In this document: piece after piece, positions 1 through 64,000 of the stretch
Layout: each line of letters begins with the position of its first letter
Position numbering within the stretch: position 1 is the first letter of the stretch
Assembly: GCA_031763025.1 (NCBI GenBank)
Contig: JASSKH010000040.1
Location: 2,059,001-2,123,000, forward strand
From: Macrocystis pyrifera
Lineage: Eukaryota; Sar; Phaeophyceae; Laminariales; Laminariaceae
Length of the DNA: 64,000 nucleotides
Direction of reading: 5' to 3'
The notes under the pieces: generated by a model
Databases searched by the model: none
Seen by the model: the letters and a program-made list of their open reading frames with translations, nothing else
What the model was told of the DNA's origin: nothing
Made by a program: the position numbers and the translations under genes

Positions 1-1626
1 TTCACACTACAGCAGTATACAGTATAGGTGTCCTGTGCTGAATGGTATGGTATGGAGACAAAGAGAAAGGTGGGTGTTGTATCGTGGCTAAGAGCTCTAC
101 GCCGGAAGAATGGCAGCTCACGAGAGGCGAGATACGACACAAAAAATTAACAAGACCATCTTGAATAGTTTGCCGGCGGCCGCGTCATCACGGGCCGTCT
201 TTTTCGTCTTTAGGTGTCTCTCTGTGTATGTGCAACCGGGCAGGCTATCTCATCCCCGCGGTAAGGGTGGTGCCGTATTCTCTGGGTCTCCTCTCACATG
301 AGGAGGTGGCCATTGTCTCACCCGACACATGAATTCGAAGAACGTTTGTTGGCGCAACCCGACCGAGCTTTCTGTCCGCTACGTACGTACTCCTGAAACG
401 AATGCACTGCTATAGGTAAAGGTATCGCACGTAACCGGCGGCAATAGTTGCTCACTTGAGGAGCTTCTACCGCCGGTCGGAAAATATTGCCTCAGAAGGC
501 AAAAAGTGCAAACCCCTAGGGTGGCAGGAGTAAGGTGCTATTCGTGTACCGTAAAACACGCAAAATGATGACACATCCCCTCGGACGATTTTCGAAGCTG
601 GTTTCCTTCAAAACATGCCTTAAGGGGGGCACACACAACGAAAATGGTGGCGTTGGAAAGGTTTCGCCGAGAAGGCTGCATAGACACATCGCTGGTCGTA
701 CTCAGTACGCCCTTCCCGTTGTCGAGAAACCCAGGTTTGAAAATCGTCGGAGGAGGTGTGTTATCTTATCACCCGAGTGTGATGGTGTTATACGGTAAGT
801 CTCTGGCTGGTACGTACGTAGTGCTGGTACCTCGTATACACCAGGCATAATTTTATCTGTATATGTCGTAGTTCCGCTATTATACCGTACAACACGTAGT
901 GTTGTACTTGAGTACAACCGTTCTTTGAGGGCACCTTGGTCTCTCCGACAGCAGCCGCGATCGGCAGACGCGCTCGCTTGGAATCTGGCTGGTACAATGT
1001 CACTACTAATACTATGTTCGCTGCTGACCCACCACTACAGTAGTACAGGCCCTCCCAAAAGTAACCCGAAGCACTGACCTATCAATAGGCTAAAGTTCTT
1101 ATCTGAGAAAGGGTGTTTTCCACACTACCTTCAGTGTAATCGCTCCCAAATTTCTTGTTTCCGCTGAAATGTTCGGCTAGTTTTCTTGTGGACGGCTTTC
1201 TTGTGGGGGGGGGGGGCGGCACTATTGCTGTACATGCGCTTCTCCATTCCCACTTGGGGATAGTTGCCTCTTTCGCAACCCCGGGACGAGGTCAAAATGC
1301 TCGTCATGCTTGCCCTTTCCATACCCCCTAGACTGTAGATAGATCTCGCACTGAGTCTTCAAACTCATTTGGATGTTGTACGGTATAGATGGAGCGCGTG
1401 CACTAACAGTGACGAGTCCCTATGGTTACGTTACATAAACGTGAGCGATACAAACCTCTTGCCAGGTATATATGGCAATGGCGCTCTTACTCATAGAAAG
1501 TACTTTTTTTTGTTTGTATGACCGTGAACTGAATGAACGCCGTTCGTTCCACCCGCCCCACCTCATCACCCCTCCGACCCTGCCGTCGACGCCCTCGCTG
1601 CGGTAACGATAATGACCGCTGTGTAG
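1..1626. other. No recognised gene; low-complexity flank
   Basis: I see no convincing exon here. Open frames are short and resemble no family I know. A G tract with a following GGC lies near 1206-1218. Upstream exons of the EF-hand gene that begins to be readable at 1627 must lie here or left of the window, but none could be assigned by both splice sites and phase. Confidence 0.4.
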
Positions 1627-1722
1627 AAAACCTCACTGGACAACATTTCCCTATGCCTCCACCGGTTGGTCACGGAGCTCGGGCAGCACAGGATGGCTAT
1701 CAACGGCGCAGAGTTTCAGCAG
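1627..1722 (+). CDS. EF-hand gene exon 1 of those recognised
   Basis: The exon runs from acceptor gctgtgtag to donor cag/gtattt, with phase 0 at both ends (32 codons). The product is helical, with QHRMAINGAEFQQ at its end, which resembles the end of an EF-hand and its exiting helix. It reads straight on into the next exon's VFEGVLADPMELFSLFD. It is not the first exon, because it begins at an acceptor with no start codon. Confidence 0.5.
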
Positions 1723-4700
1723 GTATTTCATAAAAATGTATGCCACAGGTATATCGTTTACTGGGCAGGCCGCATGTTGATAAAGCTGCATCACACCGCA
1801 CAACGAGGTGAAACAAAGAGGCCTCAGACGAGCGCCCCGAAAACGATCACCATAAGAATCGATCGTAGCTCTCGCACCCGGAATATTCGCGGTTCCTGTT
1901 GATCGAAACGCAGCTCCAGCGCCGTCGCTTCTCTCTACTTGCTTCACTAAAATAATCCCTGACATTCGCGACACCTTTCTCTCATCCGCTTCCCTGAAAT
2001 AGTCCCTGAAATTATGACGTGGATTCTGTGGTATTGTGTCGGTTTTCTGCGTGTTTAGGTTTTCGAAGGCGTGCTGGCGGACCCTATGGAGCTGTTTTCC
2101 CTCTTCGACGCACGCGGCAAAGGAATGGTGAGGGTAACGATCGTATGATACCGCCGTGCTGGCGGCGCATTTCGAGCAGCGCTAACTGTTCGAGAATACA
2201 TCGCCCGGCCAATGCAGCTGAGATCGATGTTTCGTGGGGTGGAGTGGCGGACGGGGGGGGGGGGGGGGGGGTGGGGGGTGTACTCGACAGGAGGGTCAGC
2301 GATAGCAAGCCTGCTACGATATGTGACGAAGTTTTTTAGGGCCACAAGATAGCAAGTGCTGGTTGCTGGTCTACTGTTCTATTTTGCTGCCTTGAAAGAC
2401 CTTGAATGGCCGGGGTATTTCCTGAGTTCAGGTGTTCAGGACACATTTGTGATACTCGGGAGGCGTAGTTGGTGTTGATAAAATTCTCGAGGCAGCCAAC
2501 GCACGTGGGTAACAACGATCAGCACTGATGTTATCAGACCTGACTGGAACAGACTAGTAGGTCATTCCGTCCAACCAGGTACAAGCTTCATGTTTCATAT
2601 ATGCTTAGTGAGGTCAGCGCTGACTCAGTAGGCGATTGATAGCAGGGCGGTTCACGGGTCGGATCAAACCTCGCGGGTCGGGTCGAATCACCTATCCCGA
2701 CCCCGTCCCGACGCGTGACATTTTGAATACCTCCTGACCCAACCGGATCCGACCCGACCCAACCCGTGAGATGCTGAAGTTCATGACTCATGAACAGCGC
2801 GGATTAATAATAGAGTTTCACTTCCAACCAAAAACAAATGGTCACCACGTGGGGAGTCTTCTACTTGCCGCAGGAGCGAAAAATTCGTGGGGTCCTTCCC
2901 GTCGGACAAGGATGCTACGACGAGTTCGAAGAAGCTAAAATGCTCCTTGTAGTTGTTATACCTGGTTCTCGGGGAGCGGCGTATCATACACCGCTTCTGA
3001 CGTCACAGATGACTTTATGTCACTACCTGCGATCACGTCTTTAGCCTCCGGAAAGCTGTGTCTTCGAGCAACGCGGCCATCCCCGCTGACCTTGCTCGAC
3101 GACAGCCTCGACGACATGCACACGTACCTGAATACTGGATACCACCTGTCGCGCGGCAGTAAAAAGACGCGAGCCCCGCGCCGGTGTTGTGGCGAAACCG
3201 AACAGAAGCTGCGCGTCGTCTGGATTTACACCCCGGTGTCCGCGCTGATTCTACATCCTAAAGAGATATCCGCTCTGTGGTTACAACCTGTGAGACAAAA
3301 TAATATCAATCGTTAAGCTATTATGAAAAAAGAAGCTTAACGACAGTCGCCGAGGTGAATGTAGTGTCAATCAGCTGAAGGTTCCGGTTTTTCCGACGAT
3401 AGTAAAGCTACGACTTGAAAGCGAAACGCACTAGAGGCCCGGGCTGCAACCTTTCCGCAGGCTCAGAGGTATTGATTGAGACACACCCCCCCCCACCCGT
3501 CCGTCCGTCGCCTGTTTTCGTCTCCTGCGCATTTTCGCGCTTTCCAGATTGACGTCTTGGAGGTTTTCGCTTCCGCGTTTTTGTTCGCCGCTGGAACACG
3601 GGCTGGACTTGACGCAAAGGTGATCAACTTGGACCGAATTTGATCATGATCATGCCGCACCGAATCGCGGCAGTTTTTTCATCGCCAAGCGAAACGCTTC
3701 GCACGTGATGTGTCCGTAATTACGGTATACCACTCGTGGGCGGAAACTGTATGGATCGTTTGGTCGTCATGTTTATACCCTGACGGTGCTTACTTTTCCG
3801 CCTACCAGGGGTATACCGGTACAGTAGATTGCCGGGATTGAAGTGTTTATACTCGTTTAATGTAACCTCTGGTTTACTTCCGCCGCCGCCGCCGCGACCG
3901 GCGGAATTATATTTTCCTTTGTCGAGGCACAAGTGATGACGCTATTACGGAGGTCCATAGTAAATTGGACCAAATATTGTTAGTAAAAATAGGTAAATAT
4001 ATAGGTGTTTGTGTGTACCGTAGCTCCTATTCACTATGGTTCCCCCGCACTAGTCGTCGTTACACTGCCAGAAAAATGAAGCGAGAGAGAAATTAAAAAA
4101 AAAAACTGCCGTGAAAGTGGTATGAGTCGTCATACACTGCAACAAGAAGACGGAACCAAATAAAGAAAGCAAAAATACATGTCAGGGTACGAGAGGGGGT
4201 GGTGTTCCGGCCCCGGATAATCACAGCAAAATTCTCCACCATCACGATTGACGCATGCCACGGTATGGTTAGCGCTTACTCTAGAAGTGGTGTATTTCCT
4301 GAGGCTCCTTCCTCGCATGAGGATCTTTATACCATGAGCACTATCGATACCATCAGTACTGTTGTTACTATCGCTACTATGGCTGCTATAGGTACCACTA
4401 GTACCTCACCCAACCGGCGTTCGACAAGAGGTGGGTGGGATGTACAACCCCATGATCAACTCCATGCCCTAGGTATACAAGAAGTAACATTAACATAGAA
4501 AAAACGCACATCAGTAATGATGTTCCGATGATATTGGGCAAATACATAATACATATATATATATATATATGTCCTCGGTTGACAAGCCCCGGCTCGTCAG
4601 CCAGAAACAAGTTTGGGCGAAATGCGGTACCCTCCTATCTATCGTCCATCAACACTCTCGTTCGGCATCATCCACTCCATGCTTGCGCGATATGATATAC

Positions 4701-7700
4701 ATGGGCTGACCAACTTGTCGTTTTTTTTACCTTGTCCAGCTGGACAAGCTCTTCGCCCTCTTCGACTTCGACGGCAGCGCCAGCCTGAACGATGTTGAAG
4801 CGGAAATGATGATAGAGTGCCTTGTGAGAGGGTGAGAAATTATCGCAGAGCCCAATGTTAACAGTAGTGTATACCGCTCTGTCCGGAATGTAGTAAATAA
4901 TATTTTTAGTATTACCATGAAAATCAAAACGCGCTCTTTGCATATTCCGGACAGAGGGGCACGACCGTAGACGTTTCTCGCAAAGAATGGCGAGAATCGC
5001 TATTTATACGTAGTCGGCTCTATAAAATAGCACACCGCTTGACATCAGAGGGGAGAGCGGGGGGGGGGGGGGGGGGAGGGGGGGCGCTCTTTTGTCCCTA
5101 CAGACTCGAGGGTTGTTGCTTGTTTTGTAACAGCGGGATTATGTTGCAGGTACTACGGCTAACGGTCACTCTAAGCACTACGCGCGCATAATAGGTCGCA
5201 CCATCGCCGACAAGGATATCGCCGCAGCATGCTCGTACAATAACCTCCCTACGTCCGACTTCGTGCACCTTACGACATCCCCCTACACTCTCACTCCGGC
5301 GGCGCTCTCCCATGTGTGCGAGTGTGCAGGGCTTCGAGGGTGGCGTTGATGCAACAGCCGGAGGACATTCTCGAGTCGACCGGAAAGCTCACCGCGGCAA
5401 TATTCCATCGGGCTAAAAAGTGGGCGAAGAAACGAAAACTTCCGGTGGCAGCTTCTCGTGTTTTTCGTTGCGTATATAGGCTGCCGCGGGTGTGTCTCAA
5501 CGCCGAGAACAATACATGACACTCACGTGGGATAGTCGCGCCCAAGAATATGTCCCCTTTGACGACACGTGCCACGTCTGAGGCACACGTGGTCAAAGAT
5601 GTGGAACACGAGGGGTTACAGGATATGGTCATTTGCCACCCCTTCCCCTTACCCCCCATACGACTACGGCCATTCATGGCATGAGTACACCCCCCCGCTT
5701 GGTCGGTGAAAACCCGATATGCTCCGTCCCGATGTTTGTAGGGATGCAAGGGTCTATGGTCGCACGACGACGACCATGCATGAGATGAGTGCACTTCCCC
5801 CTCCCGCCCCGCCAACCGCGATATTGCCAGAACATTGGACACGGGAGAGCTGACAGTCCGAGATATCAAGGGGTGGGTTTTCGCGCGCGAAGATGTGCTT
5901 GCCTACCTCTACGGGTTTACCGAGGCCAGAATGATCATCTCCGGCCTTGAGGTCAGAAAAATATCTGGAAGCGTTTACCTACCTTCTGTGCTATTCATCA
6001 CTTTTACCTAGGTGACGTTTTTTTTTCTGTTTTAATGCCTGACCACGAGTGGTTGCGCGGTCAAGTAAGCCTGTGAACTAACCATAGCGTCTGGTGTTGT
6101 TTCGGTATGCGTCAGGTACTGTCGACAAGGCTGCGTGCATCTAGTTTATTTTTAGCTCTGCGATGGTAAGGGGGTTGTAATTGTAATTTGGCGTACTTTC
6201 TCGGCCATTCAGCAGGTGGGCCATATAGAGATGGACGTCCAAGCGCTACTGTGTCTGGCAAGTGAATTGACGATACGTACCTACCGTAGAAATTTCCGAG
6301 CCCTTTCCCCCCAAGAAGGGGTCTTATAGAGCGCTACTGTAGATGCAAGATGACAATTCTGCCGTGTAGATTAAAGCTACTGATCTCCTCGAACCCAGTT
6401 GCATGCTGATTGAGTAGCAGAAAAAAGGAAGTTTTAGTCGCACCGTCACTGCAAGGCGTTTACAACTGAAGTGACAGCAACTTAGGCACCTTATTAAAAA
6501 ACACACTTTGACCTCAAAACGCTGTGTCCACCGTACATAGCTAAACGCCGTAGTGGAGGACTTGGCAAACGCGATCCGGGCGGCATTCCCATTCTCCGAT
6601 CGTGACGTCGTATCTCACACGATGTTTACGTCGTTGACTTTTCTTACGCCACCACTTGACTCGCATCCCCTGCAGCTCGTCGAGGAGAGCATCGCTCGAG
6701 GGATCGACATGTCTACGCGAGCCGCACAGGTGAAGCCAGCGGTAAAAAAATCGAGTTCATTCGCGAGCGACTACAGGATAGGCTTGGTCATATATGCAGT
6801 TATGGCCTCCGAGAACGCAGTAGCAGACAACACGTTTTTTTTTTGTAAACAAGCAACTCGCAACGCCGGCGTAAGCGCACCAAGGCATGAAATTGAACAA
6901 CGGCCTTGTGAAAATCCTCTCCTCTGTCGTCGCGGTCAATGGCCTTCATGCACTGTTCTCAATAAGTGGCTTGCTTCAATTCCGTGAGCCTTTCGTTCTA
7001 GATATAGCAAGAACAAAAGAGACGGAGTGAAAACGAAAAGGGAGGTAGGCAACTACCCAAAACGCGAGTTCCGCTGTGAGGGTCGCGTAGTTTACTCCCC
7101 AATGACCACTCAGCGCAAATAAAAACAGTCCGGTCGTCCTTCCTACCTCTCTCTAACTCTCTCTATATATCTCTCTCCCACCCTTCCTCTCTCTCTCCCT
7201 CCCCTTCTCTCTCAAAAACATATTTCTTCAGGGTGAAGGGGATGCTGGCACAGTAGACGGGGCAACGGCCGGCGAGGTCCTTCGATCTCTCACGGTTCTG
7301 GGCGACAGAGAGGTCTGCGTACGCCCAGGAACAGAGGCCTCCACGGACGCGGACGTTGCTGCCACCGTGCGGATGCTCACGGGTGGCACGGAAAATTCTG
7401 ACACCGCCGGGGAAAAGGTAGGCAGGCGGGCGCGGCTAGTGCAGGTAGCATGATTGGCGGGTGCATCTCATCAATACTTCTGAAGTGGGTGCATCAAAAT
7501 CAATAACTCTGAAAAGGGTGCATCTCATCAATGCCTATCGAAGCGTGCATCTCACCAAACGTTTATCAGAGGGTGCATCTCAACAAATATTCATGAAAGC
7601 GTGCATGGCGTCAGCACTTCAGAAAGCGAAAGCAGCCGTACCGGCGCTTTGATACAGTGCGTTCGGAACTACAGTGCCGTCTTGGGAGACAAACCACTCA

Positions 7701-9042
7701 AATCCGTTTGCTCCCTAAACTGGACTGCAGTCCTAAAAAGGGTCAAGCTGTACTTTCGAAGTCAGGGTCGAAACAGATATGTCTCGTTTTACAGGCGTCT
7801 CAAGGCCGGGGGATTTTTCCCCCTCGATCGGGGAAAGGGGGAAATTTCTCGTGGTAAGAGAAACCGTGGAAAACGTTTTAATGTCGGCCGGCAGAAAGTA
7901 CAGTAGCCGCGAACGGCGAGCGCATCTGTCTCATACATACAGTAGCGCCTTGGAGGGAGACGGTGGTGCCGGCCGTAGCGTGAATACAACCTCTTGCGCT
8001 TTGTGGATTGCGAGCGCAAACAGAGATCGTTGCAAGCGCCGAAGCTTACTGTCGCACCGCGAACAACGTGTTTGTTCAACCGTGACGTGTGTGGTGCGCT
8101 TCCACATTTTGTGCATGATCCAATGCTCAGCTGTGACAATGGTCGACGCAGATGTCACTCCCATCCGAAACAGGACGGAGATGCCGATCCGTTCTACTGT
8201 ATACGTACTGTGTATGCACTGGGCGGTCACCAACGTTCGGAAAACCGTTACAGAAATGCGGTGTATACACGTTTCGTCGGGCCGTCGCCATTGCCCCCCA
8301 ACCGGTCATGCATGGTAATTAGTACACCCCACCTCGCGTAGTGTGTATGTTGGTGAGGCACCCACGAGGCAGTTACATAGTGAACCCACCGTTGTCTCTG
8401 GAAGTGGCCGCACCAGAAATTAGGTCAATTCATTGATGCTGTCATCCATACGCAAGAAAACCCGCCTCACAAGCGGTTCTTAGTAGGATGCAGCTCACCC
8501 TTCATGCGACTCGCCAGACACCTCACGGCGCTTCGCGCTTGGTGCAAGCAATGTCTACCTGGCCGGTGAACACCCGACGTGCTGCTTCCCGGCACTGCAG
8601 GGATGCGAGGGTCTATGGTCATACGACTTCGGCCATGCATGATAATGAGTACACCCCCCCCCCCCCCCCCCCCCCCCCGACGCGCGCGCGCCCCTTCTCA
8701 TACCTTAGAAATTCTGGTAGGGCCGGCGTTGACGTACCTAAAAATGCACGTACGGATGCTGTGCGCTCAATACCATTTGAGGCCTAACTCTCGGGTGTTG
8801 AGTGTCCGAATTCGCCCACTAGCGCGCGTCGTTTTCCATGGGCGATTGAAGGGATTCTTGCTGCTGCTGGTGCCGGTGCTGTCAATAGTTGCTGGCTTGG
8901 GACCCTCGCCGCTAAGGGGCTATAGCGAGTCTTCGTTTTTTTATAACCTCCCGCGTACGTATTTTCTGGAGGAAACACGACTCGTGGATGGAACCGAGGC
9001 GACCATATGATGTTGTCTGGACCCGCCGTCGTGTGCTGCTGC

Positions 9043-9075
<33 letters not shown>

Positions 9076-12000
9076 GTGAAGTGCGTTCGGTGAAGGTCAC
9101 CGATCCCACGGCAACACGTTTCCCTCTGTTCCGTTTCCCTTGCGGACGTTTTGGGCAAACACGAAGGCAAATCGCGTGAAGCTGGACGTTTTGAAGGAGT
9201 TCTTGAGGTTCTGGGTGGCTTTCAGCGTGGTGGACGAGGAGGGCGTCGGCCGTGTCAATGCGGCAGATCTGAAGGTAATAATAACACAACATGTTCGTTT
9301 TTTTTATTGTTTTGCCAGAAATCTTACGGGTAGAGAAGAGGCGTTTCACCTCGAACGCACACACCGACTTATTCTTGCTCAGTCTCGAAAAATTAAGCGA
9401 CTCGCCGAAACGCCCTCAGGAACGACCTTGCCTCGGATGTGGCTGAATGCGTTTCCCCCCCCGTAGGTTCTTCACACCGTTATGCATGAATGTGACACTG
9501 TAATCGACGTAGCCTCCCTGTACCGAATGCTAACGATACCGTACCGCTGACATTACAGATCACTGATCCCCGTAAACTTCACCTCTTGCTCTTTAGCACT
9601 TGCGATAATTTACCGTATTCCCACAACCTAACTGTAGGCCCTACTCTGGCTCGCCGGAGGCGCAGGGGGAGAAGAGCCCCCCGAAGCTTCCGTACAGGTG
9701 AGGCCAGCGTAGTAAGACTGGTAACGCCTCGACCCGGCACGTGTGTCGGCGCCGCGACGGTTGCTCTTTACCAGGTGCATGACATCAGAGCCGCGACAAG
9801 ACATAAAGTAAAACACAATCGATCGAACAAAAGGGACGAGTGTGGGGGATTTATTAAGAGGGAACTGCCGTTTTGCACGATGTGAGCGAGCCGAGCTATG
9901 ATAGCCGATGGCGAAAACAGTGCTCGCAGACGGAAGCATTGTCTTGCGCAAGCACGGATGTGCTTCAGCACCTATCCAATGCTTAGAACACCCTCAGCTA
10001 GCACGAACCGTTTCCTGCCCCTCGCCTCGTGCCCTCTTTTCCTTGCATGACTTTTCCGCGCGCTTCGCCCTCCTTCCTGCACCCTTACCCCGACCCTTTT
10101 CCTCTGAAGACACAGTCAAGAATGTAGCGGCTATGGTGCGCAATACACAGACAATGCCCCCCCCCCCCCCTCTTCACTACGGCCACGCATGGCATGAGTA
10201 CACCGCCCCCCCGCCCTATAGAATATACCTGGTAAATATATATATATATATATATTGGTTGGGTTGGCGTCGGCTGGCGACAACGCTGTGAAACACGCCT
10301 CTCACTGCGTGAGCTACTCAACCAGGGTACCATTATTTCTTGTTGTTTGTCGTCACCACGGCTGGCGGTCGAGTTAGGTCATTTTCGTGCGGGGAGAATC
10401 TTAACTCCCCCCCCGCTATATTTGGTATGTATAGGTTGGGTTGGCGTCGTTTGGCGACGACGCTGTAAAACACGCTTCTCACCACGTGAGCTAGACTGCG
10501 CAGGGTACCGTTTTTTGGTTTTGGCGGTCACCACGGCTGGCGGTCGAGTTAGATCATATTTGTGCGGGGAGAACTTACACTCCGCACAAGTGGGATGATC
10601 GTATCTCGTATTACAGGGGTCCATAGTTAACGGGACCAAATTTTGTTAGTAAAAATAGGCAAATATATAGGTTTTTATGTACACCATAGGTCCTGTTAAC
10701 TATGGACCCCCGTAATAGTGCGTATATGGTATGGCACTCACGAGGCAGTTACATAGTAAACCCAGTGCTGTCTCTGGAAGTGGCCACACGCGGGGAGAAC
10801 CTTCACTCCGGGCAAAGGGAATGATCGTATCACGTAGTGCGTATATCGTATGGCATCCACGAGGCAGTTACATAGTAAAAAACCCAGAAAGTGGCCTCAC
10901 CAAAAAATAAATCAATTCGTTGACGTTGTCATCCATACACAAGAAAATCCGCCTCAAAAGCGGTTCTTTGTAGGATGCAACTCACCCTTCATGCGACTCG
11001 CCCAACACCTCACTGCGCTTCGCGCTTCGTGCACGCAATGTCTGCCTGGTCGGTGAAAACCCGACGTGCTCCGTCCCGGCAATGTAGGGATGCGAGGGTC
11101 TATAGTCATACGACTACGGCCATTCATGATAATGATTGCACCCCCCCCCCCCTCGCCCTCGCCCGCGCACTCGTATGTGCAACTCCCTCCCTCCCGTCCG
11201 TCTCGGCTCGGAAGAAAACGGTGGATGAGATAGACGAAAGCCGGGACGGCGTCATCGAACGCATGGAGTGGATACGCTACACCGCGGTGCTCGACGAAGG
11301 GACAGGTATATATATATATACGTTCCACTATGTGCGGACGTTTTGCTAGTTTTGAATCGGACCTTTTCCCTCCCATTCTAATCGGACGTTTTGGCAGAAA
11401 TGCCACCCGCAGGGTGCTTGCCCGGAGAAGGCGAGGAGGAACGAGCCGAGTACTTTTTATGATAGGCGCATGCCACGATGGGGGTTTGCACTTTTTATTT
11501 TCGGCCAAAATATTTCAGACTGACGGAGGGGGGGTGTACTCGACAGGAGAGATGTACTCGATCTCATGCATGGCCGTAGTCGTATGACCATAGACCCTCG
11601 CATCCCTACAATGCCGGGACGGAGCATGTCGGGTTTTCACCGACCAGGCAGACATTGCATGCACCAAGCGCGAAGCGCCGTGAGGTGTCCGGCGAGTCGC
11701 ATGAAGGGTGAGCTGCATCCTACTAAGAACCGCTTGTGAGGCGGACTTGCATATGGATGACAGCTTCAATGAGTTAGTTTAATTTTCGGTGTGGCCACTT
11801 CCAGAGACAGCAATGGGAGTACTATGTAACTGCCTCTTGGGTGCCTTACCTTGAACACTACGTGATATGATCAATTCCCTTGTGCAGAGTAAAGGTTATT
11901 TAATTCGCACAAATGATCCAACTAGACGACCAGCTGTGGGCGACCGCCAAAAAAAACAAACAAAAAAAAAACGGTACCCTGGATGTCTAGCTCACGTAGT

Positions 12001-12804
12001 GAGCGGCATGTTTTACAGTGTCGTTGCCAACCGACGCCAACCCAACCCATATATGACTGACGGAGGGGGGGGGGGGTATCTCAACTGAAGACCCAATATC
12101 GTTGCAATACTTTTTGTGTCTTAACCCCTTTTTAGGACGGCACTCCCGTTGTGGGAGATAAAACACCCAATGTTACTATTAGTAAAAATTAGGTACATGT
12201 AGAGTAGTGCAGTGCTAAACGGGCCAAGATTTATTTTTTTGATATATCACCTACCGACCTGGACGTGAATATGAGCACCGTTTAGACATGAATATGAACA
12301 CCAAGCGGTCCTTGTAATTACGCCCGGAGTTGTATAGGCCATGTTTTTTTAGTGGGGTTTAGAGCTCTTCAAGCAAGGACCCTCAGAAGGCAAAACCAGG
12401 CGCACCCCTTAACGTGCTAGGAGCCTCAGGAGGAAAAAGTAGATGCACGCCTTGACGTGGCATGCGTCATTCATTGGTCAGTACGAGGTTTGGTGCCGAG
12501 GGTATTTTTAACCCGGTATTTTTCCGGGTGTTTCAAGGAAACAAATTGCGGAGACTAGACCCACCGAGCTTACAGTAGGTCGCACGTTGGAAGCGCTGTC
12601 TGTTGCCTTTACCAGCGAGTTACCAATAGATCGATAGATGTCTCCTGCTGCGCACGGTTACGACCAACAGTACCTCTCTTCTTCGGGATCCTCCCCGGAC
12701 TCCTTCGCAGATCGACTTTGAGCCGACTTGCCAGCGAGAGATGCATTTTTAGATGTTACTTTTACTTTAGCGCAAACACGACGTCCACGTCTTTGATTGA
12801 GATT

Positions 12805-12842
<38 letters not shown>

Positions 12843-15800
12843 GCGCTTGTTGGTGCGTTGCGTCTATGTTGTTATTTTTTTTTATTTGGAGATTGGGATT
12901 GACGAATTTTAACCGAGAATTGAGAATTGAGAATTGAGAATTGAGAATTGAGAACTGAGAATTGAGAATTAGGAGTTGAGAACTGACTATTGACTGTTGA
13001 CAGTGGGCAAATTGACAATTGATCGCTGACAACTGATAGAGATTGCGAGATTGAATATTGATCAGTTGATGTTTTCTTGGTTGCTGTTACCCTTTCTTCT
13101 CGCCAAGCTACGTAAAGCACCGACGAACTCGACAGCGGAGGACCGGTGAAATCATATTCGAGCGCACGGCGACGCACATCGTACCCGGGGAGAGCCGACT
13201 CAGGCCACCCCACAATAACGACCCTCCACCCACGACGATGTGTTGATGAAGCACGCAATTATCCTTTTCGTGCTGCCGCTGATGCTTTGCCTTTGTCGCA
13301 CTTATTTGCACTTTGCACGCGTACGGCAGGGAGCCTGGGGTTCGACCGCGGGTTGATGAACGTTTTCCGCCGCTACGACGACGACCGCAGCGGCAGCATC
13401 ACTGCAAGCGAGATGAGCATGATGGTAGGCGGGGGGGGGGGGGTTGGGCGCGTACAGTGGTACTGTTGCAGGGATATACACGTCTAAAACAACACCTAAC
13501 TTTTCCGAAACTCCGCGCTTGAAGACTAGCCCTCTGTACCTTGCTCAATAACCAGCTTTGACAAAATGTACCCGAGGGTACATACAAGCTATTACGGGGG
13601 ACCATAGCAAAATAGGACCAAATATTGTTAGTAAAAATAGGTAAACATATAGGTTTTTATGTATACCATAGGTCCTATTAACTATGGACCTCCGTAATAA
13701 CACCGATACGCAATCCAAGGCGAAAAAAAACGATGTAAGGCACAACATCGGGTAGCCCGCTTTTAGTTGCAATGGTTGATGCGAGGGTTGAGGAGCTCCA
13801 ATGCCTGCCGTAGCAGGGGTCTGTGATGGCTGAAGGGAGACAGAGAGAGAGAGCCTAGAACAGATGCATGTCAACCGTAAAAGAAAAAGGCGTCGTCACG
13901 CGCTTGGCCGTAGGGCACCGAAGACGACGGTTGTATCGCTTCAAATCCCCGCCTGCCTCCCTTCTTCTTCTTCTTGTTGTTATTTTTCGGGTATGGTTCC
14001 TTTTTTTATCATGCGTTTTCTTCGGGGCGATACGTAGGAAAAGCGTCCTGGAAGGCGGTTTTTATCAGACACCGGCTACCTGCTAGCAGTAAATTTTTGT
14101 GTACGAGTACGGTATTTTGCCAGGGAGCTATTGTATGTAGCGCGCGGTTGGTTCCGAGAACGAAAGCAACGCATACCGAGGGTTTCTATGTTCGCGGAGG
14201 CGGGTGCGAGACACTGCCATGGAGGCCGTAGCGTGCGACAGGTTTCGAGAACAAAAACAAAAATCATCGAGAGTTTCTATATTTGCAGAGACGGGTGCGA
14301 GACGCTGTCATGAAGGCCGCAGCGTGGGATAGGTTTCGTAAAGGAAACAAAAACTTACCGAGGGTTTGTATGTTTGCGGAGGCAGGTGCGGGACTCCGTC
14401 ACGGAAGCCGTTGCGGAAGCTCCGGGAAAATGTTCCCTCCGGCCGGACATGGAAGCTGTCGTCGAAACTATGGTCAAGGACATCGCAAGGGATCTTGTCA
14501 CGGTGAGAATGCAAAGCACACCAATCAACGCCATAGTTAATTGCCACGCTCGAGGGAGACGATATCGAGGGTACCAAACGACGTACGGACTGCGTGTGTT
14601 GTCGCACGTGACCGCACAAGGGCTGAAGCGCGGTATCACCATTTTTTTTGTGCCATGTTTGTAGTTTGATGATATTTACACTCTCGTTTTTGCCAAGTCG
14701 TGCACAAGTTACATCTGCAGTGCATAACAATGCGTACCCGTCCGTGATGCGCCTGGGTGCGCACGAGTTTCACTCATTTCATGCTTCCGTTTCATAATTT
14801 CCCTGCTGTTGTGATTGTTTTGGTACATTGTTGGTTCGCCCTCCCATCCCCCCTTTCATGCAAGCGCAAACGTCCACCTGGCGACACAAGAAAGCTCCTA
14901 CCCCCCCCCCCGGATCTGGTCTGATGCCTACTTTATGCTCTTGCCGCGTGCCATTATATTTACTGCTTCAGCCCCCCATCTTCTCGTCGATTTTCCCCGC
15001 CGAGTGTTTCACTCTGTCGGGCTAAGATGATTCTTCCCCTCAGCCTTCTCTTGGGGGAAAATGACGACATAAAAAGTGACGATTGCAGCAACGACCACTG
15101 CGTGACCAGGGGATGATACAATGGTTGGTGTCCGAGTTACAATGGTTGATGCAGGGACTCGTACAGAACGGGCGCATCATGATCCTACCCCTATTTCTGG
15201 GCCCTCACGCTGCTCGTAGGCGGTTGAAGAACACCCAAGTCACCAACCATTGTTTTGGTCGCTATCTAGAGGGTTAACGCCAAAGGAGTTGATCCGATTA
15301 GGACTGCACTCCCGTTTGGGGGACAAAACGCTTGTAATTAGAGTCAGTTTTAGGTTCCTGTACGCTGCAGCACTAAACGGGATGAGGTATTTGTGGCGCG
15401 CTGTGTACCCCAGCCTTACGTGCGGACTAATAGTCGTGTCGAGCACGACGATCGAAACCCTTGGTCACATTTTTCGAGCCCCCAAAGAAATAGTAGTCTG
15501 TTTGCCCTGCGCTGCCCTGCGTTGCCCTGCGTTGCCCTGCCCTTCTCTGTAAAAATTGCGTCGCGCTTCCCCAGGGCTGTAGTTTCCATGGAGAATCGAA
15601 ATGATCTAATACGTAAACAGTAGCCAGTACAGTCTATCGTGCGTTCGACAACAAGACAAGATACACGACACGAAAACTCCGTCGGGGGCGGGGGGGGGGG
15701 AGGGGGGGGTTCATCGAAATGTTGTCCTTCTCGCCGAAGCCAATTTTTTATCCGAAACCCTCTTGCCGGTGTGTGTGCGTGTCAAACGCTCAAGCACCAC

Positions 15801-16243
15801 TCCTGATCGGATCCTCCCGGGATCAGGTTGGGTCGACGTACTCACGGGCCGGAAAGGTCACCGCAGCTTGCGCACTGCTGTTGTCACGACAGCACCGTTG
15901 AATACTACCATAGTCGTTGTGCACTACAACAGAGTTAAATTGACGCACGACACATACCACTACTGTGTCCTGGAGTGTAAGATCCGCTTGGTATTCGCAT
16001 CAGAGCCCAGCTGGTGACTCTATTTACCGACAGAGTGGTGAGCCTAAGCCTCTAGTTTTACCCATCCATCCGGAGGACGAAAAAACAGCAACAACAACAA
16101 CAACCACGTAACCAGATATATTCAAATTGTGCGCCTACGTCGCGCGTTTTTGTTTTGCCACCACATTGCGACACACGTTCCGTCAGGTGATGGACGTGGC
16201 TGGCAGCGGAGTGTGTGGGTGGACGGAGTTCAAGAAGAACCAG
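1627..16243 (+). CDS. Multi-EF-hand calcium-binding protein, split gene (partial at both ends)
   Basis: Fourteen exons can be joined in one frame: 1627-1722, 2059-2127, 2874-2948, 4740-4831, 5330-5419, 5831-5951, 6541-6729, 7232-7417, 9167-9274, 9638-9697, 11215-11305, 13330-13424, 14386-14502 and 16187-16243. That is 1446 nt, or 482 residues. Each exon has an AG acceptor and a GT donor, and splice phases match at every junction, including the non-zero ones (phase 2 at 4831/5330 and 5419/5831; phase 1 at 11305/13330). The protein is a chain of EF-hands; good loops are DFDGSASLNDVE, DESRDGVIERME and DDDRSGSITASE, with degenerate ones between. EF-hands bind Ca2+ through side chains at loop positions 1, 3, 5, 7, 9 and 12. 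No catalytic domain, signal peptide or membrane segment is visible, so the role could be sensor, buffer or scaffold. Start and stop codons were not found. The exon order is inferred from phase and motifs, not transcripts. Confidence 0.72.
2059..2127 (+). CDS. EF-hand gene exon 2: entering helix and first half of a loop
   Basis: Acceptor gtgtttag, phase 0, 23 codons. The end ELFSLFDARGKGM is an EF-hand entering helix followed by loop positions 1-7. The donor could be GTGAGG right after ATG (used here) or GTAACG six bases later (2133); both keep phase 0, and the later one supplies the hydrophobic residue expected at loop position 8. Confidence 0.6.
2252..2296 (-). repeat. Solo poly-G/GTGTACTCGACAGGAG end of the poly-C-ended family
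   Basis: A long G tract runs into gggtgtactcgacaggag, the same junction seen at the end of the large copies at 11528 and 37132. Only the tip of the repeat is present. Confidence 0.6.
2650..2770. repeat. Imperfect inverted repeat rich in CGGGTCGG / CCGACCC
   Basis: The left part has ttcacgggtcggatc and cgcgggtcgggtcg. The right part has gatccgacccgacccaaccc and cgtgaga. It could fold into a long GC-rich hairpin. No protein signal. Confidence 0.6.
2874..2948 (+). CDS. EF-hand gene exon 3 (linker between EF-hands)
   Basis: Acceptor cttgccgcag and donor ctt/gtagtt give 25 codons in phase 0 at both ends. The product ends YDEFEEAKMLL and joins directly to LDKLFALFDFDG of the next exon. This gives roughly calmodulin-like spacing between two EF-hands. 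It is weaker than its neighbours because it carries no loop of its own. Confidence 0.45.
3945..4050 (+). mobile_element. TTACGGGGG MITE, diverged copy
   Basis: It starts ttacggaggtccatag after TA (3943-3944) and ends ggttcccccgcac before TA. The interior aatattgttagtaaaaatagg is shared with the other copies. The right end has decayed. Confidence 0.75.
4740..4831 (+). CDS. EF-hand gene exon 4: canonical EF-hand
   Basis: Acceptor ccttgtccag follows a T-rich tract. The loop DFDGSASLNDVE has Asp-1, Asp-3, Ser-5, Ser-7, Asn-9 and Glu-12, a canonical Ca2+ site, preceded by amphipathic LDKLFALF. The donor at GG/GTGAGA leaves phase 2, which matches the next exon. An alternative donor CTT/GTGAGA eight bases earlier would break the frame. 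Confidence 0.75.
5330..5419 (+). CDS. EF-hand gene exon 5
   Basis: Acceptor gtgtgcag, donor aaaaa/gtgggc, phase 2 in and 2 out. The product contains ALMQQPEDILESTGKLTAAI, which looks like the helix after the exon-4 loop plus a linker. No Ca2+ loop is complete here. Assignment rests on phase agreement on both sides and GC-rich third positions. Confidence 0.5.
5660..5805 (+). repeat. Two short fragments of the poly-C-ended repeat
   Basis: Fragment one reads cgactacggccattcatgg then catgagtacaccccccc. Fragment two reads ggtcggtgaaaacccgatat onward to gatgagtgcacttccccc. Both end in C-rich tracts, as in the full copies. Confidence 0.7.
5831..5951 (+). CDS. EF-hand gene exon 6: degenerate EF-hand
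   Basis: Acceptor atattgccag, donor gag/gtcaga, phase 2 in and 0 out, 40 full codons. TLDTGELTVRDIKGWVF resembles an EF-hand loop with several liganding positions lost. It is followed by a long helix ending ARMIISGLE. It probably pairs structurally with a neighbouring EF-hand without binding calcium well. Confidence 0.6.
6541..6729 (+). CDS. EF-hand gene exon 7 (one exon or two)
   Basis: Acceptor ccgtacatag, donor cacag/gtgaag, phase 0 at both ends, 63 codons with no stop. The first part (LNAVVEDLANAIRAAF) and the last part (LVEESIARGIDMSTRAAQ) are clearly helical. The middle (about 6602-6675) is less protein-like and ends in ctgcag, so it may be a 75-bp intron that is itself a multiple of three. 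Confidence 0.55.
7232..7417 (+). CDS. EF-hand gene exon 8: variant EF-hand plus acidic tail
   Basis: Acceptor ttcttcag after a CT-rich tract (7141-7215), donor gaaaag/gtaggc, phase 0 at both ends, 62 codons. GDAGTVDGATAGEVLRSL is an EF-hand-like loop with the usual exiting helix (EVLRSL). The rest is acidic and Thr/Ala-rich, probably a flexible linker. Confidence 0.65.
7461..7600 (+). repeat. Degenerate minisatellite with GGGTGCATCTCATCAA core
   Basis: About six imperfect copies of a 28-32 bp unit (gggtgcatctcatcaa-tacttctgaa-like) lie in the intron after exon 8. The repeats are visible by eye at 7459, 7487, 7516, 7543, 7571 and 7599. Confidence 0.65.
7676..7750 (+). repeat. TAGGAC-family MITE remnant
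   Basis: The stretch with gacaaaccactcaaatccg and actgcagtcctaaaaaggg matches the ends of the complete palindromic element at 22603-22700. Its left inverted end is decayed. Confidence 0.5.
8332..8678 (+). repeat. Poly-C-ended dispersed repeat, copy 1
   Basis: The sequence runs from gtagtgtgtatg through ggcagttacatag, the cctcacggcgcttcgcgctt core and the cgactacggccatgcat segment to gagtacac. It then enters an uninterrupted C tract at about 8654-8678. A small fragment of the same end (ggtcatgcatggtaattagtacacccc) lies just before it at 8305-8331. Confidence 0.8.
9030..9075 (+). repeat. CTG trinucleotide microsatellite
   Basis: About 14 near-perfect CTG units with one TTG interruption, in the intron before exon 9. 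Confidence 0.9.
9167..9274 (+). CDS. EF-hand gene exon 9: EF-hand
   Basis: Acceptor cacgaag, donor ctgaag/gtaata, phase 0 at both ends, 36 codons. After the helix KLDVLKEFLRFWVAF comes the loop DEEGVGRVNAAD, with Asp-1, Asn-9 and Asp at position 12 in place of Glu. Asp-12 usually lowers Ca2+ affinity or favours Mg2+. Confidence 0.7.
9638..9697 (+). CDS. EF-hand gene exon 10 (linker)
   Basis: Acceptor aactgtag, donor gtacag/gtgagg, phase 0 at both ends, 20 codons: ALLWLAGGAGGEEPPEASVQ. It supplies the end of the exiting helix and a Gly/Glu/Pro linker between two EF-hands of a pair. Confidence 0.55.
10257..10414 (+). repeat. Poly-C-ended repeat family, 5' part, truncated copy
   Basis: It starts after a TA microsatellite at ggttgggttggcgtcgg, includes accagggtaccattattt and ggcggtcgagttaggtcat, and stops abruptly in a short C run. 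A similar 5' part begins again 20 bp further on. Confidence 0.7.
10434..11152 (+). repeat. Poly-C-ended dispersed repeat, copy with internal MITE
   Basis: This is a long copy from ggttgggttggcgtcg to the C tract at about 11141-11152. It contains an internal partial duplication (two ggcagttacatagtaaa segments) and is interrupted by the TA-flanked MITE at 10611-10715. Confidence 0.8.
10611..10715 (+). mobile_element. TTACGGGGG MITE inserted in a poly-C-ended repeat
   Basis: The 105-bp element starts TTACAGGGGTCCATAG and ends CTATGGACCCCCGTAA, giving inverted ends of about 27 bp. It is flanked by TA on both sides (10609-10610 and 10716-10717). Other copies of the host repeat read cgtatcacgtagtgtgtat without interruption, so the empty site is known. 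The TA target and short inverted ends fit a non-autonomous Tc1/mariner-type element (inference). No coding capacity. Confidence 0.85.
11215..11305 (+). CDS. EF-hand gene exon 11: EF-hand
   Basis: The acceptor gctcggaag is weak and the donor gacag/gtatat is good; phase 0 in, 1 out. The loop DESRDGVIERME has Asp-1, Ser-3, Asp-5, Gly-6, Ile-8 and Glu-12, a sound Ca2+ site, with an exiting helix WIRYTAVLDEG. It forms a pair with the exon-9 EF-hand. Confidence 0.72.
11526..12051 (-). repeat. Poly-C-ended dispersed repeat, nearly full copy
   Basis: Read on the minus strand, it runs from about ggttgggttggc (near 12050) through ggtaccgt, ggcggtcgcc, ctctgcacaaggg and the gcgcttcgcgctt core to gagtacaccccccc (G tract at 11527-11534 on plus). 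A second G tract with gggtatctc begins 15 bp beyond the far end (12063). Confidence 0.8.
12125..12240 (+). repeat. TAGGAC-family MITE, diverged
   Basis: It contains tttttaggacggcactcccg, gggagataaaacac and, at the far end, agtgctaaacggg. The same arrangement recurs at 15296-15385. Confidence 0.5.
12808..13035 (+). repeat. Long G tract followed by an (ATTGAGA)n heptamer array
   Basis: An unbroken G tract of roughly 34 bases (12808-12841) is followed after 70 bp by about eight copies of gagaatt (12919-12970), grading into diverged attgac/ttgaca units up to about 13035. Pure low-complexity sequence within an intron. Confidence 0.85.
13330..13424 (+). CDS. EF-hand gene exon 12: canonical EF-hand
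   Basis: Acceptor gtacggcag and donor atgatg/gtaggc; phase 1 in and 0 out, matching both neighbours. The loop DDDRSGSITASE has all consensus positions: Asp-1, Asp-3, Ser-5, Gly-6, Ser-7, Ile-8 and Glu-12. The entering helix is GLMNVFRRY. This is the clearest Ca2+ site of the gene. Confidence 0.8.
13592..13697 (+). mobile_element. TTACGGGGG MITE, intact-looking copy
   Basis: The element is 106 bp with inverted ends ttacgggggaccatag and ctatggacctccgtaa, flanked by TA (13590-13591 and 13698-13699). Non-coding. Confidence 0.85.
14178..14450 (+). repeat. 91-bp tandem triplication carrying a splice acceptor and exon start
   Basis: Three copies of a 91-bp unit begin with gagggtttctatgtt-like sequence at 14178, 14269 and 14360. 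Each contains an acceptor-like tttgcggagg(c)ag and the exon-13 start GTGCGRGAC. Translated, the copies begin VRDTAMEAVA, VRDAVMKAAA and VRDSVTEAVA. Only the third runs into the exon body. A partial fourth copy is visible near 14140-14160. Confidence 0.8.
14386..14502 (+). CDS. EF-hand gene exon 13: helix preceding the last EF-hand
   Basis: Acceptor gcggaggcag, donor gtcacg/gtgaga, phase 0 at both ends, 39 codons. The end MEAVVETMVKDIARDLVT is an amphipathic helix that enters the loop encoded by the next exon. The 5' end lies in the third copy of a 91-bp tandem repeat, so upstream copies could act as alternative acceptors. Confidence 0.65.
15280..15410 (+). repeat. TAGGAC-family MITE, diverged
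   Basis: It shares ttaggactgcactcccg, gggggacaaaacgc and gcactaaacggg with the segment at 12125-12240. Confidence 0.5.
16187..16243 (+). CDS. EF-hand gene exon 14: last recognised EF-hand loop
   Basis: Acceptor cgttccgtcag, donor aaccag/gtgact, phase 0 at both ends, 19 codons. VMDVAGSGVCGWTEFKK contains the loop DVAGSGVCGWTE, with Asp-1, Ser-5 and Glu-12; its entering helix is the previous exon's end. It pairs with the exon-12 EF-hand. No stop follows, so the gene goes on. A possible continuation VDDLTKFF starts at 16294. Confidence 0.65.
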
Positions 16244-16675
16244 GTGACTTAGTGCTACGGACATACTTCGGTAAATGTGCAGGACCCCTCGAGGTTGATG
16301 ACCTGACCAAGTTCTTCGGTACGCTGAGAGCAGAGGGGTCCGCCACGATCTGTTTTCTTCGCATGAGCCGTGTGATCCGTCACAGCCATCTCCTGTACGT
16401 AGCAATCGAGCGGAGGTGCTTCGACCACACCGACTCTACGCCGCAGTTGCTTCAATCGCGTATGCTTCCTTAAAAAAAAAAGTGGTTCGGATTGCATTTG
16501 TTTTTTTTGCTAAAATTCCAAGCGTGACGACTCTGCTGCACGTCGCTGAGTTTCTCGCGGACTGAAGTGTTTTTGAGTCCGACGTCTCACACCGCGGACA
16601 GATGTTTGATTCCTTCTACCTCAAAACCAACATATATCTATTTCAAGGGAAATGTATTCGCAATCTACCTGGCAC

Positions 16676-17105
16676 TGTAGCATGATCTGCATGATCTAGC
16701 TCTATGTTACCGGGTGGGAGCCGTATAATCTGTATGGTCTAGTAGCACATGTTTCCTGGGTAGGATCTGTACTACGCAGATCCTCTCAACCTCTCACAAC
16801 GACAGCTGAAGGCAGATATGTATATTCCTGATCTGTGTGATCTGTATGATCTAGCTCGGGCTTCCGGGTGGGAGCCGTATGATCTGCATGATCTAGTAGC
16901 ACAGGTTTCCTGGGTAGGATCTGTGCTGCTATGCAGATCTTGCACAATCTTTCTCAACGGCGGGTGAAGAACTACAGTAGATAGATCATCATCTAGATCA
17001 TGATGCAGGTCCCGCACAACCTCCCACAACGGCAGGTGAGGAGCTACAGATCATGGTCTACAGGAGATAGATAGATATGATAAATCATTATCTAGATCAT
17101 TCTCT
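16676..17105 (+). repeat. GATC-rich dispersed repeat, about three tandem units
   Basis: Repeated blocks carry gatctgtatgatctagct, ccgggtgggagccgtatgat, gtttcctgggtaggatctgt, a short conserved acaacctcccacaacggcaggtgaggagctac-like piece, and tagatagatcatcatctag. Blocks begin near 16680, 16830 and 16990. The same family occurs at five other places in the window. Confidence 0.75.
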
Positions 17106-17561
17106 GTCTGAGGTGTGACTTGTGCATCGTTGCAGCCATGTCGTTGACGGCGGAGCTTTCTTTCGAGCTTATTTTTGAACTATTATATCTCTACTGATAG
17201 CGACTCGCTGGACCTTGTTTGCACAGAACAATGCTCCTTCCCATTTCTGTTGACTTTCTGCGGGAACGGAGTATCAAAGGTGCTCCCCTCCCTCCCTCCA
17301 GACACAACACACAGACCCATCAACAGCGCTGGAGCGCAACAAGAGCTTTAGTGTAGTCGGTTGGCATCGCTCTGACGTTTTTATTGGAGGGGGAAAAAAC
17401 AACTTGAACAATGGTAAAGGCTCAAGCTTCAGTCGATTGACGTGACGACGAGACGGAGAAAAAAATGCCTTCAAGCTGCGACTCGCCAAATCATCTGGTT
17501 TCACTTTTACACAAGCACCCATAGGTCGAGATACATTAACCCCTCCCCCCTACATATATTT

Positions 17562-17635
17562 GCTCCGTCTCGAAAGGGATGCGTGGTCAATGGTCAAACG
17601 ACTAAGGCAAGCAACAAATGAGTACGCCCCCCCCC
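17562..17635 (+). repeat. Short end-module of the poly-C-ended family (variant)
   Basis: The variant end reads ctccgtctcgaaagggatgc, then gtggtcaatggtcaaacgac, then a module ending gagtacgccccccccc. It aligns with the terminal 80 bp of the larger repeat (ctccgtcccggcattgtagg ... gagtacac), so it is a diverged duplicate of that end. Confidence 0.75.
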
Positions 17636-17667
17636 TATATATATATATATACCTGGTATATATATAT

Positions 17668-18153
17668 AGGTTGGGTTGGCGTCGGTTGGCGACGACGCTG
17701 TAAAACATGCCTCTCACTGCGTGAGCTAGACAGCCAGGGTACCGCTTTTTTTTTTTGGCGGTTACCACGGCTGGCGGTCGAGTTAGATCATTTTTGTGCG
17801 GGGAGAACCTATGCTCCGCACAAGGGGGATGGTCGTGTCACGTAGTGTGTATATGGTGAGGCACCCACGAGGCAGTTACATAGTAAACCTATTGCTGTCT
17901 CTGGAAGTGGCCACACCAGAAATTAACTCAACTCATTGATGCTGTCATCCATATGCAAGAAAATCCGCCTCTAAAGCGGTTCTTAGTAGGATGCCTTCAT
18001 GCCACTCGCCCAATACCTCACGGCGCTTCGCGCTTGGTGCAAGAAATGTCCGCCTGGTCGGTGAAAACCCGACGTGCTCCGTCCCGGCATTGTAGGGATG
18101 CGAGGGTCTATAGTCATACGACTACGGCCATGCATGATAATGAGTACCCCCCC
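17668..18153 (+). repeat. Poly-C-ended dispersed repeat, full copy
   Basis: This is the best complete copy. It starts after (TA)n at ggttgggttggcgtcgg, then ggtaccgctttttttttt, ggcggtcgagttagatcat, the gtgcggggagaac block, ggcagttacatagtaaa, the cggcgcttcgcgcttgg core and tcatacgactacggccatgc, ending gagtacccccc at 18147-18153. About 485 bp, non-coding. Confidence 0.85.
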
Positions 18154-18165
18154 AAAAAAAAAAAT

Positions 18166-18501
18166 CGTATCACGTAGTGTGTATGTGGTGAGGCACCCAC
18201 GAAGCAGATTCATCGTAAACCCGTTGCTGTCTCTGGAAGTGGCCACACCAAAAATTAAGTCAGCTCATTGATGCTGTCATCCATACGCAAGAAAACCCGC
18301 CTCTGGAGCGGTTCTTAGTAGGATGTAGCTCACCCTTCATGCGACTCGCCCAACACCTCACGGCGCTTCGCGCTTGGTGCAAGCAATGTCTGCCTGGTCG
18401 GTGAACACCCGACGTGCTCCGTCCCGGCATTGTAGGGATGCAAGGGTCTATGGTCATACGACTACGGCCATTCATGATAATAATAATTACCCCCCCCCCC
18501 C
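18166..18501 (+). repeat. Poly-C-ended repeat, 5'-truncated copy
   Basis: It begins gtatcacgtagtgtgtatg directly after the previous copy's tail. It carries the same core and ends gataataataattaccccccccccc (C tract 18491-18501). Confidence 0.85.
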
Positions 18502-18889
18502 AAATTAGCAAAAAATATATGTGCAAGGCATGGAAATAACGTTATGAGCGCCCAACTGTTGGAAGTGTCGTTAATAGGAGAAGGAACGGTGCTCCGTTTC
18601 TTTAAGGGAAGCGTGGTCGTGGTCAATGGTTGAATGAATATGGCAAGCAACAAATAGGCCCCCCCCCCTCGTTTTATTCCCCCGCTTCGCCTCCTGCACC
18701 CCGTCGGAGATATTCGTCGAAATCGATCGAACCACGCCTTAACCCGTATCACCGTCGCATGTTTCAAGACAAAATTTCGTGGATTAAGTGTGGGATAATG
18801 TTTCCAGTGGTGAGAAGGACTCACACGTCTGGACAGCTCACGATTCACAGTAGACCATCAGATCCTAATATAACACCTGCCGTTTTGAG

Positions 18890-19115
18890 AAGTCGTGCAG
18901 GGTCTGTGTACTGCTGCAGTACAGATCCAACCCTCCTGGATCATGGAGGTTATACGGTACGGCTCCCATCTGGCAACACGAGAGCTATAGAGCGAACAAA
19001 CACACCAGGAATATGTGATATGTTCCTTGAAAATGCCTAGGTCATGAAGTGGGAACCGATGATCTGTAGATGATCTGTCGGTGATCTGTCCGAAAGTGCT
19101 GCTCTCGTACATATA
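18890..19115 (-). repeat. GATC-rich dispersed repeat
   Basis: It contains gtgcagggtctgtgtactgc, tacggctcccatctggcaac, gagctatagag and the gatctgtagatgatctgtcg block, in the opposite orientation to the 16.7-kb copies. Confidence 0.65.
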
Positions 19116-19559
19116 CAGGCCCCCTCGCCGATCGAGTGACCCACGACGCGTTCCACGGTATGAAAGGGGTATATATGGCACCTATTTTTTCTTAGACTCA
19201 GGCTCCTCTCCTCACGTACGGCCAGGGATGATCTTGTAGATAAGTTACGGTAGGGGCAGCACCTACTTTTGGCCTTTTGAGGCTTCTTACTCAACCTTAC
19301 GGAGCTCTGCGCCTCATCCCACAAACGCTGATTTTGATTATTTATTCGTTTTAAAGCTAGAAAGTGCAACCCAAACGAACAATCCAAAAGTCTATTACAC
19401 CACCCTGTCCGGAAATGTAGGGACGGTTCAAGTATAAAACATGAAAAATAAAAGGCTCGTGACATCCCCAGACAGAGTGGTGGTCTACATGGGTGTGTCA
19501 CCAATAATATTGTGAAACACTACTGTATAATATAGTGGTATTCCAACGATATTACGGTA

Positions 19560-19780
19560 TTGCGGGGGACCATAGTAAATAGGACCTATGGTACGCACTG
19601 AAAACTATATACTTCCCTATTTTTACGAACAATATTTGGTCTTATTTACTATTACGGGGGTACATAGTTAATAGGACCTATGGTATACATAAAAAAAAAC
19701 TATATATTTACCTATTTTTACTAACAAAATTTGGTCCTGTTAACTATGGACCCCCGTAATATTAGTATGTTCCCCCGTAA
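19560..19780 (+). mobile_element. TTACGGGGG MITE interrupted by a second copy
   Basis: The outer copy starts ttgcgggggaccatagtaaa after TA (19558-19559) and its right end is tatgttcccccgtaa at 19766-19780 followed by TA. It is split by a younger copy at 19652-19759. Confidence 0.75.
19652..19759 (+). mobile_element. Younger TTACGGGGG MITE nested in another copy
   Basis: Inverted ends are ttacgggggtacatagttaa and ttaactatggacccccgtaa, flanked by TA (19650-19651 and 19760-19761). It sits near the right end of the outer copy. Confidence 0.8.
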
Positions 19781-20159
19781 TAGCTTGTTACCCTCTTGGG
19801 ATTTAGGAGGGGGAAAACAGACCGTAAAAAATGACGATTACAGCACCGGTCACTGCGTGATATATATATATACACATATTATAGGTTATATATGGGGGTG
19901 GCGACTCCGATTGGTGTCCTGTCCTATTAATAGTTACAATGCAAGGAGTAGTCGTGCGGCACGCGCGCAAAGTGGTCCTATCATGCCTGTACTGCTCGGC
20001 GCTCGTATGCGGCTGTAAATGACACCAAAGTTTTTGTCGTTGTTTTGGCCGCTACCAATTTTTTAGCATACATCCAACGGGGTTAGGAAGCCCGGTCAGT
20101 CCGAAACAGTTTGACCTAAAAGCGCTGCCATTGATACCCGTACCATAGCACGCGCCCCA

Positions 20160-20315
20160 CTGGTTCTTGCCTATTGGTACACATATCTATAGCCCATTAG
20201 TATCCCTACTTACTTTCTGTTAGAAACCCTATTTATGGCCTATTATATAGTACCCCTCCTTACTGCCGGTTAGAAACCCTATTTATTGCCTATTAGTACC
20301 CCTAATTATTGCCTT
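20160..20315 (+). repeat. Tandem repeat, about 68-bp unit
   Basis: Three imperfect copies of a unit with cctattagtacccctaatta and ggttagaaaccctatttatt lie head to tail. Confidence 0.7.
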
Positions 20316-20353
20316 TTCGTTGTGTTGGTTTGGCGTTGTGCTTCCGCTCGCAG

Positions 20354-20426
20354 AATCTGGTGGCGACACGCCTGGCCACCCTTCGCGACTTCGTTTTCTC
20401 GGCGGCGGTTCGGCGAGACCCGGCAG
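20354..20426 (+). CDS. Isolated exon-like stretch
   Basis: Between acceptor ccgctcgcag and donor ccggcag/gtgcct lies a GC-rich open stretch. In one frame it reads NLVATRLATLRDFVFSAAV then RRDPA, a plausible amphipathic helix with exon-like codon use. It could be a later exon of the EF-hand gene, but phase cannot be connected to 16243 and no family is recognised. Confidence 0.35.
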
Positions 20427-20439
20427 GTGCCTCATCGGA

Positions 20440-20615
20440 GCCTGGGCGTGACGATTCCGGCGGCTAATTTGTTTGTTGTTGTCGAGAAGAAAGTTGAGAG
20501 GCTTTGCGTGACGATTCCGGTGGCTACAGTGGTTTGTTTCTTGTTGTTGAAAAGAAAGTTGAGAGGCCGGGCGTGACGATTCCGGTGGGTAGTTTGTTTC
20601 TCGTAGTTGAAAAGC
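20440..20615 (+). repeat. Tandem repeat, 62-63 bp unit, three copies
   Basis: Units start gcgtgacgattccggyggct at about 20446, 20508 and 20571. Each continues with tttgttt(g/c)ttgttg and gaaaagaaagttgagaggc. Confidence 0.85.
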
Positions 20616-20819
20616 AAGTTGCAGAAAGAAAAAAGGGGAAAAGATGACACCTTTCACTCAGCTATGTATAGCTGTGAGATCGAAAGTTTCGTCAAAACCT
20701 GCATCTTTGTAAATAGGCTGTGGTGATGACCGCGCGTGGTGCCTACGGGGGTGTACGACCCCATGTACGACCTCGTGAAGATTTTGGCTGATTTTAAAAA
20801 AAAAGGTGTAGTTCGTTGT

Positions 20820-21245
20820 AAAACGGATCGGCGAGGTCTTCTGGAGAATATCGGGGAGAGGCCACGGGCGGCTCACAGTGGTCAGCACAAAAATAAAAGT
20901 TGTTTCATGTCGGAAACCGAAGACGACACGGATGTTACTGTTGTGAGGCTCACCCTGGGCTGGGCAATCGATCGATATTTTACCCCGATGGCTCCGCACA
21001 GCAGTTACCACCTTTTACTACGGCCTCGCTACCTATAATGAAGCGCAACGTGGACTTCTACTGTGAAGTAAAAGAAGGCGCGATTCTGGTGGCTATTTCA
21101 AACTTACCAGGTACCTGGTACATATTCTGTCACATTTTGGCAAGAGCTCTTGTGAAGGATGTCGGGGACAGGCCGCGGGCGGCTAAGCGGTTACTACAAG
21201 AAACTGCTCCTGTCGGGAACCGAAGACCACGCCTATCTTAACGGC
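20820..21245 (+). repeat. Duplicated segment with degenerate tRNA-like copy
   Basis: Two related blocks share gagaatatcggggagaggcc/gatgtcggggacaggccgcg and the gtcggaaaccgaagac stretch. Between them, ctgggctgggcaatcgatcg then atattttaccccgatggctc is a decayed version of the tRNA-like repeats at 22.1-22.5 kb. Confidence 0.5.
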
Positions 21246-22124
21246 ACGGATGATACGGTAGCCCTGCGAGCAGAAATATCGTGCGACGTGCCTGTTTGAT
21301 AGTGTGCCAGGGTATAGGCTGGTTGCCGGATAAGAAAAGGGGCAGTATGGGACTGGCCCGACTACTGTAATGCAGGTCGAGCTAGACGCGTGCAGTTACT
21401 CGCAGTCTAATGTCTTATCTTGATGCTTCCCACTTTCCTGGCTGTCAGAGGGTTCTGAGAGCAGGGAGTTGTATACATTATTTGTTTGGCGCGTTTCATC
21501 AGAAACACGCCTCCTCGACAATAGAGGGAAACGGGATACCATGGATACCATGACACAAGCCCACCTTGAAGGGCTGTAAGTGCGCATGCAGATGCATAGG
21601 AAGCAGGAGGGTTCAAAATCCATCCAGAAAATTCTGAGAAATGGATCGAACATACGGTGCTTCACAACCCACTCCCACACCCCTATAACTTGCAAGGCGA
21701 AAGCCACTTAAACCAATAGAAATCTGCATCCTACTGGAAGCAAGTTTGTCTCAAAAGGGACTCGAGGAATCGAAATATACGCGGCATGCCGCGTGGCAAG
21801 AAAAGGGTCGCGAAGACAAGAAACATTGAAAACAGAACGGCAAGACCATGACGCCTGGCGGTCGCCAACGAACGCGGTGCATTTTGCACTTTTGAGACAG
21901 CTTCAAACATACGCGTGAAACACGTTTGCAGGCCAGGCTTAGCGGGAAAAAAACGACACGCGCGGTTTCATGATAACAACTTCCGAAAAAAGGAACGTGC
22001 ACCAGAACGACCGTCGGAACAATGATGGGCGCGTGTGTCGTGCGTCGTACATCGCCTCCTTGTGCGTCGCACTTTGAACACATCCTCTATCCCCTGCCCC
22101 AGCAGTATGCCTCCACATTGTTAT

Positions 22125-22240
22125 AAGGATTACCCTGGGCTGGGTAATCGATCGATCTTTTACCCCTATAGCTCAGTAGGTAATACCGTCACATTTTTTG
22201 ACGTCGTCCAGATCACGGGTTCGAACCTAACTTCGAACGT
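22125..22240 (+). repeat. tRNA-derived repeat with A and B boxes
   Basis: After accctgggctgggtaatcga, then tcgatcttttacccc, the A box tagctcagtagg appears at about 22173. A 5-bp anticodon-like stem (cgtca/tgacg, 7-nt T-rich loop) follows, then the B box gggttcgaacc at about 22218. The acceptor stem does not pair and U33 is missing, so it is a SINE-like or pseudo-tRNA sequence, not a functional tRNA gene. Confidence 0.65.
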
Positions 22241-22394
22241 TTCTTTTACAGAAAGGCTTGCGCGTGCCTATTAAAAAAGAACACATCTCCCTGGTTCCCC
22301 AGGTAATGAAACGAAGCGAGTAGGTCAGCGTACAGACGTATACGGTTCTGACGCCCCAAAAGATCCCGCCGTTCAGAGGGGGGGGGGAGAGTGT

Positions 22395-22475
22395 TATAGG
22401 GACTACCCTGGGCTGGGTAATCGATCGATCTTTTACCCTATAGCTCAGTAGGTAATACCATAACAACATGCTGCT
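22395..22475 (+). repeat. Second tRNA-like repeat, truncated after A box
   Basis: It repeats the leader gggactaccctgggctgggta, then atcgatcgatcttttaccc, and the A box tagctcagtagg, then diverges with no B box. The shared leader shows copies of one family. Confidence 0.6.
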
Positions 22476-22602
22476 TCGCTGTGTGTGGCCGATGCTGATG
22501 TAAACAAGAATGACACATTTTTTTCTGGGGCGACTCCTCACTTGGGGAGCGTCCACACTATTTGAAAGTCACCAAAACCTGGCTTTGTGATAATAGGCTC
22601 GA

Positions 22603-22700
22603 TCAACTCTTTTAGGACAGGAGTCTACTCTTGGGGACAAACCACTCGAATTCTAAGTAGTTTGTCCGCAAAAGGGGACTGCGGTCCTAAAAGTGTTGAA
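22603..22700 (+). mobile_element. TAGGAC palindromic MITE, best copy
   Basis: Ends read tcaactcttttaggacagga and, inverted, gcggtcctaaaagtgttga. Inside, a second inverted pair (ggggacaaaccact / agtagtttgtccgc) makes the element almost a full palindrome of about 98 bp. No coding capacity. Confidence 0.7.
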
Positions 22701-22974
22701 CAACCGAGGAACAATCATCTCATGGCCAACTAGTAGGCGCCAACGAAAACTTCAATATCTACCAGGTATCGTGCAACAATAATGGGATACGTATACAAAT
22801 ACACCTGGTGATTACCGGGTAATTACGGGGTAATTACCGGATAATTCCTCAGTTGAGAAGCTACTCCGTCACTCAGAAATATTTCGGCGAAAAAAAATGC
22901 TACCAGTATAGGTATGAGCCCTATAGGGCATCCCTATCGTAGCACCCGTCCAATAACCATCAAATACGGACAGG

Positions 22975-23190
22975 TCATGACTTACTGTACATCATCTAGC
23001 TCCTTACTGTAGATCAGATCTGTCCAAGTACAGATCCAACCCCGGACACATGTGCTATATATCATGCAGAATATACGGGTGTCCACCCGGCAACATGAGC
23101 TATTAATAGGTCATCCAAGATCGCGAAAAGATCTGCCGTGAAATACCTACAGTAGATCGTCTCAACTGGTAAGCGATTACCTGTCCGAAG
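22975..23190 (-). repeat. GATC-rich dispersed repeat
   Basis: It contains ggtcatgacttactgtac, tagatcagatctgtcc, acgggtgtccacccggcaac, atgagctat and a closing cctacagtagatcgtctc. Confidence 0.6.
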
Positions 23191-25215
23191 TGCGAATAGG
23201 ATCGACACGTTCTCCCTCGAAATCACAAGGGTTACAGACCATGACCGCGTCCGCACATCGACATACAATCCAAGATCCGCCGGAATTTATAGTCGTGGAC
23301 AGAAACACACACCTAGAGGAACAACGAAACAAAAGAGAGAAACCAAGCGCCCTGATCATGTTTCTGACACGCGCCTTTTTCTAGCTGTCGTCACTCGGTA
23401 TATACTTAACTCTGCTTCCTCGCGAAGGAGCGAACCACCCACAGCAGCACCACACCTAACAACCTCCGATTTTTTAGCAAGAGCCCGCGGCCAGCATCGC
23501 TGCACATCCCACCAGGTCATGGAATAACATACACACTATGGAGCACCATCACAAGCCCTTGATGGTGGTTGCTGTGGTAGCACGAGGAAACTCAGTAGTC
23601 ATCACATCAGAACAGGGAAAAAAATAAATAAAAAATCTGTGAAACGTTTGTGTGCCGTGTGTACGTCCGGTTTGGCTCCCACACCGGCAGGTTTGTTCGA
23701 TCGGACAAGAAATCGTCCTTTATTGTGTGACGGCAAGAGTTGCAAACTGGCCGTCATTGAAAGGGGTTCGGGATCACGTGGGAAGAGCGAGAAAAATCGC
23801 GGATATGCCAAAGATGATCCCCCGACATCACAGCCACCCCCCGACACGGGTCGAATCAGCTACCTGTACCACACTTGATATTCGGAGATACTCCATCATG
23901 GCCAAAAAAAAAAAGGTATGTTCGGGACGTTACGAAGGTCAACGCACGCACATATGTACGTTTGCACCCTACCAACCAAGAAAGACAGCAAACAATTTCC
24001 TGTTAACAAGCAGCAATTACGTTTCCGTCCAGGTACTTATCATAAAGCACTAAAAAAAAAAAAACTGAGGCCAAATTTGGCAGAGAAATCACACCCTACC
24101 TGACGTCGCCAACTGATGCCTTTGGCACTATCCAGGCGAGTCACTATCGGTCTATCATCTCTGCGCGACTCCAAGACCACAATCACTGCACGATAGAGTT
24201 ATCACGAATTGACGCAGCCGTCAAAATTTAGGGTACTATCGGCCAAATTTGGTCGAGAAATCGCAGATGACGTTTGTTGTTGGTCTATACCGCTACTACT
24301 GTACGTATTCATCACACCATGCCAGGTAATATGTTAAAGGACCAAATTTTGCCAAGAACTCACATCTGGCGTCACGTCTGACGAATGTATTTGAAGAAAT
24401 TGAAGAAAGACACCTCAGCCATGAGACCGAAAACCTCCTCGTCCGACATACTTTCAAGTTGTCACAAAACAAAAAAAGGCCTCTTCGACGCAGTCGGAAT
24501 CCCCCCCCCCGATATTACTGCCGCATACTCTGCAGCCTCAACTTGCTGGCATACTTCGTGTAACACTTTTATCGCGGCAAACATTGATCCCACACTAAGT
24601 ATGTTGTCCATAGAACCGTGAGTACGCTTCTGACTGTATTACGATAAAAAAAAAACGGCAACCGTACAAAACACGCACCAGCGCGACTCCAAATAGAAGC
24701 TCGACCGAAAAAAAATACCAGTACCAGGTATTTAGAAACGCGTATGCCAGCAGCACGTAGAAACGTCTACCAGGTTTGCCATATCACGTAGAAACGCGTA
24801 CCTGGTACGTAGGTACAGTACCAAATAGCGAGAGGGCTGATAACTGCTCAACACAACCAAGTAAAAAAGCGGTAAGCGCTGACGCCGCCGCCGCTTCTTC
24901 GCGACCGGGAAAAAAAAAAAAAAGTCGAGGGAGTCTCCGGGGAGGACGAATTATCCGGAAGGGTTAAAGGTACTCGAGGGAGAAACGAGTTTATACTTCC
25001 AGGAGAAAGCAACGAGAATACTCTATCGGGCAGCGCGCATTGGATCACACGATAAAAAGGTCGGGTAGTTCCTGTGTTGCGATGGTTGATGCAAATGGTT
25101 GTGGAACCCCCTCGTAGGCGACCCAAAAGTGCAAAAATCCCTACCGTGAACCGTTATGTAGGGTACTCGCGGGAGTAAACGATATTGTTCTTTCAGTAGT
25201 GGGGAGCAACGATGA

Positions 25216-25349
25216 TTACTCTTCCAGCTGCGTGGCCAGGTCCGCCTCGCTGACGAAGACGGCGTGGAATCCAAGCGGCACCCTCGCCGGCAGCTTGACG
25301 GTAGCCACGGGCGTCGCGTTCATGGTCTTCGCGTTCCACACGCGCAGCT
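25216..25349 (-). CDS. CCD exon k: fourth histidine and stop
   Basis: Acceptor gattcgctcag, phase 1 in. LRVWNAKTM and KLPARVPLGFHAVFVSEADL carry the fourth Fe-ligand His (residue 492). It ends at TAA (25216-25218), a normal C-terminus for the family. Confidence 0.9.
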
Positions 25350-28300
25350 CTGAGCGAATCAATCACAGGCGCGGGAGGGATGGCAAGGGGGGCGTGCTTG
25401 AGATATTTGGCAGAAACGATCTCCTCGTTAATTATCGCGGGGCAGCGTTGGTGTCGCATGGACAAACTAACCGCACAACTATTTTTCCCAAACATATGGT
25501 GCGGGGGCAGGGCAAGCTGCTGCTGAGGCTAAATCGGTCTCAATGACGCAGCAGAGCCATACCTGGTACCTACTGCGCAGGAAAAATCGAGATAGGCACA
25601 GGAGGCACAGGGGCCTCGGGGTAGGGCTGACCTTTTCCCACGACTGTAATGTGTGCCGAATCACGCCACCAACGGAATAAGGCGCACGCGGTAAGTGTCA
25701 CTGTGGGCCAATCTGTATCGTGCCCCAATGGTGCAGTGGACGTTGCTTTAATCGTCGCTTGTAATCGTCAATGTCCTCTTCGAAAGTCTCAAGAGGGCTA
25801 ATCAGTAGACCATGTTGAGTTGCGTGAACAAAATTGTGTTGACAAAGAGATCGCGAACCAAGATACACATAGATGGGAAGGAGGAAGTGCCTGCTGCTGA
25901 TGTATGCGAGGTGATCTACAGCAGCAGGCAGCAACGTCCGTCCGTTATAATACCTTCCGCAAGATTCATATATATATCCCAAAGAACGAAAGGCCCACCA
26001 GCAGTTGAACTTCTGATGTCTACAGCCCAACACAAAATAAAAGGCCCACCAATAGTTGCAGTTTCGAAGTCTCTACAGCCAACAGGAACGAAAGGCGTAA
26101 CAACCAGCCATACTAAAAAACGGTACACATATATACTGATATATACCAGGTATATGCCCACGGGAAAACCCGGGGATGTTTGACTTCATCACACTCCGGA
26201 TGTGCCCTGACGACCACAGGGTGGGGCAAAATCTTCCTGCTTGCCTGAGTTACCCCCGTCCCTGAGGGTGACGAAGGATGCCAGGAAGCCGTCGTCCTCA
26301 TCCTCGCCGATGGCACCAGGGGTGGAAGGTATGAACACGCACTCGCCACCGAAGCCGTCCTCGTAGTCGATACGACCAACGATCGCCTCGTCGGGGTTCG
26401 CCGCCTGCGGCGCGAGAGAGCGGTCGCGGTCGCGGTCTCGGTCACGGAGGCACGTAAAAGGGGTGCGCACACCTCGAAAATGCCATCGATTCTCACCATT
26501 TTCCGCGATCTAGATCTTCCAAGGCGGACGGGTTCCTGATCTGTGGGAGATCTATCTAGCTCATCACGTTTTAGGGTGTGGGAGCCGGCATAGTCTGCAC
26601 GATCTCGAAGGCATTTCCCGGGGTTGGACCTGTACCATGCAGGTCTTGCACAGCATCTCACAACGGCAGGTAGGTGGGGAACTAGATGATCTATCTGTAG
26701 ATGATCTACTGTAGACAGATCAGATAGATCATTATCTGTCCGAGATGTGAAAGGGGTGCGCGTGGCTTGAGGTACGCGTCAAACACAAAACAATCAGGGG
26801 AGAGGGGCGGGGAGGAGTGAGCCGCCGCCACAGGACAAACGAGACAGGAACGGCCGACAAATGGTGCTGCTGCCTGCGACGGGGAGAAATTAAAAGAAAA
26901 AAAACAAGCTCGCCCTTTGTTTCCGCGGACGCTTTCTTTCCTATTATAACGGCGTGCGTATCTGGAGATTTCCGGGTTCGGTGTTCGTTGGGGTATAGAC
27001 CCTATATGGCGCAACGGGCATGTTGTAAACTGAATTTCCTCGATAGCAATTATTCACTGGAAAGAACATGACTACAGGTAGTCGCAAAGCATAAAACCAG
27101 CATTGGTTGAACACACCAGTATTATATATATATATATATAAGTTATGGATATTCGTGGCAACACAAACAAAAAATTATAAATAACAAAACACATCAATCA
27201 GACCTGTGAGATCGAGCTTTTCGTCAATCAACTCATCGAAAAGTCCATTACTAAAAGCAAAAACAACAACATGCGGCGTCTATGTGGCACCCCCCAACGG
27301 CTTGGCCAACGCTCGCCATCATCGGAACCGGCAGACGTGTCGGTATGGTGGGTGGGGTGCTTGCCTGCCAGGGCAGAGAGGCACAGCTGCATTCTCTGAG
27401 GCTTTTCGTTCAAGGAGGTCTATACATCACCCAAAAAAGCCGATATTCTATTAATAACTAAAACTTCTACTAGTATCAATACTTGTACTTTAATCCGATG
27501 AGCAAAAACCTCATGGCCTGAGAGTGTAACGAATAATATAGTATTCCCAGTGACATTAAATAACTTATTGGGTAGTTAGTTCCTCAGTTGAGAATCAGTC
27601 GGAAATATTGCCTCAAAAGGCAAACAAAACGCCACCCCAATCGAACCATGCGTCGGGAGGAGTACTGCACGCGGGCAGCGATGTCCATACTGTACATTTG
27701 GACATATTAGAAAACATGTATATTCGGTCGTAATTCCCCTCCTCCAACACGACGCCAGCAGGGAGTGCGGGCTGGGCACCCATCGACGATGTACCAAACC
27801 TAAAGGTTGACCCCCCCCCGCCCCCCTCCCTCCATCCTCCGCCCCCGCCAAACGTTCGATAGTCGGTTCAGGCTTAACACCAAAGAAGTGCAGCAGAAAC
27901 ACGTGGACTTTTTTTCTTGCCCCGAAGGTTACAGCTTGGGGGAGCATCCCAACCCGAAAGGATTACACATCCCTTTCGTACAATGGTTACAGACCATATA
28001 CAAAAAGCAAGGATGATTGGTCTACTGTGGTTTGATTGGTCTAGTTCGACTGGTCCAGTTTCGCAGAAATCAGGACGCGACCTCCGCGACCAACCATTCT
28101 CGAGCCAAGACCGGCCACTTGGTCAGGGGGACAGCTAAAAAAAAGGTCTACGTATATAGTGATATAATCCATAAGTAAAGAAAACTCCCTTCAAGTCCTA
28201 CTGCATGTCATATCCGCGCTGCGCTCGGCACTTATAGAGGAATATATAAGCGCGGTCAAACTCAATCAGGCGGGCTAGCGGCCAAGCCACGAAAAACCAA

Positions 28301-31300
28301 TAAGACAGACAGACAGACAGACAGACAGAAAGCGCTCTCGCCTGAAGGTCGAGTTTGACCACCGACACCGGCAACGACGCCGAGTCGAACGCGGTGAAGT
28401 AGCCGAACCGACTCTTGCGGCCCACCAGACTCTGGCGGATCTGCGGGAAGTCCATCCCTTCCTTCGGGGGAAGGGGCAGCAGGCTCTTCCTCGAAGCCGC
28501 TCCCGTGTCAAGGTTGAGCACAGTAGTGTGTGGCTGGGGCAGGCTGGCTGGACGGACAGGTCGGGAAGTACGACAGGGAAGGGGAGGGGGGGGGGTGTAC
28601 TCGATATCATGCATGGCCGTAGTCGTATGGCCATAGACCTTCGGATCCCTACAATGCAGGGGAGCGTGGGGTTATATTTACACATATAAAGAGTGCTAGG
28701 TATCTTTCTCAAGGATTAATCATCAGGACGGACACTTGAGTATGTAGTCGGGCAGAATGAACGGTTTAGCGTGAAGACAACACACGTAGTGCTAACCTTT
28801 TTTCCATACGTCGTTTGACAAGAGTTACGATCTAAATAATCTGGATCCTAAACCCTGCCGTTGAGAAATATCGGAGCAGGCGGTACAGTGCGTAGCTCGT
28901 CCGGACCCTAACCTGATGATCTGGGCCCTAACCTGACGATCTGGATCCCAACCCTGCCGTTGAAAGATGTTGTGCAGGATCACTATCTACAGATAGATCA
29001 TCTACAGTAGATCGCCTAGATTCTAACCTGCCGTTCCGAGTTGCTGTGCAGGATCTGTATGGTACAGATCCTACCCAGGAAACACATGCTACAATAGAGA
29101 GATAGATCATGTGCAGATTATACGGCGTCCACCCGGCGGCATGAGCTAGATCACACAGATCAGGAATATAAGTTCCCTGAAACATTAGATAATTAAGTGG
29201 GGGTCGGTGATCTGTTCAGTGTGGGGAAGTTTCGGAGGCCAAGCAACATGTACCTGTACTTGGAGGGAGCTTGTGGGAGAAAGGGGGAGGCTTGGCGAGT
29301 TGTAGCTGCCCCACTTCCCTCTCTCAGCCCGAAGCCGCCACACAACGCCACGAGAGAGTTTTTTCGTTTCTTTTCACGAGAATCGTCGTCATACCCATGC
29401 TCTTGGTGCCACTGGGCAAAAACAAGTCGGCCGACCAGCCAATTACCGCTACTCAAATCAAAGCACACGCGATATTGTGTAACGAAAGCCCAGTATAGAG
29501 TTGAAAAAAGCACCATGCCCCCCCCCCCCCCCCCCCCGACCCCGCCTGGTCGGTGAAAACCCGACGCGCTCCGTCCCGGCATTGTAGGGAGGCGAGGGTC
29601 GATGGTCATACGACTACGGCCATGCATGATAATGAGTACACCCCCTCCCCCCCCCCGACCCCGTCTATGGTCATACGACTACGGCGATGCATGACATGAG
29701 TACGCCCCCTGCCCACCCCACTTCGTCTCGAAAGGGATGCGTGGTCAATGTTCGCATGGCTAATACAAGGAACGGGTCAGTATCCCCCCCCCGCAACCTC
29801 TTCCGATGAACGGATGCGTCCTGCCGCACAACGAAGGCGATCCCTCCTACGAAGTGGAATGCGTCCCTCGGTACCACGAAAACAACCCGACACAAGAGCA
29901 TAGGTACGGGGGCGCTACACACGAAGGACCCGACAACAACGCATAGATACGGAGCGCTATTTACTCCTGCAGTGCAGGGAACAGAGGGCCCTGGCTTCCA
30001 CATCAGGTACAGCCAAGCAGTAGATGAAAACGGTGTTCCCCTGCGCGGGATACTCTACACGCAAGCTCACCCGCCGACGGTTCCGTCATGTACGCGGTCA
30101 GGTCCAGGTTGAACTCGAACATGTCGCAGGTAACGACTTTCACTACGGTGTTCGTCGTCGGGGGCGCACCGTCCTGCCCCTCCACCTCCACGGTTTCCTC
30201 CCACGCGTTGACCACGTGAAACGCTACGAATGTCTGCTTGTCTCACGGCACCGACAAAAAAACGTTGTCGTGTGGAAACCGAACGGAGAGTTGAGAAGGG
30301 GGTGGGAAAAGCACCGCGGAGTTGTCAGAACGACAGAATGAGTGCCTAAGACAGTGTATCACCCCACCGAGCAACAGATACCTGGTAAACATTTTCGTGT
30401 GGAAACCCGACAAGAGACGTACGAGAGAAGGCGATCGGAAACGAACCGCGGAGTTGTCACAACCGAAAGCGCCCGTTTAGACACGCCAAGGTCGGTTCGA
30501 CCCCAGGTTTGGCTCCGCGGGGAGCGCAGGGTTTCAGCTCGATCAAACGCGCCTTGAAAGCAGTCGGGGGGCGTCACATCGAAGAAAGACCCCGTGTTCG
30601 ACGCGCTGGCCCTGTGACGTCATGCGGCGGTGCCGATCGGGTCGACCAACATGATCGAAGCAACAGCAGTCCCAACAGCAACAACAACAGAAATAAGAGA
30701 GCTGAACGTCCTGATGAGCAAGTAGCGGTCTCAACATCGACAGCAAAAACGGCGAGAGCTGAATGTGGGCAAGATCGAAGCAACCAGCTAGGACAGCAAA
30801 AAACAATTGGACGAAGAGAGCTAAGTGTTCTATCATATGACTGAAGCAACAGTTTCAACAGCGACAACGATATAACGAAGAGAGCTGAATGTATCCACGA
30901 TCAAAGCAACAGTCTCAACAACGACACAAGAAAAAAAAATAGCGAGAGATGCATCTTTTCCTCATGACCGAAAAGTAACGAAATTAAAAAAAGCAACCGC
31001 AAGAGAACGAACAGAGCTGTATGTTCCCGAGATCGAAAAGCAGATGTCTCAACAGCAACGCAGGAGCGACGGAACGAAGGGAGCCGAATGCCCATTCTCA
31101 CTTCGGGTAAGTCGAACCAACGAATGCCGGATGAATCGGTCGCGTTCAGCGGAAGAACGCCCATCCTGAGCAAGGGCACAAAAGGGGCAGGGGTAAGAGA
31201 AAGGGTGGACGAAAAAACAACAATCCAGACACCACAATCATATACCTGGTGCCTGGTACGAGGTTTAAGGTTCCAACGTCGATGGGGTGCGCGGGAGGGG

Positions 31301-34300
31301 AGGGGTGCACTCATGCCATACATGTTCGGAGTCGTATGACAATAGACCCTCGCATCCATACAACGCCGGGACGGAGCACGTCGTGTTTTCGTCGGCCAGG
31401 CAGACATTGCTTGCACCAGACGCGAAGCGCCGTGAGGTGTTGGGCGGAGGGGAGGGGTGTACTCATTGTGATGCATGGCCGTAGTCGTATGACCATAGAC
31501 CCTCGCATACCTACAATGTCGGGACGGAGCACGTCGGGTTTTCACCGACCAGGCAGACATTGCTTGCACCAAGCGTGAAGCGCCGTGAGGTGTTGGGCGA
31601 GTCGCACGAAGGGTGATCTGCATCCTACTGAGAACCGCTTTTGAGGCGGACTTTCTTGCATACGGATGACAGCGTCAATGAATTGATTTATTTTCTGGTG
31701 TGGCTACTTCCAGAGACAGCAATCAGTTTACTATGCAACTACCTCGTGGGTGCCTGACCATGTACACACTACGTGATATGATCATCCCCCTTGAGCGCAG
31801 ATAAGGTTCTCTCCGTACAAAAATGATCTAACTCGACCGCCAGCCGTGGTGACCGCCAAAAAAAAAAAAGGCACTCTGCTTGTCTAAGTCACGCGGTGAG
31901 AGGCATGTTTTACAGCGTCGGCGCCAACCGACGCCAACCCAACCTATACAAATATATGTATATATATATTGACCAGGTATATAATGGGGGGGGATGACGG
32001 TGACACGAGAGCCAGCGATGGCACCGACCTGCATCGAAAAGGAGGTACACCCTTGTTACGGTTTCATCTGAAGCAGGGGAGCGCACTTTTCCACACCTCC
32101 AACAGATCATGACCTATGTATCTACAGATAGATCATGATCTGTAGTTGCTCACGTGCCGTTGTGAGGAGTTGTGTAGGATCTGCAACGTGCGTATCCAAC
32201 CCAGAAAACACACGCTAGATCATACGGGCTGTACGGGTCCCACCCAGCGAAATGAGCTAAATCGTATCAGGTACAAGATCGGGACCAGATGATCTGTCTG
32301 CCTTGAAAGATCTAGGTCATCAAGTGGGAATACATGATCTGTGGATGATCTGTTCGAGGTGTGTTTTTTGTGTTCGGCAGCGACAAGCACAGCATCGCGC
32401 ACGCGCCGCCCCGCGCTAATCGCGACACCGTACAAAGGCAAATACAACGCCCAGGCATGGGCTAATAATGCGGACAACCGAAACGCGACAAAAAACAAAC
32501 TCACGACTACACTTTTTCCACAAGCACGAGGAAAGGCTACGATAAACCAGGAATAGAGTATTGTGCACGAGCTGGTTCAAGCATATCGCCCCAAAAAAAA
32601 ATCGTCGTTCACGATTGCCGCATGCAATAGCAACTCAAATGCCACATACTTGGTATCGGACTGACCGCCATGAACAGTGGAAGAGGGTGGCATAGCCAGC
32701 GTTTTCATTAAGGGCCTGGGACTGACACCACCACCGAGGACGTGACGCGAACAATCACAGGCCTTCAAAGAGGTCAATAATAGTCAGGCGTTTCTGTCGG
32801 AATAGATATATTTCCAATTTTATTTCTGAACGAGACGCTTCCAGATGGTCCAAGGCATATGTTTGTACATAGTTTCACGCAAATACTCCAAGATTTGACT
32901 GCGTATGGTTAATATCTTGGTAGTAAGTACTACCTAAAGCCCTAAATCGATTTTGTACTGAAACTAAGTAACTACGAGGAGATGCCGGAATTCGCACGTT
33001 TACCTCACAAGGTCCCTAATACCCACGCCGTTTTTTAAGAGATAAGCCCCGAACTTTTGCACACGTGTTTTATAAAATCCCTGCCGAACCAACGACGAAC
33101 GTTTCTTTTTTTCGTCGCCGAAAAATTAAGACCCAGATCTCCCAAAAAAAACGGAACCCCGAAATATTTTGTCAAAATAAATAAACTAAAAATCAACCGG
33201 TAACGGGTCGGCAGGGGGTCATAGCACATATGTGCCAATTTTCAGGATATCCCTCGCAAAAACGGCGAGGGCATTGGACTCTTACGGAATTTGGGGCGAT
33301 TTGCTTGAACCAACCTGTAAAAATGTCGTAGTATACACGCGTTCCGGCGACAAAAACAGGGATAACACACTCTCTTCTGAGCACCTATAGACATAGGTCT
33401 GCTCGCTACATATTAAAAAAATAATTGCCACTTCTCTCGCTGGTCTGGCCCTCGTTTCAAGCGGGCTGGCTGTGCGTTACACATCGACACATAGCACCCA
33501 GCCTCGAGCTCATAGGATAATCAACATCTTGGGGCATGCTCGTCTCCTCACCTGGAGCCCAGCGTTGCGTCGAATCCAATGGGCATCTTACCCTTGAGGA
33601 AGTTCTGGGGCTGCATCACCATGGGTAGGTCGAGAAAGACGGCGTAGTTCTCCGTGATCGCGAAGTCGTGCATCATCGAGCCTCGCGGGAGGTCGATGGG
33701 GAACTGCGCGACCAAAAGGAGGACACGACAAAAAATAAGCAAGAAGAAGCGCAGAACAAACCACCGCATGTGCGCACCCGAACGCGCACGCGAGCATGCA
33801 CACGAACGCGCACGCGCACACGCCCGTCCGCCCGCTCGCTCGCCCAAAAATGATTGCACAGAACAGATGCAACAACCACCGACACGCTCGGAACTAGAAA
33901 ATTGGTGCGTTGTTACGCACTACGGTAAACATGGAAAACTCTTACGCAACGCATCATCGCTCATCGATCGGAACGGACCGCGAACGGAAGCAGACTCCTC
34001 CTGCGGAAGAGGCGTTTCTGTGCCGTCCTTCCAAGCGCGACGAGTCGTCCTACAGGTGGGATTGCAATAAGGGGTTGTTTCACTTTCGCTTCGGGCAAAT
34101 ATTTTTCACTGACGGAGAGGGTTCCTCAACCATTGAATCAACCATGGCAACCGAGGAGCTATGATACGTACCCAATTTGATGTTTTCATCCCGATGTGAT
34201 CACTACAACATTCCAATGAACGACCTTGTACGAGCCCATGGGAGTAGGTACGTGACGGGGTTAACTCACAAGCCTTGTCCTCAAAAGGTGTTGGTTGGAT

Positions 34301-37300
34301 GAGAGAGGTATAGCGCTCTTCAATAGAGAGGAACCTCACAAAATGTGGGTGCTACCCCTACTATCGGGGACCATAGTAAGTGGGACCAAATATTGTTAGT
34401 ATTAATAGGGAAATATATGGGTTTTTGTGTGTACCGTATGTGCTATTTACTATAGTCCTCCGTAATAGTACCATAGCACTCGGCTGGCCGCGAGCGAGCG
34501 CGTTTGGGGCGGTCTCGCCGTCGAGTAGTGCCCTTCGTCCGTACGGAGCACCACCGGGCGGCGGTTTTGAAGTCGGCGGCGGAAGCGGAGGCGGCGGCGG
34601 CGGTGGCGGCCGCGGTGCAACCCTCACCTGACGCTCGAGCTTGCCCTTCTGGTCCACCGCGAAGAACGTCAAGAATGGACTCTTGTCCATCTGCATAAAC
34701 AAAAACAAAAAACGACGTGCGGGACGCGACATGCGAGAGTAACAGGCTGAGAGTGGTCGGAACGCAGCCACACAAGAAAAGCCGCCGCGCGCAACCGAGA
34801 CGCGCTTACAGTTCGGATCGACCGACCCACCCAAGCACGCACACCCGGCTGGTTTACCACACGTGCCACGGCTCGTAGCCCTTGACGACACGGTACTACC
34901 GCAGCACAAGGCAATGCGCGCTATAGCGCAGATAATGCGACACCAGTGCTTCCGCTGCCGCTATTCGTAGGAAGCGCCAGCCTCCAGCACACACCGGGCG
35001 AGAGATAAGAGGTTCGGAGAGAAAAAAAAGTAACAACTTGACCACTAGGCTGGAGCGACAGCGCTGACTCAAGACTATCCAATCTATATGCGCATTCCAT
35101 GGGGCTCAAGCACCGAGGACACACCGAAGTAAGCCGGAAGAGACAGCGACCTGGAGCACAGAGGGGGGCGGTAGCCGTTACATGCTTCTTACAGCAAGAG
35201 GAGGCCTACCAATCCCGCCAGCGCAGTGCCGTTGGGTCTCCCAAGCCGTGATTTTGGCCAAGCCTTGAACATGGAGAATCTGATACCCCGGCCCACCGAC
35301 AACAACACCCTATACAAGATTTTTCAGCTATCGTTTTGGGTGCCGCACGATCTCGGCGCAAATGCCTGCCACCTTTTTAGAAAATCAACATGTCACCAGG
35401 CGTTTCAAGATTACACACAACGAGCTCGCGGCACTACACACAGAATCCGCGCGGTTTTACGCAGGCGGTCGCAACTGCAAAACCTGTGGCGGCGCTTGAG
35501 GACATTCATGTCTACCTTGTAGCTAAACGCGTAGAGTTTTCCATTGGACGGGTCTTGCTTCGGGTGCGCCGTGAAGTTGCTCTTGAGCGCCCCCTCGAAT
35601 GAACTCCTGCCGATCGTCTCGAGCATCCCGTCACACATCACACGTAGAGCGTACGGCATGCCGCCCTCGTTGAGGGCCAAGAGGCGCCCTTCGGTTGGTA
35701 ACCCGGCGTGGGCGACACACCAGAGGCAAAAAATTCACGAGCCAGGCATTGTGGGGGGGGGACGGGGGTACTCATGTCATGCATGGCCGTAGTCGTATGA
35801 CCACAGACCCTCGCATCCCTACAATGCCGGGACGGAGCACGTCGGGTTTTCATCGATCAGGAAGACATTGCTTGCACCGAGCGCGAAGCGCCGTGAGATG
35901 TCGGGCGAGTCGCATGAAGGGTGAGCTGCAACATCTTACTAAGAACCGGTTGGACATTTTGGCATTGGTTGACAGCGTCCAATGGGGGGGGGGGGGGGGG
36001 GGCGGTAAATGCTAATATGTTGCGCGTGGGCAAGACCCTGCGACGTCATACATGTCACTTCCCCCCCCGTGCAAGCACGAGGGGCGTTCCAGGGTTCTTC
36101 GACATAGAACGCGCTGCGAAAGCGGCAACACAACTAATGTGTCCCTACCATGACGTGAATGGATGTAGTTTCAGCACATAGGTTAGTTGGATGTTTCCTT
36201 GCATTCAACATTCCGTTGACCTTGGATTGTGTCCCGAGGAGTTGCCTACTATGCCAGGGCCTTCAGCAGTAGTGGCATTTGTATTGCGAGCGTTCCGGAA
36301 GTGAACCCTTCCCGAATTGGCTTTCACGTCGACGGCTGATGTCGTGCTTATTTCATCAGGAGAGTTAAGGGTTAGCGTGGTCAAGGCCAAGGGGGTTTCC
36401 TGCGAGCGTCGACGGGTACGAGCGAGCGCTTGGAGAACAGCAAGTCTTCGGACACCGCGCTGCGCCGTGATCGCCCAAGCGAAGCACACCCTTACCCTAC
36501 GTCGGCGGGTACGAACGAGCGCTTGGAGAACGACAAATCGTCGGACACCGAGCTGCACCGTGGTAGCCCGAGGGAAGCACACCCTCACCCTACAGGGGGG
36601 GCAACTGGACAGCAACAGAGGGACACACAGCGGTGGGTCGGGGGCACCCAACGAGCACCACCGCTGCCACGGTTAGGGACGCGAGCCTTCCGACAGTGGT
36701 TGTGCCCCGCAGCGCGTCGCAAATGATGACCCCTCTCGCCAGTACGCGGTACGCCGCAGATATCGGCGAGGGGTTTAGTTCGACAGCGACAACGACACGA
36801 CTATATTTTCGTTTTGCGTGGGATCTTCACACGCGTGTGGCACTGCTGTACGGCAGGAGGGTAGTAGCTCTTCAGACGCGTGTGCGCGCGTACTGTACGA
36901 CGGGGTTCGTAGCACTTCTCGGCCATTTTTGTTTTTGTCCGACATGACGGGGCATTTCTCAACCGAGGAACTATTTCAATAAGGCGCATGCCTTATGAGG
37001 CACGGCTTATCGTTGGAACCGCACTTGTATCTCACATTAACACTCGTGCATACACATGTCCATCAAATAGACCATGACCTTTTTCATAGGGTTGAACGCA
37101 CTTTTTTTAAAATCAAAGTCGGTGCCGTGGTTGGGGGGGGGGGGGGGTACTCGATAGGAGAGATGTACTCGATCTCATGCATGGCCGTAGTCGTATGGCC
37201 ATAGACCCTCGCATCCCTACAATGCCGGGACGGAGCACGTCGGGTTTTCACCGACCAGGCCGACATTGCTTGCACCAAGCGCGAAGCGCCGTGAGGTGTC

Positions 37301-40300
37301 CGGCGAGTCGCATGAAGGGTGAGCTGCATCGTGCTAAGAACCGCTTGTAAGGCGGACTTGCATATGGATGACAGCTTCAATGAGTTAGTTTAATTTCCGG
37401 TGTAGCCACTTCCAGAGACAGCAATGGGGAGTACTATGTAACTGCCTCTTGGGTACCTTACTTTGAACACTACGTGATACGATTAATTCCCTTGTGCAGA
37501 GTAAAGGTTCTTTACCTCGCACAATTGATCTAACTCGACGACCAGCTGTGGGCAACCGCCAAAAAAATAAACAAGAAAAAAAAACGGTACCCTGGTTGTC
37601 TAGCTCACGTAGTGAGCGGCATGTTTTACAGTGTCGTTGCCAACCGGCGCCAACCCAACCCATATAATAGGGGGGGGGGGGGGGGGGGCGTACTCATTTG
37701 TTGCTTGCCTTAGTCATTTGACCATTGACCACGCATCTCTTTCGAGACGGAGGGGGGTGGGGGGTATATCTGGACTTCAGGAGCCGTAAAACTTCTCAGT
37801 AGGTGCACCCATCTGCTGACGCAGCATGCTTCTTGCTTCATGCGGCATCTCACCTGAATGAAACTGGAGGGCCGTGTTCGCGGTTGACTCGTGAATCCCA
37901 GTCCAGTCCTGAGCAAGCCCCAGGCGGATCTTGAGGTTGTAGATCAGCATCTTGGGGATGGCCAGACGGGACCCCAAGTCCCCGAATCTACGGCCAGCAG
38001 AGCACGCGCCACATACGCAAGACGTCGAGAAAGCGAGCGGGAAAGGTCGTTTTGAGCGCAAAAGCCGCTACGGTAGCGCTAGACGCTAAAAGTCGCAACC
38101 GACGAAAGGTAGACGAAGCACGTGGCAATCACGGACAAGGCGGGCGAAGAGCCGACGTCGACATCCAACTAAGGACCGCACGCAGACTCGTTACACCACT
38201 AAATTACGGTGCGACCTGATCCCAAATGCGGTGCAACCTGAGCTATCGAGCTGCCCAACGCTGTAAATAATCAATTAAACAGTAATAGCCTACGCAAAAA
38301 AAACATCTGGGAGAAGCGGACAGTGATCCCCGCTGGCGGAGCCAGAGCAGAGGCACCACCCGCAAGCACAGATACGCGACGACTTGATGATGGGCAAGGG
38401 CATCCGTTCATCGACGCGCGCCGTGCTGACCGGATCCGCCACGCTTGCTCGACCCGCGCAGCTAACCGTTGCTGCAGCGAGCAGGTGCGATGCACCGAGT
38501 GGGGGATCGCTGTACCACCCGCAACACCGACCCCGTTGGCAAGGGCAGTACAGCTTCCTACCCCGTCGTGCCCTAATCTGATGCAGACGGTGCCGCACAA
38601 CGATAAGCTGCTCGCGACAAAAAACGTACACGAACACACACGCACACGCACACGCACACCCAATCGAGCGTGCTTACGTCAATGCGACGGGTTCGCCCGC
38701 TTCTTCTTCCGCCGCGAGCCGTTTGGTCCTCACGTAGCGGTTTGTGTACGTCGCCTTCCCTCCCTTGATACGCACGCCGTGAATCTTTTCGCACCAAGGG
38801 TTGGGGTGGGGTGGGGTGGGGTGGGGTGGGGCGGGGCGGGGCGGTGGTTTCCCGGTACGAGGCAAGCAAAATATGACAGGCTCGCATTATGACCGGTTAG
38901 GGCGGTCGGATCGGGTTGGGGAGGGAGGGCTTGGGATACCGTTCACATTGTGACAACGCGTCGTCTTGGCGGCTCAAGGGGTGGAACCTGTCTAGACTCC
39001 TTCCCACGGACAAGAGTTTCAATCCCTTCGCTACTGCAAAAAAATTGCCCCCACACTTATTTTCGAGCAGTTTTCGTTTTTTTTTTTTTTGAAACGTGGG
39101 TACGGTTCCAAAAAAAAAAAGGGTGGACAGTTCGCGGCCTCTAGCACAGGTGGCTTTTAGGGGCATCGATCCCGTCCAGAGGCAGAATGCCATCGGAGGA
39201 TGTCCAAGCTCGCGACTGTAGAGGGCTGCCACAAGCGTCGAACGCATTAACAAATCCACGGAACATGGTGTGCAGTGACATCAACAATCTCTCGACGCAA
39301 GTTAACGGGGGGAGCGAGTGCTGGGCCCGTAACGCCAAAGCAAGAACCGGAGGAGATATAAAGAGGGGACGGGGGACGGGGGGCGGCGGGGGGGGCGTAC
39401 TCATTGTTGTGCATGGCCGTAGTCGAATGACCACAGACCCTCGCATCCCTAAAATGCCGGGACGGGGCACGTCGGGTTTCCACCGATCAGGCAGACATTG
39501 CTTGCACGAAGTGTGAAGCGCCGTGAGGTGCTCGGCGAGTCGCATGAAGAACGAGCTGCATCCTACTAAGAACCGGCTGTGAGGCGGACTTTTGAGGGGT
39601 CTACTCTGTAACCTCGCGTTGGGTTAAAAACGCGGCCAAAAGGCTAAACAATGCCATAAAACAATCGGGGGGGGGGGGGGTAGGGGTTTACTCTGTAACT
39701 CGCTCACGTTGGGTTTAAAAACGCGGCAAAAGGCTAAATCAATGCCATAAAACTATCGGGGGGGGGGGGGGCGGGGGGGGGCTTCGGTGTTCTACAACAA
39801 GGTAAAAAAGAAGGAGGGTAGGACTGATGTGCCATGATTGTTTTTTTTTAGCTCGGTCTGGTCTACCGAAATTCGCGCACCGATGAGCTATGTGGTGGAG
39901 ACGCTGGTGATCGCGCCGCTTTTTGCTTTCTTCGGATGGACACAAGCACGGTGGGCGGTGCACAACGCGGTGATAGGGGGGGATACTCATGTGTTGTTTG
40001 CCTTAGTCGTTTGACCATTGACCGCGCATCCCTTTCGAAACGCCGATCGGGGGGCGTTTTCCCCCCGAAACTCGCCCCACCCTACAAGCCCGACCGGCGC
40101 ATCTTGCGCTCCCCGCCCGGGGAGAGAAGGCGATCGCTTTGCAAGCAAGCACGCACGCACGCACTCTTGCTTGCTTGCTTCCTTGTCCCGTGGACAACTT
40201 CAAAAGCAATCCGATTGCCTCCTTGTGCCCCTGAACAACTTCAAAGGCAGCAGGCAGAAGGACGCGCCGTTCAACAACGCGGTCTAGATGTCCCATCGAG

Positions 40301-40833
40301 TGCACGGCGGACAGCGTACGCGGAGGGGGAGTGAGTCGCTTGGACCGTTCACACCACAAGCACCACACCACTCCCAACATCGCACGCAGCCCACCAGGAG
40401 CAACACGAGCAAACAAAACAAAAGACTGTATCCCACCAAGACCATTGTCGAGACCCAGACATGAGGGGTACACCTAAACCAAGTAAAACAACGTACCGTA
40501 TAAAATATAAAACAAGAAAACTTTTTTTTTGCGTACAACAAATCCCACATCAATGATTGGTTTTTCAATCTGATATATTACTAGCAAGGTAGAACGGAGT
40601 GTGGGGTCGGCTCTTCTTTTTTTTTTTTCGTGTCGCGTTCCCCTGAACCCACTCACCATTCCGTTTCCATCGAACCAGTGGTAGCCGCCAGTCGGGGTGA
40701 AGCGAGGGTTGGGTCCGACGCGCGCGAACTCTCCACACACTGCCTCCGGCAGCTCGCCCACCACCTTGCACTCCTTGGAGATCTCCTCGCTCACGGGGGC
40801 GTACAGGCCCTGCAGGAACATGTTGTTTTTGTC
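25216..40833 (-). CDS. Carotenoid cleavage dioxygenase, split gene (N-terminus not found)
   Basis: Eleven exons join in one frame (40833-40657, 38784-38678, 37987-37854, 35688-35516, 34690-34628, 33703-33552, 31165-31102, 30233-30071, 28547-28342, 26404-26254, 25349-25216), giving 507 residues to a TAA. The enzyme family (RPE65/CCD seven-bladed propeller) cleaves carotenoid double bonds with O2 at a non-haem Fe2+ held by four histidines. All four are seen in family contexts: H181 (TAHPK), H230 (MMHDFAITEN), H296 (FHVVNAWEE) and H492 (PLGFHAVF). Other family signatures are GEFARVGPNPRF, GYHWFDGNGM, NRYVRT and FGGECVFIP. Every junction keeps phase. Introns are 0.69-2.4 kb and carry dispersed repeats. 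Upstream coding exons should lie right of 40833, since the first exon starts at an acceptor. Substrate and cleavage position cannot be told; CCD1-like 9,10 cleavage or NCED-like activity are options. Confidence 0.9.
26254..26404 (-). CDS. CCD exon j
   Basis: Acceptor cgcgccgcag, donor acgggg/gtaact, phase 0 in and 1 out. FGGECVFIPSTPG and EDDGFLASFV are the family's GGEpvFVPR and EDDGyll motifs. Confidence 0.87.
26490..26745 (-). repeat. GATC-rich dispersed repeat in a CCD intron
   Basis: It has ttccgcgatctagatcttcc, tgtgggagatctatctagct, tgggagccggcatagtctgc and acaacggcaggtaggtgggg followed by stacked gatctatctgtagatgatct. Confidence 0.7.
28306..28330 (+). repeat. (GACA)n microsatellite at the CCD GC-donor intron
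   Basis: Six tandem gaca units lie 12-36 bp into the intron that starts at 28341 on the minus strand (read there as CTGT repeats). Confidence 0.9.
28342..28547 (-). CDS. CCD exon i, followed by a GC donor
   Basis: Acceptor tgtccgtccag, phase 1 in and 0 out. It encodes VLNLDTGAASRKSL, MDFPQIRQSLVGRKSRFGYF and VVKLDLQ. The exon end that keeps frame and homology is CAG/GCGAGA, a GC-AG intron. Confidence 0.82.
28581..28655 (-). repeat. Poly-C-ended repeat, terminal fragment
   Basis: A G tract then gtgtactcgatatcatgcat and ggccgtagtcgtatggccat. Only the terminal 65 bp of the family are present. Confidence 0.75.
28840..29185 (-). repeat. GATC-rich dispersed repeat in a CCD intron
   Basis: Two or more units with gatctgggccctaacctgac, ccctgccgttgaaagatgtt, gcaggatctgtatggtacag and ggcgtccacccggcggcatg. 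Confidence 0.7.
29517..29795 (+). repeat. Three end-modules of the poly-C-ended family in a row
   Basis: First, a C tract (about 29519-29537) is followed by ggtcggtgaaaacccgacgc and its end gagtacacccc (to 29656). Second, gtctatggtcatacgactac ending gagtacgcccc (to about 29710). Third, the variant cttcgtctcgaaagggatgc ending cagtatcccccccc (to about 29795). Confidence 0.75.
30071..30233 (-). CDS. CCD exon h: third iron-binding histidine
   Basis: Acceptor acaagcag, donor ggcgg/gtgagc, phase 0 in and 1 out. TFVAFHVVNAWEE carries the third Fe-ligand His (residue 296). A hydrophilic loop, then CDMFEFNLDLTAY. Confidence 0.88.
31102..31165 (-). CDS. CCD exon g (64 bp)
   Basis: Acceptor cttgctcag, donor cccgaa/gtgaga, phase 2 in and 0 out. 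It encodes MGVLPLNATDSSGIRWFDLP then E, the family's FGVLPR...WF segment. Too short to find without the phase fit to both neighbours. Confidence 0.85.
31295..31960 (-). repeat. Poly-C-ended repeats, one truncated and one nearly full
   Basis: 31295-31440 is a terminal fragment (catgttcggagtcgtatgac to gcgccgtgaggtgttgggcg). From 31447 a second copy runs through the whole consensus to ccaacccaacctataca and a TA microsatellite at about 31960. Confidence 0.8.
32095..32365 (-). repeat. GATC-rich dispersed repeat in a CCD intron
   Basis: It has atctacagatagatcatg, cgttgtgaggagttgtgtag, cgggtcccacccagcgaaat and gatctgtggatgatctgttc. Confidence 0.65.
33552..33703 (-). CDS. CCD exon f: second iron-binding histidine
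   Basis: Acceptor gtcgcgcag, donor tccag/gtgagg, phase 0 in and 2 out. RGSMMHDFAITENYAVFLDL carries the second Fe-ligand His (residue 230) and is the most conserved CCD motif. Confidence 0.9.
34361..34465 (+). mobile_element. TTACGGGGG MITE, diverged copy in a CCD intron
   Basis: It starts ctatcggggaccatagtaag after TA and ends ctatagtcctccgtaa followed by TA. The interior aatattgttagtattaatag is shared with the family. It lies about 160 bp from exon e. Confidence 0.75.
34628..34690 (-). CDS. CCD exon e (21 codons)
   Basis: Acceptor tttatgcag, donor cgtcag/gtgagg, phase 0 at both ends. It encodes MDKSPFLTFFAVDQKGKLER, the strand between the first two iron ligands. Confidence 0.85.
35516..35688 (-). 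CDS. CCD exon d: first iron-binding histidine
   Basis: Acceptor accgaag, donor tacaag/gtagac, phase 1 in and 0 out. It has RLLALNEGGMPYAL, then SNFTAHPKQDP with the first Fe-ligand His (residue 181), then GKLYAFSY. Confidence 0.88.
35753..35955 (-). repeat. Poly-C-ended repeat, 200-bp copy
   Basis: The G tract leads into gtactcatgtcatgcatggc, and the repeat continues to the gcgcgaagcgccgtgag core and catcttactaagaaccgg, 65 bp upstream of exon d. A further 20-base G tract follows at about 35983-36001. Confidence 0.8.
36400..36597 (+). repeat. Tandem duplication of a 95-bp GC-rich unit
   Basis: Two copies (about 36405-36500 and 36501-36597) of a unit with gggtacgarcgagcgcttgg, tcggacaccg and gaagcacaccctyaccctac. 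One plus-strand frame stays open across both, giving related peptides ERLENSKSSDTALRRDRPSE and ERLENDKSSDTELHRGSPRE. Confidence 0.75.
37131..37753 (-). repeat. Poly-C-ended repeat, full copy plus variant end-module
   Basis: The full copy spans 37131-37665 (G tract, gtactcgataggagagatgt, core, ggtaccgttttttttt, ccaacccaacccatata). Directly after it a second G tract and the variant module (gtactcatttgttgcttgcc to cgagacgg, about 37670-37753) show both end types side by side. Confidence 0.85.
37854..37987 (-). CDS. CCD exon c
   Basis: Acceptor ggccgtag, donor ttcag/gtgaga, phase 2 in and 1 out. It has GDLGSRLAIPKMLIY and ESTANTALQFHSG, matching the family's variable insert and the NTxLxxHxG strand. 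Confidence 0.85.
38678..38784 (-). CDS. CCD exon b
   Basis: Acceptor gcgaaaag, donor ttgac/gtaagc, phase 0 in and 2 out. IHGVRIKGGKATYTNRYVRT is the conserved strand pair after the FDGDGM motif, followed by an acidic helix. Confidence 0.88.
39378..39590 (-). repeat. Poly-C-ended repeat, truncated copy in a CCD intron
   Basis: A G-rich tract then gtactcattgttgtgcatgg, continuing to the core and to cctactaagaaccggctgtg. It is followed by two near-identical units of tttactctgtaactcg with ggggggg tracts (39590-39780), each ending ataaaac(a/t)atcgggggg. Confidence 0.75.
39977..40045 (-). repeat. Variant end-module of the poly-C-ended family
   Basis: gggggggatactcatgtgtt then gtttgccttagtcgtttgac and cctttcgaaacg matches the 17562-17635 module. 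Confidence 0.7.
40657..40833 (-). CDS. CCD exon a: N-terminal substrate-channel region
   Basis: Acceptor ctgttaacag and donor gga atg/gtgagt, 59 codons. It contains MFLQGLYAPVSEE, GEFARVGPNPRFTPTGGYHW and FDGNGM, the classic start of CCD proteins. The ATG at 40821 could serve as start, but open codons and a good acceptor precede it, so it is read as internal. Confidence 0.88.
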
Positions 40834-40845
40834 CTGTTAACAGTC

Positions 40846-40847
<2 letters not shown>

Positions 40848-40895
<48 letters not shown>

Positions 40896-41150
40896 GGAAA
40901 GGGGGGAGAGAGGGGGAGGGGGAGGGGGGGGGGGGGGGGGGTGTACTCATTATCGTGCATGGCCGTAGTCATATGACCATAGAGGGAGGGGGGGGGGGGG
41001 AGGTGAAGGGGAGCGGAGGAGGAGGTGGTGTGGGGGGGGGGGGGGGGGTCGGGGGGGGGAGCAGGGGGGGGGGGGGGGGGGGGCGTACTCATTTGTTGCT
41101 TGCCTTAGTCATTTGAGCATTGACCACGCATCCCATTCGAGACGGAGCAC
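40848..41150 (-). repeat. Very long G tracts with two poly-C-family ends
   Basis: About 47 uninterrupted G (40848-40894) are followed by further G-rich sequence, then gtgtactcattatcgtgcat (main end), more G tracts, and the variant module ending gagacgg near 41145. The first tract starts 15 bp upstream of the acceptor of CCD exon a. Confidence 0.8.
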
Positions 41151-41900
41151 CGTTCCTACTCCAAATAGAGACACCTCCAACAGTTGGATGCTCATTACGT
41201 TGTTTCCATATATTACATAGAAACTTTTCGCTAATCTTGTCCCCTTCCTGTTAGGCCGCCTGTGGCCACCATCTATCTCCTAGGATAGCGAGCAGGGCAG
41301 GGGCGGGAGTAAGGTGGACAAATAGAGTGACGACAGGCGAAGCGGGTTAAGAGAGTCATTGTCTACACGAACTGTCGTACAAGTAGAATCTTAGCCCGGG
41401 CTGCTGGGGTAGGGGAGAGGGGATGCGTCCGAAGTGCAACAGAAGAAGGTGCACGCCAAACACGCAGTATTCCTGTTAGTACGTGGCATTTCACAGAAGT
41501 TGATAAGACCGCACTCACCGCTTTTTAGGTCGCCGTTCCTGGGTCCCAATTCCTTGAATTTTGACATTCATTTGATATTCGTCGTGTCTATTATTTCATA
41601 AAACAAGAACGCCAATTTACGTAAGCGTGCTCAAAGCGCCTGCGATAAGGGCTGGGTATGATATGCTACCCCCGCCACTGCTGCGTGTTGCTGCTGCTCC
41701 TGACACTGCTGCTACCAAGTGAAGCAGAAAGAAAGTCAAAATATTGTCTACTCTGGTATCGGTTTAAAAAAAAAAAACGAAACGAAATAAACCCACAGAC
41801 TTGTGCTTTTTCAGTAAAAAACAGCAGCTTGAGTCTTAACGAGAACCCCCCCCCCCCCGAAAAATAAGCAAGGAAGCCGAGTCGAATTTTTGGTGCGGTG
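41151..41900. other. No feature recognised
   Basis: Mixed sequence with short open frames only. CCD 5' exons should lie here or further right, but no stretch matches a CCD N-terminus. Confidence 0.4.
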
Positions 41901-42369
41901 CAATTTTTCAGAATGACTCATCCGCCATAGCAGGTGATTCCCGGCGACAGCGCTCAACAACGACGGTGGATAGACACAACTCGCACACGCGAGGCACCCT
42001 CCACAGCAGGTAGTTGTCGTGATACAACTCGCTCCCTCCGGAGTGCTCTAGAAGTTGTGTATCGGCGATCGCTGTTCGATGGCAGACAAATGAATGTTGA
42101 GTGGGGCTCGTGTCGAAAAATACACCGCCACAGCCACTTCCTGATCCCCCGGTTTCTTGCGAGGGCACCCCTTGGTAATACCCCACCCATAAATGCTCGG
42201 GCCGCTATCGCAGACAAGCCGTGTGGCAGCCACATGCACTACCTCGGCCATCGTGCGCTTGCCAACCGGTGGTAAAAAGTTTATCGGAATTTTATCCCAA
42301 AGCTCCGAGCTCCTCCTACGTTCCTCTTCGCCCCTGGTAATAACCCATATGTCCAAGGCTTATCACAGT

Positions 42370-42790
42370 GACTGAGAATCGTGACGGGACGGGATGGGAC
42401 AGTGTTGACTTGTTTGGCGGGAAAGACGGAACGGGACGGTGAAAAGAGAGATATAAAAAGTTGGTGGGGCGGGACAGCGGGTGTTTAATTTCTCGACCGG
42501 ACGCGACGGTAAAACTCGACGGGACAGATTTTGACGACGGGACTGGACGGTACGGTGCAACGGATAATATTTTCGCGATGGGACGGCAAGGTAAAATACT
42601 ATGAATTTGTTTTCTACGATGGGACGGGACGGCAAATATTTTTTTCGTCGGTGGAACGGGACGGTTAAGTAAAACAGTTATTTTTTTCATGGCGTGACGG
42701 GACGGTACGTACAGTTTTTCGTGACGAGACGGGACGGCAAAGCGCAATGGGAGTTTTTCACGACGGGTCGGGGCGACAAGAGGAAAACTT
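42370..42790 (-). repeat. Degenerate tandem array of GGGACGG units
   Basis: About eight to ten units of roughly 40-55 bp, each with gacgggacgg(t/c)aaa and a T-rich stretch (ttttcgtgacg). On the minus strand an open frame crosses the array and repeats VPSR-like peptides, but this looks like a by-product of the repeat. Confidence 0.75.
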
Positions 42791-43198
42791 GCAGCACCAT
42801 TGCGGTGCCAGCCGGTGACTGTTCTCATGGTTGTGCTTGAGCTGTGTTGCTGGTGGTTTGCGGAGGTAGAGGTGATGGATGGTGGAGGTGGTGGCGGCGG
42901 TGATGCTTGTGCCGCTGCTGGTCGATCGAACCCGCCCGTGAGATAGGCATCCATGGCGTCCGTGCAGGCCACACTCGTGTGTGATGGTATCACGTAGCTA
43001 TGAGGGGGTGCAATGCAATGCGTACCACTACGAGAAGATGCGCAAATAGGTTCTACGTGTCGGAGATCACGTCACGTGCTACTGTAGGAACGGAAACGTC
43101 TCAGTAGATCGTACCTGTATGAAAATACATGGTTCAGGGGACAGTCTGGCACATAACTGTCCCCTTCCCGATCTGACTCTGTTCCTCTACCCTAATTG

Positions 43199-43291
43199 AG
43201 CTCTCCATGAGATCAGCAACGAGAAGAACTTCACCAAGAAGAAGCGCGCCCTGGCCAGCAAGGGCCGCCGAACTCCAGACTTGTCAGGGTG
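43199..43291 (+). CDS. Exon-like fragment of unknown protein
   Basis: After acceptor-like accctaattgag comes an open stretch with almost only G or C at third positions: LHEISNEKNFTKKKRALASK then GRRTPDLSG, ending near ttgtcagg/gtgtcg. The composition is like true exons elsewhere in the window and unlike its surroundings. It is followed at once by a CTG-type dispersed repeat, so it may be a captured or orphan exon. Family not recognised. Confidence 0.35.
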
Positions 43292-43730
43292 TCGTCTCCA
43301 AATTATGCCGAATTTGGAGTTGGAAAGCAGGAAACACTCAACAAACTCAAGTACGTCTACAGAGGGTTCAGAGATTAGACCAACAAGCCCCGTCTCGTGT
43401 GTCCCAATGCTACTGCTGCTACTTTTTTGCTGCTGAAGAAGCTCTGCTGCTGTAGATGTCGTACAGCAGTAGTAGTGGTGGCAGCTCAGCTGGTACGAGA
43501 AGCTCTGTTGGACATGTTCAGGTTGTACAATTTTCGCAAAAAATGATGCCGAATTTCGAATTGGGAAGCAGGAAACGCACAACCAAATCGAACACGTGTA
43601 CAAAGAGTTCAACGGTTAGACCGACAAGTTGAGCGTCCAGCAACGCTGACAATGGCCTCGTGTGTCCCGCTGTTGCTGCTGCTGTCACTGCTGCTGCTGT
43701 TGCTGCTGTTGGTGGTGGTGCCGCCGCCAG

Positions 43731-43761
<31 letters not shown>

Positions 43762-43765
43762 ACGA
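43290..43765 (+). repeat. CTG-rich dispersed repeat, two units
   Basis: Each unit has atgccgaatttsgarttgg then gaagcaggaaacrc, a ggttcagagattagaccaac-like piece and a CTG/TGC-rich end. Units start at about 43310 and 43545. The second ends in a CTG microsatellite (43665-43760). Related copies lie at 61.0-61.4 kb. Confidence 0.75.
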
Positions 43766-43885
43766 TTTTTTTTTTATTTTTTGGAATAAAGAACCCAAAC
43801 GTACGACCGCGTGCGTAAAGTGTTCGTTCGTGTTGGTTGAGCATCCCTTTATAATGGGAGTAAACGCCCCCCTCACGCCTATTGC

Positions 43886-44030
43886 ATAGGTTAGGTTGGC
43901 GTCGGTTGGCAACGACACTGTAACAACATGCTGCTCACTACTTGAGCTACGACAACCAGGGTACCGTTTTTTTTTTTCTTTTTTTTGGAGGTCGGTCACA
44001 GCTGGTTGTCGAGTTAGATCATTAGGGCCC
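43886..44030 (+). repeat. Poly-C-ended repeat, 5' fragment
   Basis: It has ggttaggttggcgtcggttg, accagggtaccgtttttttt and tggttgtcgagttagatcat, then stops. Confidence 0.7.
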
Positions 44031-44819
44031 GTCTTAACGAGAAATATTTTCCATAATAATCCAACAGGAAAAACATACTTTAATTTGGTTTGAACAGAAT
44101 TTCGTGAAAAAGATGCCTTTGGGTTCTATCGGGAATAGCGTAGTAAAAAAAATCGAGTAACGCACAAGGGTCAACGAACACCAGAGGTCAACCAACGAGG
44201 CGAGCGACGGCCCGCGCCCTCCCCGGGGCACCTCGGTCATCGGCCGATTGTTTCTGCTGGCACCGCCGAAGAGGCTATCGCTCTTGGGACGCCTTGGGTG
44301 GCTGGCGCAGCCCCAAAGCCCCACAGCAGGCAGCAGCGACGGGGATACAGCGATCGAATTTCTGAGCGAAGTCGTGACCTGGTCGGCGCTCGTGTGGTTC
44401 GCGAGGCAAAGAGGAATGAAAAGCTGGGTTTGCGACGGCCTTGTAATTTTTGAGGCGCCACAGATGGTCTACTCTGTGCTAGGGGCTGTCAGACTTCGCG
44501 CTGCGGCTTCTCCGGTGGCCCTGTCCTTTGGAAATGGTGAACCCCACCTGTGAAGCAGTCGACAACACGGCTCAAGTTTGCGTGGCTTGCTGCGGTTTCA
44601 GGAAGATGCCATGTCGAGTTGGACAAACTCCCCAAATCGAATAACACGAAGAGCAAAAGAAGTCCCACAAGACTTCTTGTCGAATTCGTTGTTATTCGTT
44701 TTATTCGAATCAAATGTCAAAAAGCCTGATCTATGTTTTACTTTTCGACCAATCAGATGCAAATCAAATCAAACAAAAAAGTATTGGTGGTATCAAAAAT
44801 ATATATATCTTTAAGATAG

Positions 44820-45218
44820 GCCCTTAGTGCGAGGTGAACAACCTTTACTCCGCACAAATGAGAATGATCGTACCACGTAGTGTTTATGGTAAGACACCCA
44901 AGAGGCAGTTACATAGTACTCCCATTGCTGTCTCTGGCAGTGGCCACACCGAAAATTAAATTCACTCATTGAAGCTGTCATCCATATGCAAGAAAGTCCG
45001 CCGCACAAGCGGTTCTTAGCACGATGCAGCTCACCCTGCATGCGACTCGCCGGACACCTCACGGCGCTTCGCGCTTGGTGCAAGCAATGTCTGCCTGGTC
45101 GGTGAAAACCCGACATGCTCGGTCCCGGCATTGTAGAGATGCGAGGGTCTATGGTCATACGACTAAGGCCATGCATGAGATCGAGTACATCTCTCCTATC
45201 GAGTACACCCCCCCCCCC
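44820..45218 (+). repeat. Poly-C-ended repeat, 5'-truncated copy
   Basis: It runs from ctccgcacaaatgag through ggcagttacatagtact and the core to the doubled end gagtacatctctcctatcga then gtacaccccccccccc (C tract about 45208-45218). The doubled GAGTAC matches the 11.5- and 37.1-kb copies. Confidence 0.8.
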
Positions 45219-45219
45219 T

Positions 45220-46052
45220 CACGGTAAATGCCCCGAGGCGCTATTTTTAGCGAAAACGGACAGAATCCGGGGGTAAACGGCTCCTGTCAAAACAAAAACG
45301 CAAAAAACGCCCCGGCCACACAGTAAACGCCCCCCCTATCATTTTTTGGGTAAACGCCCCGGGGCCGAGCTGGCAAGTATTTTGAATGTGGGAGATGGGG
45401 CTGTTTCCGGAGCAGGCAAAGGAGTACTTTTCATAGGAAACTTCATGCCTGGGATGTGGATTGGCCATGTTTTACGCAACAACAGCAAAACAGACAAAGT
45501 CAAACGCGCACACAGCCCCTGTCCCAGCCCGGTCGCTGCTTCACGGTTTCCCACGAGGCCGTCGTCGTTGCAGCGGACGCGGGTGTACCGGTAATCGATC
45601 ACCCTGAGCTTCGTCGCTGTCGAGTAGGAGTGCCGCCCATTCGGCCCCACTGAACGCTCCAGTTCAAATGCCGGAGGGTAAATGCGAGGGACTGGTCCGC
45701 GCTGTACCACCTGAGCAACAGGCGCGTGAACTGGGGCCGGCGTGCCTTCCCCCGTGGGCGCCGCTTCACCAGGACGACGCGGAGCTTTCCCGAGAGTTGG
45801 ATTGATTGTCAGTGCTTTTGTCGATGATGGGTGCCTTGTCGGTGCTGCTGGGTTGCGACATGATCAACACCTGCTGCTGCCTTGCTGTTGCTGTGTGCGT
45901 GTGAGAGGTGTGTGTTTTTTTTCTTGTTTTTCGTATCGCCCCGGGGGGCCAAAAGCCCCGAAATCTTTGCGCAGAAAGCGCCCCGGTATCACATTGAACG
46001 CCCCGGGGCGTTTTCTTACACCTGCAAAATCGTAGCGCCCCGGGGGGGGGTT
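45220..46052 (+). repeat. Scattered AAACGCCCCGGGG motif cluster
   Basis: The motif (t/g)aaacgccccggg or a close variant occurs near 45224, 45322, 45350, 45938, 45972, 45995 and 46031. The space between (45366-45935) holds an open frame with no recognised family. No periodic spacing. Confidence 0.5.
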
Positions 46053-46417
46053 ACTCGCATTATTACGGTAGTCCGTGTTCGCTCAGCATAATGCATCGCA
46101 AATATGATTACTGCAGATACTGAGGTCGCACCTTTCTATTACCACCAACTATTGTAAGTTACTAATATTAGTTGGTCTTGGAATCTAATGGTTCGTTTTT
46201 TTTCTCATTTTTTTCCGAAGATTAAGATTTCATCAGAATCTTTACGCCGACAGCTGCGGTTTCGCACGTACCGCTTTTATGATGTACCTCGTATTGTGTT
46301 ATACTCTTGTACAAGCATGCATAGGTACCTGGCACAATATTGTTGAAGTACAACAGTTTAGCAGGTGCACATACTGCTGTTGTTGTACTCATACTCGTGC
46401 GAACGAGTATTATTATA
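46053..46417. other. No feature recognised
   Basis: AT-richer sequence with no open frame of note, ending at the foldback element. Confidence 0.4.
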
Positions 46418-49332
46418 GGGTAATGCTATTTGCGACACCGGTGTCGTAATTTCTTATTTGCGACACGTTGTCGCAAATAAGCGGCTTATTTGCGACACCG
46501 CGTCACGTTCGCGGCACATACCTCAGATTGGCTCCGCACCGCCAGAGATGTTTCGGCATGGTGCAGGGCCATCATTGAAGGTATCGCATTGCCGAAACGG
46601 GCCAGGACTCGAGGAAATATCTGGCCTCTTGGTGCACCCGCAAAACGTTCAGGTCGGTGTCGCAAATAAGCCTTATTTGCGACACGCGTGTCGCAAATAC
46701 CGTATTTGTGACACCGCGACGTGGTTGCCGCACACGCTCCGAATCGCCAAAGCGCTATCAGCAGAGTCTCAGCATGGTGTAGGGCTACCATTGAAGGCAT
46801 CGTGTAGCCAAAACGGGGCAGTACTCGAGGAGATATGGGGTATCCTGGTACATCACGCGCAGAACCTTCTGGCTGTCGCAAATACCGTATTTTGCGACAC
46901 CGCGACGTGGTTGCCGCACACGCTCCGGATCAGCGACGTACTACCAGTAGAGTCTCAGCATGGTGTAAGGGTACCATTGAAGCCATCGTGTGGCCTAAAC
47001 GGGCCAGTACTCGAGGAGATATAGGGTATCCTGGTACACCCAGGCTGATGTCGCAAATATGCCTTATTTCGCGTGTATCCAGAACGGGCCATTACAGTAG
47101 TAGATACTGCTGTGTGTGGCATCCTGGTCATCCTGGTGCACTGTCAGAATAGTCAGACTGGTGTCGTAAAGCCGCATTTGACGACATCGCACGACGTTCG
47201 TCGCGCGTGCCCCGTTTAGACCAGGACAACCACGATGGCTTATTTATAGCACGAGCTCGGACTATACAACTGTGCAGCATGTTTCAACGGGTACATCGAT
47301 CGTTAGCCACGTCATCGTGAATCAATTGATTTGAAATTAACTTGGTTATGTTGCCGCGCCGTGTTCTAATAAGTCGTAAGTACTATAATTGAGAGCGCTG
47401 GTATCGTTCAAAGCGCCGGGTGCTCTGTTTACGCGTCTAGTAACATGGGCACAAATGAAGGGCACAGAAGTTTGTGCACGCTGCACTCTGTATATGGTTT
47501 TTGTACTCGTCTGTAGATGCTATCGAAATAGGTGGGTGTATGTCATCTACAGCAGTATCATAGTACCGCAGTAAAATCGGCGTTCGTTCCGTGCAATCAT
47601 CATCACCCACTAGTGTGGTTGTTTAATTGCCCTTGAACAGCCGTGTAAAAGCGCCTATCCCTCAGGCGTTTACCAACGCCTATCGTTCTGCCGCACAGGA
47701 CTGAACAAATTTTCGAAACGCTGTGCACAGTTTTTGCCAGAACGAATACACCCCATAGATGCACAGAGGGCGGCCATGCTGCAGCTTGCCTAGCTCTGCG
47801 TCATGTTCGTTGTACGCATTATCCTACTTGTTGTTGCACCAACAGCAGTCCACAGTATCCGCACTGCTGTAGTATTGACATATACCTGGTACTATTTATA
47901 TTGATTGTCTAACTTGGGGCACATGCGTAGCACGTAGTTTGTAAACGGATTCCCGATGTTTATCTCTAACGGTTGTGAAACATACAATAGAAACCCACAG
48001 CGGACTGCATGAGTTCAATGCAAGCGGCAGAGGGGTTAGCCGCCTTGTTCTTGGTGACGAAGAAATCGGTATGCGTAACGCGTGTAGAAGGTCGTGGAGT
48101 TCGTAGGCTGCTTGGAAGGTGTCCTTCGATGCCCTGCAGTATCGTGTAGAGTTCCCACCGTGCTGTTGTATGCTGTACATACTGGTGCGCGGGTTGGAGG
48201 TTTTTCCATGAGTTTAGGCAGAAAATTTCCGGAGAGAACCTCAACCATTACGAAAGACTCACCAACATCCTGCAACTCCAGCAGATTGTGCGCACTGACC
48301 TGCCCCACTCAAATCATGCGTAGTCTCATCATCCAGCTACGCAGTCAATTCCCGATTATTTTGGATGTCCTGGTCGGCGAGGCAGTCTGATGGGTAATGT
48401 ATAGTTTTCGCACTCCTAGCCTATCGTGTTTGTGTGTTTACTCTGTTGTATGTAGCACAGCAGCAGTAGTAGAAAAGCCACGTTGAATATGTACTAGGAT
48501 CTAGGATACCCCATATCTCCTCGAGTACAGGCCCGTTTTGGCCACACGATAGCTTCAATGGTAGCCCTACACCATGCAGAGACTCTAATGGTAGTGCATT
48601 GCCGACCCGGAGCGTGTGCGGCAACTACGGTGCGGTGTCGCAAATAAGGCTTATTTGCGACACCATCCTGAAGACTGCGGGTTGTACCAGGATACCCCAT
48701 ATCTCCTCGAGTACTGGCCCGTTTTGGCTACACGATGGCTTCAATGGTAGCCCTGCACCATGCTCTACTGGTGGCGCTTTGCCGATCCAGAGCGTGTGCA
48801 GCAACCATGGCGCGGTGTTGCAAATACGGTATTTGCGACACGCGTGTCGCGAATAAGGCTTATTTTTATTTGCGACAGGAGCCAGAAGATTCTGCGGGAT
48901 GTACCAGGATACCCCACATCTCCTCGAGTACTGGCCCGTTTTGGCTACACGATGCCTTCAATGGTAGCTCTAGCCCATGCTGAGACTCTACTGGTATTGC
49001 TTTGCCGATCCGGAGCGTGTGCGGCAACCACTTCGCGGTGTCGCAAATACGGTATTTGCGACACGCGTCGGAAGTAAGGCATATTTGCGACACCGATCTG
49101 AACGTTTTGCAGGTGCACCAGGATGCCAGATATCTCCTCGAGTCCTGGCCCGTTTCGGCCATGCGATAGCTTCAATGATGGCCCTGCACCATGCCGAAAC
49201 ATCTCTGGCGGTGCGGAGCCAATCTGAGGTATGCGCCGCGAACGTGACGCGGTGTCGCAAATAAGCCGCTTACTTGCGACACCATGTCGCAAATAAGAAA
49301 CTACGACACCGGTGTCGCAAATAGCATTGCCC
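46418..49332. mobile_element. 2.9-kb foldback element with repeat-built inverted arms
   Basis: The left end gggtaatgctatttgcgaca and the right end, inverted, gggcaatgctatttgcgaca start two arms of about 0.75-0.85 kb (46418-47200 and 48490-49332). They match in opposite orientation, with few mismatches over the outer 250 bp. Each arm is a series of roughly 180-220 bp blocks sharing ggcatggtgcagggccatca, aaacgggccagtactcgagg and agatatggggtatcctggta. Blocks are separated by short perfect palindromes (tgtcgcaaatac/gtatttgcgaca and the aataagGCTTATT variant). The 1.3-kb centre has only short open frames; no transposase was recognised. No clear target duplication. Confidence 0.8.
47201..48489. other. 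Centre of the foldback element, no gene recognised
   Basis: Open frames under 100 codons on both strands, none resembling a transposase. One minus-strand frame at 48308-48036 has GESFVMVEVLSGNFLPKLME, unrecognised. Confidence 0.45.
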
Positions 49333-50413
49333 ATTAATATACCTTGTATGTTACTTGCACACAACAACCTCAGACTTCAGTCTGGCTGCAATACTGCTGT
49401 CTGCACGTCTGCATTACGAGTCCAGCGAGTTTAACGTCATACCAAGGGCATGTATGTTCTTCATGAAGTGAAGTGAACAAACAGAGAAGAAAGGAGGAGC
49501 GACGCAACAAAAACAGCTGGGGAACAATCGCGCGACATCTCGCACAAGCACGACGGCAAATAACATCTCATGTAGAGCCAGCTGGTCTACGATTTATAGG
49601 TATACAACTAGTCGAACACAGCAGTTCGATATATTTTATAAATTTTAAAATACGTCAGCTGTGAGTTCGACTGATCAAATAGTTGATACTCAACTTTGCA
49701 AGCTGCGTAATACGCCTCGTATATATTCCATTTTTACCGAATTTTACAAGTATTGTGATAAACCGAACGCGCGTATTCTATATGTGTTTCCTTGTCAAAG
49801 ATATAGGCCAGCGGCTCCCCTGGATGCTGCCCGGGCCAACATGACAATTTTAAATAATCATTCTGCGCACTGATACTGGTACTATATAACCCGAACAAGG
49901 GATATTGATATGATGTTGCAACATGTTGAAACCTTTTCATTTCACAAATGTTAACAGATTGATTGAGTGTTCTTGATTAAAAAAAATATATACCAGGTAT
50001 GGTTATAAGTGTGAATAATTCTTCCGGAGATGAGCTGCTGCTGTATTTGCTGCTGCTGTTTTTGTTACTTCTGTTGTTTTAATGGTATGGTTCTAAGTGC
50101 GAATAATGCTGCTGTTCTTGCTGCTGCTGTTTTTTCTACTTCTGTTGTATGAATGTCTAAATATTATTTTATATGGCTTTTTGTGTAGATTCGAAAATAG
50201 TGCATACGAGATATGTATGTATGTGTCGAGATATGTCGAAGATCTATGTCAGGTCGTACTGGCGGGATCTTATTTGAAGAATTTTAGCAAAAAGTTCAGA
50301 CGTTTTTCCCTGCTTTTTCAGCAAGAAATTATTTTGGTTCAGACATATGTGTATATCTACAAGTATTTTGCTTTCGGCACTGAGCGAAATGAGTATGTAT
50401 GTACACCGACGTA
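49333..50413. other. AT-rich interval without a recognised gene
   Basis: A short CTG/TTG-rich stretch lies at 50035-50140. A plus-strand frame (50097 onward) runs into the LTR and is not supported by any motif. Confidence 0.4.
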
Positions 50414-50722
50414 TGTGAGATGGGTGTATCTCAGGTTCGACCTGGGTCTGCAGCAAGCTTCTCTTTCGGTAAGGTGTAGCGTGGAGGACACGCCAGGTAT
50501 AGGTGAGGCTCGGCACGGTCAGCCGAGCAGAAGTGATCATGAAGCATGACGCAAGTCATCTCACATGACAGTCATCAGCAATTACTTGGTGATGGAGGCT
50601 GGTAATTCCCCGCCTCAACTATCATCAGATCTACGGAGATCTGCGGCCACTTTTAGTACAAGAGTCAATATCCACGATAACGGATGAACCACTGACTGTA
50701 GAGTAACGACCTGAGACTCACA
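50414..50722 (-). repeat. 3' LTR (309 bp)
   Basis: It starts tgtgagatgggtgtatctca and ends ctgagactcaca on plus (TG...CA with 6-bp inverted tips). I find a single difference from the other LTR (a versus t in cacatgacagtcatc near 50572). Confidence 0.93.
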
Positions 50723-52960
50723 TCGCCCCCCAATGTTTGAACGCCTCTTACTGGAGAACCCAGCAAAGGTTTCGAACATTCTAGAAGGAAACGGTCTCTA
50801 GGTTCTCTACTAGTCAGAAATTTGTACAGTGAGTGGTAGTTGATGTATATGATTCAACTGGTTCATTTTCAAACCATGTCACTCCCAGCGTAGTGAAAAC
50901 CACGGGCTTGTGTGACTATGATAGAATTTTACTACAGAATCAGTCGTATACTAACGATGTATCAACTACCAGTGGGGGTGCGTATATTAAATTAATATGC
51001 GCAACCAGAACCTTTTATAACAATGGTATACGGAACCATGTATACTATGGTATACGGAACCATGTATACAATGGTATACGGAACCATGTATACTATGGTA
51101 TACGGAACCATGTATACTTACTATGGTATACGGAACCATGTATACTATGGTGTACGGAACCATGTATACTTACTATGGGATACGGAACCATGTATACTAT
51201 GGTGTACGGAACCATGTATACTTAATGATGGTATACAAAACCATGTATACTATGGTGCACGGAACCATGTATACTTAAGGATGGTATAAAAAACCATGTA
51301 TACTATGGTGTACGGAACCATGTATACTTGAAATGGTATACGAAACCATTCATGATATGGTATACGAAACCATTCATACCATGGTATACTTACCCATGTA
51401 TATGTGTTATGGTATACGGAACCATTTGTACGTAGTGATGATATACGAACTCAATCATTCTATGGATGTATGTTATATGGTGTACGAAACCATGAAAACA
51501 TAATGATGGTATACACGGAACCATCTATACAATGGTATACGAAACCATGTATCTGAACGATTGATGGTATACAAAACCATGGTATATTAATCTTGCATCA
51601 CTAACAATGGTATACAAAACCATTCATACCTAACGATGGTATAGTGCCTTTTTTAATGGCATACGAAACCATTCATATCGAACAATGATATGTGCCTTTG
51701 ACGACATTCCAGCTTTTCTCGACGTTGCACAGTGTGTATATGGAACGATTGCTTGCAAGCTTTGGTACACACAAACTGAAGAGAAATAAATGTGCTGAAT
51801 GACAATTTTGTCAGAGGGCTTTGCATGCAGGGTGCGCAACAAACGATACGGACGTTTAGGTTGATCAACCAATTTTTTTTTTTTTTTTAAACGATTTAAA
51901 AAAAGAAACAATAAAATCTGCATGTCTTGACAACGGTGTGGTTGTGACAACAATGGTGCAGTATAACGGACTGCAGGTGCATGGTGAACGATACGACGAC
52001 AACATGTCTCCTCAGTCGGACAAGGCATCATCGACTTTTTTGAGCAAGTACATGTTTGCGATTCAGTGAAAACACTGGAATCGACTTATATCGAGTTGAT
52101 AGTACGAACTATCTATACAGTTGACGATCTGTACAAGAGACATTCTTGCAGTCAATGACGATTGACTGCAGACAGTGTACTCATAAATATGTAGTAAAAC
52201 AAGCGGGGACTCATAATGTGCCCGAGGATATATGAATTTGGATTGTGCAGGTCACGCGCACTGCTGCCTCTCCTCAGTCAATTCCAACGGAACGATTCCG
52301 ACACTAGAGAATACATTCTCGATGTATCCAGGAATCTCTAGTGTCTCGCACAGAGAGACGGATGGAAAGCACACTGTGTCTCTTCCACCAAAAATGATTA
52401 CGAAATCGTAAAACAAAAATAACGTTCATTACTTGATTAAATAACCGCACACACATGTATACTTTAAAGTATATGAACACTGTACACGGCTACTGTAGTC
52501 GAATAACCCAACAATAACGCAAAAGTGTATACTCTTGGTATATGCACACCCCTGCATAACTACGAGTTGAACGTCAATCTCCCCCTTTGTATGTCTCAAA
52601 CTCTATAGCAAATTAATACAAATAAAATGCTATCCTTTCGCGTGAGGCACATTCACACGAAGTAACACAACACAATCCACACGAGTATCTCAACGATATA
52701 CCGGGACACAGGCTGTTGGGGTTCAGCATTTAGGTGTCTGACCATGACTTGGTTCGTGGGCACTACTGCACAAACGATATCTCCCAAGCATCCACAAGAC
52801 AACTGCACGTGAGGTTGCGAATCACGTGTTAAACGACCCACTAAAAACGAACGACATCCGGCCGGATATGCAAATGGTAGTGGGGGGTGGTGCGACGGTG
52901 CTGACTACAAGTACTCCCAGGGCTATAGCGACGTCGACAACGAACGATACTGGGCTTGTG
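50723..52960 (-). other. Non-coding 3' part of the LTR retrotransposon
   Basis: It holds the polypurine tract and the minisatellite. The rest has only short frames with no recognisable protein (no env-like or accessory gene). Confidence 0.6.
51023..51660 (-). repeat. Minisatellite of GGTATACGGAACCATGTATAC units
   Basis: About 20 or more imperfect 21-35 bp units with ggtatacggaaccatgtata as core. They are most regular at 51023-51230 and diverge to the right (gaaaccattcatac). Each unit contains near-palindromic gtatac. It lies inside the retrotransposon, between the end of pol and the 3' LTR. Confidence 0.9.
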
Positions 52961-53782
52961 TCAGGGTAACGAGTCGACGACGTCTCGCTTACGTTTTGGA
53001 CGATCAAATGCATGCGGATCTTCAGCTAGGATCCTCGTACGATACGATCTGATCATCTCATGACATTGTGGCACGATATTGCCACGTCTCCAAATACCCA
53101 AACTAGACGGTTTATCTTTCACGAGAAAGTGGTATTGGAAATTAGTCGGCGAGGCTTTACCAGGGCCACGCTTATGACTTTCAATTGCTTCAATAGCATA
53201 CGGGCCGATGTGCACGGTGAGCACAGAGCCGTCTAAGTCAGGTACCGGCAACGTAGTTCCTAAAAAGAAATCGTCCAGTGCTGTAAAATCCGGTACTGAG
53301 TTAGACGCGTCATTATGGTATGCCTTCATTCGACCTAAATGAACTGATGTTTCCGCAAGTTCGCCATCTCTCGCAACACGATAAATCACGGGTGATAGTT
53401 GGGACCGAACAGTAAATGGACCACGCCAGGGACTAATAAGTTTGGGGTTGGGTCCGTCAGCAACGGTATAGGGGCGGTGTACTAACACTTGATCTCCCTG
53501 CTGATATTGCGGAAAGGACAATTTCTCGTTAGATTCTGTCTGCTTATCGATACGTTCCTGTAAATTGCGACGAGCAATTTCGTAAGCGAGTTGCAGATTT
53601 TCAACGGTACGACGGGAGTTTTCCAATCGTGTTCCAGAACCAGACGTGCACGGGACGCCGAGAATAATGTCAACGGGTAACGAAGCTCTACGGCCGAACA
53701 TTAAAAAATGCGGGGTGTCTTCGAGCGTTTTGTTATACGCTGTGTTGTGCGCGTCTGAATAAACGGTAGTAATTCTGCCCAA
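52961..53782 (-). CDS. Retrotransposon integrase C-terminal part and chromodomain-like tail
   Basis: After a frame break, this frame continues the integrase with NTAYNKTLEDTPHFLMFGR, the family's end-of-core motif. It then has a GPF-like segment (HRPYTVADGPNPKLISPWRG) and, near the end, YHFLVKDKPSSLGIWRRGN, which resembles a degenerate chromodomain (YLVKWKG...W). Chromodomains of this class steer integration to modified histones; whether this one does is unknown. It ends at a stop at 52961. Confidence 0.8.
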   Translation of the reverse strand: MGRITTVYSDAHNTAYNKTLEDTPHFLMFGRRASLPVDIILGVPCTSGSGTRLENSRRTVENLQLAYEIARRNLQERIDKQTESNEKLSFPQYQQGDQVLVHRPYTVADGPNPKLISPWRGPFTVRSQLSPVIYRVARDGELAETSVHLGRMKAYHNDASNSVPDFTALDDFFLGTTLPVPDLDGSVLTVHIGPYAIEAIESHKRGPGKASPTNFQYHFLVKDKPSSLGIWRRGNIVPQCHEMIRSYRTRILAEDPHAFDRPKRKRDVVDSLP

Positions 53783-54471
53783 TTGTCGTATTTAACGTTT
53801 ACGTACATCGCCAACATGTTGTGCAAGGTACTATGCACACGCTCTAAGACGGAGTTGCCCTGTGGGCGGTACGCTGACGTGCGCGTCTTTTTAAACCCAA
53901 AAACGGCTTGCAACTCCTTGACGAGTTCGTTTTCAAACTCACTACCTTGGTCCGAAAGCAAAGTTTCCGGAGCAGAGAAAACAGAGAACACGCGTTCTAC
54001 AAGAACTCGGGCGATTGTGGCGGCTGATTTGTCGCTAATCGCGACCAACACGAGAAAACGAGTCATGTGGTCAATCACGGACATGACATACGTCGAGTTA
54101 TTCGACGACGATTTGTACTCTACTAAGTCAGTAGCCACGCATTGAAACGGGCGGGAAACGGGACGGTGACCAACAGGCAATTTCGGCGTACGATGGGACG
54201 TCTTGCGGTGTTGGCACGATGAGCAGCATTTAATGTGCTTAGCTACGTCTTTCGACATAGTGTGCCACCAATAACGATCTCGGATTTTGTCGAACGTTGC
54301 TTTAAAAGCTAAATGACCACCCGACGACGGTAAGTCATGACACGAATGAACGACTAATTTCCGTAAAGCGGTCGGCACGACTAGCTGGTCACGGAACGAA
54401 CTACGTTTGCGCAAATACCCCGGCAAATACGACCGGAATAAAACGTTTTCGTTCAAGAAATAATGACTCAT
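53701..54471 (-). CDS. Retrotransposon integrase (zinc-binding and catalytic core)
   Basis: It has an H2C2 zinc-binding domain (HDLPSSGGH ... CCSSCQH) and the DDE core: Asp in VATDLVEY, Asp in LLSDQGSEFE and Glu in NSVLERVHSTL. Its ATG overlaps the preceding frame's TGA in the tetramer ATGA at 54468-54471, so it is either a frame break or a restart. It loses frame after WAELLPFI (about 53770). Function: joining cDNA to the host chromosome. Confidence 0.88.
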   Translation of the reverse strand: MSHYFLNENVLFRSYLPGYLRKRSSFRDQLVVPTALRKLVVHSCHDLPSSGGHLAFKATFDKIRDRYWWHTMSKDVAKHIKCCSSCQHRKTSHRTPKLPVGHRPVSRPFQCVATDLVEYKSSSNNSTYVMSVIDHMTRFLVLVAISDKSAATIARVLVERVFSVFSAPETLLSDQGSEFENELVKELQAVFGFKKTRTSAYRPQGNSVLERVHSTLHNMLAMYVNVKYDNWAELLPFIQTRTTQRITKRSKTPRIF

Positions 54472-55066
54472 GCTGCTTTACTTTCACCATCCGGAACGGG
54501 AACAGTAACGGGTGCTTTCAGATATTCGATATACGGACCGAACTCAGCACTTTGTTCCTCCAGCAATTTTGCTGGGTCAATTAACGGAAAAACGGACACG
54601 GCACTAGCAAACAATTCGCTATCATTATGCACTATGTCGACATCTTCGAGGTTTTGTGAAGAGACTTGGAAGTCGCGCGGCCCTGGCTCACGATACGGTC
54701 TGTCGCTTGGAACGTTGCGGCAGATGGACGCGAGGGCCGGTTCTTGCGGTAACGGTTCTTCCTCTACTTCACCAAACAATCGCGACAACGCGTCGGGTAC
54801 TACGTTTAATTTCCCCGCTACATGCTTGACAGTGAAGTCAAAATTTTGAAGAGCAATAGCCCAACGGGTAAGCATGTTCGAAGTGTCTTGCATGTAGTAT
54901 GGATGGGTCAGAGCTTGGCGGTCAGTAATCACCGTAAAATGTCTCCCAAACAAATACGGTCGCCAGTGAGCTAGTGCGAGTACAACTCCACAACGCTCTT
55001 TCATCGACGCTGAGTAATGGCGTTGCCCGTGCTTGAACCGTTGACTAAAATGCGCGATAATGTCAA
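54468..55066 (-). CDS. Retrotransposon RNase H, distal part and linker
   Basis: In this frame HFSQRFKHGQRHYSASMKER is the normal continuation of the RNase H begun in the preceding frame. It is followed by FTVITDRQALTH (the conserved Asp segment) and VKHVAGKLNVVPDALSR (the HxxGxxNxxADALSR motif). The frame change near 55064 splits the domain. The rest links to integrase. Confidence 0.85.
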
Positions 55067-57490
55067 ATCATGCTTCGACTCGTCATTTTTCGACGGTTGG
55101 GCAAGAAACGCACCATCTCCAACCTCTCTAGCATCTACATGCACAACGAACTCACGGTCGTAATCTGGAAAATTCAACACGGGAGCCGACACCAGTAAAC
55201 GTTTGATGTGGGCGAACGCAGTATTTTGTGCGTTACCCCAGGCTTTCTTGAAGCGTGGGCGGGTTGCGAAATCCATACGAGTGAGATCAACGAGTGGTGC
55301 TGTAATTTCTGCAAAGTTCGGTACGAACCGCCTCACAAAATTTAAAACACCTAAAACTGAACGGAGGTCTTTGATGCAAGTAGGGGTTGGTAGCTCTTGA
55401 ATAGCTTTGATACGATCTTCCCCAACTGCTACTCCTTCAGCGGAAATTACGTGGCCTAAATATACGACCGATTTAGGGCCAAACGATAACTTCGACGGCT
55501 TCAATGTGAGACCAGCTGTTTGCAACGCTACAAACATGCTTTCCAATGATTTCACATGATTCTCCCAAGTTGAGGACAATACACAAAGATCATCCATATA
55601 CATGAGTAACTCGGGGATGTGTCCTAACGTTTTATGTGCCATTTCTGTAAAAAGCCACGGAGCATTGCAAACGCCGAACGGCATACGTTTATAACAATAC
55701 TTGCCAGAGTTGGTGACGAACGCAGTACATTCAATATGATCGGGATGAACAGGAATCTGCCAATAAGCGCTTTGGACATCGGCAACGCTGATGAACTGAG
55801 CTCCTCCGACCATGTCGATATTCTCTTCTAGGTTCGCCATCGGCCAAGTTTTACGGATGAGGTGTTTGTTGATAGTGCTCCGATAGTCTACACAAAACCG
55901 AGGTTGTCCATCTTTACGGGCAACAATCGTCACGGGAGAGGCCCACGGACTCGAGCGCTCTTCAATGATATCGTCAGCAAGCATATCTTGAACACACTTG
56001 TTAATGATAGCTTCAGTGCGTGGGTTAGCGCGGTACGGACGGCGACTAACCGGCTTAGTATTATCAGGCAGAGGAAAAGTGGCTTCGGCAGGAGTGCATT
56101 TGCCTAGTTCTGCTCTAGATAACGATAAAACGGGACGATACTTTGCACAAAGGTCTAAAATTGCTGACTGTTGTTCAACGGTGAAGGTAGAGTCAACAAA
56201 TGCCTTGGCCAAAGGTGCAGCAATTTCGGCACGAGCGGCTGCAATTTCAGTCGGTGTCTTGGGTGTCGCTGCTACAGCATGCACATGCAATTGAGCAGGA
56301 GACACTACGGCTACACTCGACAAATTCCCAATCTCTAATTCAGTATGTAGGGCAAGAGATTCGGACGACGGATTGGCGACCTGCACGGCTACGGAACCGT
56401 CGGACGCTAGCCATGTGGCTACAGTGCGAGCTACGATAACTCGCTCAAATTCAACCGGAAAAGCATCACATGACATCTCGTTTTCAGAGAGTATGCGCGG
56501 TTCAATCACAACTTCAGTATCTTGGGACGGTTTTACGTCTGTGAACGCGGTGATAACGGCGCCGTGTCGGGGACGTAAATTGATACGGTTGCGTAATTTC
56601 ACAGCATGTATTTCTGCATCTTTGTGCACTGCGGCAACAGAGTGAGACACAGTAGACACGGTCGAATCTGAACGATGATCAGAAGACCGATGGGTAGCTG
56701 GAATAGAAACAGTACTCGAAGAAAAATTTAATTGCTGGTTTTTCCAGTCCAGTACAGCACCAAACCGAGACCTTACATCATTATCAAGTAATATCTGGTC
56801 AGGACCAAGAGACGGGATGACTAGCGCATCTATACAACGAGTAATATCAGCCAACGTGACTGACAATTTAACGAATCCCAAAATCTCGAGTGGGGAGCCA
56901 TTAGCTGCACTCAGAGACATGCACGACGATGGGACAGGCTCAAGTATGGCCTTGTATGACGTTGGGTGGCGTTTCAAAAACGATAATGAAACACATGTAA
57001 TGTCGCTTGCAGTGTCGATGGTCAAATCTGGGACGAAAAGACCATTGATACTACCAGGAATACGAATTCGCTGGGATGAGAAAGACAGAGTCAAATACGG
57101 GTTTTTCTGGGACAGTGACGAGCTGAACCACGAAATACTTTTCTTATTATGATCACCAAGACTTCTGCTGTCTACTGCTGTACACTTCTGAACGGAACGA
57201 CGGCGTTTCGATTTCGACTCTACGGAGGCCGCGGTATTACTAGCAGTGTCCCTCTTCTGCCCACGATGAGGTACAGACGATGGACAATCAACAGTAGTTG
57301 GATCACACATACCCGAAGAACTCACAGCAACCACGGGGTGCTGTGCGGGACAACTCTTACTACTCTCTGAATGACTTACAAGCGACGCAAGAAATTTTTT
57401 AGATTTCTTTACGCCCTGTCGACTGTTTTCGACGGCAACAGCAGACCTGCAAATCCCAAGTGCTACGGACGACCAAGCACCTGGGCACCT
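55001..57490 (-). CDS. Retrotransposon protease and reverse transcriptase, read through a UAG from gag
   Basis: The frame is open without interruption from the gag stop to 55001. The protease active site is DTASDITCVS, with DTA in place of the usual DTG/DSG; a flap-like LLDNDVRSRFG follows. RT has PRFCVDYRS, SVADVQSAYWQI, MPFGVCNAP and the catalytic YMDD in LLMYMDDLCVLS, then thumb and connection segments (YLGHVISAEG, VLNFVRRF). RNase H begins (FVVHVDAREVGDGAFLAQP, with its first catalytic Asp) but runs out of frame at about 55064. A first ATG at 57334 exists, but no start signal is needed if expressed by readthrough. Confidence 0.92.
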   Translation of the reverse strand, partial: RCPGAWSSVALGICRSAVAVENSRQGVKKSKKFLASLVSHSESSKSCPAQHPVVAVSSSGMCDPTTVDCPSSVPHRGQKRDTASNTAASVESKSKRRRSVQKCTAVDSRSLGDHNKKSISWFSSSLSQKNPYLTLSFSSQRIRIPGSINGLFVPDLTIDTASDITCVSLSFLKRHPTSYKAILEPVPSSCMSLSAANGSPLEILGFVKLSVTLADITRCIDALVIPSLGPDQILLDNDVRSRFGAVLDWKNQQLNFSSSTVSIPATHRSSDHRSDSTVSTVSHSVAAVHKDAEIHAVKLRNRINLRPRHGAVITAFTDVKPSQDTEVVIEPRILSENEMSCDAFPVEFERVIVARTVATWLASDGSVAVQVANPSSESLALHTELEIGNLSSVAVVSPAQLHVHAVAATPKTPTEIAAARAEIAAPLAKAFVDSTFTVEQQSAILDLCAKYRPVLSLSRAELGKCTPAEATFPLPDNTKPVSRRPYRANPRTEAIINKCVQDMLADDIIEERSSPWASPVTIVARKDGQPRFCVDYRSTINKHLIRKTWPMANLEENIDMVGGAQFISVADVQSAYWQIPVHPDHIECTAFVTNSGKYCYKRMPFGVCNAPWLFTEMAHKTLGHIPELLMYMDDLCVLSSTWENHVKSLESMFVALQTAGLTLKPSKLSFGPKSVVYLGHVISAEGVAVGEDRIKAIQELPTPTCIKDLRSVLGVLNFVRRFVPNFAEITAPLVDLTRMDFATRPRFKKAWGNAQNTAFAHIKRLLVSAPVLNFPDYDREFVVHVDAREVGDGAFLAQPSKNDESKHDLTLSRILVNGSSTGNAITQRR

Positions 57491-57493
57491 CTA

Positions 57494-58237
57494 CTCGGAG
57501 CCGTCGTCCTCCTCCGAGCTCGGCATCCTCTTCTTTTTCTTGCTTTTCCCGCGGTTGTTGGATGCTCCGGGTTGGCGCTGTTCGCGGGTCCGCGTCCAGC
57601 ACTGGTCGATCGTATGACCCTTCTTGCTGCGGCAAGGGGGATACGAACACACCCTATCCGGGTGATTGGACGGGGGAGAACGGTTACTCGACAGCGAGCG
57701 ACCTTTCGCACGTTTTCCGTGCGCTCCACTTCCGGCACCCCCACCTTTCCCTCGGTTGTCGCTCGTACGGTTCTGAGCGGGCGGTTTTGAGGCAAGGCGA
57801 TCAAGCGCACGATGAGGCACTTGATGATACAGGGCGCTGACGTGCCCCCCGGCTAAGCCAGAGGCTTCATGCCGGCGAGCACGTTCGATTGCTTCTTTCA
57901 AATACGTCGCTGGTTTATCTGTTAGTTGCAAACAGCGGACGTTGGGCGCTAGCCCCTGTTGCCACAAAGCAACAGTCATCGCATTCCAAGTTGTACGATT
58001 GTCATCGACACGGTCGACGGCTGCTTGGAACTGGGATAGAATAGTCCTAAACCTCATAGCGTAAGCGGAAACGGTTTCCGCACTCTTTTGAGTAAAAGAA
58101 GCAATCTGCCTGGCGCATTTGTCAATAGAATTCGCCGGCATTAAAAGATCGAGCAACGCCCGGGTCATTTCCTGCCATGTGGCAGGTGCGGTAAAGTGTG
58201 TCGGGTTCAGATGACACTTTGGTCGAGCTAGTATCAA
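57494..58237 (-). CDS. Retrotransposon gag, distal part with zinc knuckle
   Basis: It contains ATWQEMTRALLDLLMP, typical of Ty3/gypsy capsid, a helical capsid C-terminal region (AYAMRFRTILSQFQ), a basic stretch and a zinc-knuckle-like CX4CX5HX4C (CSYPPCRSKKGHTIDQC). It ends at TAG (57491-57493), with the same frame continuing open as pol. The capsid packages the RNA genome; the knuckle binds it. Confidence 0.85.
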
Positions 58238-59261
58238 TCTGACCCGTTACTAACTGTTGGATAAGGGTCAGGCAGTGGCCTTCACCCAACAGAGCAATGT
58301 GCTCGAGTGCCACTATGTCTCCGAACTCATCATCGTTCGGACGGACACGCTTCGCTTTCAGGCCAACGATAACCCGAAAATGACTGAGAATCTCTGGGAC
58401 ATTCTGGTCGCTAGATCCAGTCAAACGAGGCACCCCACGCAAGTCAGCTGCTGTGACGGCAACAGCTGCGACATCTACGGGTAAGGTGCGAGTGGCTGAC
58501 AAACTCAACGATGGGTTTGACGGGGTTGCTGACGGCAGCTGCAAACTCAACGGTGGGTTTGACTGGGTCGCTGACGGCAGCGAGGTTTTAGGGTCAATTA
58601 ACGGTTGCCCTACTTCGACACTCTGAACAGCAGCACGGGTTGTTGTTACAGAGTTGGTTGACACGATATTGTCTACGGCAATCGACGGCGATGCCGGTAC
58701 AGAAACTTCTGTCGCGGAGATACTCGACGGCAATGAGTTATCTTCGGAGGTGGTGGTGGACGTAGGCAACACGGGACCTATTTCACTCACCATGGCGGCC
58801 TCATGGACTGCAGCCGCCTCTTGCCTGCTGATGGTGAGAGCCACAGCAGCTGAGCCCGCAGACAACGGTGTCTGCGGCCGGTTCTCCCGGATTGCTCGGA
58901 TGTTCGCCTTGGTTTCCTCCTCCCAGAGAAGAATGGCGAGCGCACCCGGAGTCATTGATTCAAGAGAATCCTCTGGTTGCGGGTTTTCATCACTCGACGA
59001 CGACGACGAGGATGACGACCGAGGAGACGACCCCTGGTCGGCGTGAGGCGACGACGGTGCATCACGCTTGTTGTTCGTGGCGGGCGAAGTAGACTCGACT
59101 TCTCCTTCATCAGAAGGCTCGAAGTCTACTTCCTCCGTCGTTTGCACAACCGCTGTAGGATCGGGTTCAGGGGGAGGTTTTTTTTTTTTTTTTTCGCGTT
59201 CTTCTTTTTCCTGACCATAGTCCCGACCAAACACGAAAAAGAAAACTTCCTGCAGGCTCAA
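58122..59261 (-). CDS. Retrotransposon gag, proximal part
   Basis: The frame is open from just past the primer-binding site. No ATG near 59261 is evident in this frame, so the start is uncertain. It is lysine-rich, then acidic and Ser/Pro/Thr-rich with two near-identical short repeats (NPPLSLQLPSATPSNPSLSL). It is followed by the capsid start (LTGSSDQNVPEILSHF). It overlaps the distal gag frame; a +1 shift somewhere in 58195-58245 is needed to join them. Confidence 0.78.
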   Translation of the reverse strand: MSLQEVFFFVFGRDYGQEKEEREKKKKKPPPEPDPTAVVQTTEEVDFEPSDEGEVESTSPATNNKRDAPSSPHADQGSSPRSSSSSSSSSDENPQPEDSLESMTPGALAILLWEEETKANIRAIRENRPQTPLSAGSAAVALTISRQEAAAVHEAAMVSEIGPVLPTSTTTSEDNSLPSSISATEVSVPASPSIAVDNIVSTNSVTTTRAAVQSVEVGQPLIDPKTSLPSATQSNPPLSLQLPSATPSNPSLSLSATRTLPVDVAAVAVTAADLRGVPRLTGSSDQNVPEILSHFRVIVGLKAKRVRPNDDEFGDIVALEHIALLGEGHCLTLIQQLVTGQIDTSSTKVSSEPDTLYRTCHMAGNDPGVARSFNAGEFY

Positions 59262-59280
59262 GCTTCACAGTCGACGCCAA
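59262..59280 (-). other. Primer-binding site of the LTR retrotransposon
   Basis: Read on minus, directly after the LTR end CTCACA comes TTGGCGTCGACTGTGAAGC. TGG complements the CCA tail of a tRNA. The tRNA identity was not determined. Confidence 0.75.
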
Positions 59281-59589
59281 TGTGAGATGGGTGTATCTCA
59301 GGTTCGACCTGGGTCTGCAGCAAGCTTCTCTTTCGGTAAGGTGTAGCGTGGAGGACACGCCAGGTATAGGTGAGGCTCGGCACGGTCAGCCGAGCAGAAG
59401 TGATCATGAAGCATGACGCAAGTCATCTCACATGACTGTCATCAGCAATTACTTGGTGATGGAGGCTGGTAATTCCCCGCCTCAACTATCATCAGATCTA
59501 CGGAGATCTGCGGCCACTTTTAGTACAAGAGTCAATATCCACGATAACGGATGAACCACTGACTGTAGAGTAACGACCTGAGACTCACA
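59281..59589 (-). repeat. 5' LTR (309 bp)
   Basis: Same length and ends as the 3' LTR, with one base difference. Minus-strand promoter and transcription start of the element are expected here by family knowledge; no TATA box was pinned down. Confidence 0.93.
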
Positions 59590-59619
59590 CGTATTTCAAA
59601 ATTTATTTTTAGACCAACT

Positions 59620-59992
59620 ATTATGGGAAATTTTTGAGACGTTATTTCTGGATTTTTCAGCGATCTCCGACGCTCAGAAATAAGAACCATCTATTATGGG
59701 TCAGAAAAACATCGATATTTTTGGTCTCAGTTCCTGGAGGGGGCAGAAATCAGCAAATCCTCTCAGAACTGAGCCCAGTTCTGAGCGGTGTCGCGTACCT
59801 CTAGGAACTGAGAAATTTGGATTTTTTGGGTGCTCTGCCTTCTGCTGCCCACCTGTCCACCACAGCAGTACATACACCTTCCACTCACACCAACGGCTAG
59901 CTGTACGTACGGCCTACGGTGCTCGTGTGGGAGATGGCCTCTCCATCACCTAGAAGCGATAGCAGCGGCAGCGTCAGCAGCAGTTACTAGCT

Positions 59993-60034
<42 letters not shown>

Positions 60035-60459
60035 GCAGCAGCAGCAGGAGGAGCAACAGCAGCGATGCCGATTCGACATGGCCGGCGATGATCCTCTAGT
60101 ACTATTAATATGAAACCACGCTCGCGGCAGCCGCTGCAATCGCGGACCTCGATGACGACGAGGAGGACGACTTGCTCGCTATGAAACGTTCGCGACGAGC
60201 GAAGCCGCGCCGAGACAACCGAGAAACGACTTGGATGAAAAAGTCGCGGGCCACAGCCATGTAAAAAAAGAACAGCTCTCGGACGCCTCGTCACGAAACC
60301 AACCAATCAATACTACTTGGTACTACAGCTGTATATAAAACCAGTTTTGACGATTAGAAGCCATAATAGATGGTTCTCATTTTTCATCCACATATTTTTG
60401 GAGCCTCACAACTAGAAAAATAATCTCCAGAAATAACGTCTCAAAAAATTCCCATAATA
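59620..60459. mobile_element. 0.84-kb element with inverted ends, no transposase
   Basis: Outer inverted ends are attatgggaaatttttgaga (59620) and, inverted, attatgggaattttttgaga (60459 leftward), about 33 bp with few mismatches. Inner inverted pieces are agaaccatctattatggg (59683-59700) and ccataatagatggttctc (60361-60378). The interior has a CAG microsatellite and short frames only. A non-autonomous DNA element is the likeliest reading. The LTR retrotransposon is inserted about 30 bp to its left. Confidence 0.65.
59986..60055 (+). repeat. CAG microsatellite
   Basis: About 18 CAG units, interrupted by gagcag and gaggagcaac. Confidence 0.9.
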
Positions 60460-60490
60460 ATGAGGCGCGCGAAGCGCGCAAAAAGCGGGC

Positions 60491-60533
60491 GAGCCTTTTT
60501 TTTCTTGGAATTTTCCAAGAAAAAAAAAGCCTC
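60491..60533. repeat. Near-perfect 43-bp hairpin
   Basis: Left arm gagccttttttttcttggaa is mirrored by ttccaagaaaaaaaaagcctc with a tiny loop. It lies next to gcgcgcgaagcgcgc (60466-60480), a second small palindrome. Confidence 0.75.
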
Positions 60534-61009
60534 TTTATAGCGGCTCGGATACGAGCGTGGGGTGCCTTGTTTTGAGTTTCTCTGTATGTGTGTGTGTGTG
60601 TGGTGAGGCGTGTATGTGTGTGTGATTCAACATTTTTTTGGGCAACGTTTGACCACCGCCCTCGACGCACACCGCACCAATTCCAGTCCCGGCGGGCTCT
60701 GTGGACGCGCACACACAAAACAGACCTCCTGGTGCTGGTGCGGTGGTAAGTCGTTCACAGCAGCTCGAGCTAGGTGTGGCAACGTGTGTAGGCACATGTT
60801 GGTGCTGGGCCATGTTGAAAAAACACAGAACCAACAACACATTATATTTTGAAACCCAGCTAGCTCTTCTACGAGTACTCGTAGGTAGGCAGACTGTGCC
60901 TGTCCACAGCAACGAGCAATCGGGCCATGTCCCCGAGACATGCTGCAGGCCCACCCTCCTGCTGATGAGGGGACTGAGAAGCAGGAGAGTATCTGCTGTA
61001 TAATAGTTG

Positions 61010-61345
61010 TTGTACAGCAGTAGTAGTAGTGGTGGCACTGCTAGAAGAAGCTCTGCTGGACACACGTCAGATTGTAGATTTTTCGTCTTCAAATTATGAG
61101 TTCGGGACCAGGAAACACATGTACAAATAAGGGTTCACACACAAGCCGAGCGTACAGCGACGCTGACCTGGCCTCGTGTGTCCTACTGCTGCTGCTGTTT
61201 TGCTGCTGGAGAAGCTCTGCTGTAGATGTCGTACATCATCAGTAGTAGCGGTGGCACCTGCTACCTGCTACGAGAAGTTCTCTCTTGGACAGAGCACGTC
61301 GAGTGCAGATTTTTCGTCTTGAAATTATTATGCCGAATTTCGAGT
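61010..61345 (+). repeat. CTG-rich dispersed repeat, two units
   Basis: It shares with the 43.3-kb copies the pieces gagaagctctgctg, gtcgtacagcagtagtagtg/gtagatgtcgtacatcatca, atgccgaatttcgagttc and cctcgtgtgtcctactgctg. Confidence 0.7.
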
Positions 61346-61496
61346 TCAAAACCAACACAGGACATACTGGTCGCTTCAAGATACAAACTTCAACGAACGG
61401 GTCGACCGGCCTGCCTCGCTCGATTTATTTGTGTACAATAAATGTTCGTTCAATAATACTTGTAAAGTGCCCTGGTACAGCAGCAGCATGTTACAC

Positions 61497-61875
61497 CTGG
61501 TATTGTTCTATATTGACTCTTTCACGTGCGTGTAATAAAAAGCTTGAATCTTAGTACTAACTTCAACGAACGGCTTGATTGACCGCCACGTACCTGATTT
61601 CCCGCTTGTTTGACATGACAATTTACAGTACTGTTTTGCATGCTGTAGTGGATTCGCCCGCTTTTGACTCTCGCGTACAAATACAGCAGTAATAGTATAT
61701 AATACCTGGTATTATTCTATATTGACTCTTTGACGTGCGTGTAATAAAAAGCTTGCATCTTGGTACTAACTTCAACGCACGGCTTGATTCACCGCCACGT
61801 TCCTGCTTCCCCGCTTCTTTTATATGACAATCACAGTACTCTTTTGCATGCTGTTGTTGGATTCGCTTTGCGAAA
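61497..61875 (+). repeat. Direct duplication, about 170-bp unit
   Basis: Copies near 61497 and 61707 share ctatattgactctttsacgt, gcgtgtaataaaaagcttg, actaacttcaacg and tttgcatgctgt. Confidence 0.75.
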
Positions 61876-61929
61876 CGGTTTTTGCATGTATTGACCCGCA
61901 TGAGACCCTGCTTTTTTTTTTTCGTTCGA

Positions 61930-62385
61930 CTGATTATTCAAATATATCGGTTAAACTCACAGCTGACGTGCTTTCTTAGTTTCTTATAAATATATATATA
62001 TATATATATAAAATCTTCGAGGAACCTTTCGGTAATTATTTATTTTTCGATTCGGAAATGCTATCAGACCAAAACAATTAAATAAATTGACTCCAATTTC
62101 AATTAATTTATTTCGTACTGGAAATAGAGAGAATATTATTTATTTTCCGTCTTCGGGCACACGAAATGATTATTCAAATATATCGGTTGAACTCACAGCT
62201 GACGTGCTTTCTTAGTTTCTTATAAAATCTTCGAGGAACCTTTCGGTAATTATTTATTTTTCGATTCGGAAATGCTATCTGACCAAAACAATTAAATGAA
62301 TTGACCCCAATTTCAATTTAATTATTTCGTACTGGAAATAGAGAGAATTATTTATTTTCCGTCTTCGGGCACACGAAATCGACTA
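61930..62385 (+). repeat. AT-rich direct duplication upstream of the reverse transcriptase frame
   Basis: Copies at about 61930-62160 and 62165-62380 share tgattattcaaatatatcgg, cacagctgacgtgctttctt, aatcttcgaggaacctttcg and ttccgtcttcgggcacacga. The first has an extra (TA)n tract near 61990. Confidence 0.85.
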
Positions 62386-62408
62386 CGTGTACAAATTTTC
62401 ACGAAGGC

Positions 62409-63740
62409 ATGCGGGCTCGCGTGCGTGCGGATGACGGTGAATACTCGGACTGGTTCAATGTAACCCAGGGACTGCGGCAAGGCTGCGTACTATCGCCGTT
62501 ACTGTTCAACGTGTTCTTCGCCGCTGCGATACACATCGTGCTGGTACGCTTCAGCAAAGACGAATGCATCGTAAGGGGTTTAGTTCATCTCGAAGAGGAC
62601 AGGGTTGTCGGAAAAGAGGAACCGTTGGCATGCGTGCAAAGGGCTGTGTGGGGCATGTTGTATGCAGACGATGCAGGAATAGTCTCGAAGTCGGCGGAAG
62701 GCCTTGCGAGAATGATGACAGTCATCGTGACTGTCTTCGAAGCAGTAGGTCTCACGGTATCCGAGAAGAAGACAGAGACGATGCTCCTACGAACACCGGA
62801 TCAGACGTTTACCACCTCACCGCTCGCGATCGAAGCTGCAGGCCAAAAGTATAAACAGACGACCCAGTTTTTGTACCTAGGAGGCATTATCCACGAGAAC
62901 GCTGACCTCTCCTTCGAAATCGAGCGACGAATCCGTCTGATGCGGGCATGCCTCAAACGGTATGGTCCGGAACTGTACGATAGGACGAACGCACCGCTTA
63001 GTCTGAAAGTCCGGATGCTGAAGGCCGAGGTGATTGAGACCTTGCTGTACGGTTGCGTGACGTGGACCCTCAATGCGGACCACTTCGCCAAGCTTCGATC
63101 AGCCCACCACGAAGTCCTTCTGCGAGTCATTGGTTTCCAGCGCCGACTACGCACCGACCACACCACCCTCTCGTATGCGAAGGCGCTCAGGATAACACGA
63201 TGCGAAAGTATCGAAACGACCATCCGTAAACGGCGACTCTTCTTTGCGGGGGCTGTGGTGCGGCAACACGAGGGGCGATTGCCCAGTCGGTTGATGTTCG
63301 GGACGATCACTGGTGGGGGGAGCCCGAAACCAGGCGGGCAGCCTAAGACTTGGCCTAGGGCAATTGCTGAGGACCTTAGAGTGTTCAAAGCCTCAGAGGG
63401 ATCAACGGAAGACTCCCCCTTAGTCTTTGGAGTTGGGACCGCACTGTGGCCCACTGCAGCAAAACAGACGGGAAAGTGGTACCGGGGAATCCTCGAAGCA
63501 GCTGAACAGTTCATGGGCAGGTGGCACGAGGCTGAGGCAAAGCTGAGTAGACAGCGCCGTGCATCCGCTGCAGGTAGTGTTAGAGGGAATGGGGGGAGGG
63601 GTAACAGCAGGAGGGGTAGAGGGAACACCGTACAAGTGTATAGGGGCAGGGGGGGGAACAGGAGGAGTAGAAGGGAAACCGCGGCAGAAGAGAGTAGCAG
63701 AGAGACCGCAGATAGGGTAGCAAGGTACCAGGCCGACTAA
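62409..63740 (+). CDS. Non-LTR retrotransposon reverse transcriptase, 5'-truncated
   Basis: The 443-residue frame starts inside the RT domain: [18 protein letters not shown] is motif 4, and YADDAGIVS (about residues 90-98) holds the catalytic Asp pair. EKKTETM and FLYLGGII follow as later palm and thumb motifs. Downstream are a helical region, WKY-like [11 protein letters not shown] and a basic [14 protein letters not shown] tail. Fingers motifs and any endonuclease are missing, so it is a 3' fragment. Reverse transcription primed at the target site is the family's role; this copy cannot do it alone. An AT-rich direct duplication lies right upstream. No poly-A end was seen. Confidence 0.88.
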
Positions 63741-64000
63741 TAGGTTGGACGTTTCTTTGCTACTCGTACCGCCAACTGCTGCGGCCGTTCGGTATGCATT
63801 TTGATTTTTTTCCCTTCTTATCCTTATGAAAGAAGTACTACATAGTGGGTGGGTGACGAGCGTATTTTGGCCCACTCACTATTGCTCTTTTTACTTAGTT
63901 AAGTGTTCACCGGGATGCATAGTCCCCTTTTTCCTTCTCGTATCTTTCCCCTTGCACGTCCCTTTTGGCTCATGCTCGGGGTAAGTATGTATGTGTCTGA
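63741..64000. other. 3' flank of the reverse transcriptase fragment, no feature recognised
   Basis: It contains tatgaaagaagtactacata and a T-rich stretch. No terminator or repeat end is obvious. Confidence 0.4.

Follow-up and report, generated by a model that had tools for sequence, protein, structure and literature searches.

LINEs that insert into repetitive targets are already known. The R1 and Tx1 clades, HERO, Togen with its (TG)n target, the telomeric TRAS and DONG all do so, as the kelp LINE described here appears to do, and R1 and Tx1 share with the latter an apurinic-type endonuclease (PMC4640811, PMC2887409). The targets named in the available parts of these accounts, however, are RNA genes, microsatellites and telomeric repeats, and no mononucleotide C run is among them. 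Nor did we find, in the literature searched, any LINE targeting C homopolymers or any mononucleotide C/G run serving as a target.

The RTE elements of Lepidoptera resemble the kelp LINE in having a very short 3′ UTR, a simple-repeat end and many 5′-truncated 3′ pieces. Their insertion, however, is described as not sequence-specific, and their repeat, lying between the target-site duplications, was not part of the target; in kelp the repeat lies within the duplications (PMC2887409). The Bov-B LINE and the Sauria SINE have a 3′ end in common, as do the kelp LINE and the short kelp element that we call A, and their authors propose that the repeat at the RNA end influences the nick and the priming site; their signature is Tn-TA, unlike the C homopolymer of kelp (PMC13295347). 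Among algae, Zepp of Coccomyxa/Chlorella is, like the kelp element, a LINE with nested clusters, but it is reported to form one cluster per chromosome, probably centromeric, whereas the kelp copies are dispersed and nested in C tracts (PMC3446292). In the brown alga Ectocarpus, RTEX-N1_Ec32, a non-autonomous element of ~600 bp with more than 6,000 copies, has, like A, a 3′ end in common with an autonomous LINE and a 5′ region of unknown origin; unlike for A, the available text of that RTE-X account names no C target, and the word 'homopolymer' has 0 occurrences in it (PMC12477816).

Results

The window, a stretch of 64,000 nucleotides from the kelp Macrocystis pyrifera, holds a dispersed repeat family in both orientations, with a shared consensus of ~0.5 kb and a GAGTAC-to-C junction, as the preliminary description had stated (Table 1). 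BLAST searches using the consensus of A and the end of the LINE as queries found 23 elements including the 3′ end, from 5657 to 45206; the family thus starts before position 8332, from which it had been said to run. A 57-nt piece of the family has nine matches with at most three mismatches, and none in 100 shuffles. The junction is not confined to GAGTAC: GATTGC, TAATTA, GAGTGC and GAGTAT also precede the tract. Nor does the family explain most long G/C tracts of the window: 27 of the 53 tracts of at least 7 bases, about half, are no more than 60 bp from the end of an element, a count that misses very short copies such as that at 10196. Fifty of the 53 are located in the first 45.2 kb.

Genome-wide, the exact pattern GAGTACN-C8 occurs at 20,644 sites, versus 75 for the reversed pattern, and GAGTAC followed by A, G or T and C12 at 971. 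An assembly artefact as the source of the junction was rejected, as 20,644 sites have it in common, although the assembly may misstate how long the homopolymers are. The junction pattern had 0 matches in each of the viral and genome contig collections. Copies lacking the C tract, the case that was to speak against the family, are rare: 1,299 of 1,656 exact A ends are followed by NCCC, and of the other 357 the first 20 listed include 18 with a C run of at least 4 within 25 nt. Exact LINE ends number 2,900, counted irrespective of the following tract.

Table 1. Copies of A and of the LINE 3′ end in the window
Position	Strand	Element	Details
5657–5696	+	A fragment (3′ end)	C7 tract; next A fragment directly after
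5697–5790	+	A fragment	found by BLAST
8334–8678	+	A, 5′-truncated	C25 tract
10181–10212	+	very short A end	C14 upstream (10157–10170), C-rich tract downstream; below BLAST threshold, start approximate
10426–11152	+	A, interrupted	~110-bp MITE-like repeat (10609–10719); ends in C12
11518–12076	-	A, full-length, doubled-end subfamily	duplication C7TCCGTCAGTC at both ends (12055–12071, 11518–11534)
17561–17635	+	LINE 3′ end	C9 tract
17637–18153	+	A, full-length	head-to-tail in C tract of LINE end 17561–17635
18164–18501	+	A, 5′-truncated	C12 tract
18504–18668	+	LINE 3′ end	C10 tract
28586–28661	-	A fragment	with tract
29518–29662	+	A, truncated	C10GACCCC on both sides (29528–29543, 29647–29662)
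29663–29773	+	A fragment, then LINE 3′ end	head-to-tail
31299–31446	-	A, truncated	nested in tail of copy 31459–31993
31459–31993	-	A, full-length	C8 at 5′ side (31986–31993)
35753–36002	-	A, truncated	5′ tract 19 C, 3′ tract 9 C
37133–37688	-	A, full-length, doubled-end subfamily	between two C tracts
37690–37752	-	LINE 3′ end	
39388–39592	-	A, truncated	with tract
39976–40042	-	LINE 3′ end	C7 tract
40848–40983	-	A fragment	tracts of 18 and 47
41064–41291	-	LINE 3′ end, 207 bp	C-terminal coding part; C20 tract
43867–45223	+	A, doubled-end subfamily, interrupted at 44023/44840	C6TCACG at both ends (43867–43877, 45213–45223)

Element A is ~0.5 kb long, non-coding and truncated at its 5′ end. A TA-rich stretch does adjoin the full-length copies, as had been noted, but it is the 5′ end of A itself and not a microsatellite preceding it. 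Over the last ~70 nt, A and the LINE are identical in 56 of 66 ungapped columns, a score reached by none of 20,000 shuffles. Such a common 3′ end is a SINE-like trait; however, a pattern search for A or B boxes in A found none, A contains an internal T12, and the window gave no Rfam match at the gathering score, and on these grounds A was rejected as a pol III SINE. Relaxing the limit to E≤1 brought up nothing but weak Rfam matches to miRNAs, below threshold and confined to the TA-rich part of A. We therefore file A, from its sequence, as a putative LINE-dependent non-autonomous element. A Helitron or DNA transposon was likewise set aside, with the long duplications, 5′ truncation and the reverse transcriptase partner speaking against it. 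Folding predicted a hairpin, UGGUC-N4-GACUA, in the ends of both A and the LINE.

A partner reverse transcriptase, which had been proposed as a check, is present in the same genome. Two LINE loci (L024/L011) encode an apurinic-type endonuclease (PF03372, 5.5e-11) and a reverse transcriptase (PF00078, 1.4e-14). In the kelp LINE copies read, the endonuclease–reverse transcriptase frame is broken or the copy is truncated; an 85% identical relative, P0121, has both domains in a single frame of 1,360 aa. P0121 had no relative in the viral and genome contig collections searched, and the kelp LINE shares 53% identity with a protein of Ectocarpus (P0125). The stop codon of the LINE, in AAATGAGTAC, precedes the C tract by 6 nt. 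A short 3′ UTR with a simple-repeat end is a trait of RTE/RTE-X, an assignment that we take from papers on kelp and Ectocarpus as a lead only. The second, diverged end-module of the preliminary description, read there as a terminal duplication, is, as judged from its sequence, the 3′ end of this LINE, and the doubled GAGTAC end marks one subfamily (copies ending near 11541, 37152 and 45201). A C-rich tract terminates each of the 30 LINE loci examined, which were the best 30 of 150 scored matches and represent 28 independent places. Both elements combine a constant 3′ end with variable 5′ truncation, as expected for non-LTR retrotransposons; the 43 A and 28 LINE unique truncated copies have scattered 5′ ends, which bears out the earlier view of a 5′-truncated retroposon.

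These 71 copies came from 113 junctions; 92 were left once near-identical 3′ flanks had been removed, and 71 once copies whose 5′ start is no more than 10 nt from that of the reference had been discarded. A junction entered the set of 113 only if CCC stood no more than 3 nt from the end motif, so the 3′ tract of these copies carries no independent weight; one sample of 20 A loci was likewise picked from sites followed by NCCC. A C run of at least 4 was found within 30 nt 5′ of the breakpoint in 63 of the 71 copies, and a G run of at least 4 in one, while among 20,000 random 30-mers the frequencies were 9.2% and 9.4%, respectively. Most insertions thus lie at one kind of target, as in target-sequence-specific LINEs. 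The same 5′ run was present in 48/56 copies not nested in an element tail and in 17/18 LINE copies fetched without any tract requirement; of the eight copies without it, two are window copies that are interrupted and not truncated, and one has C3. Of 49 copies, 22 had A, 18 had T and 9 had G just before the 5′ tract (control runs: T 387, A 291, G 194), and we claim no clear preference. All 30 pairs of neighbours at most 90 bp apart, from a BLAST set with 21 loci left out as duplicates, are head-to-tail in the same orientation, and none is opposite.

The clearest target-site duplications include the tract and the 5–10 bases that follow it. Bases beyond the tract are duplicated at L056 (GTACCAGG) and L047 (AGGTACC) and, in the window, as TCCGTCAGTC, TCACG and GACCCC. 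A strict duplication of at least 3 nt beyond the tract was found in 7 of 38 testable copies versus 1.9 expected (P=0.00075), with the tract hiding duplications in most. When tracts were collapsed, flanks of the same copy aligned only modestly better than swapped ones (6.45 versus 5.75, sd 1.72; 0/5,000 permutations). Joined flanks of the 113 copies gave two alignments judged to be empty sites, the others being low-complexity or same-locus. The empty paralogue of the L043 site already has C19; that of the L056 site lacks a homopolymer and reads CACCTCC.

Discussion

The C tract is mainly target and not tail, given the 5′ C tract in 63/71 copies, the duplications containing the tract and the empty paralogue that already carries one. 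The preliminary description had pictured a retroposon whose tail is C-rich where others carry poly-A; on such a view, RNA with a long C tail would insert at random sites and the tract would be tail only. The repeat tails that Lepidoptera RTE elements make between their duplications offer a precedent for it (PMC2887409), and in 48 of 71 copies the 3′ tract exceeds the 5′ tract in length (the reverse holds in 21), so tail or slippage may add to the 3′ tract; nevertheless, the three observations above make a tail-only origin quite unlikely. What survives of that idea is the short C-ended RNA that our model needs. A 5′ tract produced by twin or dual priming, or by untemplated addition at the cDNA end, is very improbable. 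Such priming explains homopolymers 5′ of truncated L1 copies (PMC2837659), but twin priming would yield the complement of the tail, that is G, and we rejected both routes on the rarity of G runs (1/71) against C runs. Moreover, bases from beyond the target tract sit between tract and element at L056, L047 and the window copy 11518–12076.

Two further explanations start from the tracts themselves. Exchange between C tracts already present, by recombination or gene conversion, could spread pieces without retrotransposition at most sites, in keeping with the tracts on both sides of copies and with short end pieces whose 5′ start recurs (A position 448 in 4/43; LINE 2358–2363 in 6/27). We hold it to be quite unlikely, as the 5′ starts mostly fall at scattered points of A and the LINE, and as some duplications extend to bases outside the tract. 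Growth of the tracts by slippage from a short C motif after insertion would fit the variable length of C/G homopolymers, which differs even among the near-identical L011, L019 and L024, but it leaves the tracts 5′ of the element and their fixed orientation unexplained, and we regard it as extremely doubtful.

We therefore consider it very probable that the elements insert by target-primed reverse transcription at C/G homopolymers, with A using the enzymes of the LINE. A would be the non-coding partner of a LINE that supplies apurinic-type endonuclease and reverse transcriptase, and their RNAs would share a 3′ end of the form ...GAGTAC, A or G, then C. The endonuclease would nick the G strand at a C/G homopolymer, and the 3′-OH of the G run would pair with the C's that end the RNA, priming reverse transcription. 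The second strand would be cleaved within the tract or a few bases 3′ of it. Pairing may slip on the homopolymer, so that the 3′ tract would tend to grow, and each insertion would leave C tracts serving as targets for later copies, always in the same orientation. The pairing model predicts LINE and A transcripts ending in GAGTACGC plus a few C.

It is also possible, though we lean slightly against it, that the RNA itself guides target choice: the C end of the LINE or A RNA would pair with any exposed G run, reverse transcription would slip, and each insertion would lengthen and multiply the C tracts.

Insertion at C/G homopolymers would explain part of the poly-C/G tracts of the kelp genome; such tracts are reported as fragile sequences in nematodes (PMC2211496). 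It would also be a caution that the C homopolymers seen in assemblies of brown algae are for the most part biological and not artefacts. Since the target is a run of one base pair only, these elements would provide a clean natural test case for whether site choice lies with the endonuclease or with the pairing of RNA to target. If the RNA-guided reading is true, the elements create a niche for themselves, a homopolymer habitat that propagates itself, and the poly-C/G content and nested arrays of the kelp genome would have been shaped by them.

Abundance of the repeat and its partner LINE

Genome-wide counts were made on an assembly whose 223 contigs total 537,376,219 bases; the giant kelp genome has been described as 537 Mb in 35 scaffolds and 188 contigs, with a GC content of 50.37% (PMC10498591), and that of the window was 50.5%. 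When full length, the repeat A spans ~510-530 bp, from a TA-rich 5' end through to GAGTAC. All C/G tracts of at least 7 in the window were listed, and 50 of these 53 lay within the first 45.2 kb; GAGTAC, likewise listed in full, occurred at 50 sites. Within the window, BLAST identified 23 elements that include a 3' end, and 27 of the 53 tracts were no more than 60 bp from the end of an element; zones this close to an end make up ~9% of the window. Genome-wide, GAGTACN-C8 occurred at 20,644 sites, compared with 75 for the reversed pattern.

Three loci with the end that the preliminary description took for a second module (L011, L019 and L024) showed similarity to reverse transcriptases on the strand of that end, 1.3-2.3 kb upstream of it. 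Since these loci are 95.6-98.5% identical across 6.6 kb, flanks included, they represent one duplicated place; they lie on small contigs (C2, C15, C17) as near-identical segments differing in C-tract length. They encode, in broken frames, an apurinic-type endonuclease (PF03372, 5.5e-11) and a reverse transcriptase (PF00078, 1.4e-14), the partner enzyme that had been sought. The database protein P0121, 85% identical to the LINE, carries both domains in a single 1,360-aa frame; a domain search found no RNase H family in it at E≤0.01, and its best relative of solved structure was human LINE-1 ORF2p (6.6e-21). The frames of another LINE locus, L059, and of the proteins P0121, P0122 and P0123 all end in KASNK, and the L059 stop codon lies inside AAATGAGTAC, leaving only GTACGC before the C tract. 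Over the final ~70 nt, A and the LINE were identical in 56 of 66 ungapped columns, a score that none of 20,000 shuffles came near. A query with the last 167 residues of the LINE gave 14,001 first-look candidates, and the 150 that were scored were all at least 90% identical; the exact LINE end occurred 2,900 times genome-wide.

Ectocarpus proteins were the nearest named relatives of the reverse transcriptases of the window and loci, barring one bacterial-labelled contig. A different kind of LINE (window 62322-63740) matched, at 97% identity over 74%, a protein from a 3.7-kb contig that bears the label of a Parasphingorhabdus MAG; this contig is probably kelp DNA placed in a bacterial bin.

C runs at the insertion site

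A C-rich tract directly followed all 30 LINE loci taken from the protein search (the best 30 of the 150 scored, in 28 independent places), and C's lay at or slightly 5' of the break, the point of 5' truncation, in 22 truncated LINE copies. The preliminary description had read the tract as a tail in place of poly-A. Against this, at least four C's stood within 30 nt 5' of the break in 63 of 71 unique truncated copies of A and the LINE, and at least six in 52, while at least four G's were found in one; random 30-mers contained such runs of four in 9.2% (C) and 9.4% (G), and of six in 2.3% and 2.2%. The 5' run persisted in 48 of 56 copies when those nested in another element's tail were excluded, and in 17 of 18 LINE copies collected without requiring a tract. 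Among the eight copies lacking it, two were interrupted instead of truncated and one had three C's. The tract is therefore read mainly as a target, and the tail reading survives in part: the 3' tract exceeded the 5' one in length in 48 of 71 copies and fell short of it in 21, a bias that slippage during priming, or a contribution from a C tail, would produce.

A pre-existing run is directly supported by one of two empty sites. Flanks of the L043 insertion align (170/236) to a paralogous stretch of L059 without it, which has C19 at the site; flanks of the L056 insertion align (175/239) to L043, which has CACCTCC and no homopolymer at the empty site.

Breaks recurred near the 3' end, at A consensus position 448 in 4 of 43 A copies and, with L059 as the LINE reference, at positions 2358-2363 in 6 of the 27 copies scored against it, a pattern resembling a halt of reverse transcription at a fixed place.

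The clearest target-site duplications include the tract and bases past its end (see table). In the whole set, 38 copies were testable and 7 of them had a strict duplication of at least 3 nt beyond the tract, against 1.9 expected (P 0.00075), and own flanks aligned better than swapped flanks by a modest margin (6.45 versus 5.75; 0 of 5,000 permutations). Together with the clear single cases, this suggests that duplications do occur but in most copies are either concealed by the tract or missing.

Neighbouring elements no more than 90 bp apart formed 30 pairs in the same orientation and none opposed, the outcome to be expected if orientation is fixed by the tract's strand and each element's tract serves as the next target. 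LINEs insert by nicking, priming from the 3'-OH and 5' truncation. Combined with the present data, this suggests that the nick would fall on the G strand of a C/G run, the G-run primer would pair with a C-ended RNA, and copying would continue to a stop. Similarly, the end repeat of Bov-B RNA has been proposed to influence the nick site (PMC13295347).

Other elements in the window

A Ty3/gypsy-type element has gag, reverse transcriptase, RNase H and integrase matches; its 310-bp LTRs are 99.7% identical and flanked by a likely 4-bp duplication, CGTA, and by these sequence features it is a recent insertion. A ~110-bp MITE-like family shows partial inverted symmetry, and one copy interrupts an A element.

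Features of the window and the clearest target-site duplications
Feature	Location	Strand	Sequence
Ty3/gypsy-type element	window 50413-59589	minus	
Inverted ~0.7-0.8-kb sequence, internally repeated	window 46411-47069 and 48503-49339		
~110-bp MITE-like family	window 3943-4054, 10609-10719, 13588-13699, 19648-19761, 34366-34469		
Duplication	L056		GTACCAGG
Duplication	L047		AGGTACC
Duplication	window 11518-12076		C7TCCGTCAGTC
Duplication	window 43867-45223		C6TCACG
Duplication	window 29528-29662		C10GACCCC

Relation to known elements

Ectocarpus has a ~600-bp element of more than 6,000 copies that has its 3' end in common with RTE-X LINEs (PMC12477816); A is probably either related to this element or analogous to it. 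Recent LINEs of the RTE and RTEX types have also been described in Saccharina (PMC4421812). The portions of these two papers drawn on here make no mention of a C target. In Lepidoptera the repeat sits between the duplications and was not present before insertion (PMC2887409), the opposite of the kelp tract, which the clearest duplications contain. Apurinic-type LINEs with target specificity have been assigned to the R1 and Tx1 clades (PMC4640811). Should the kelp LINE prove to be RTE-like, for now a candidate assignment, it would be the first member of that group with target specificity in the literature searched.
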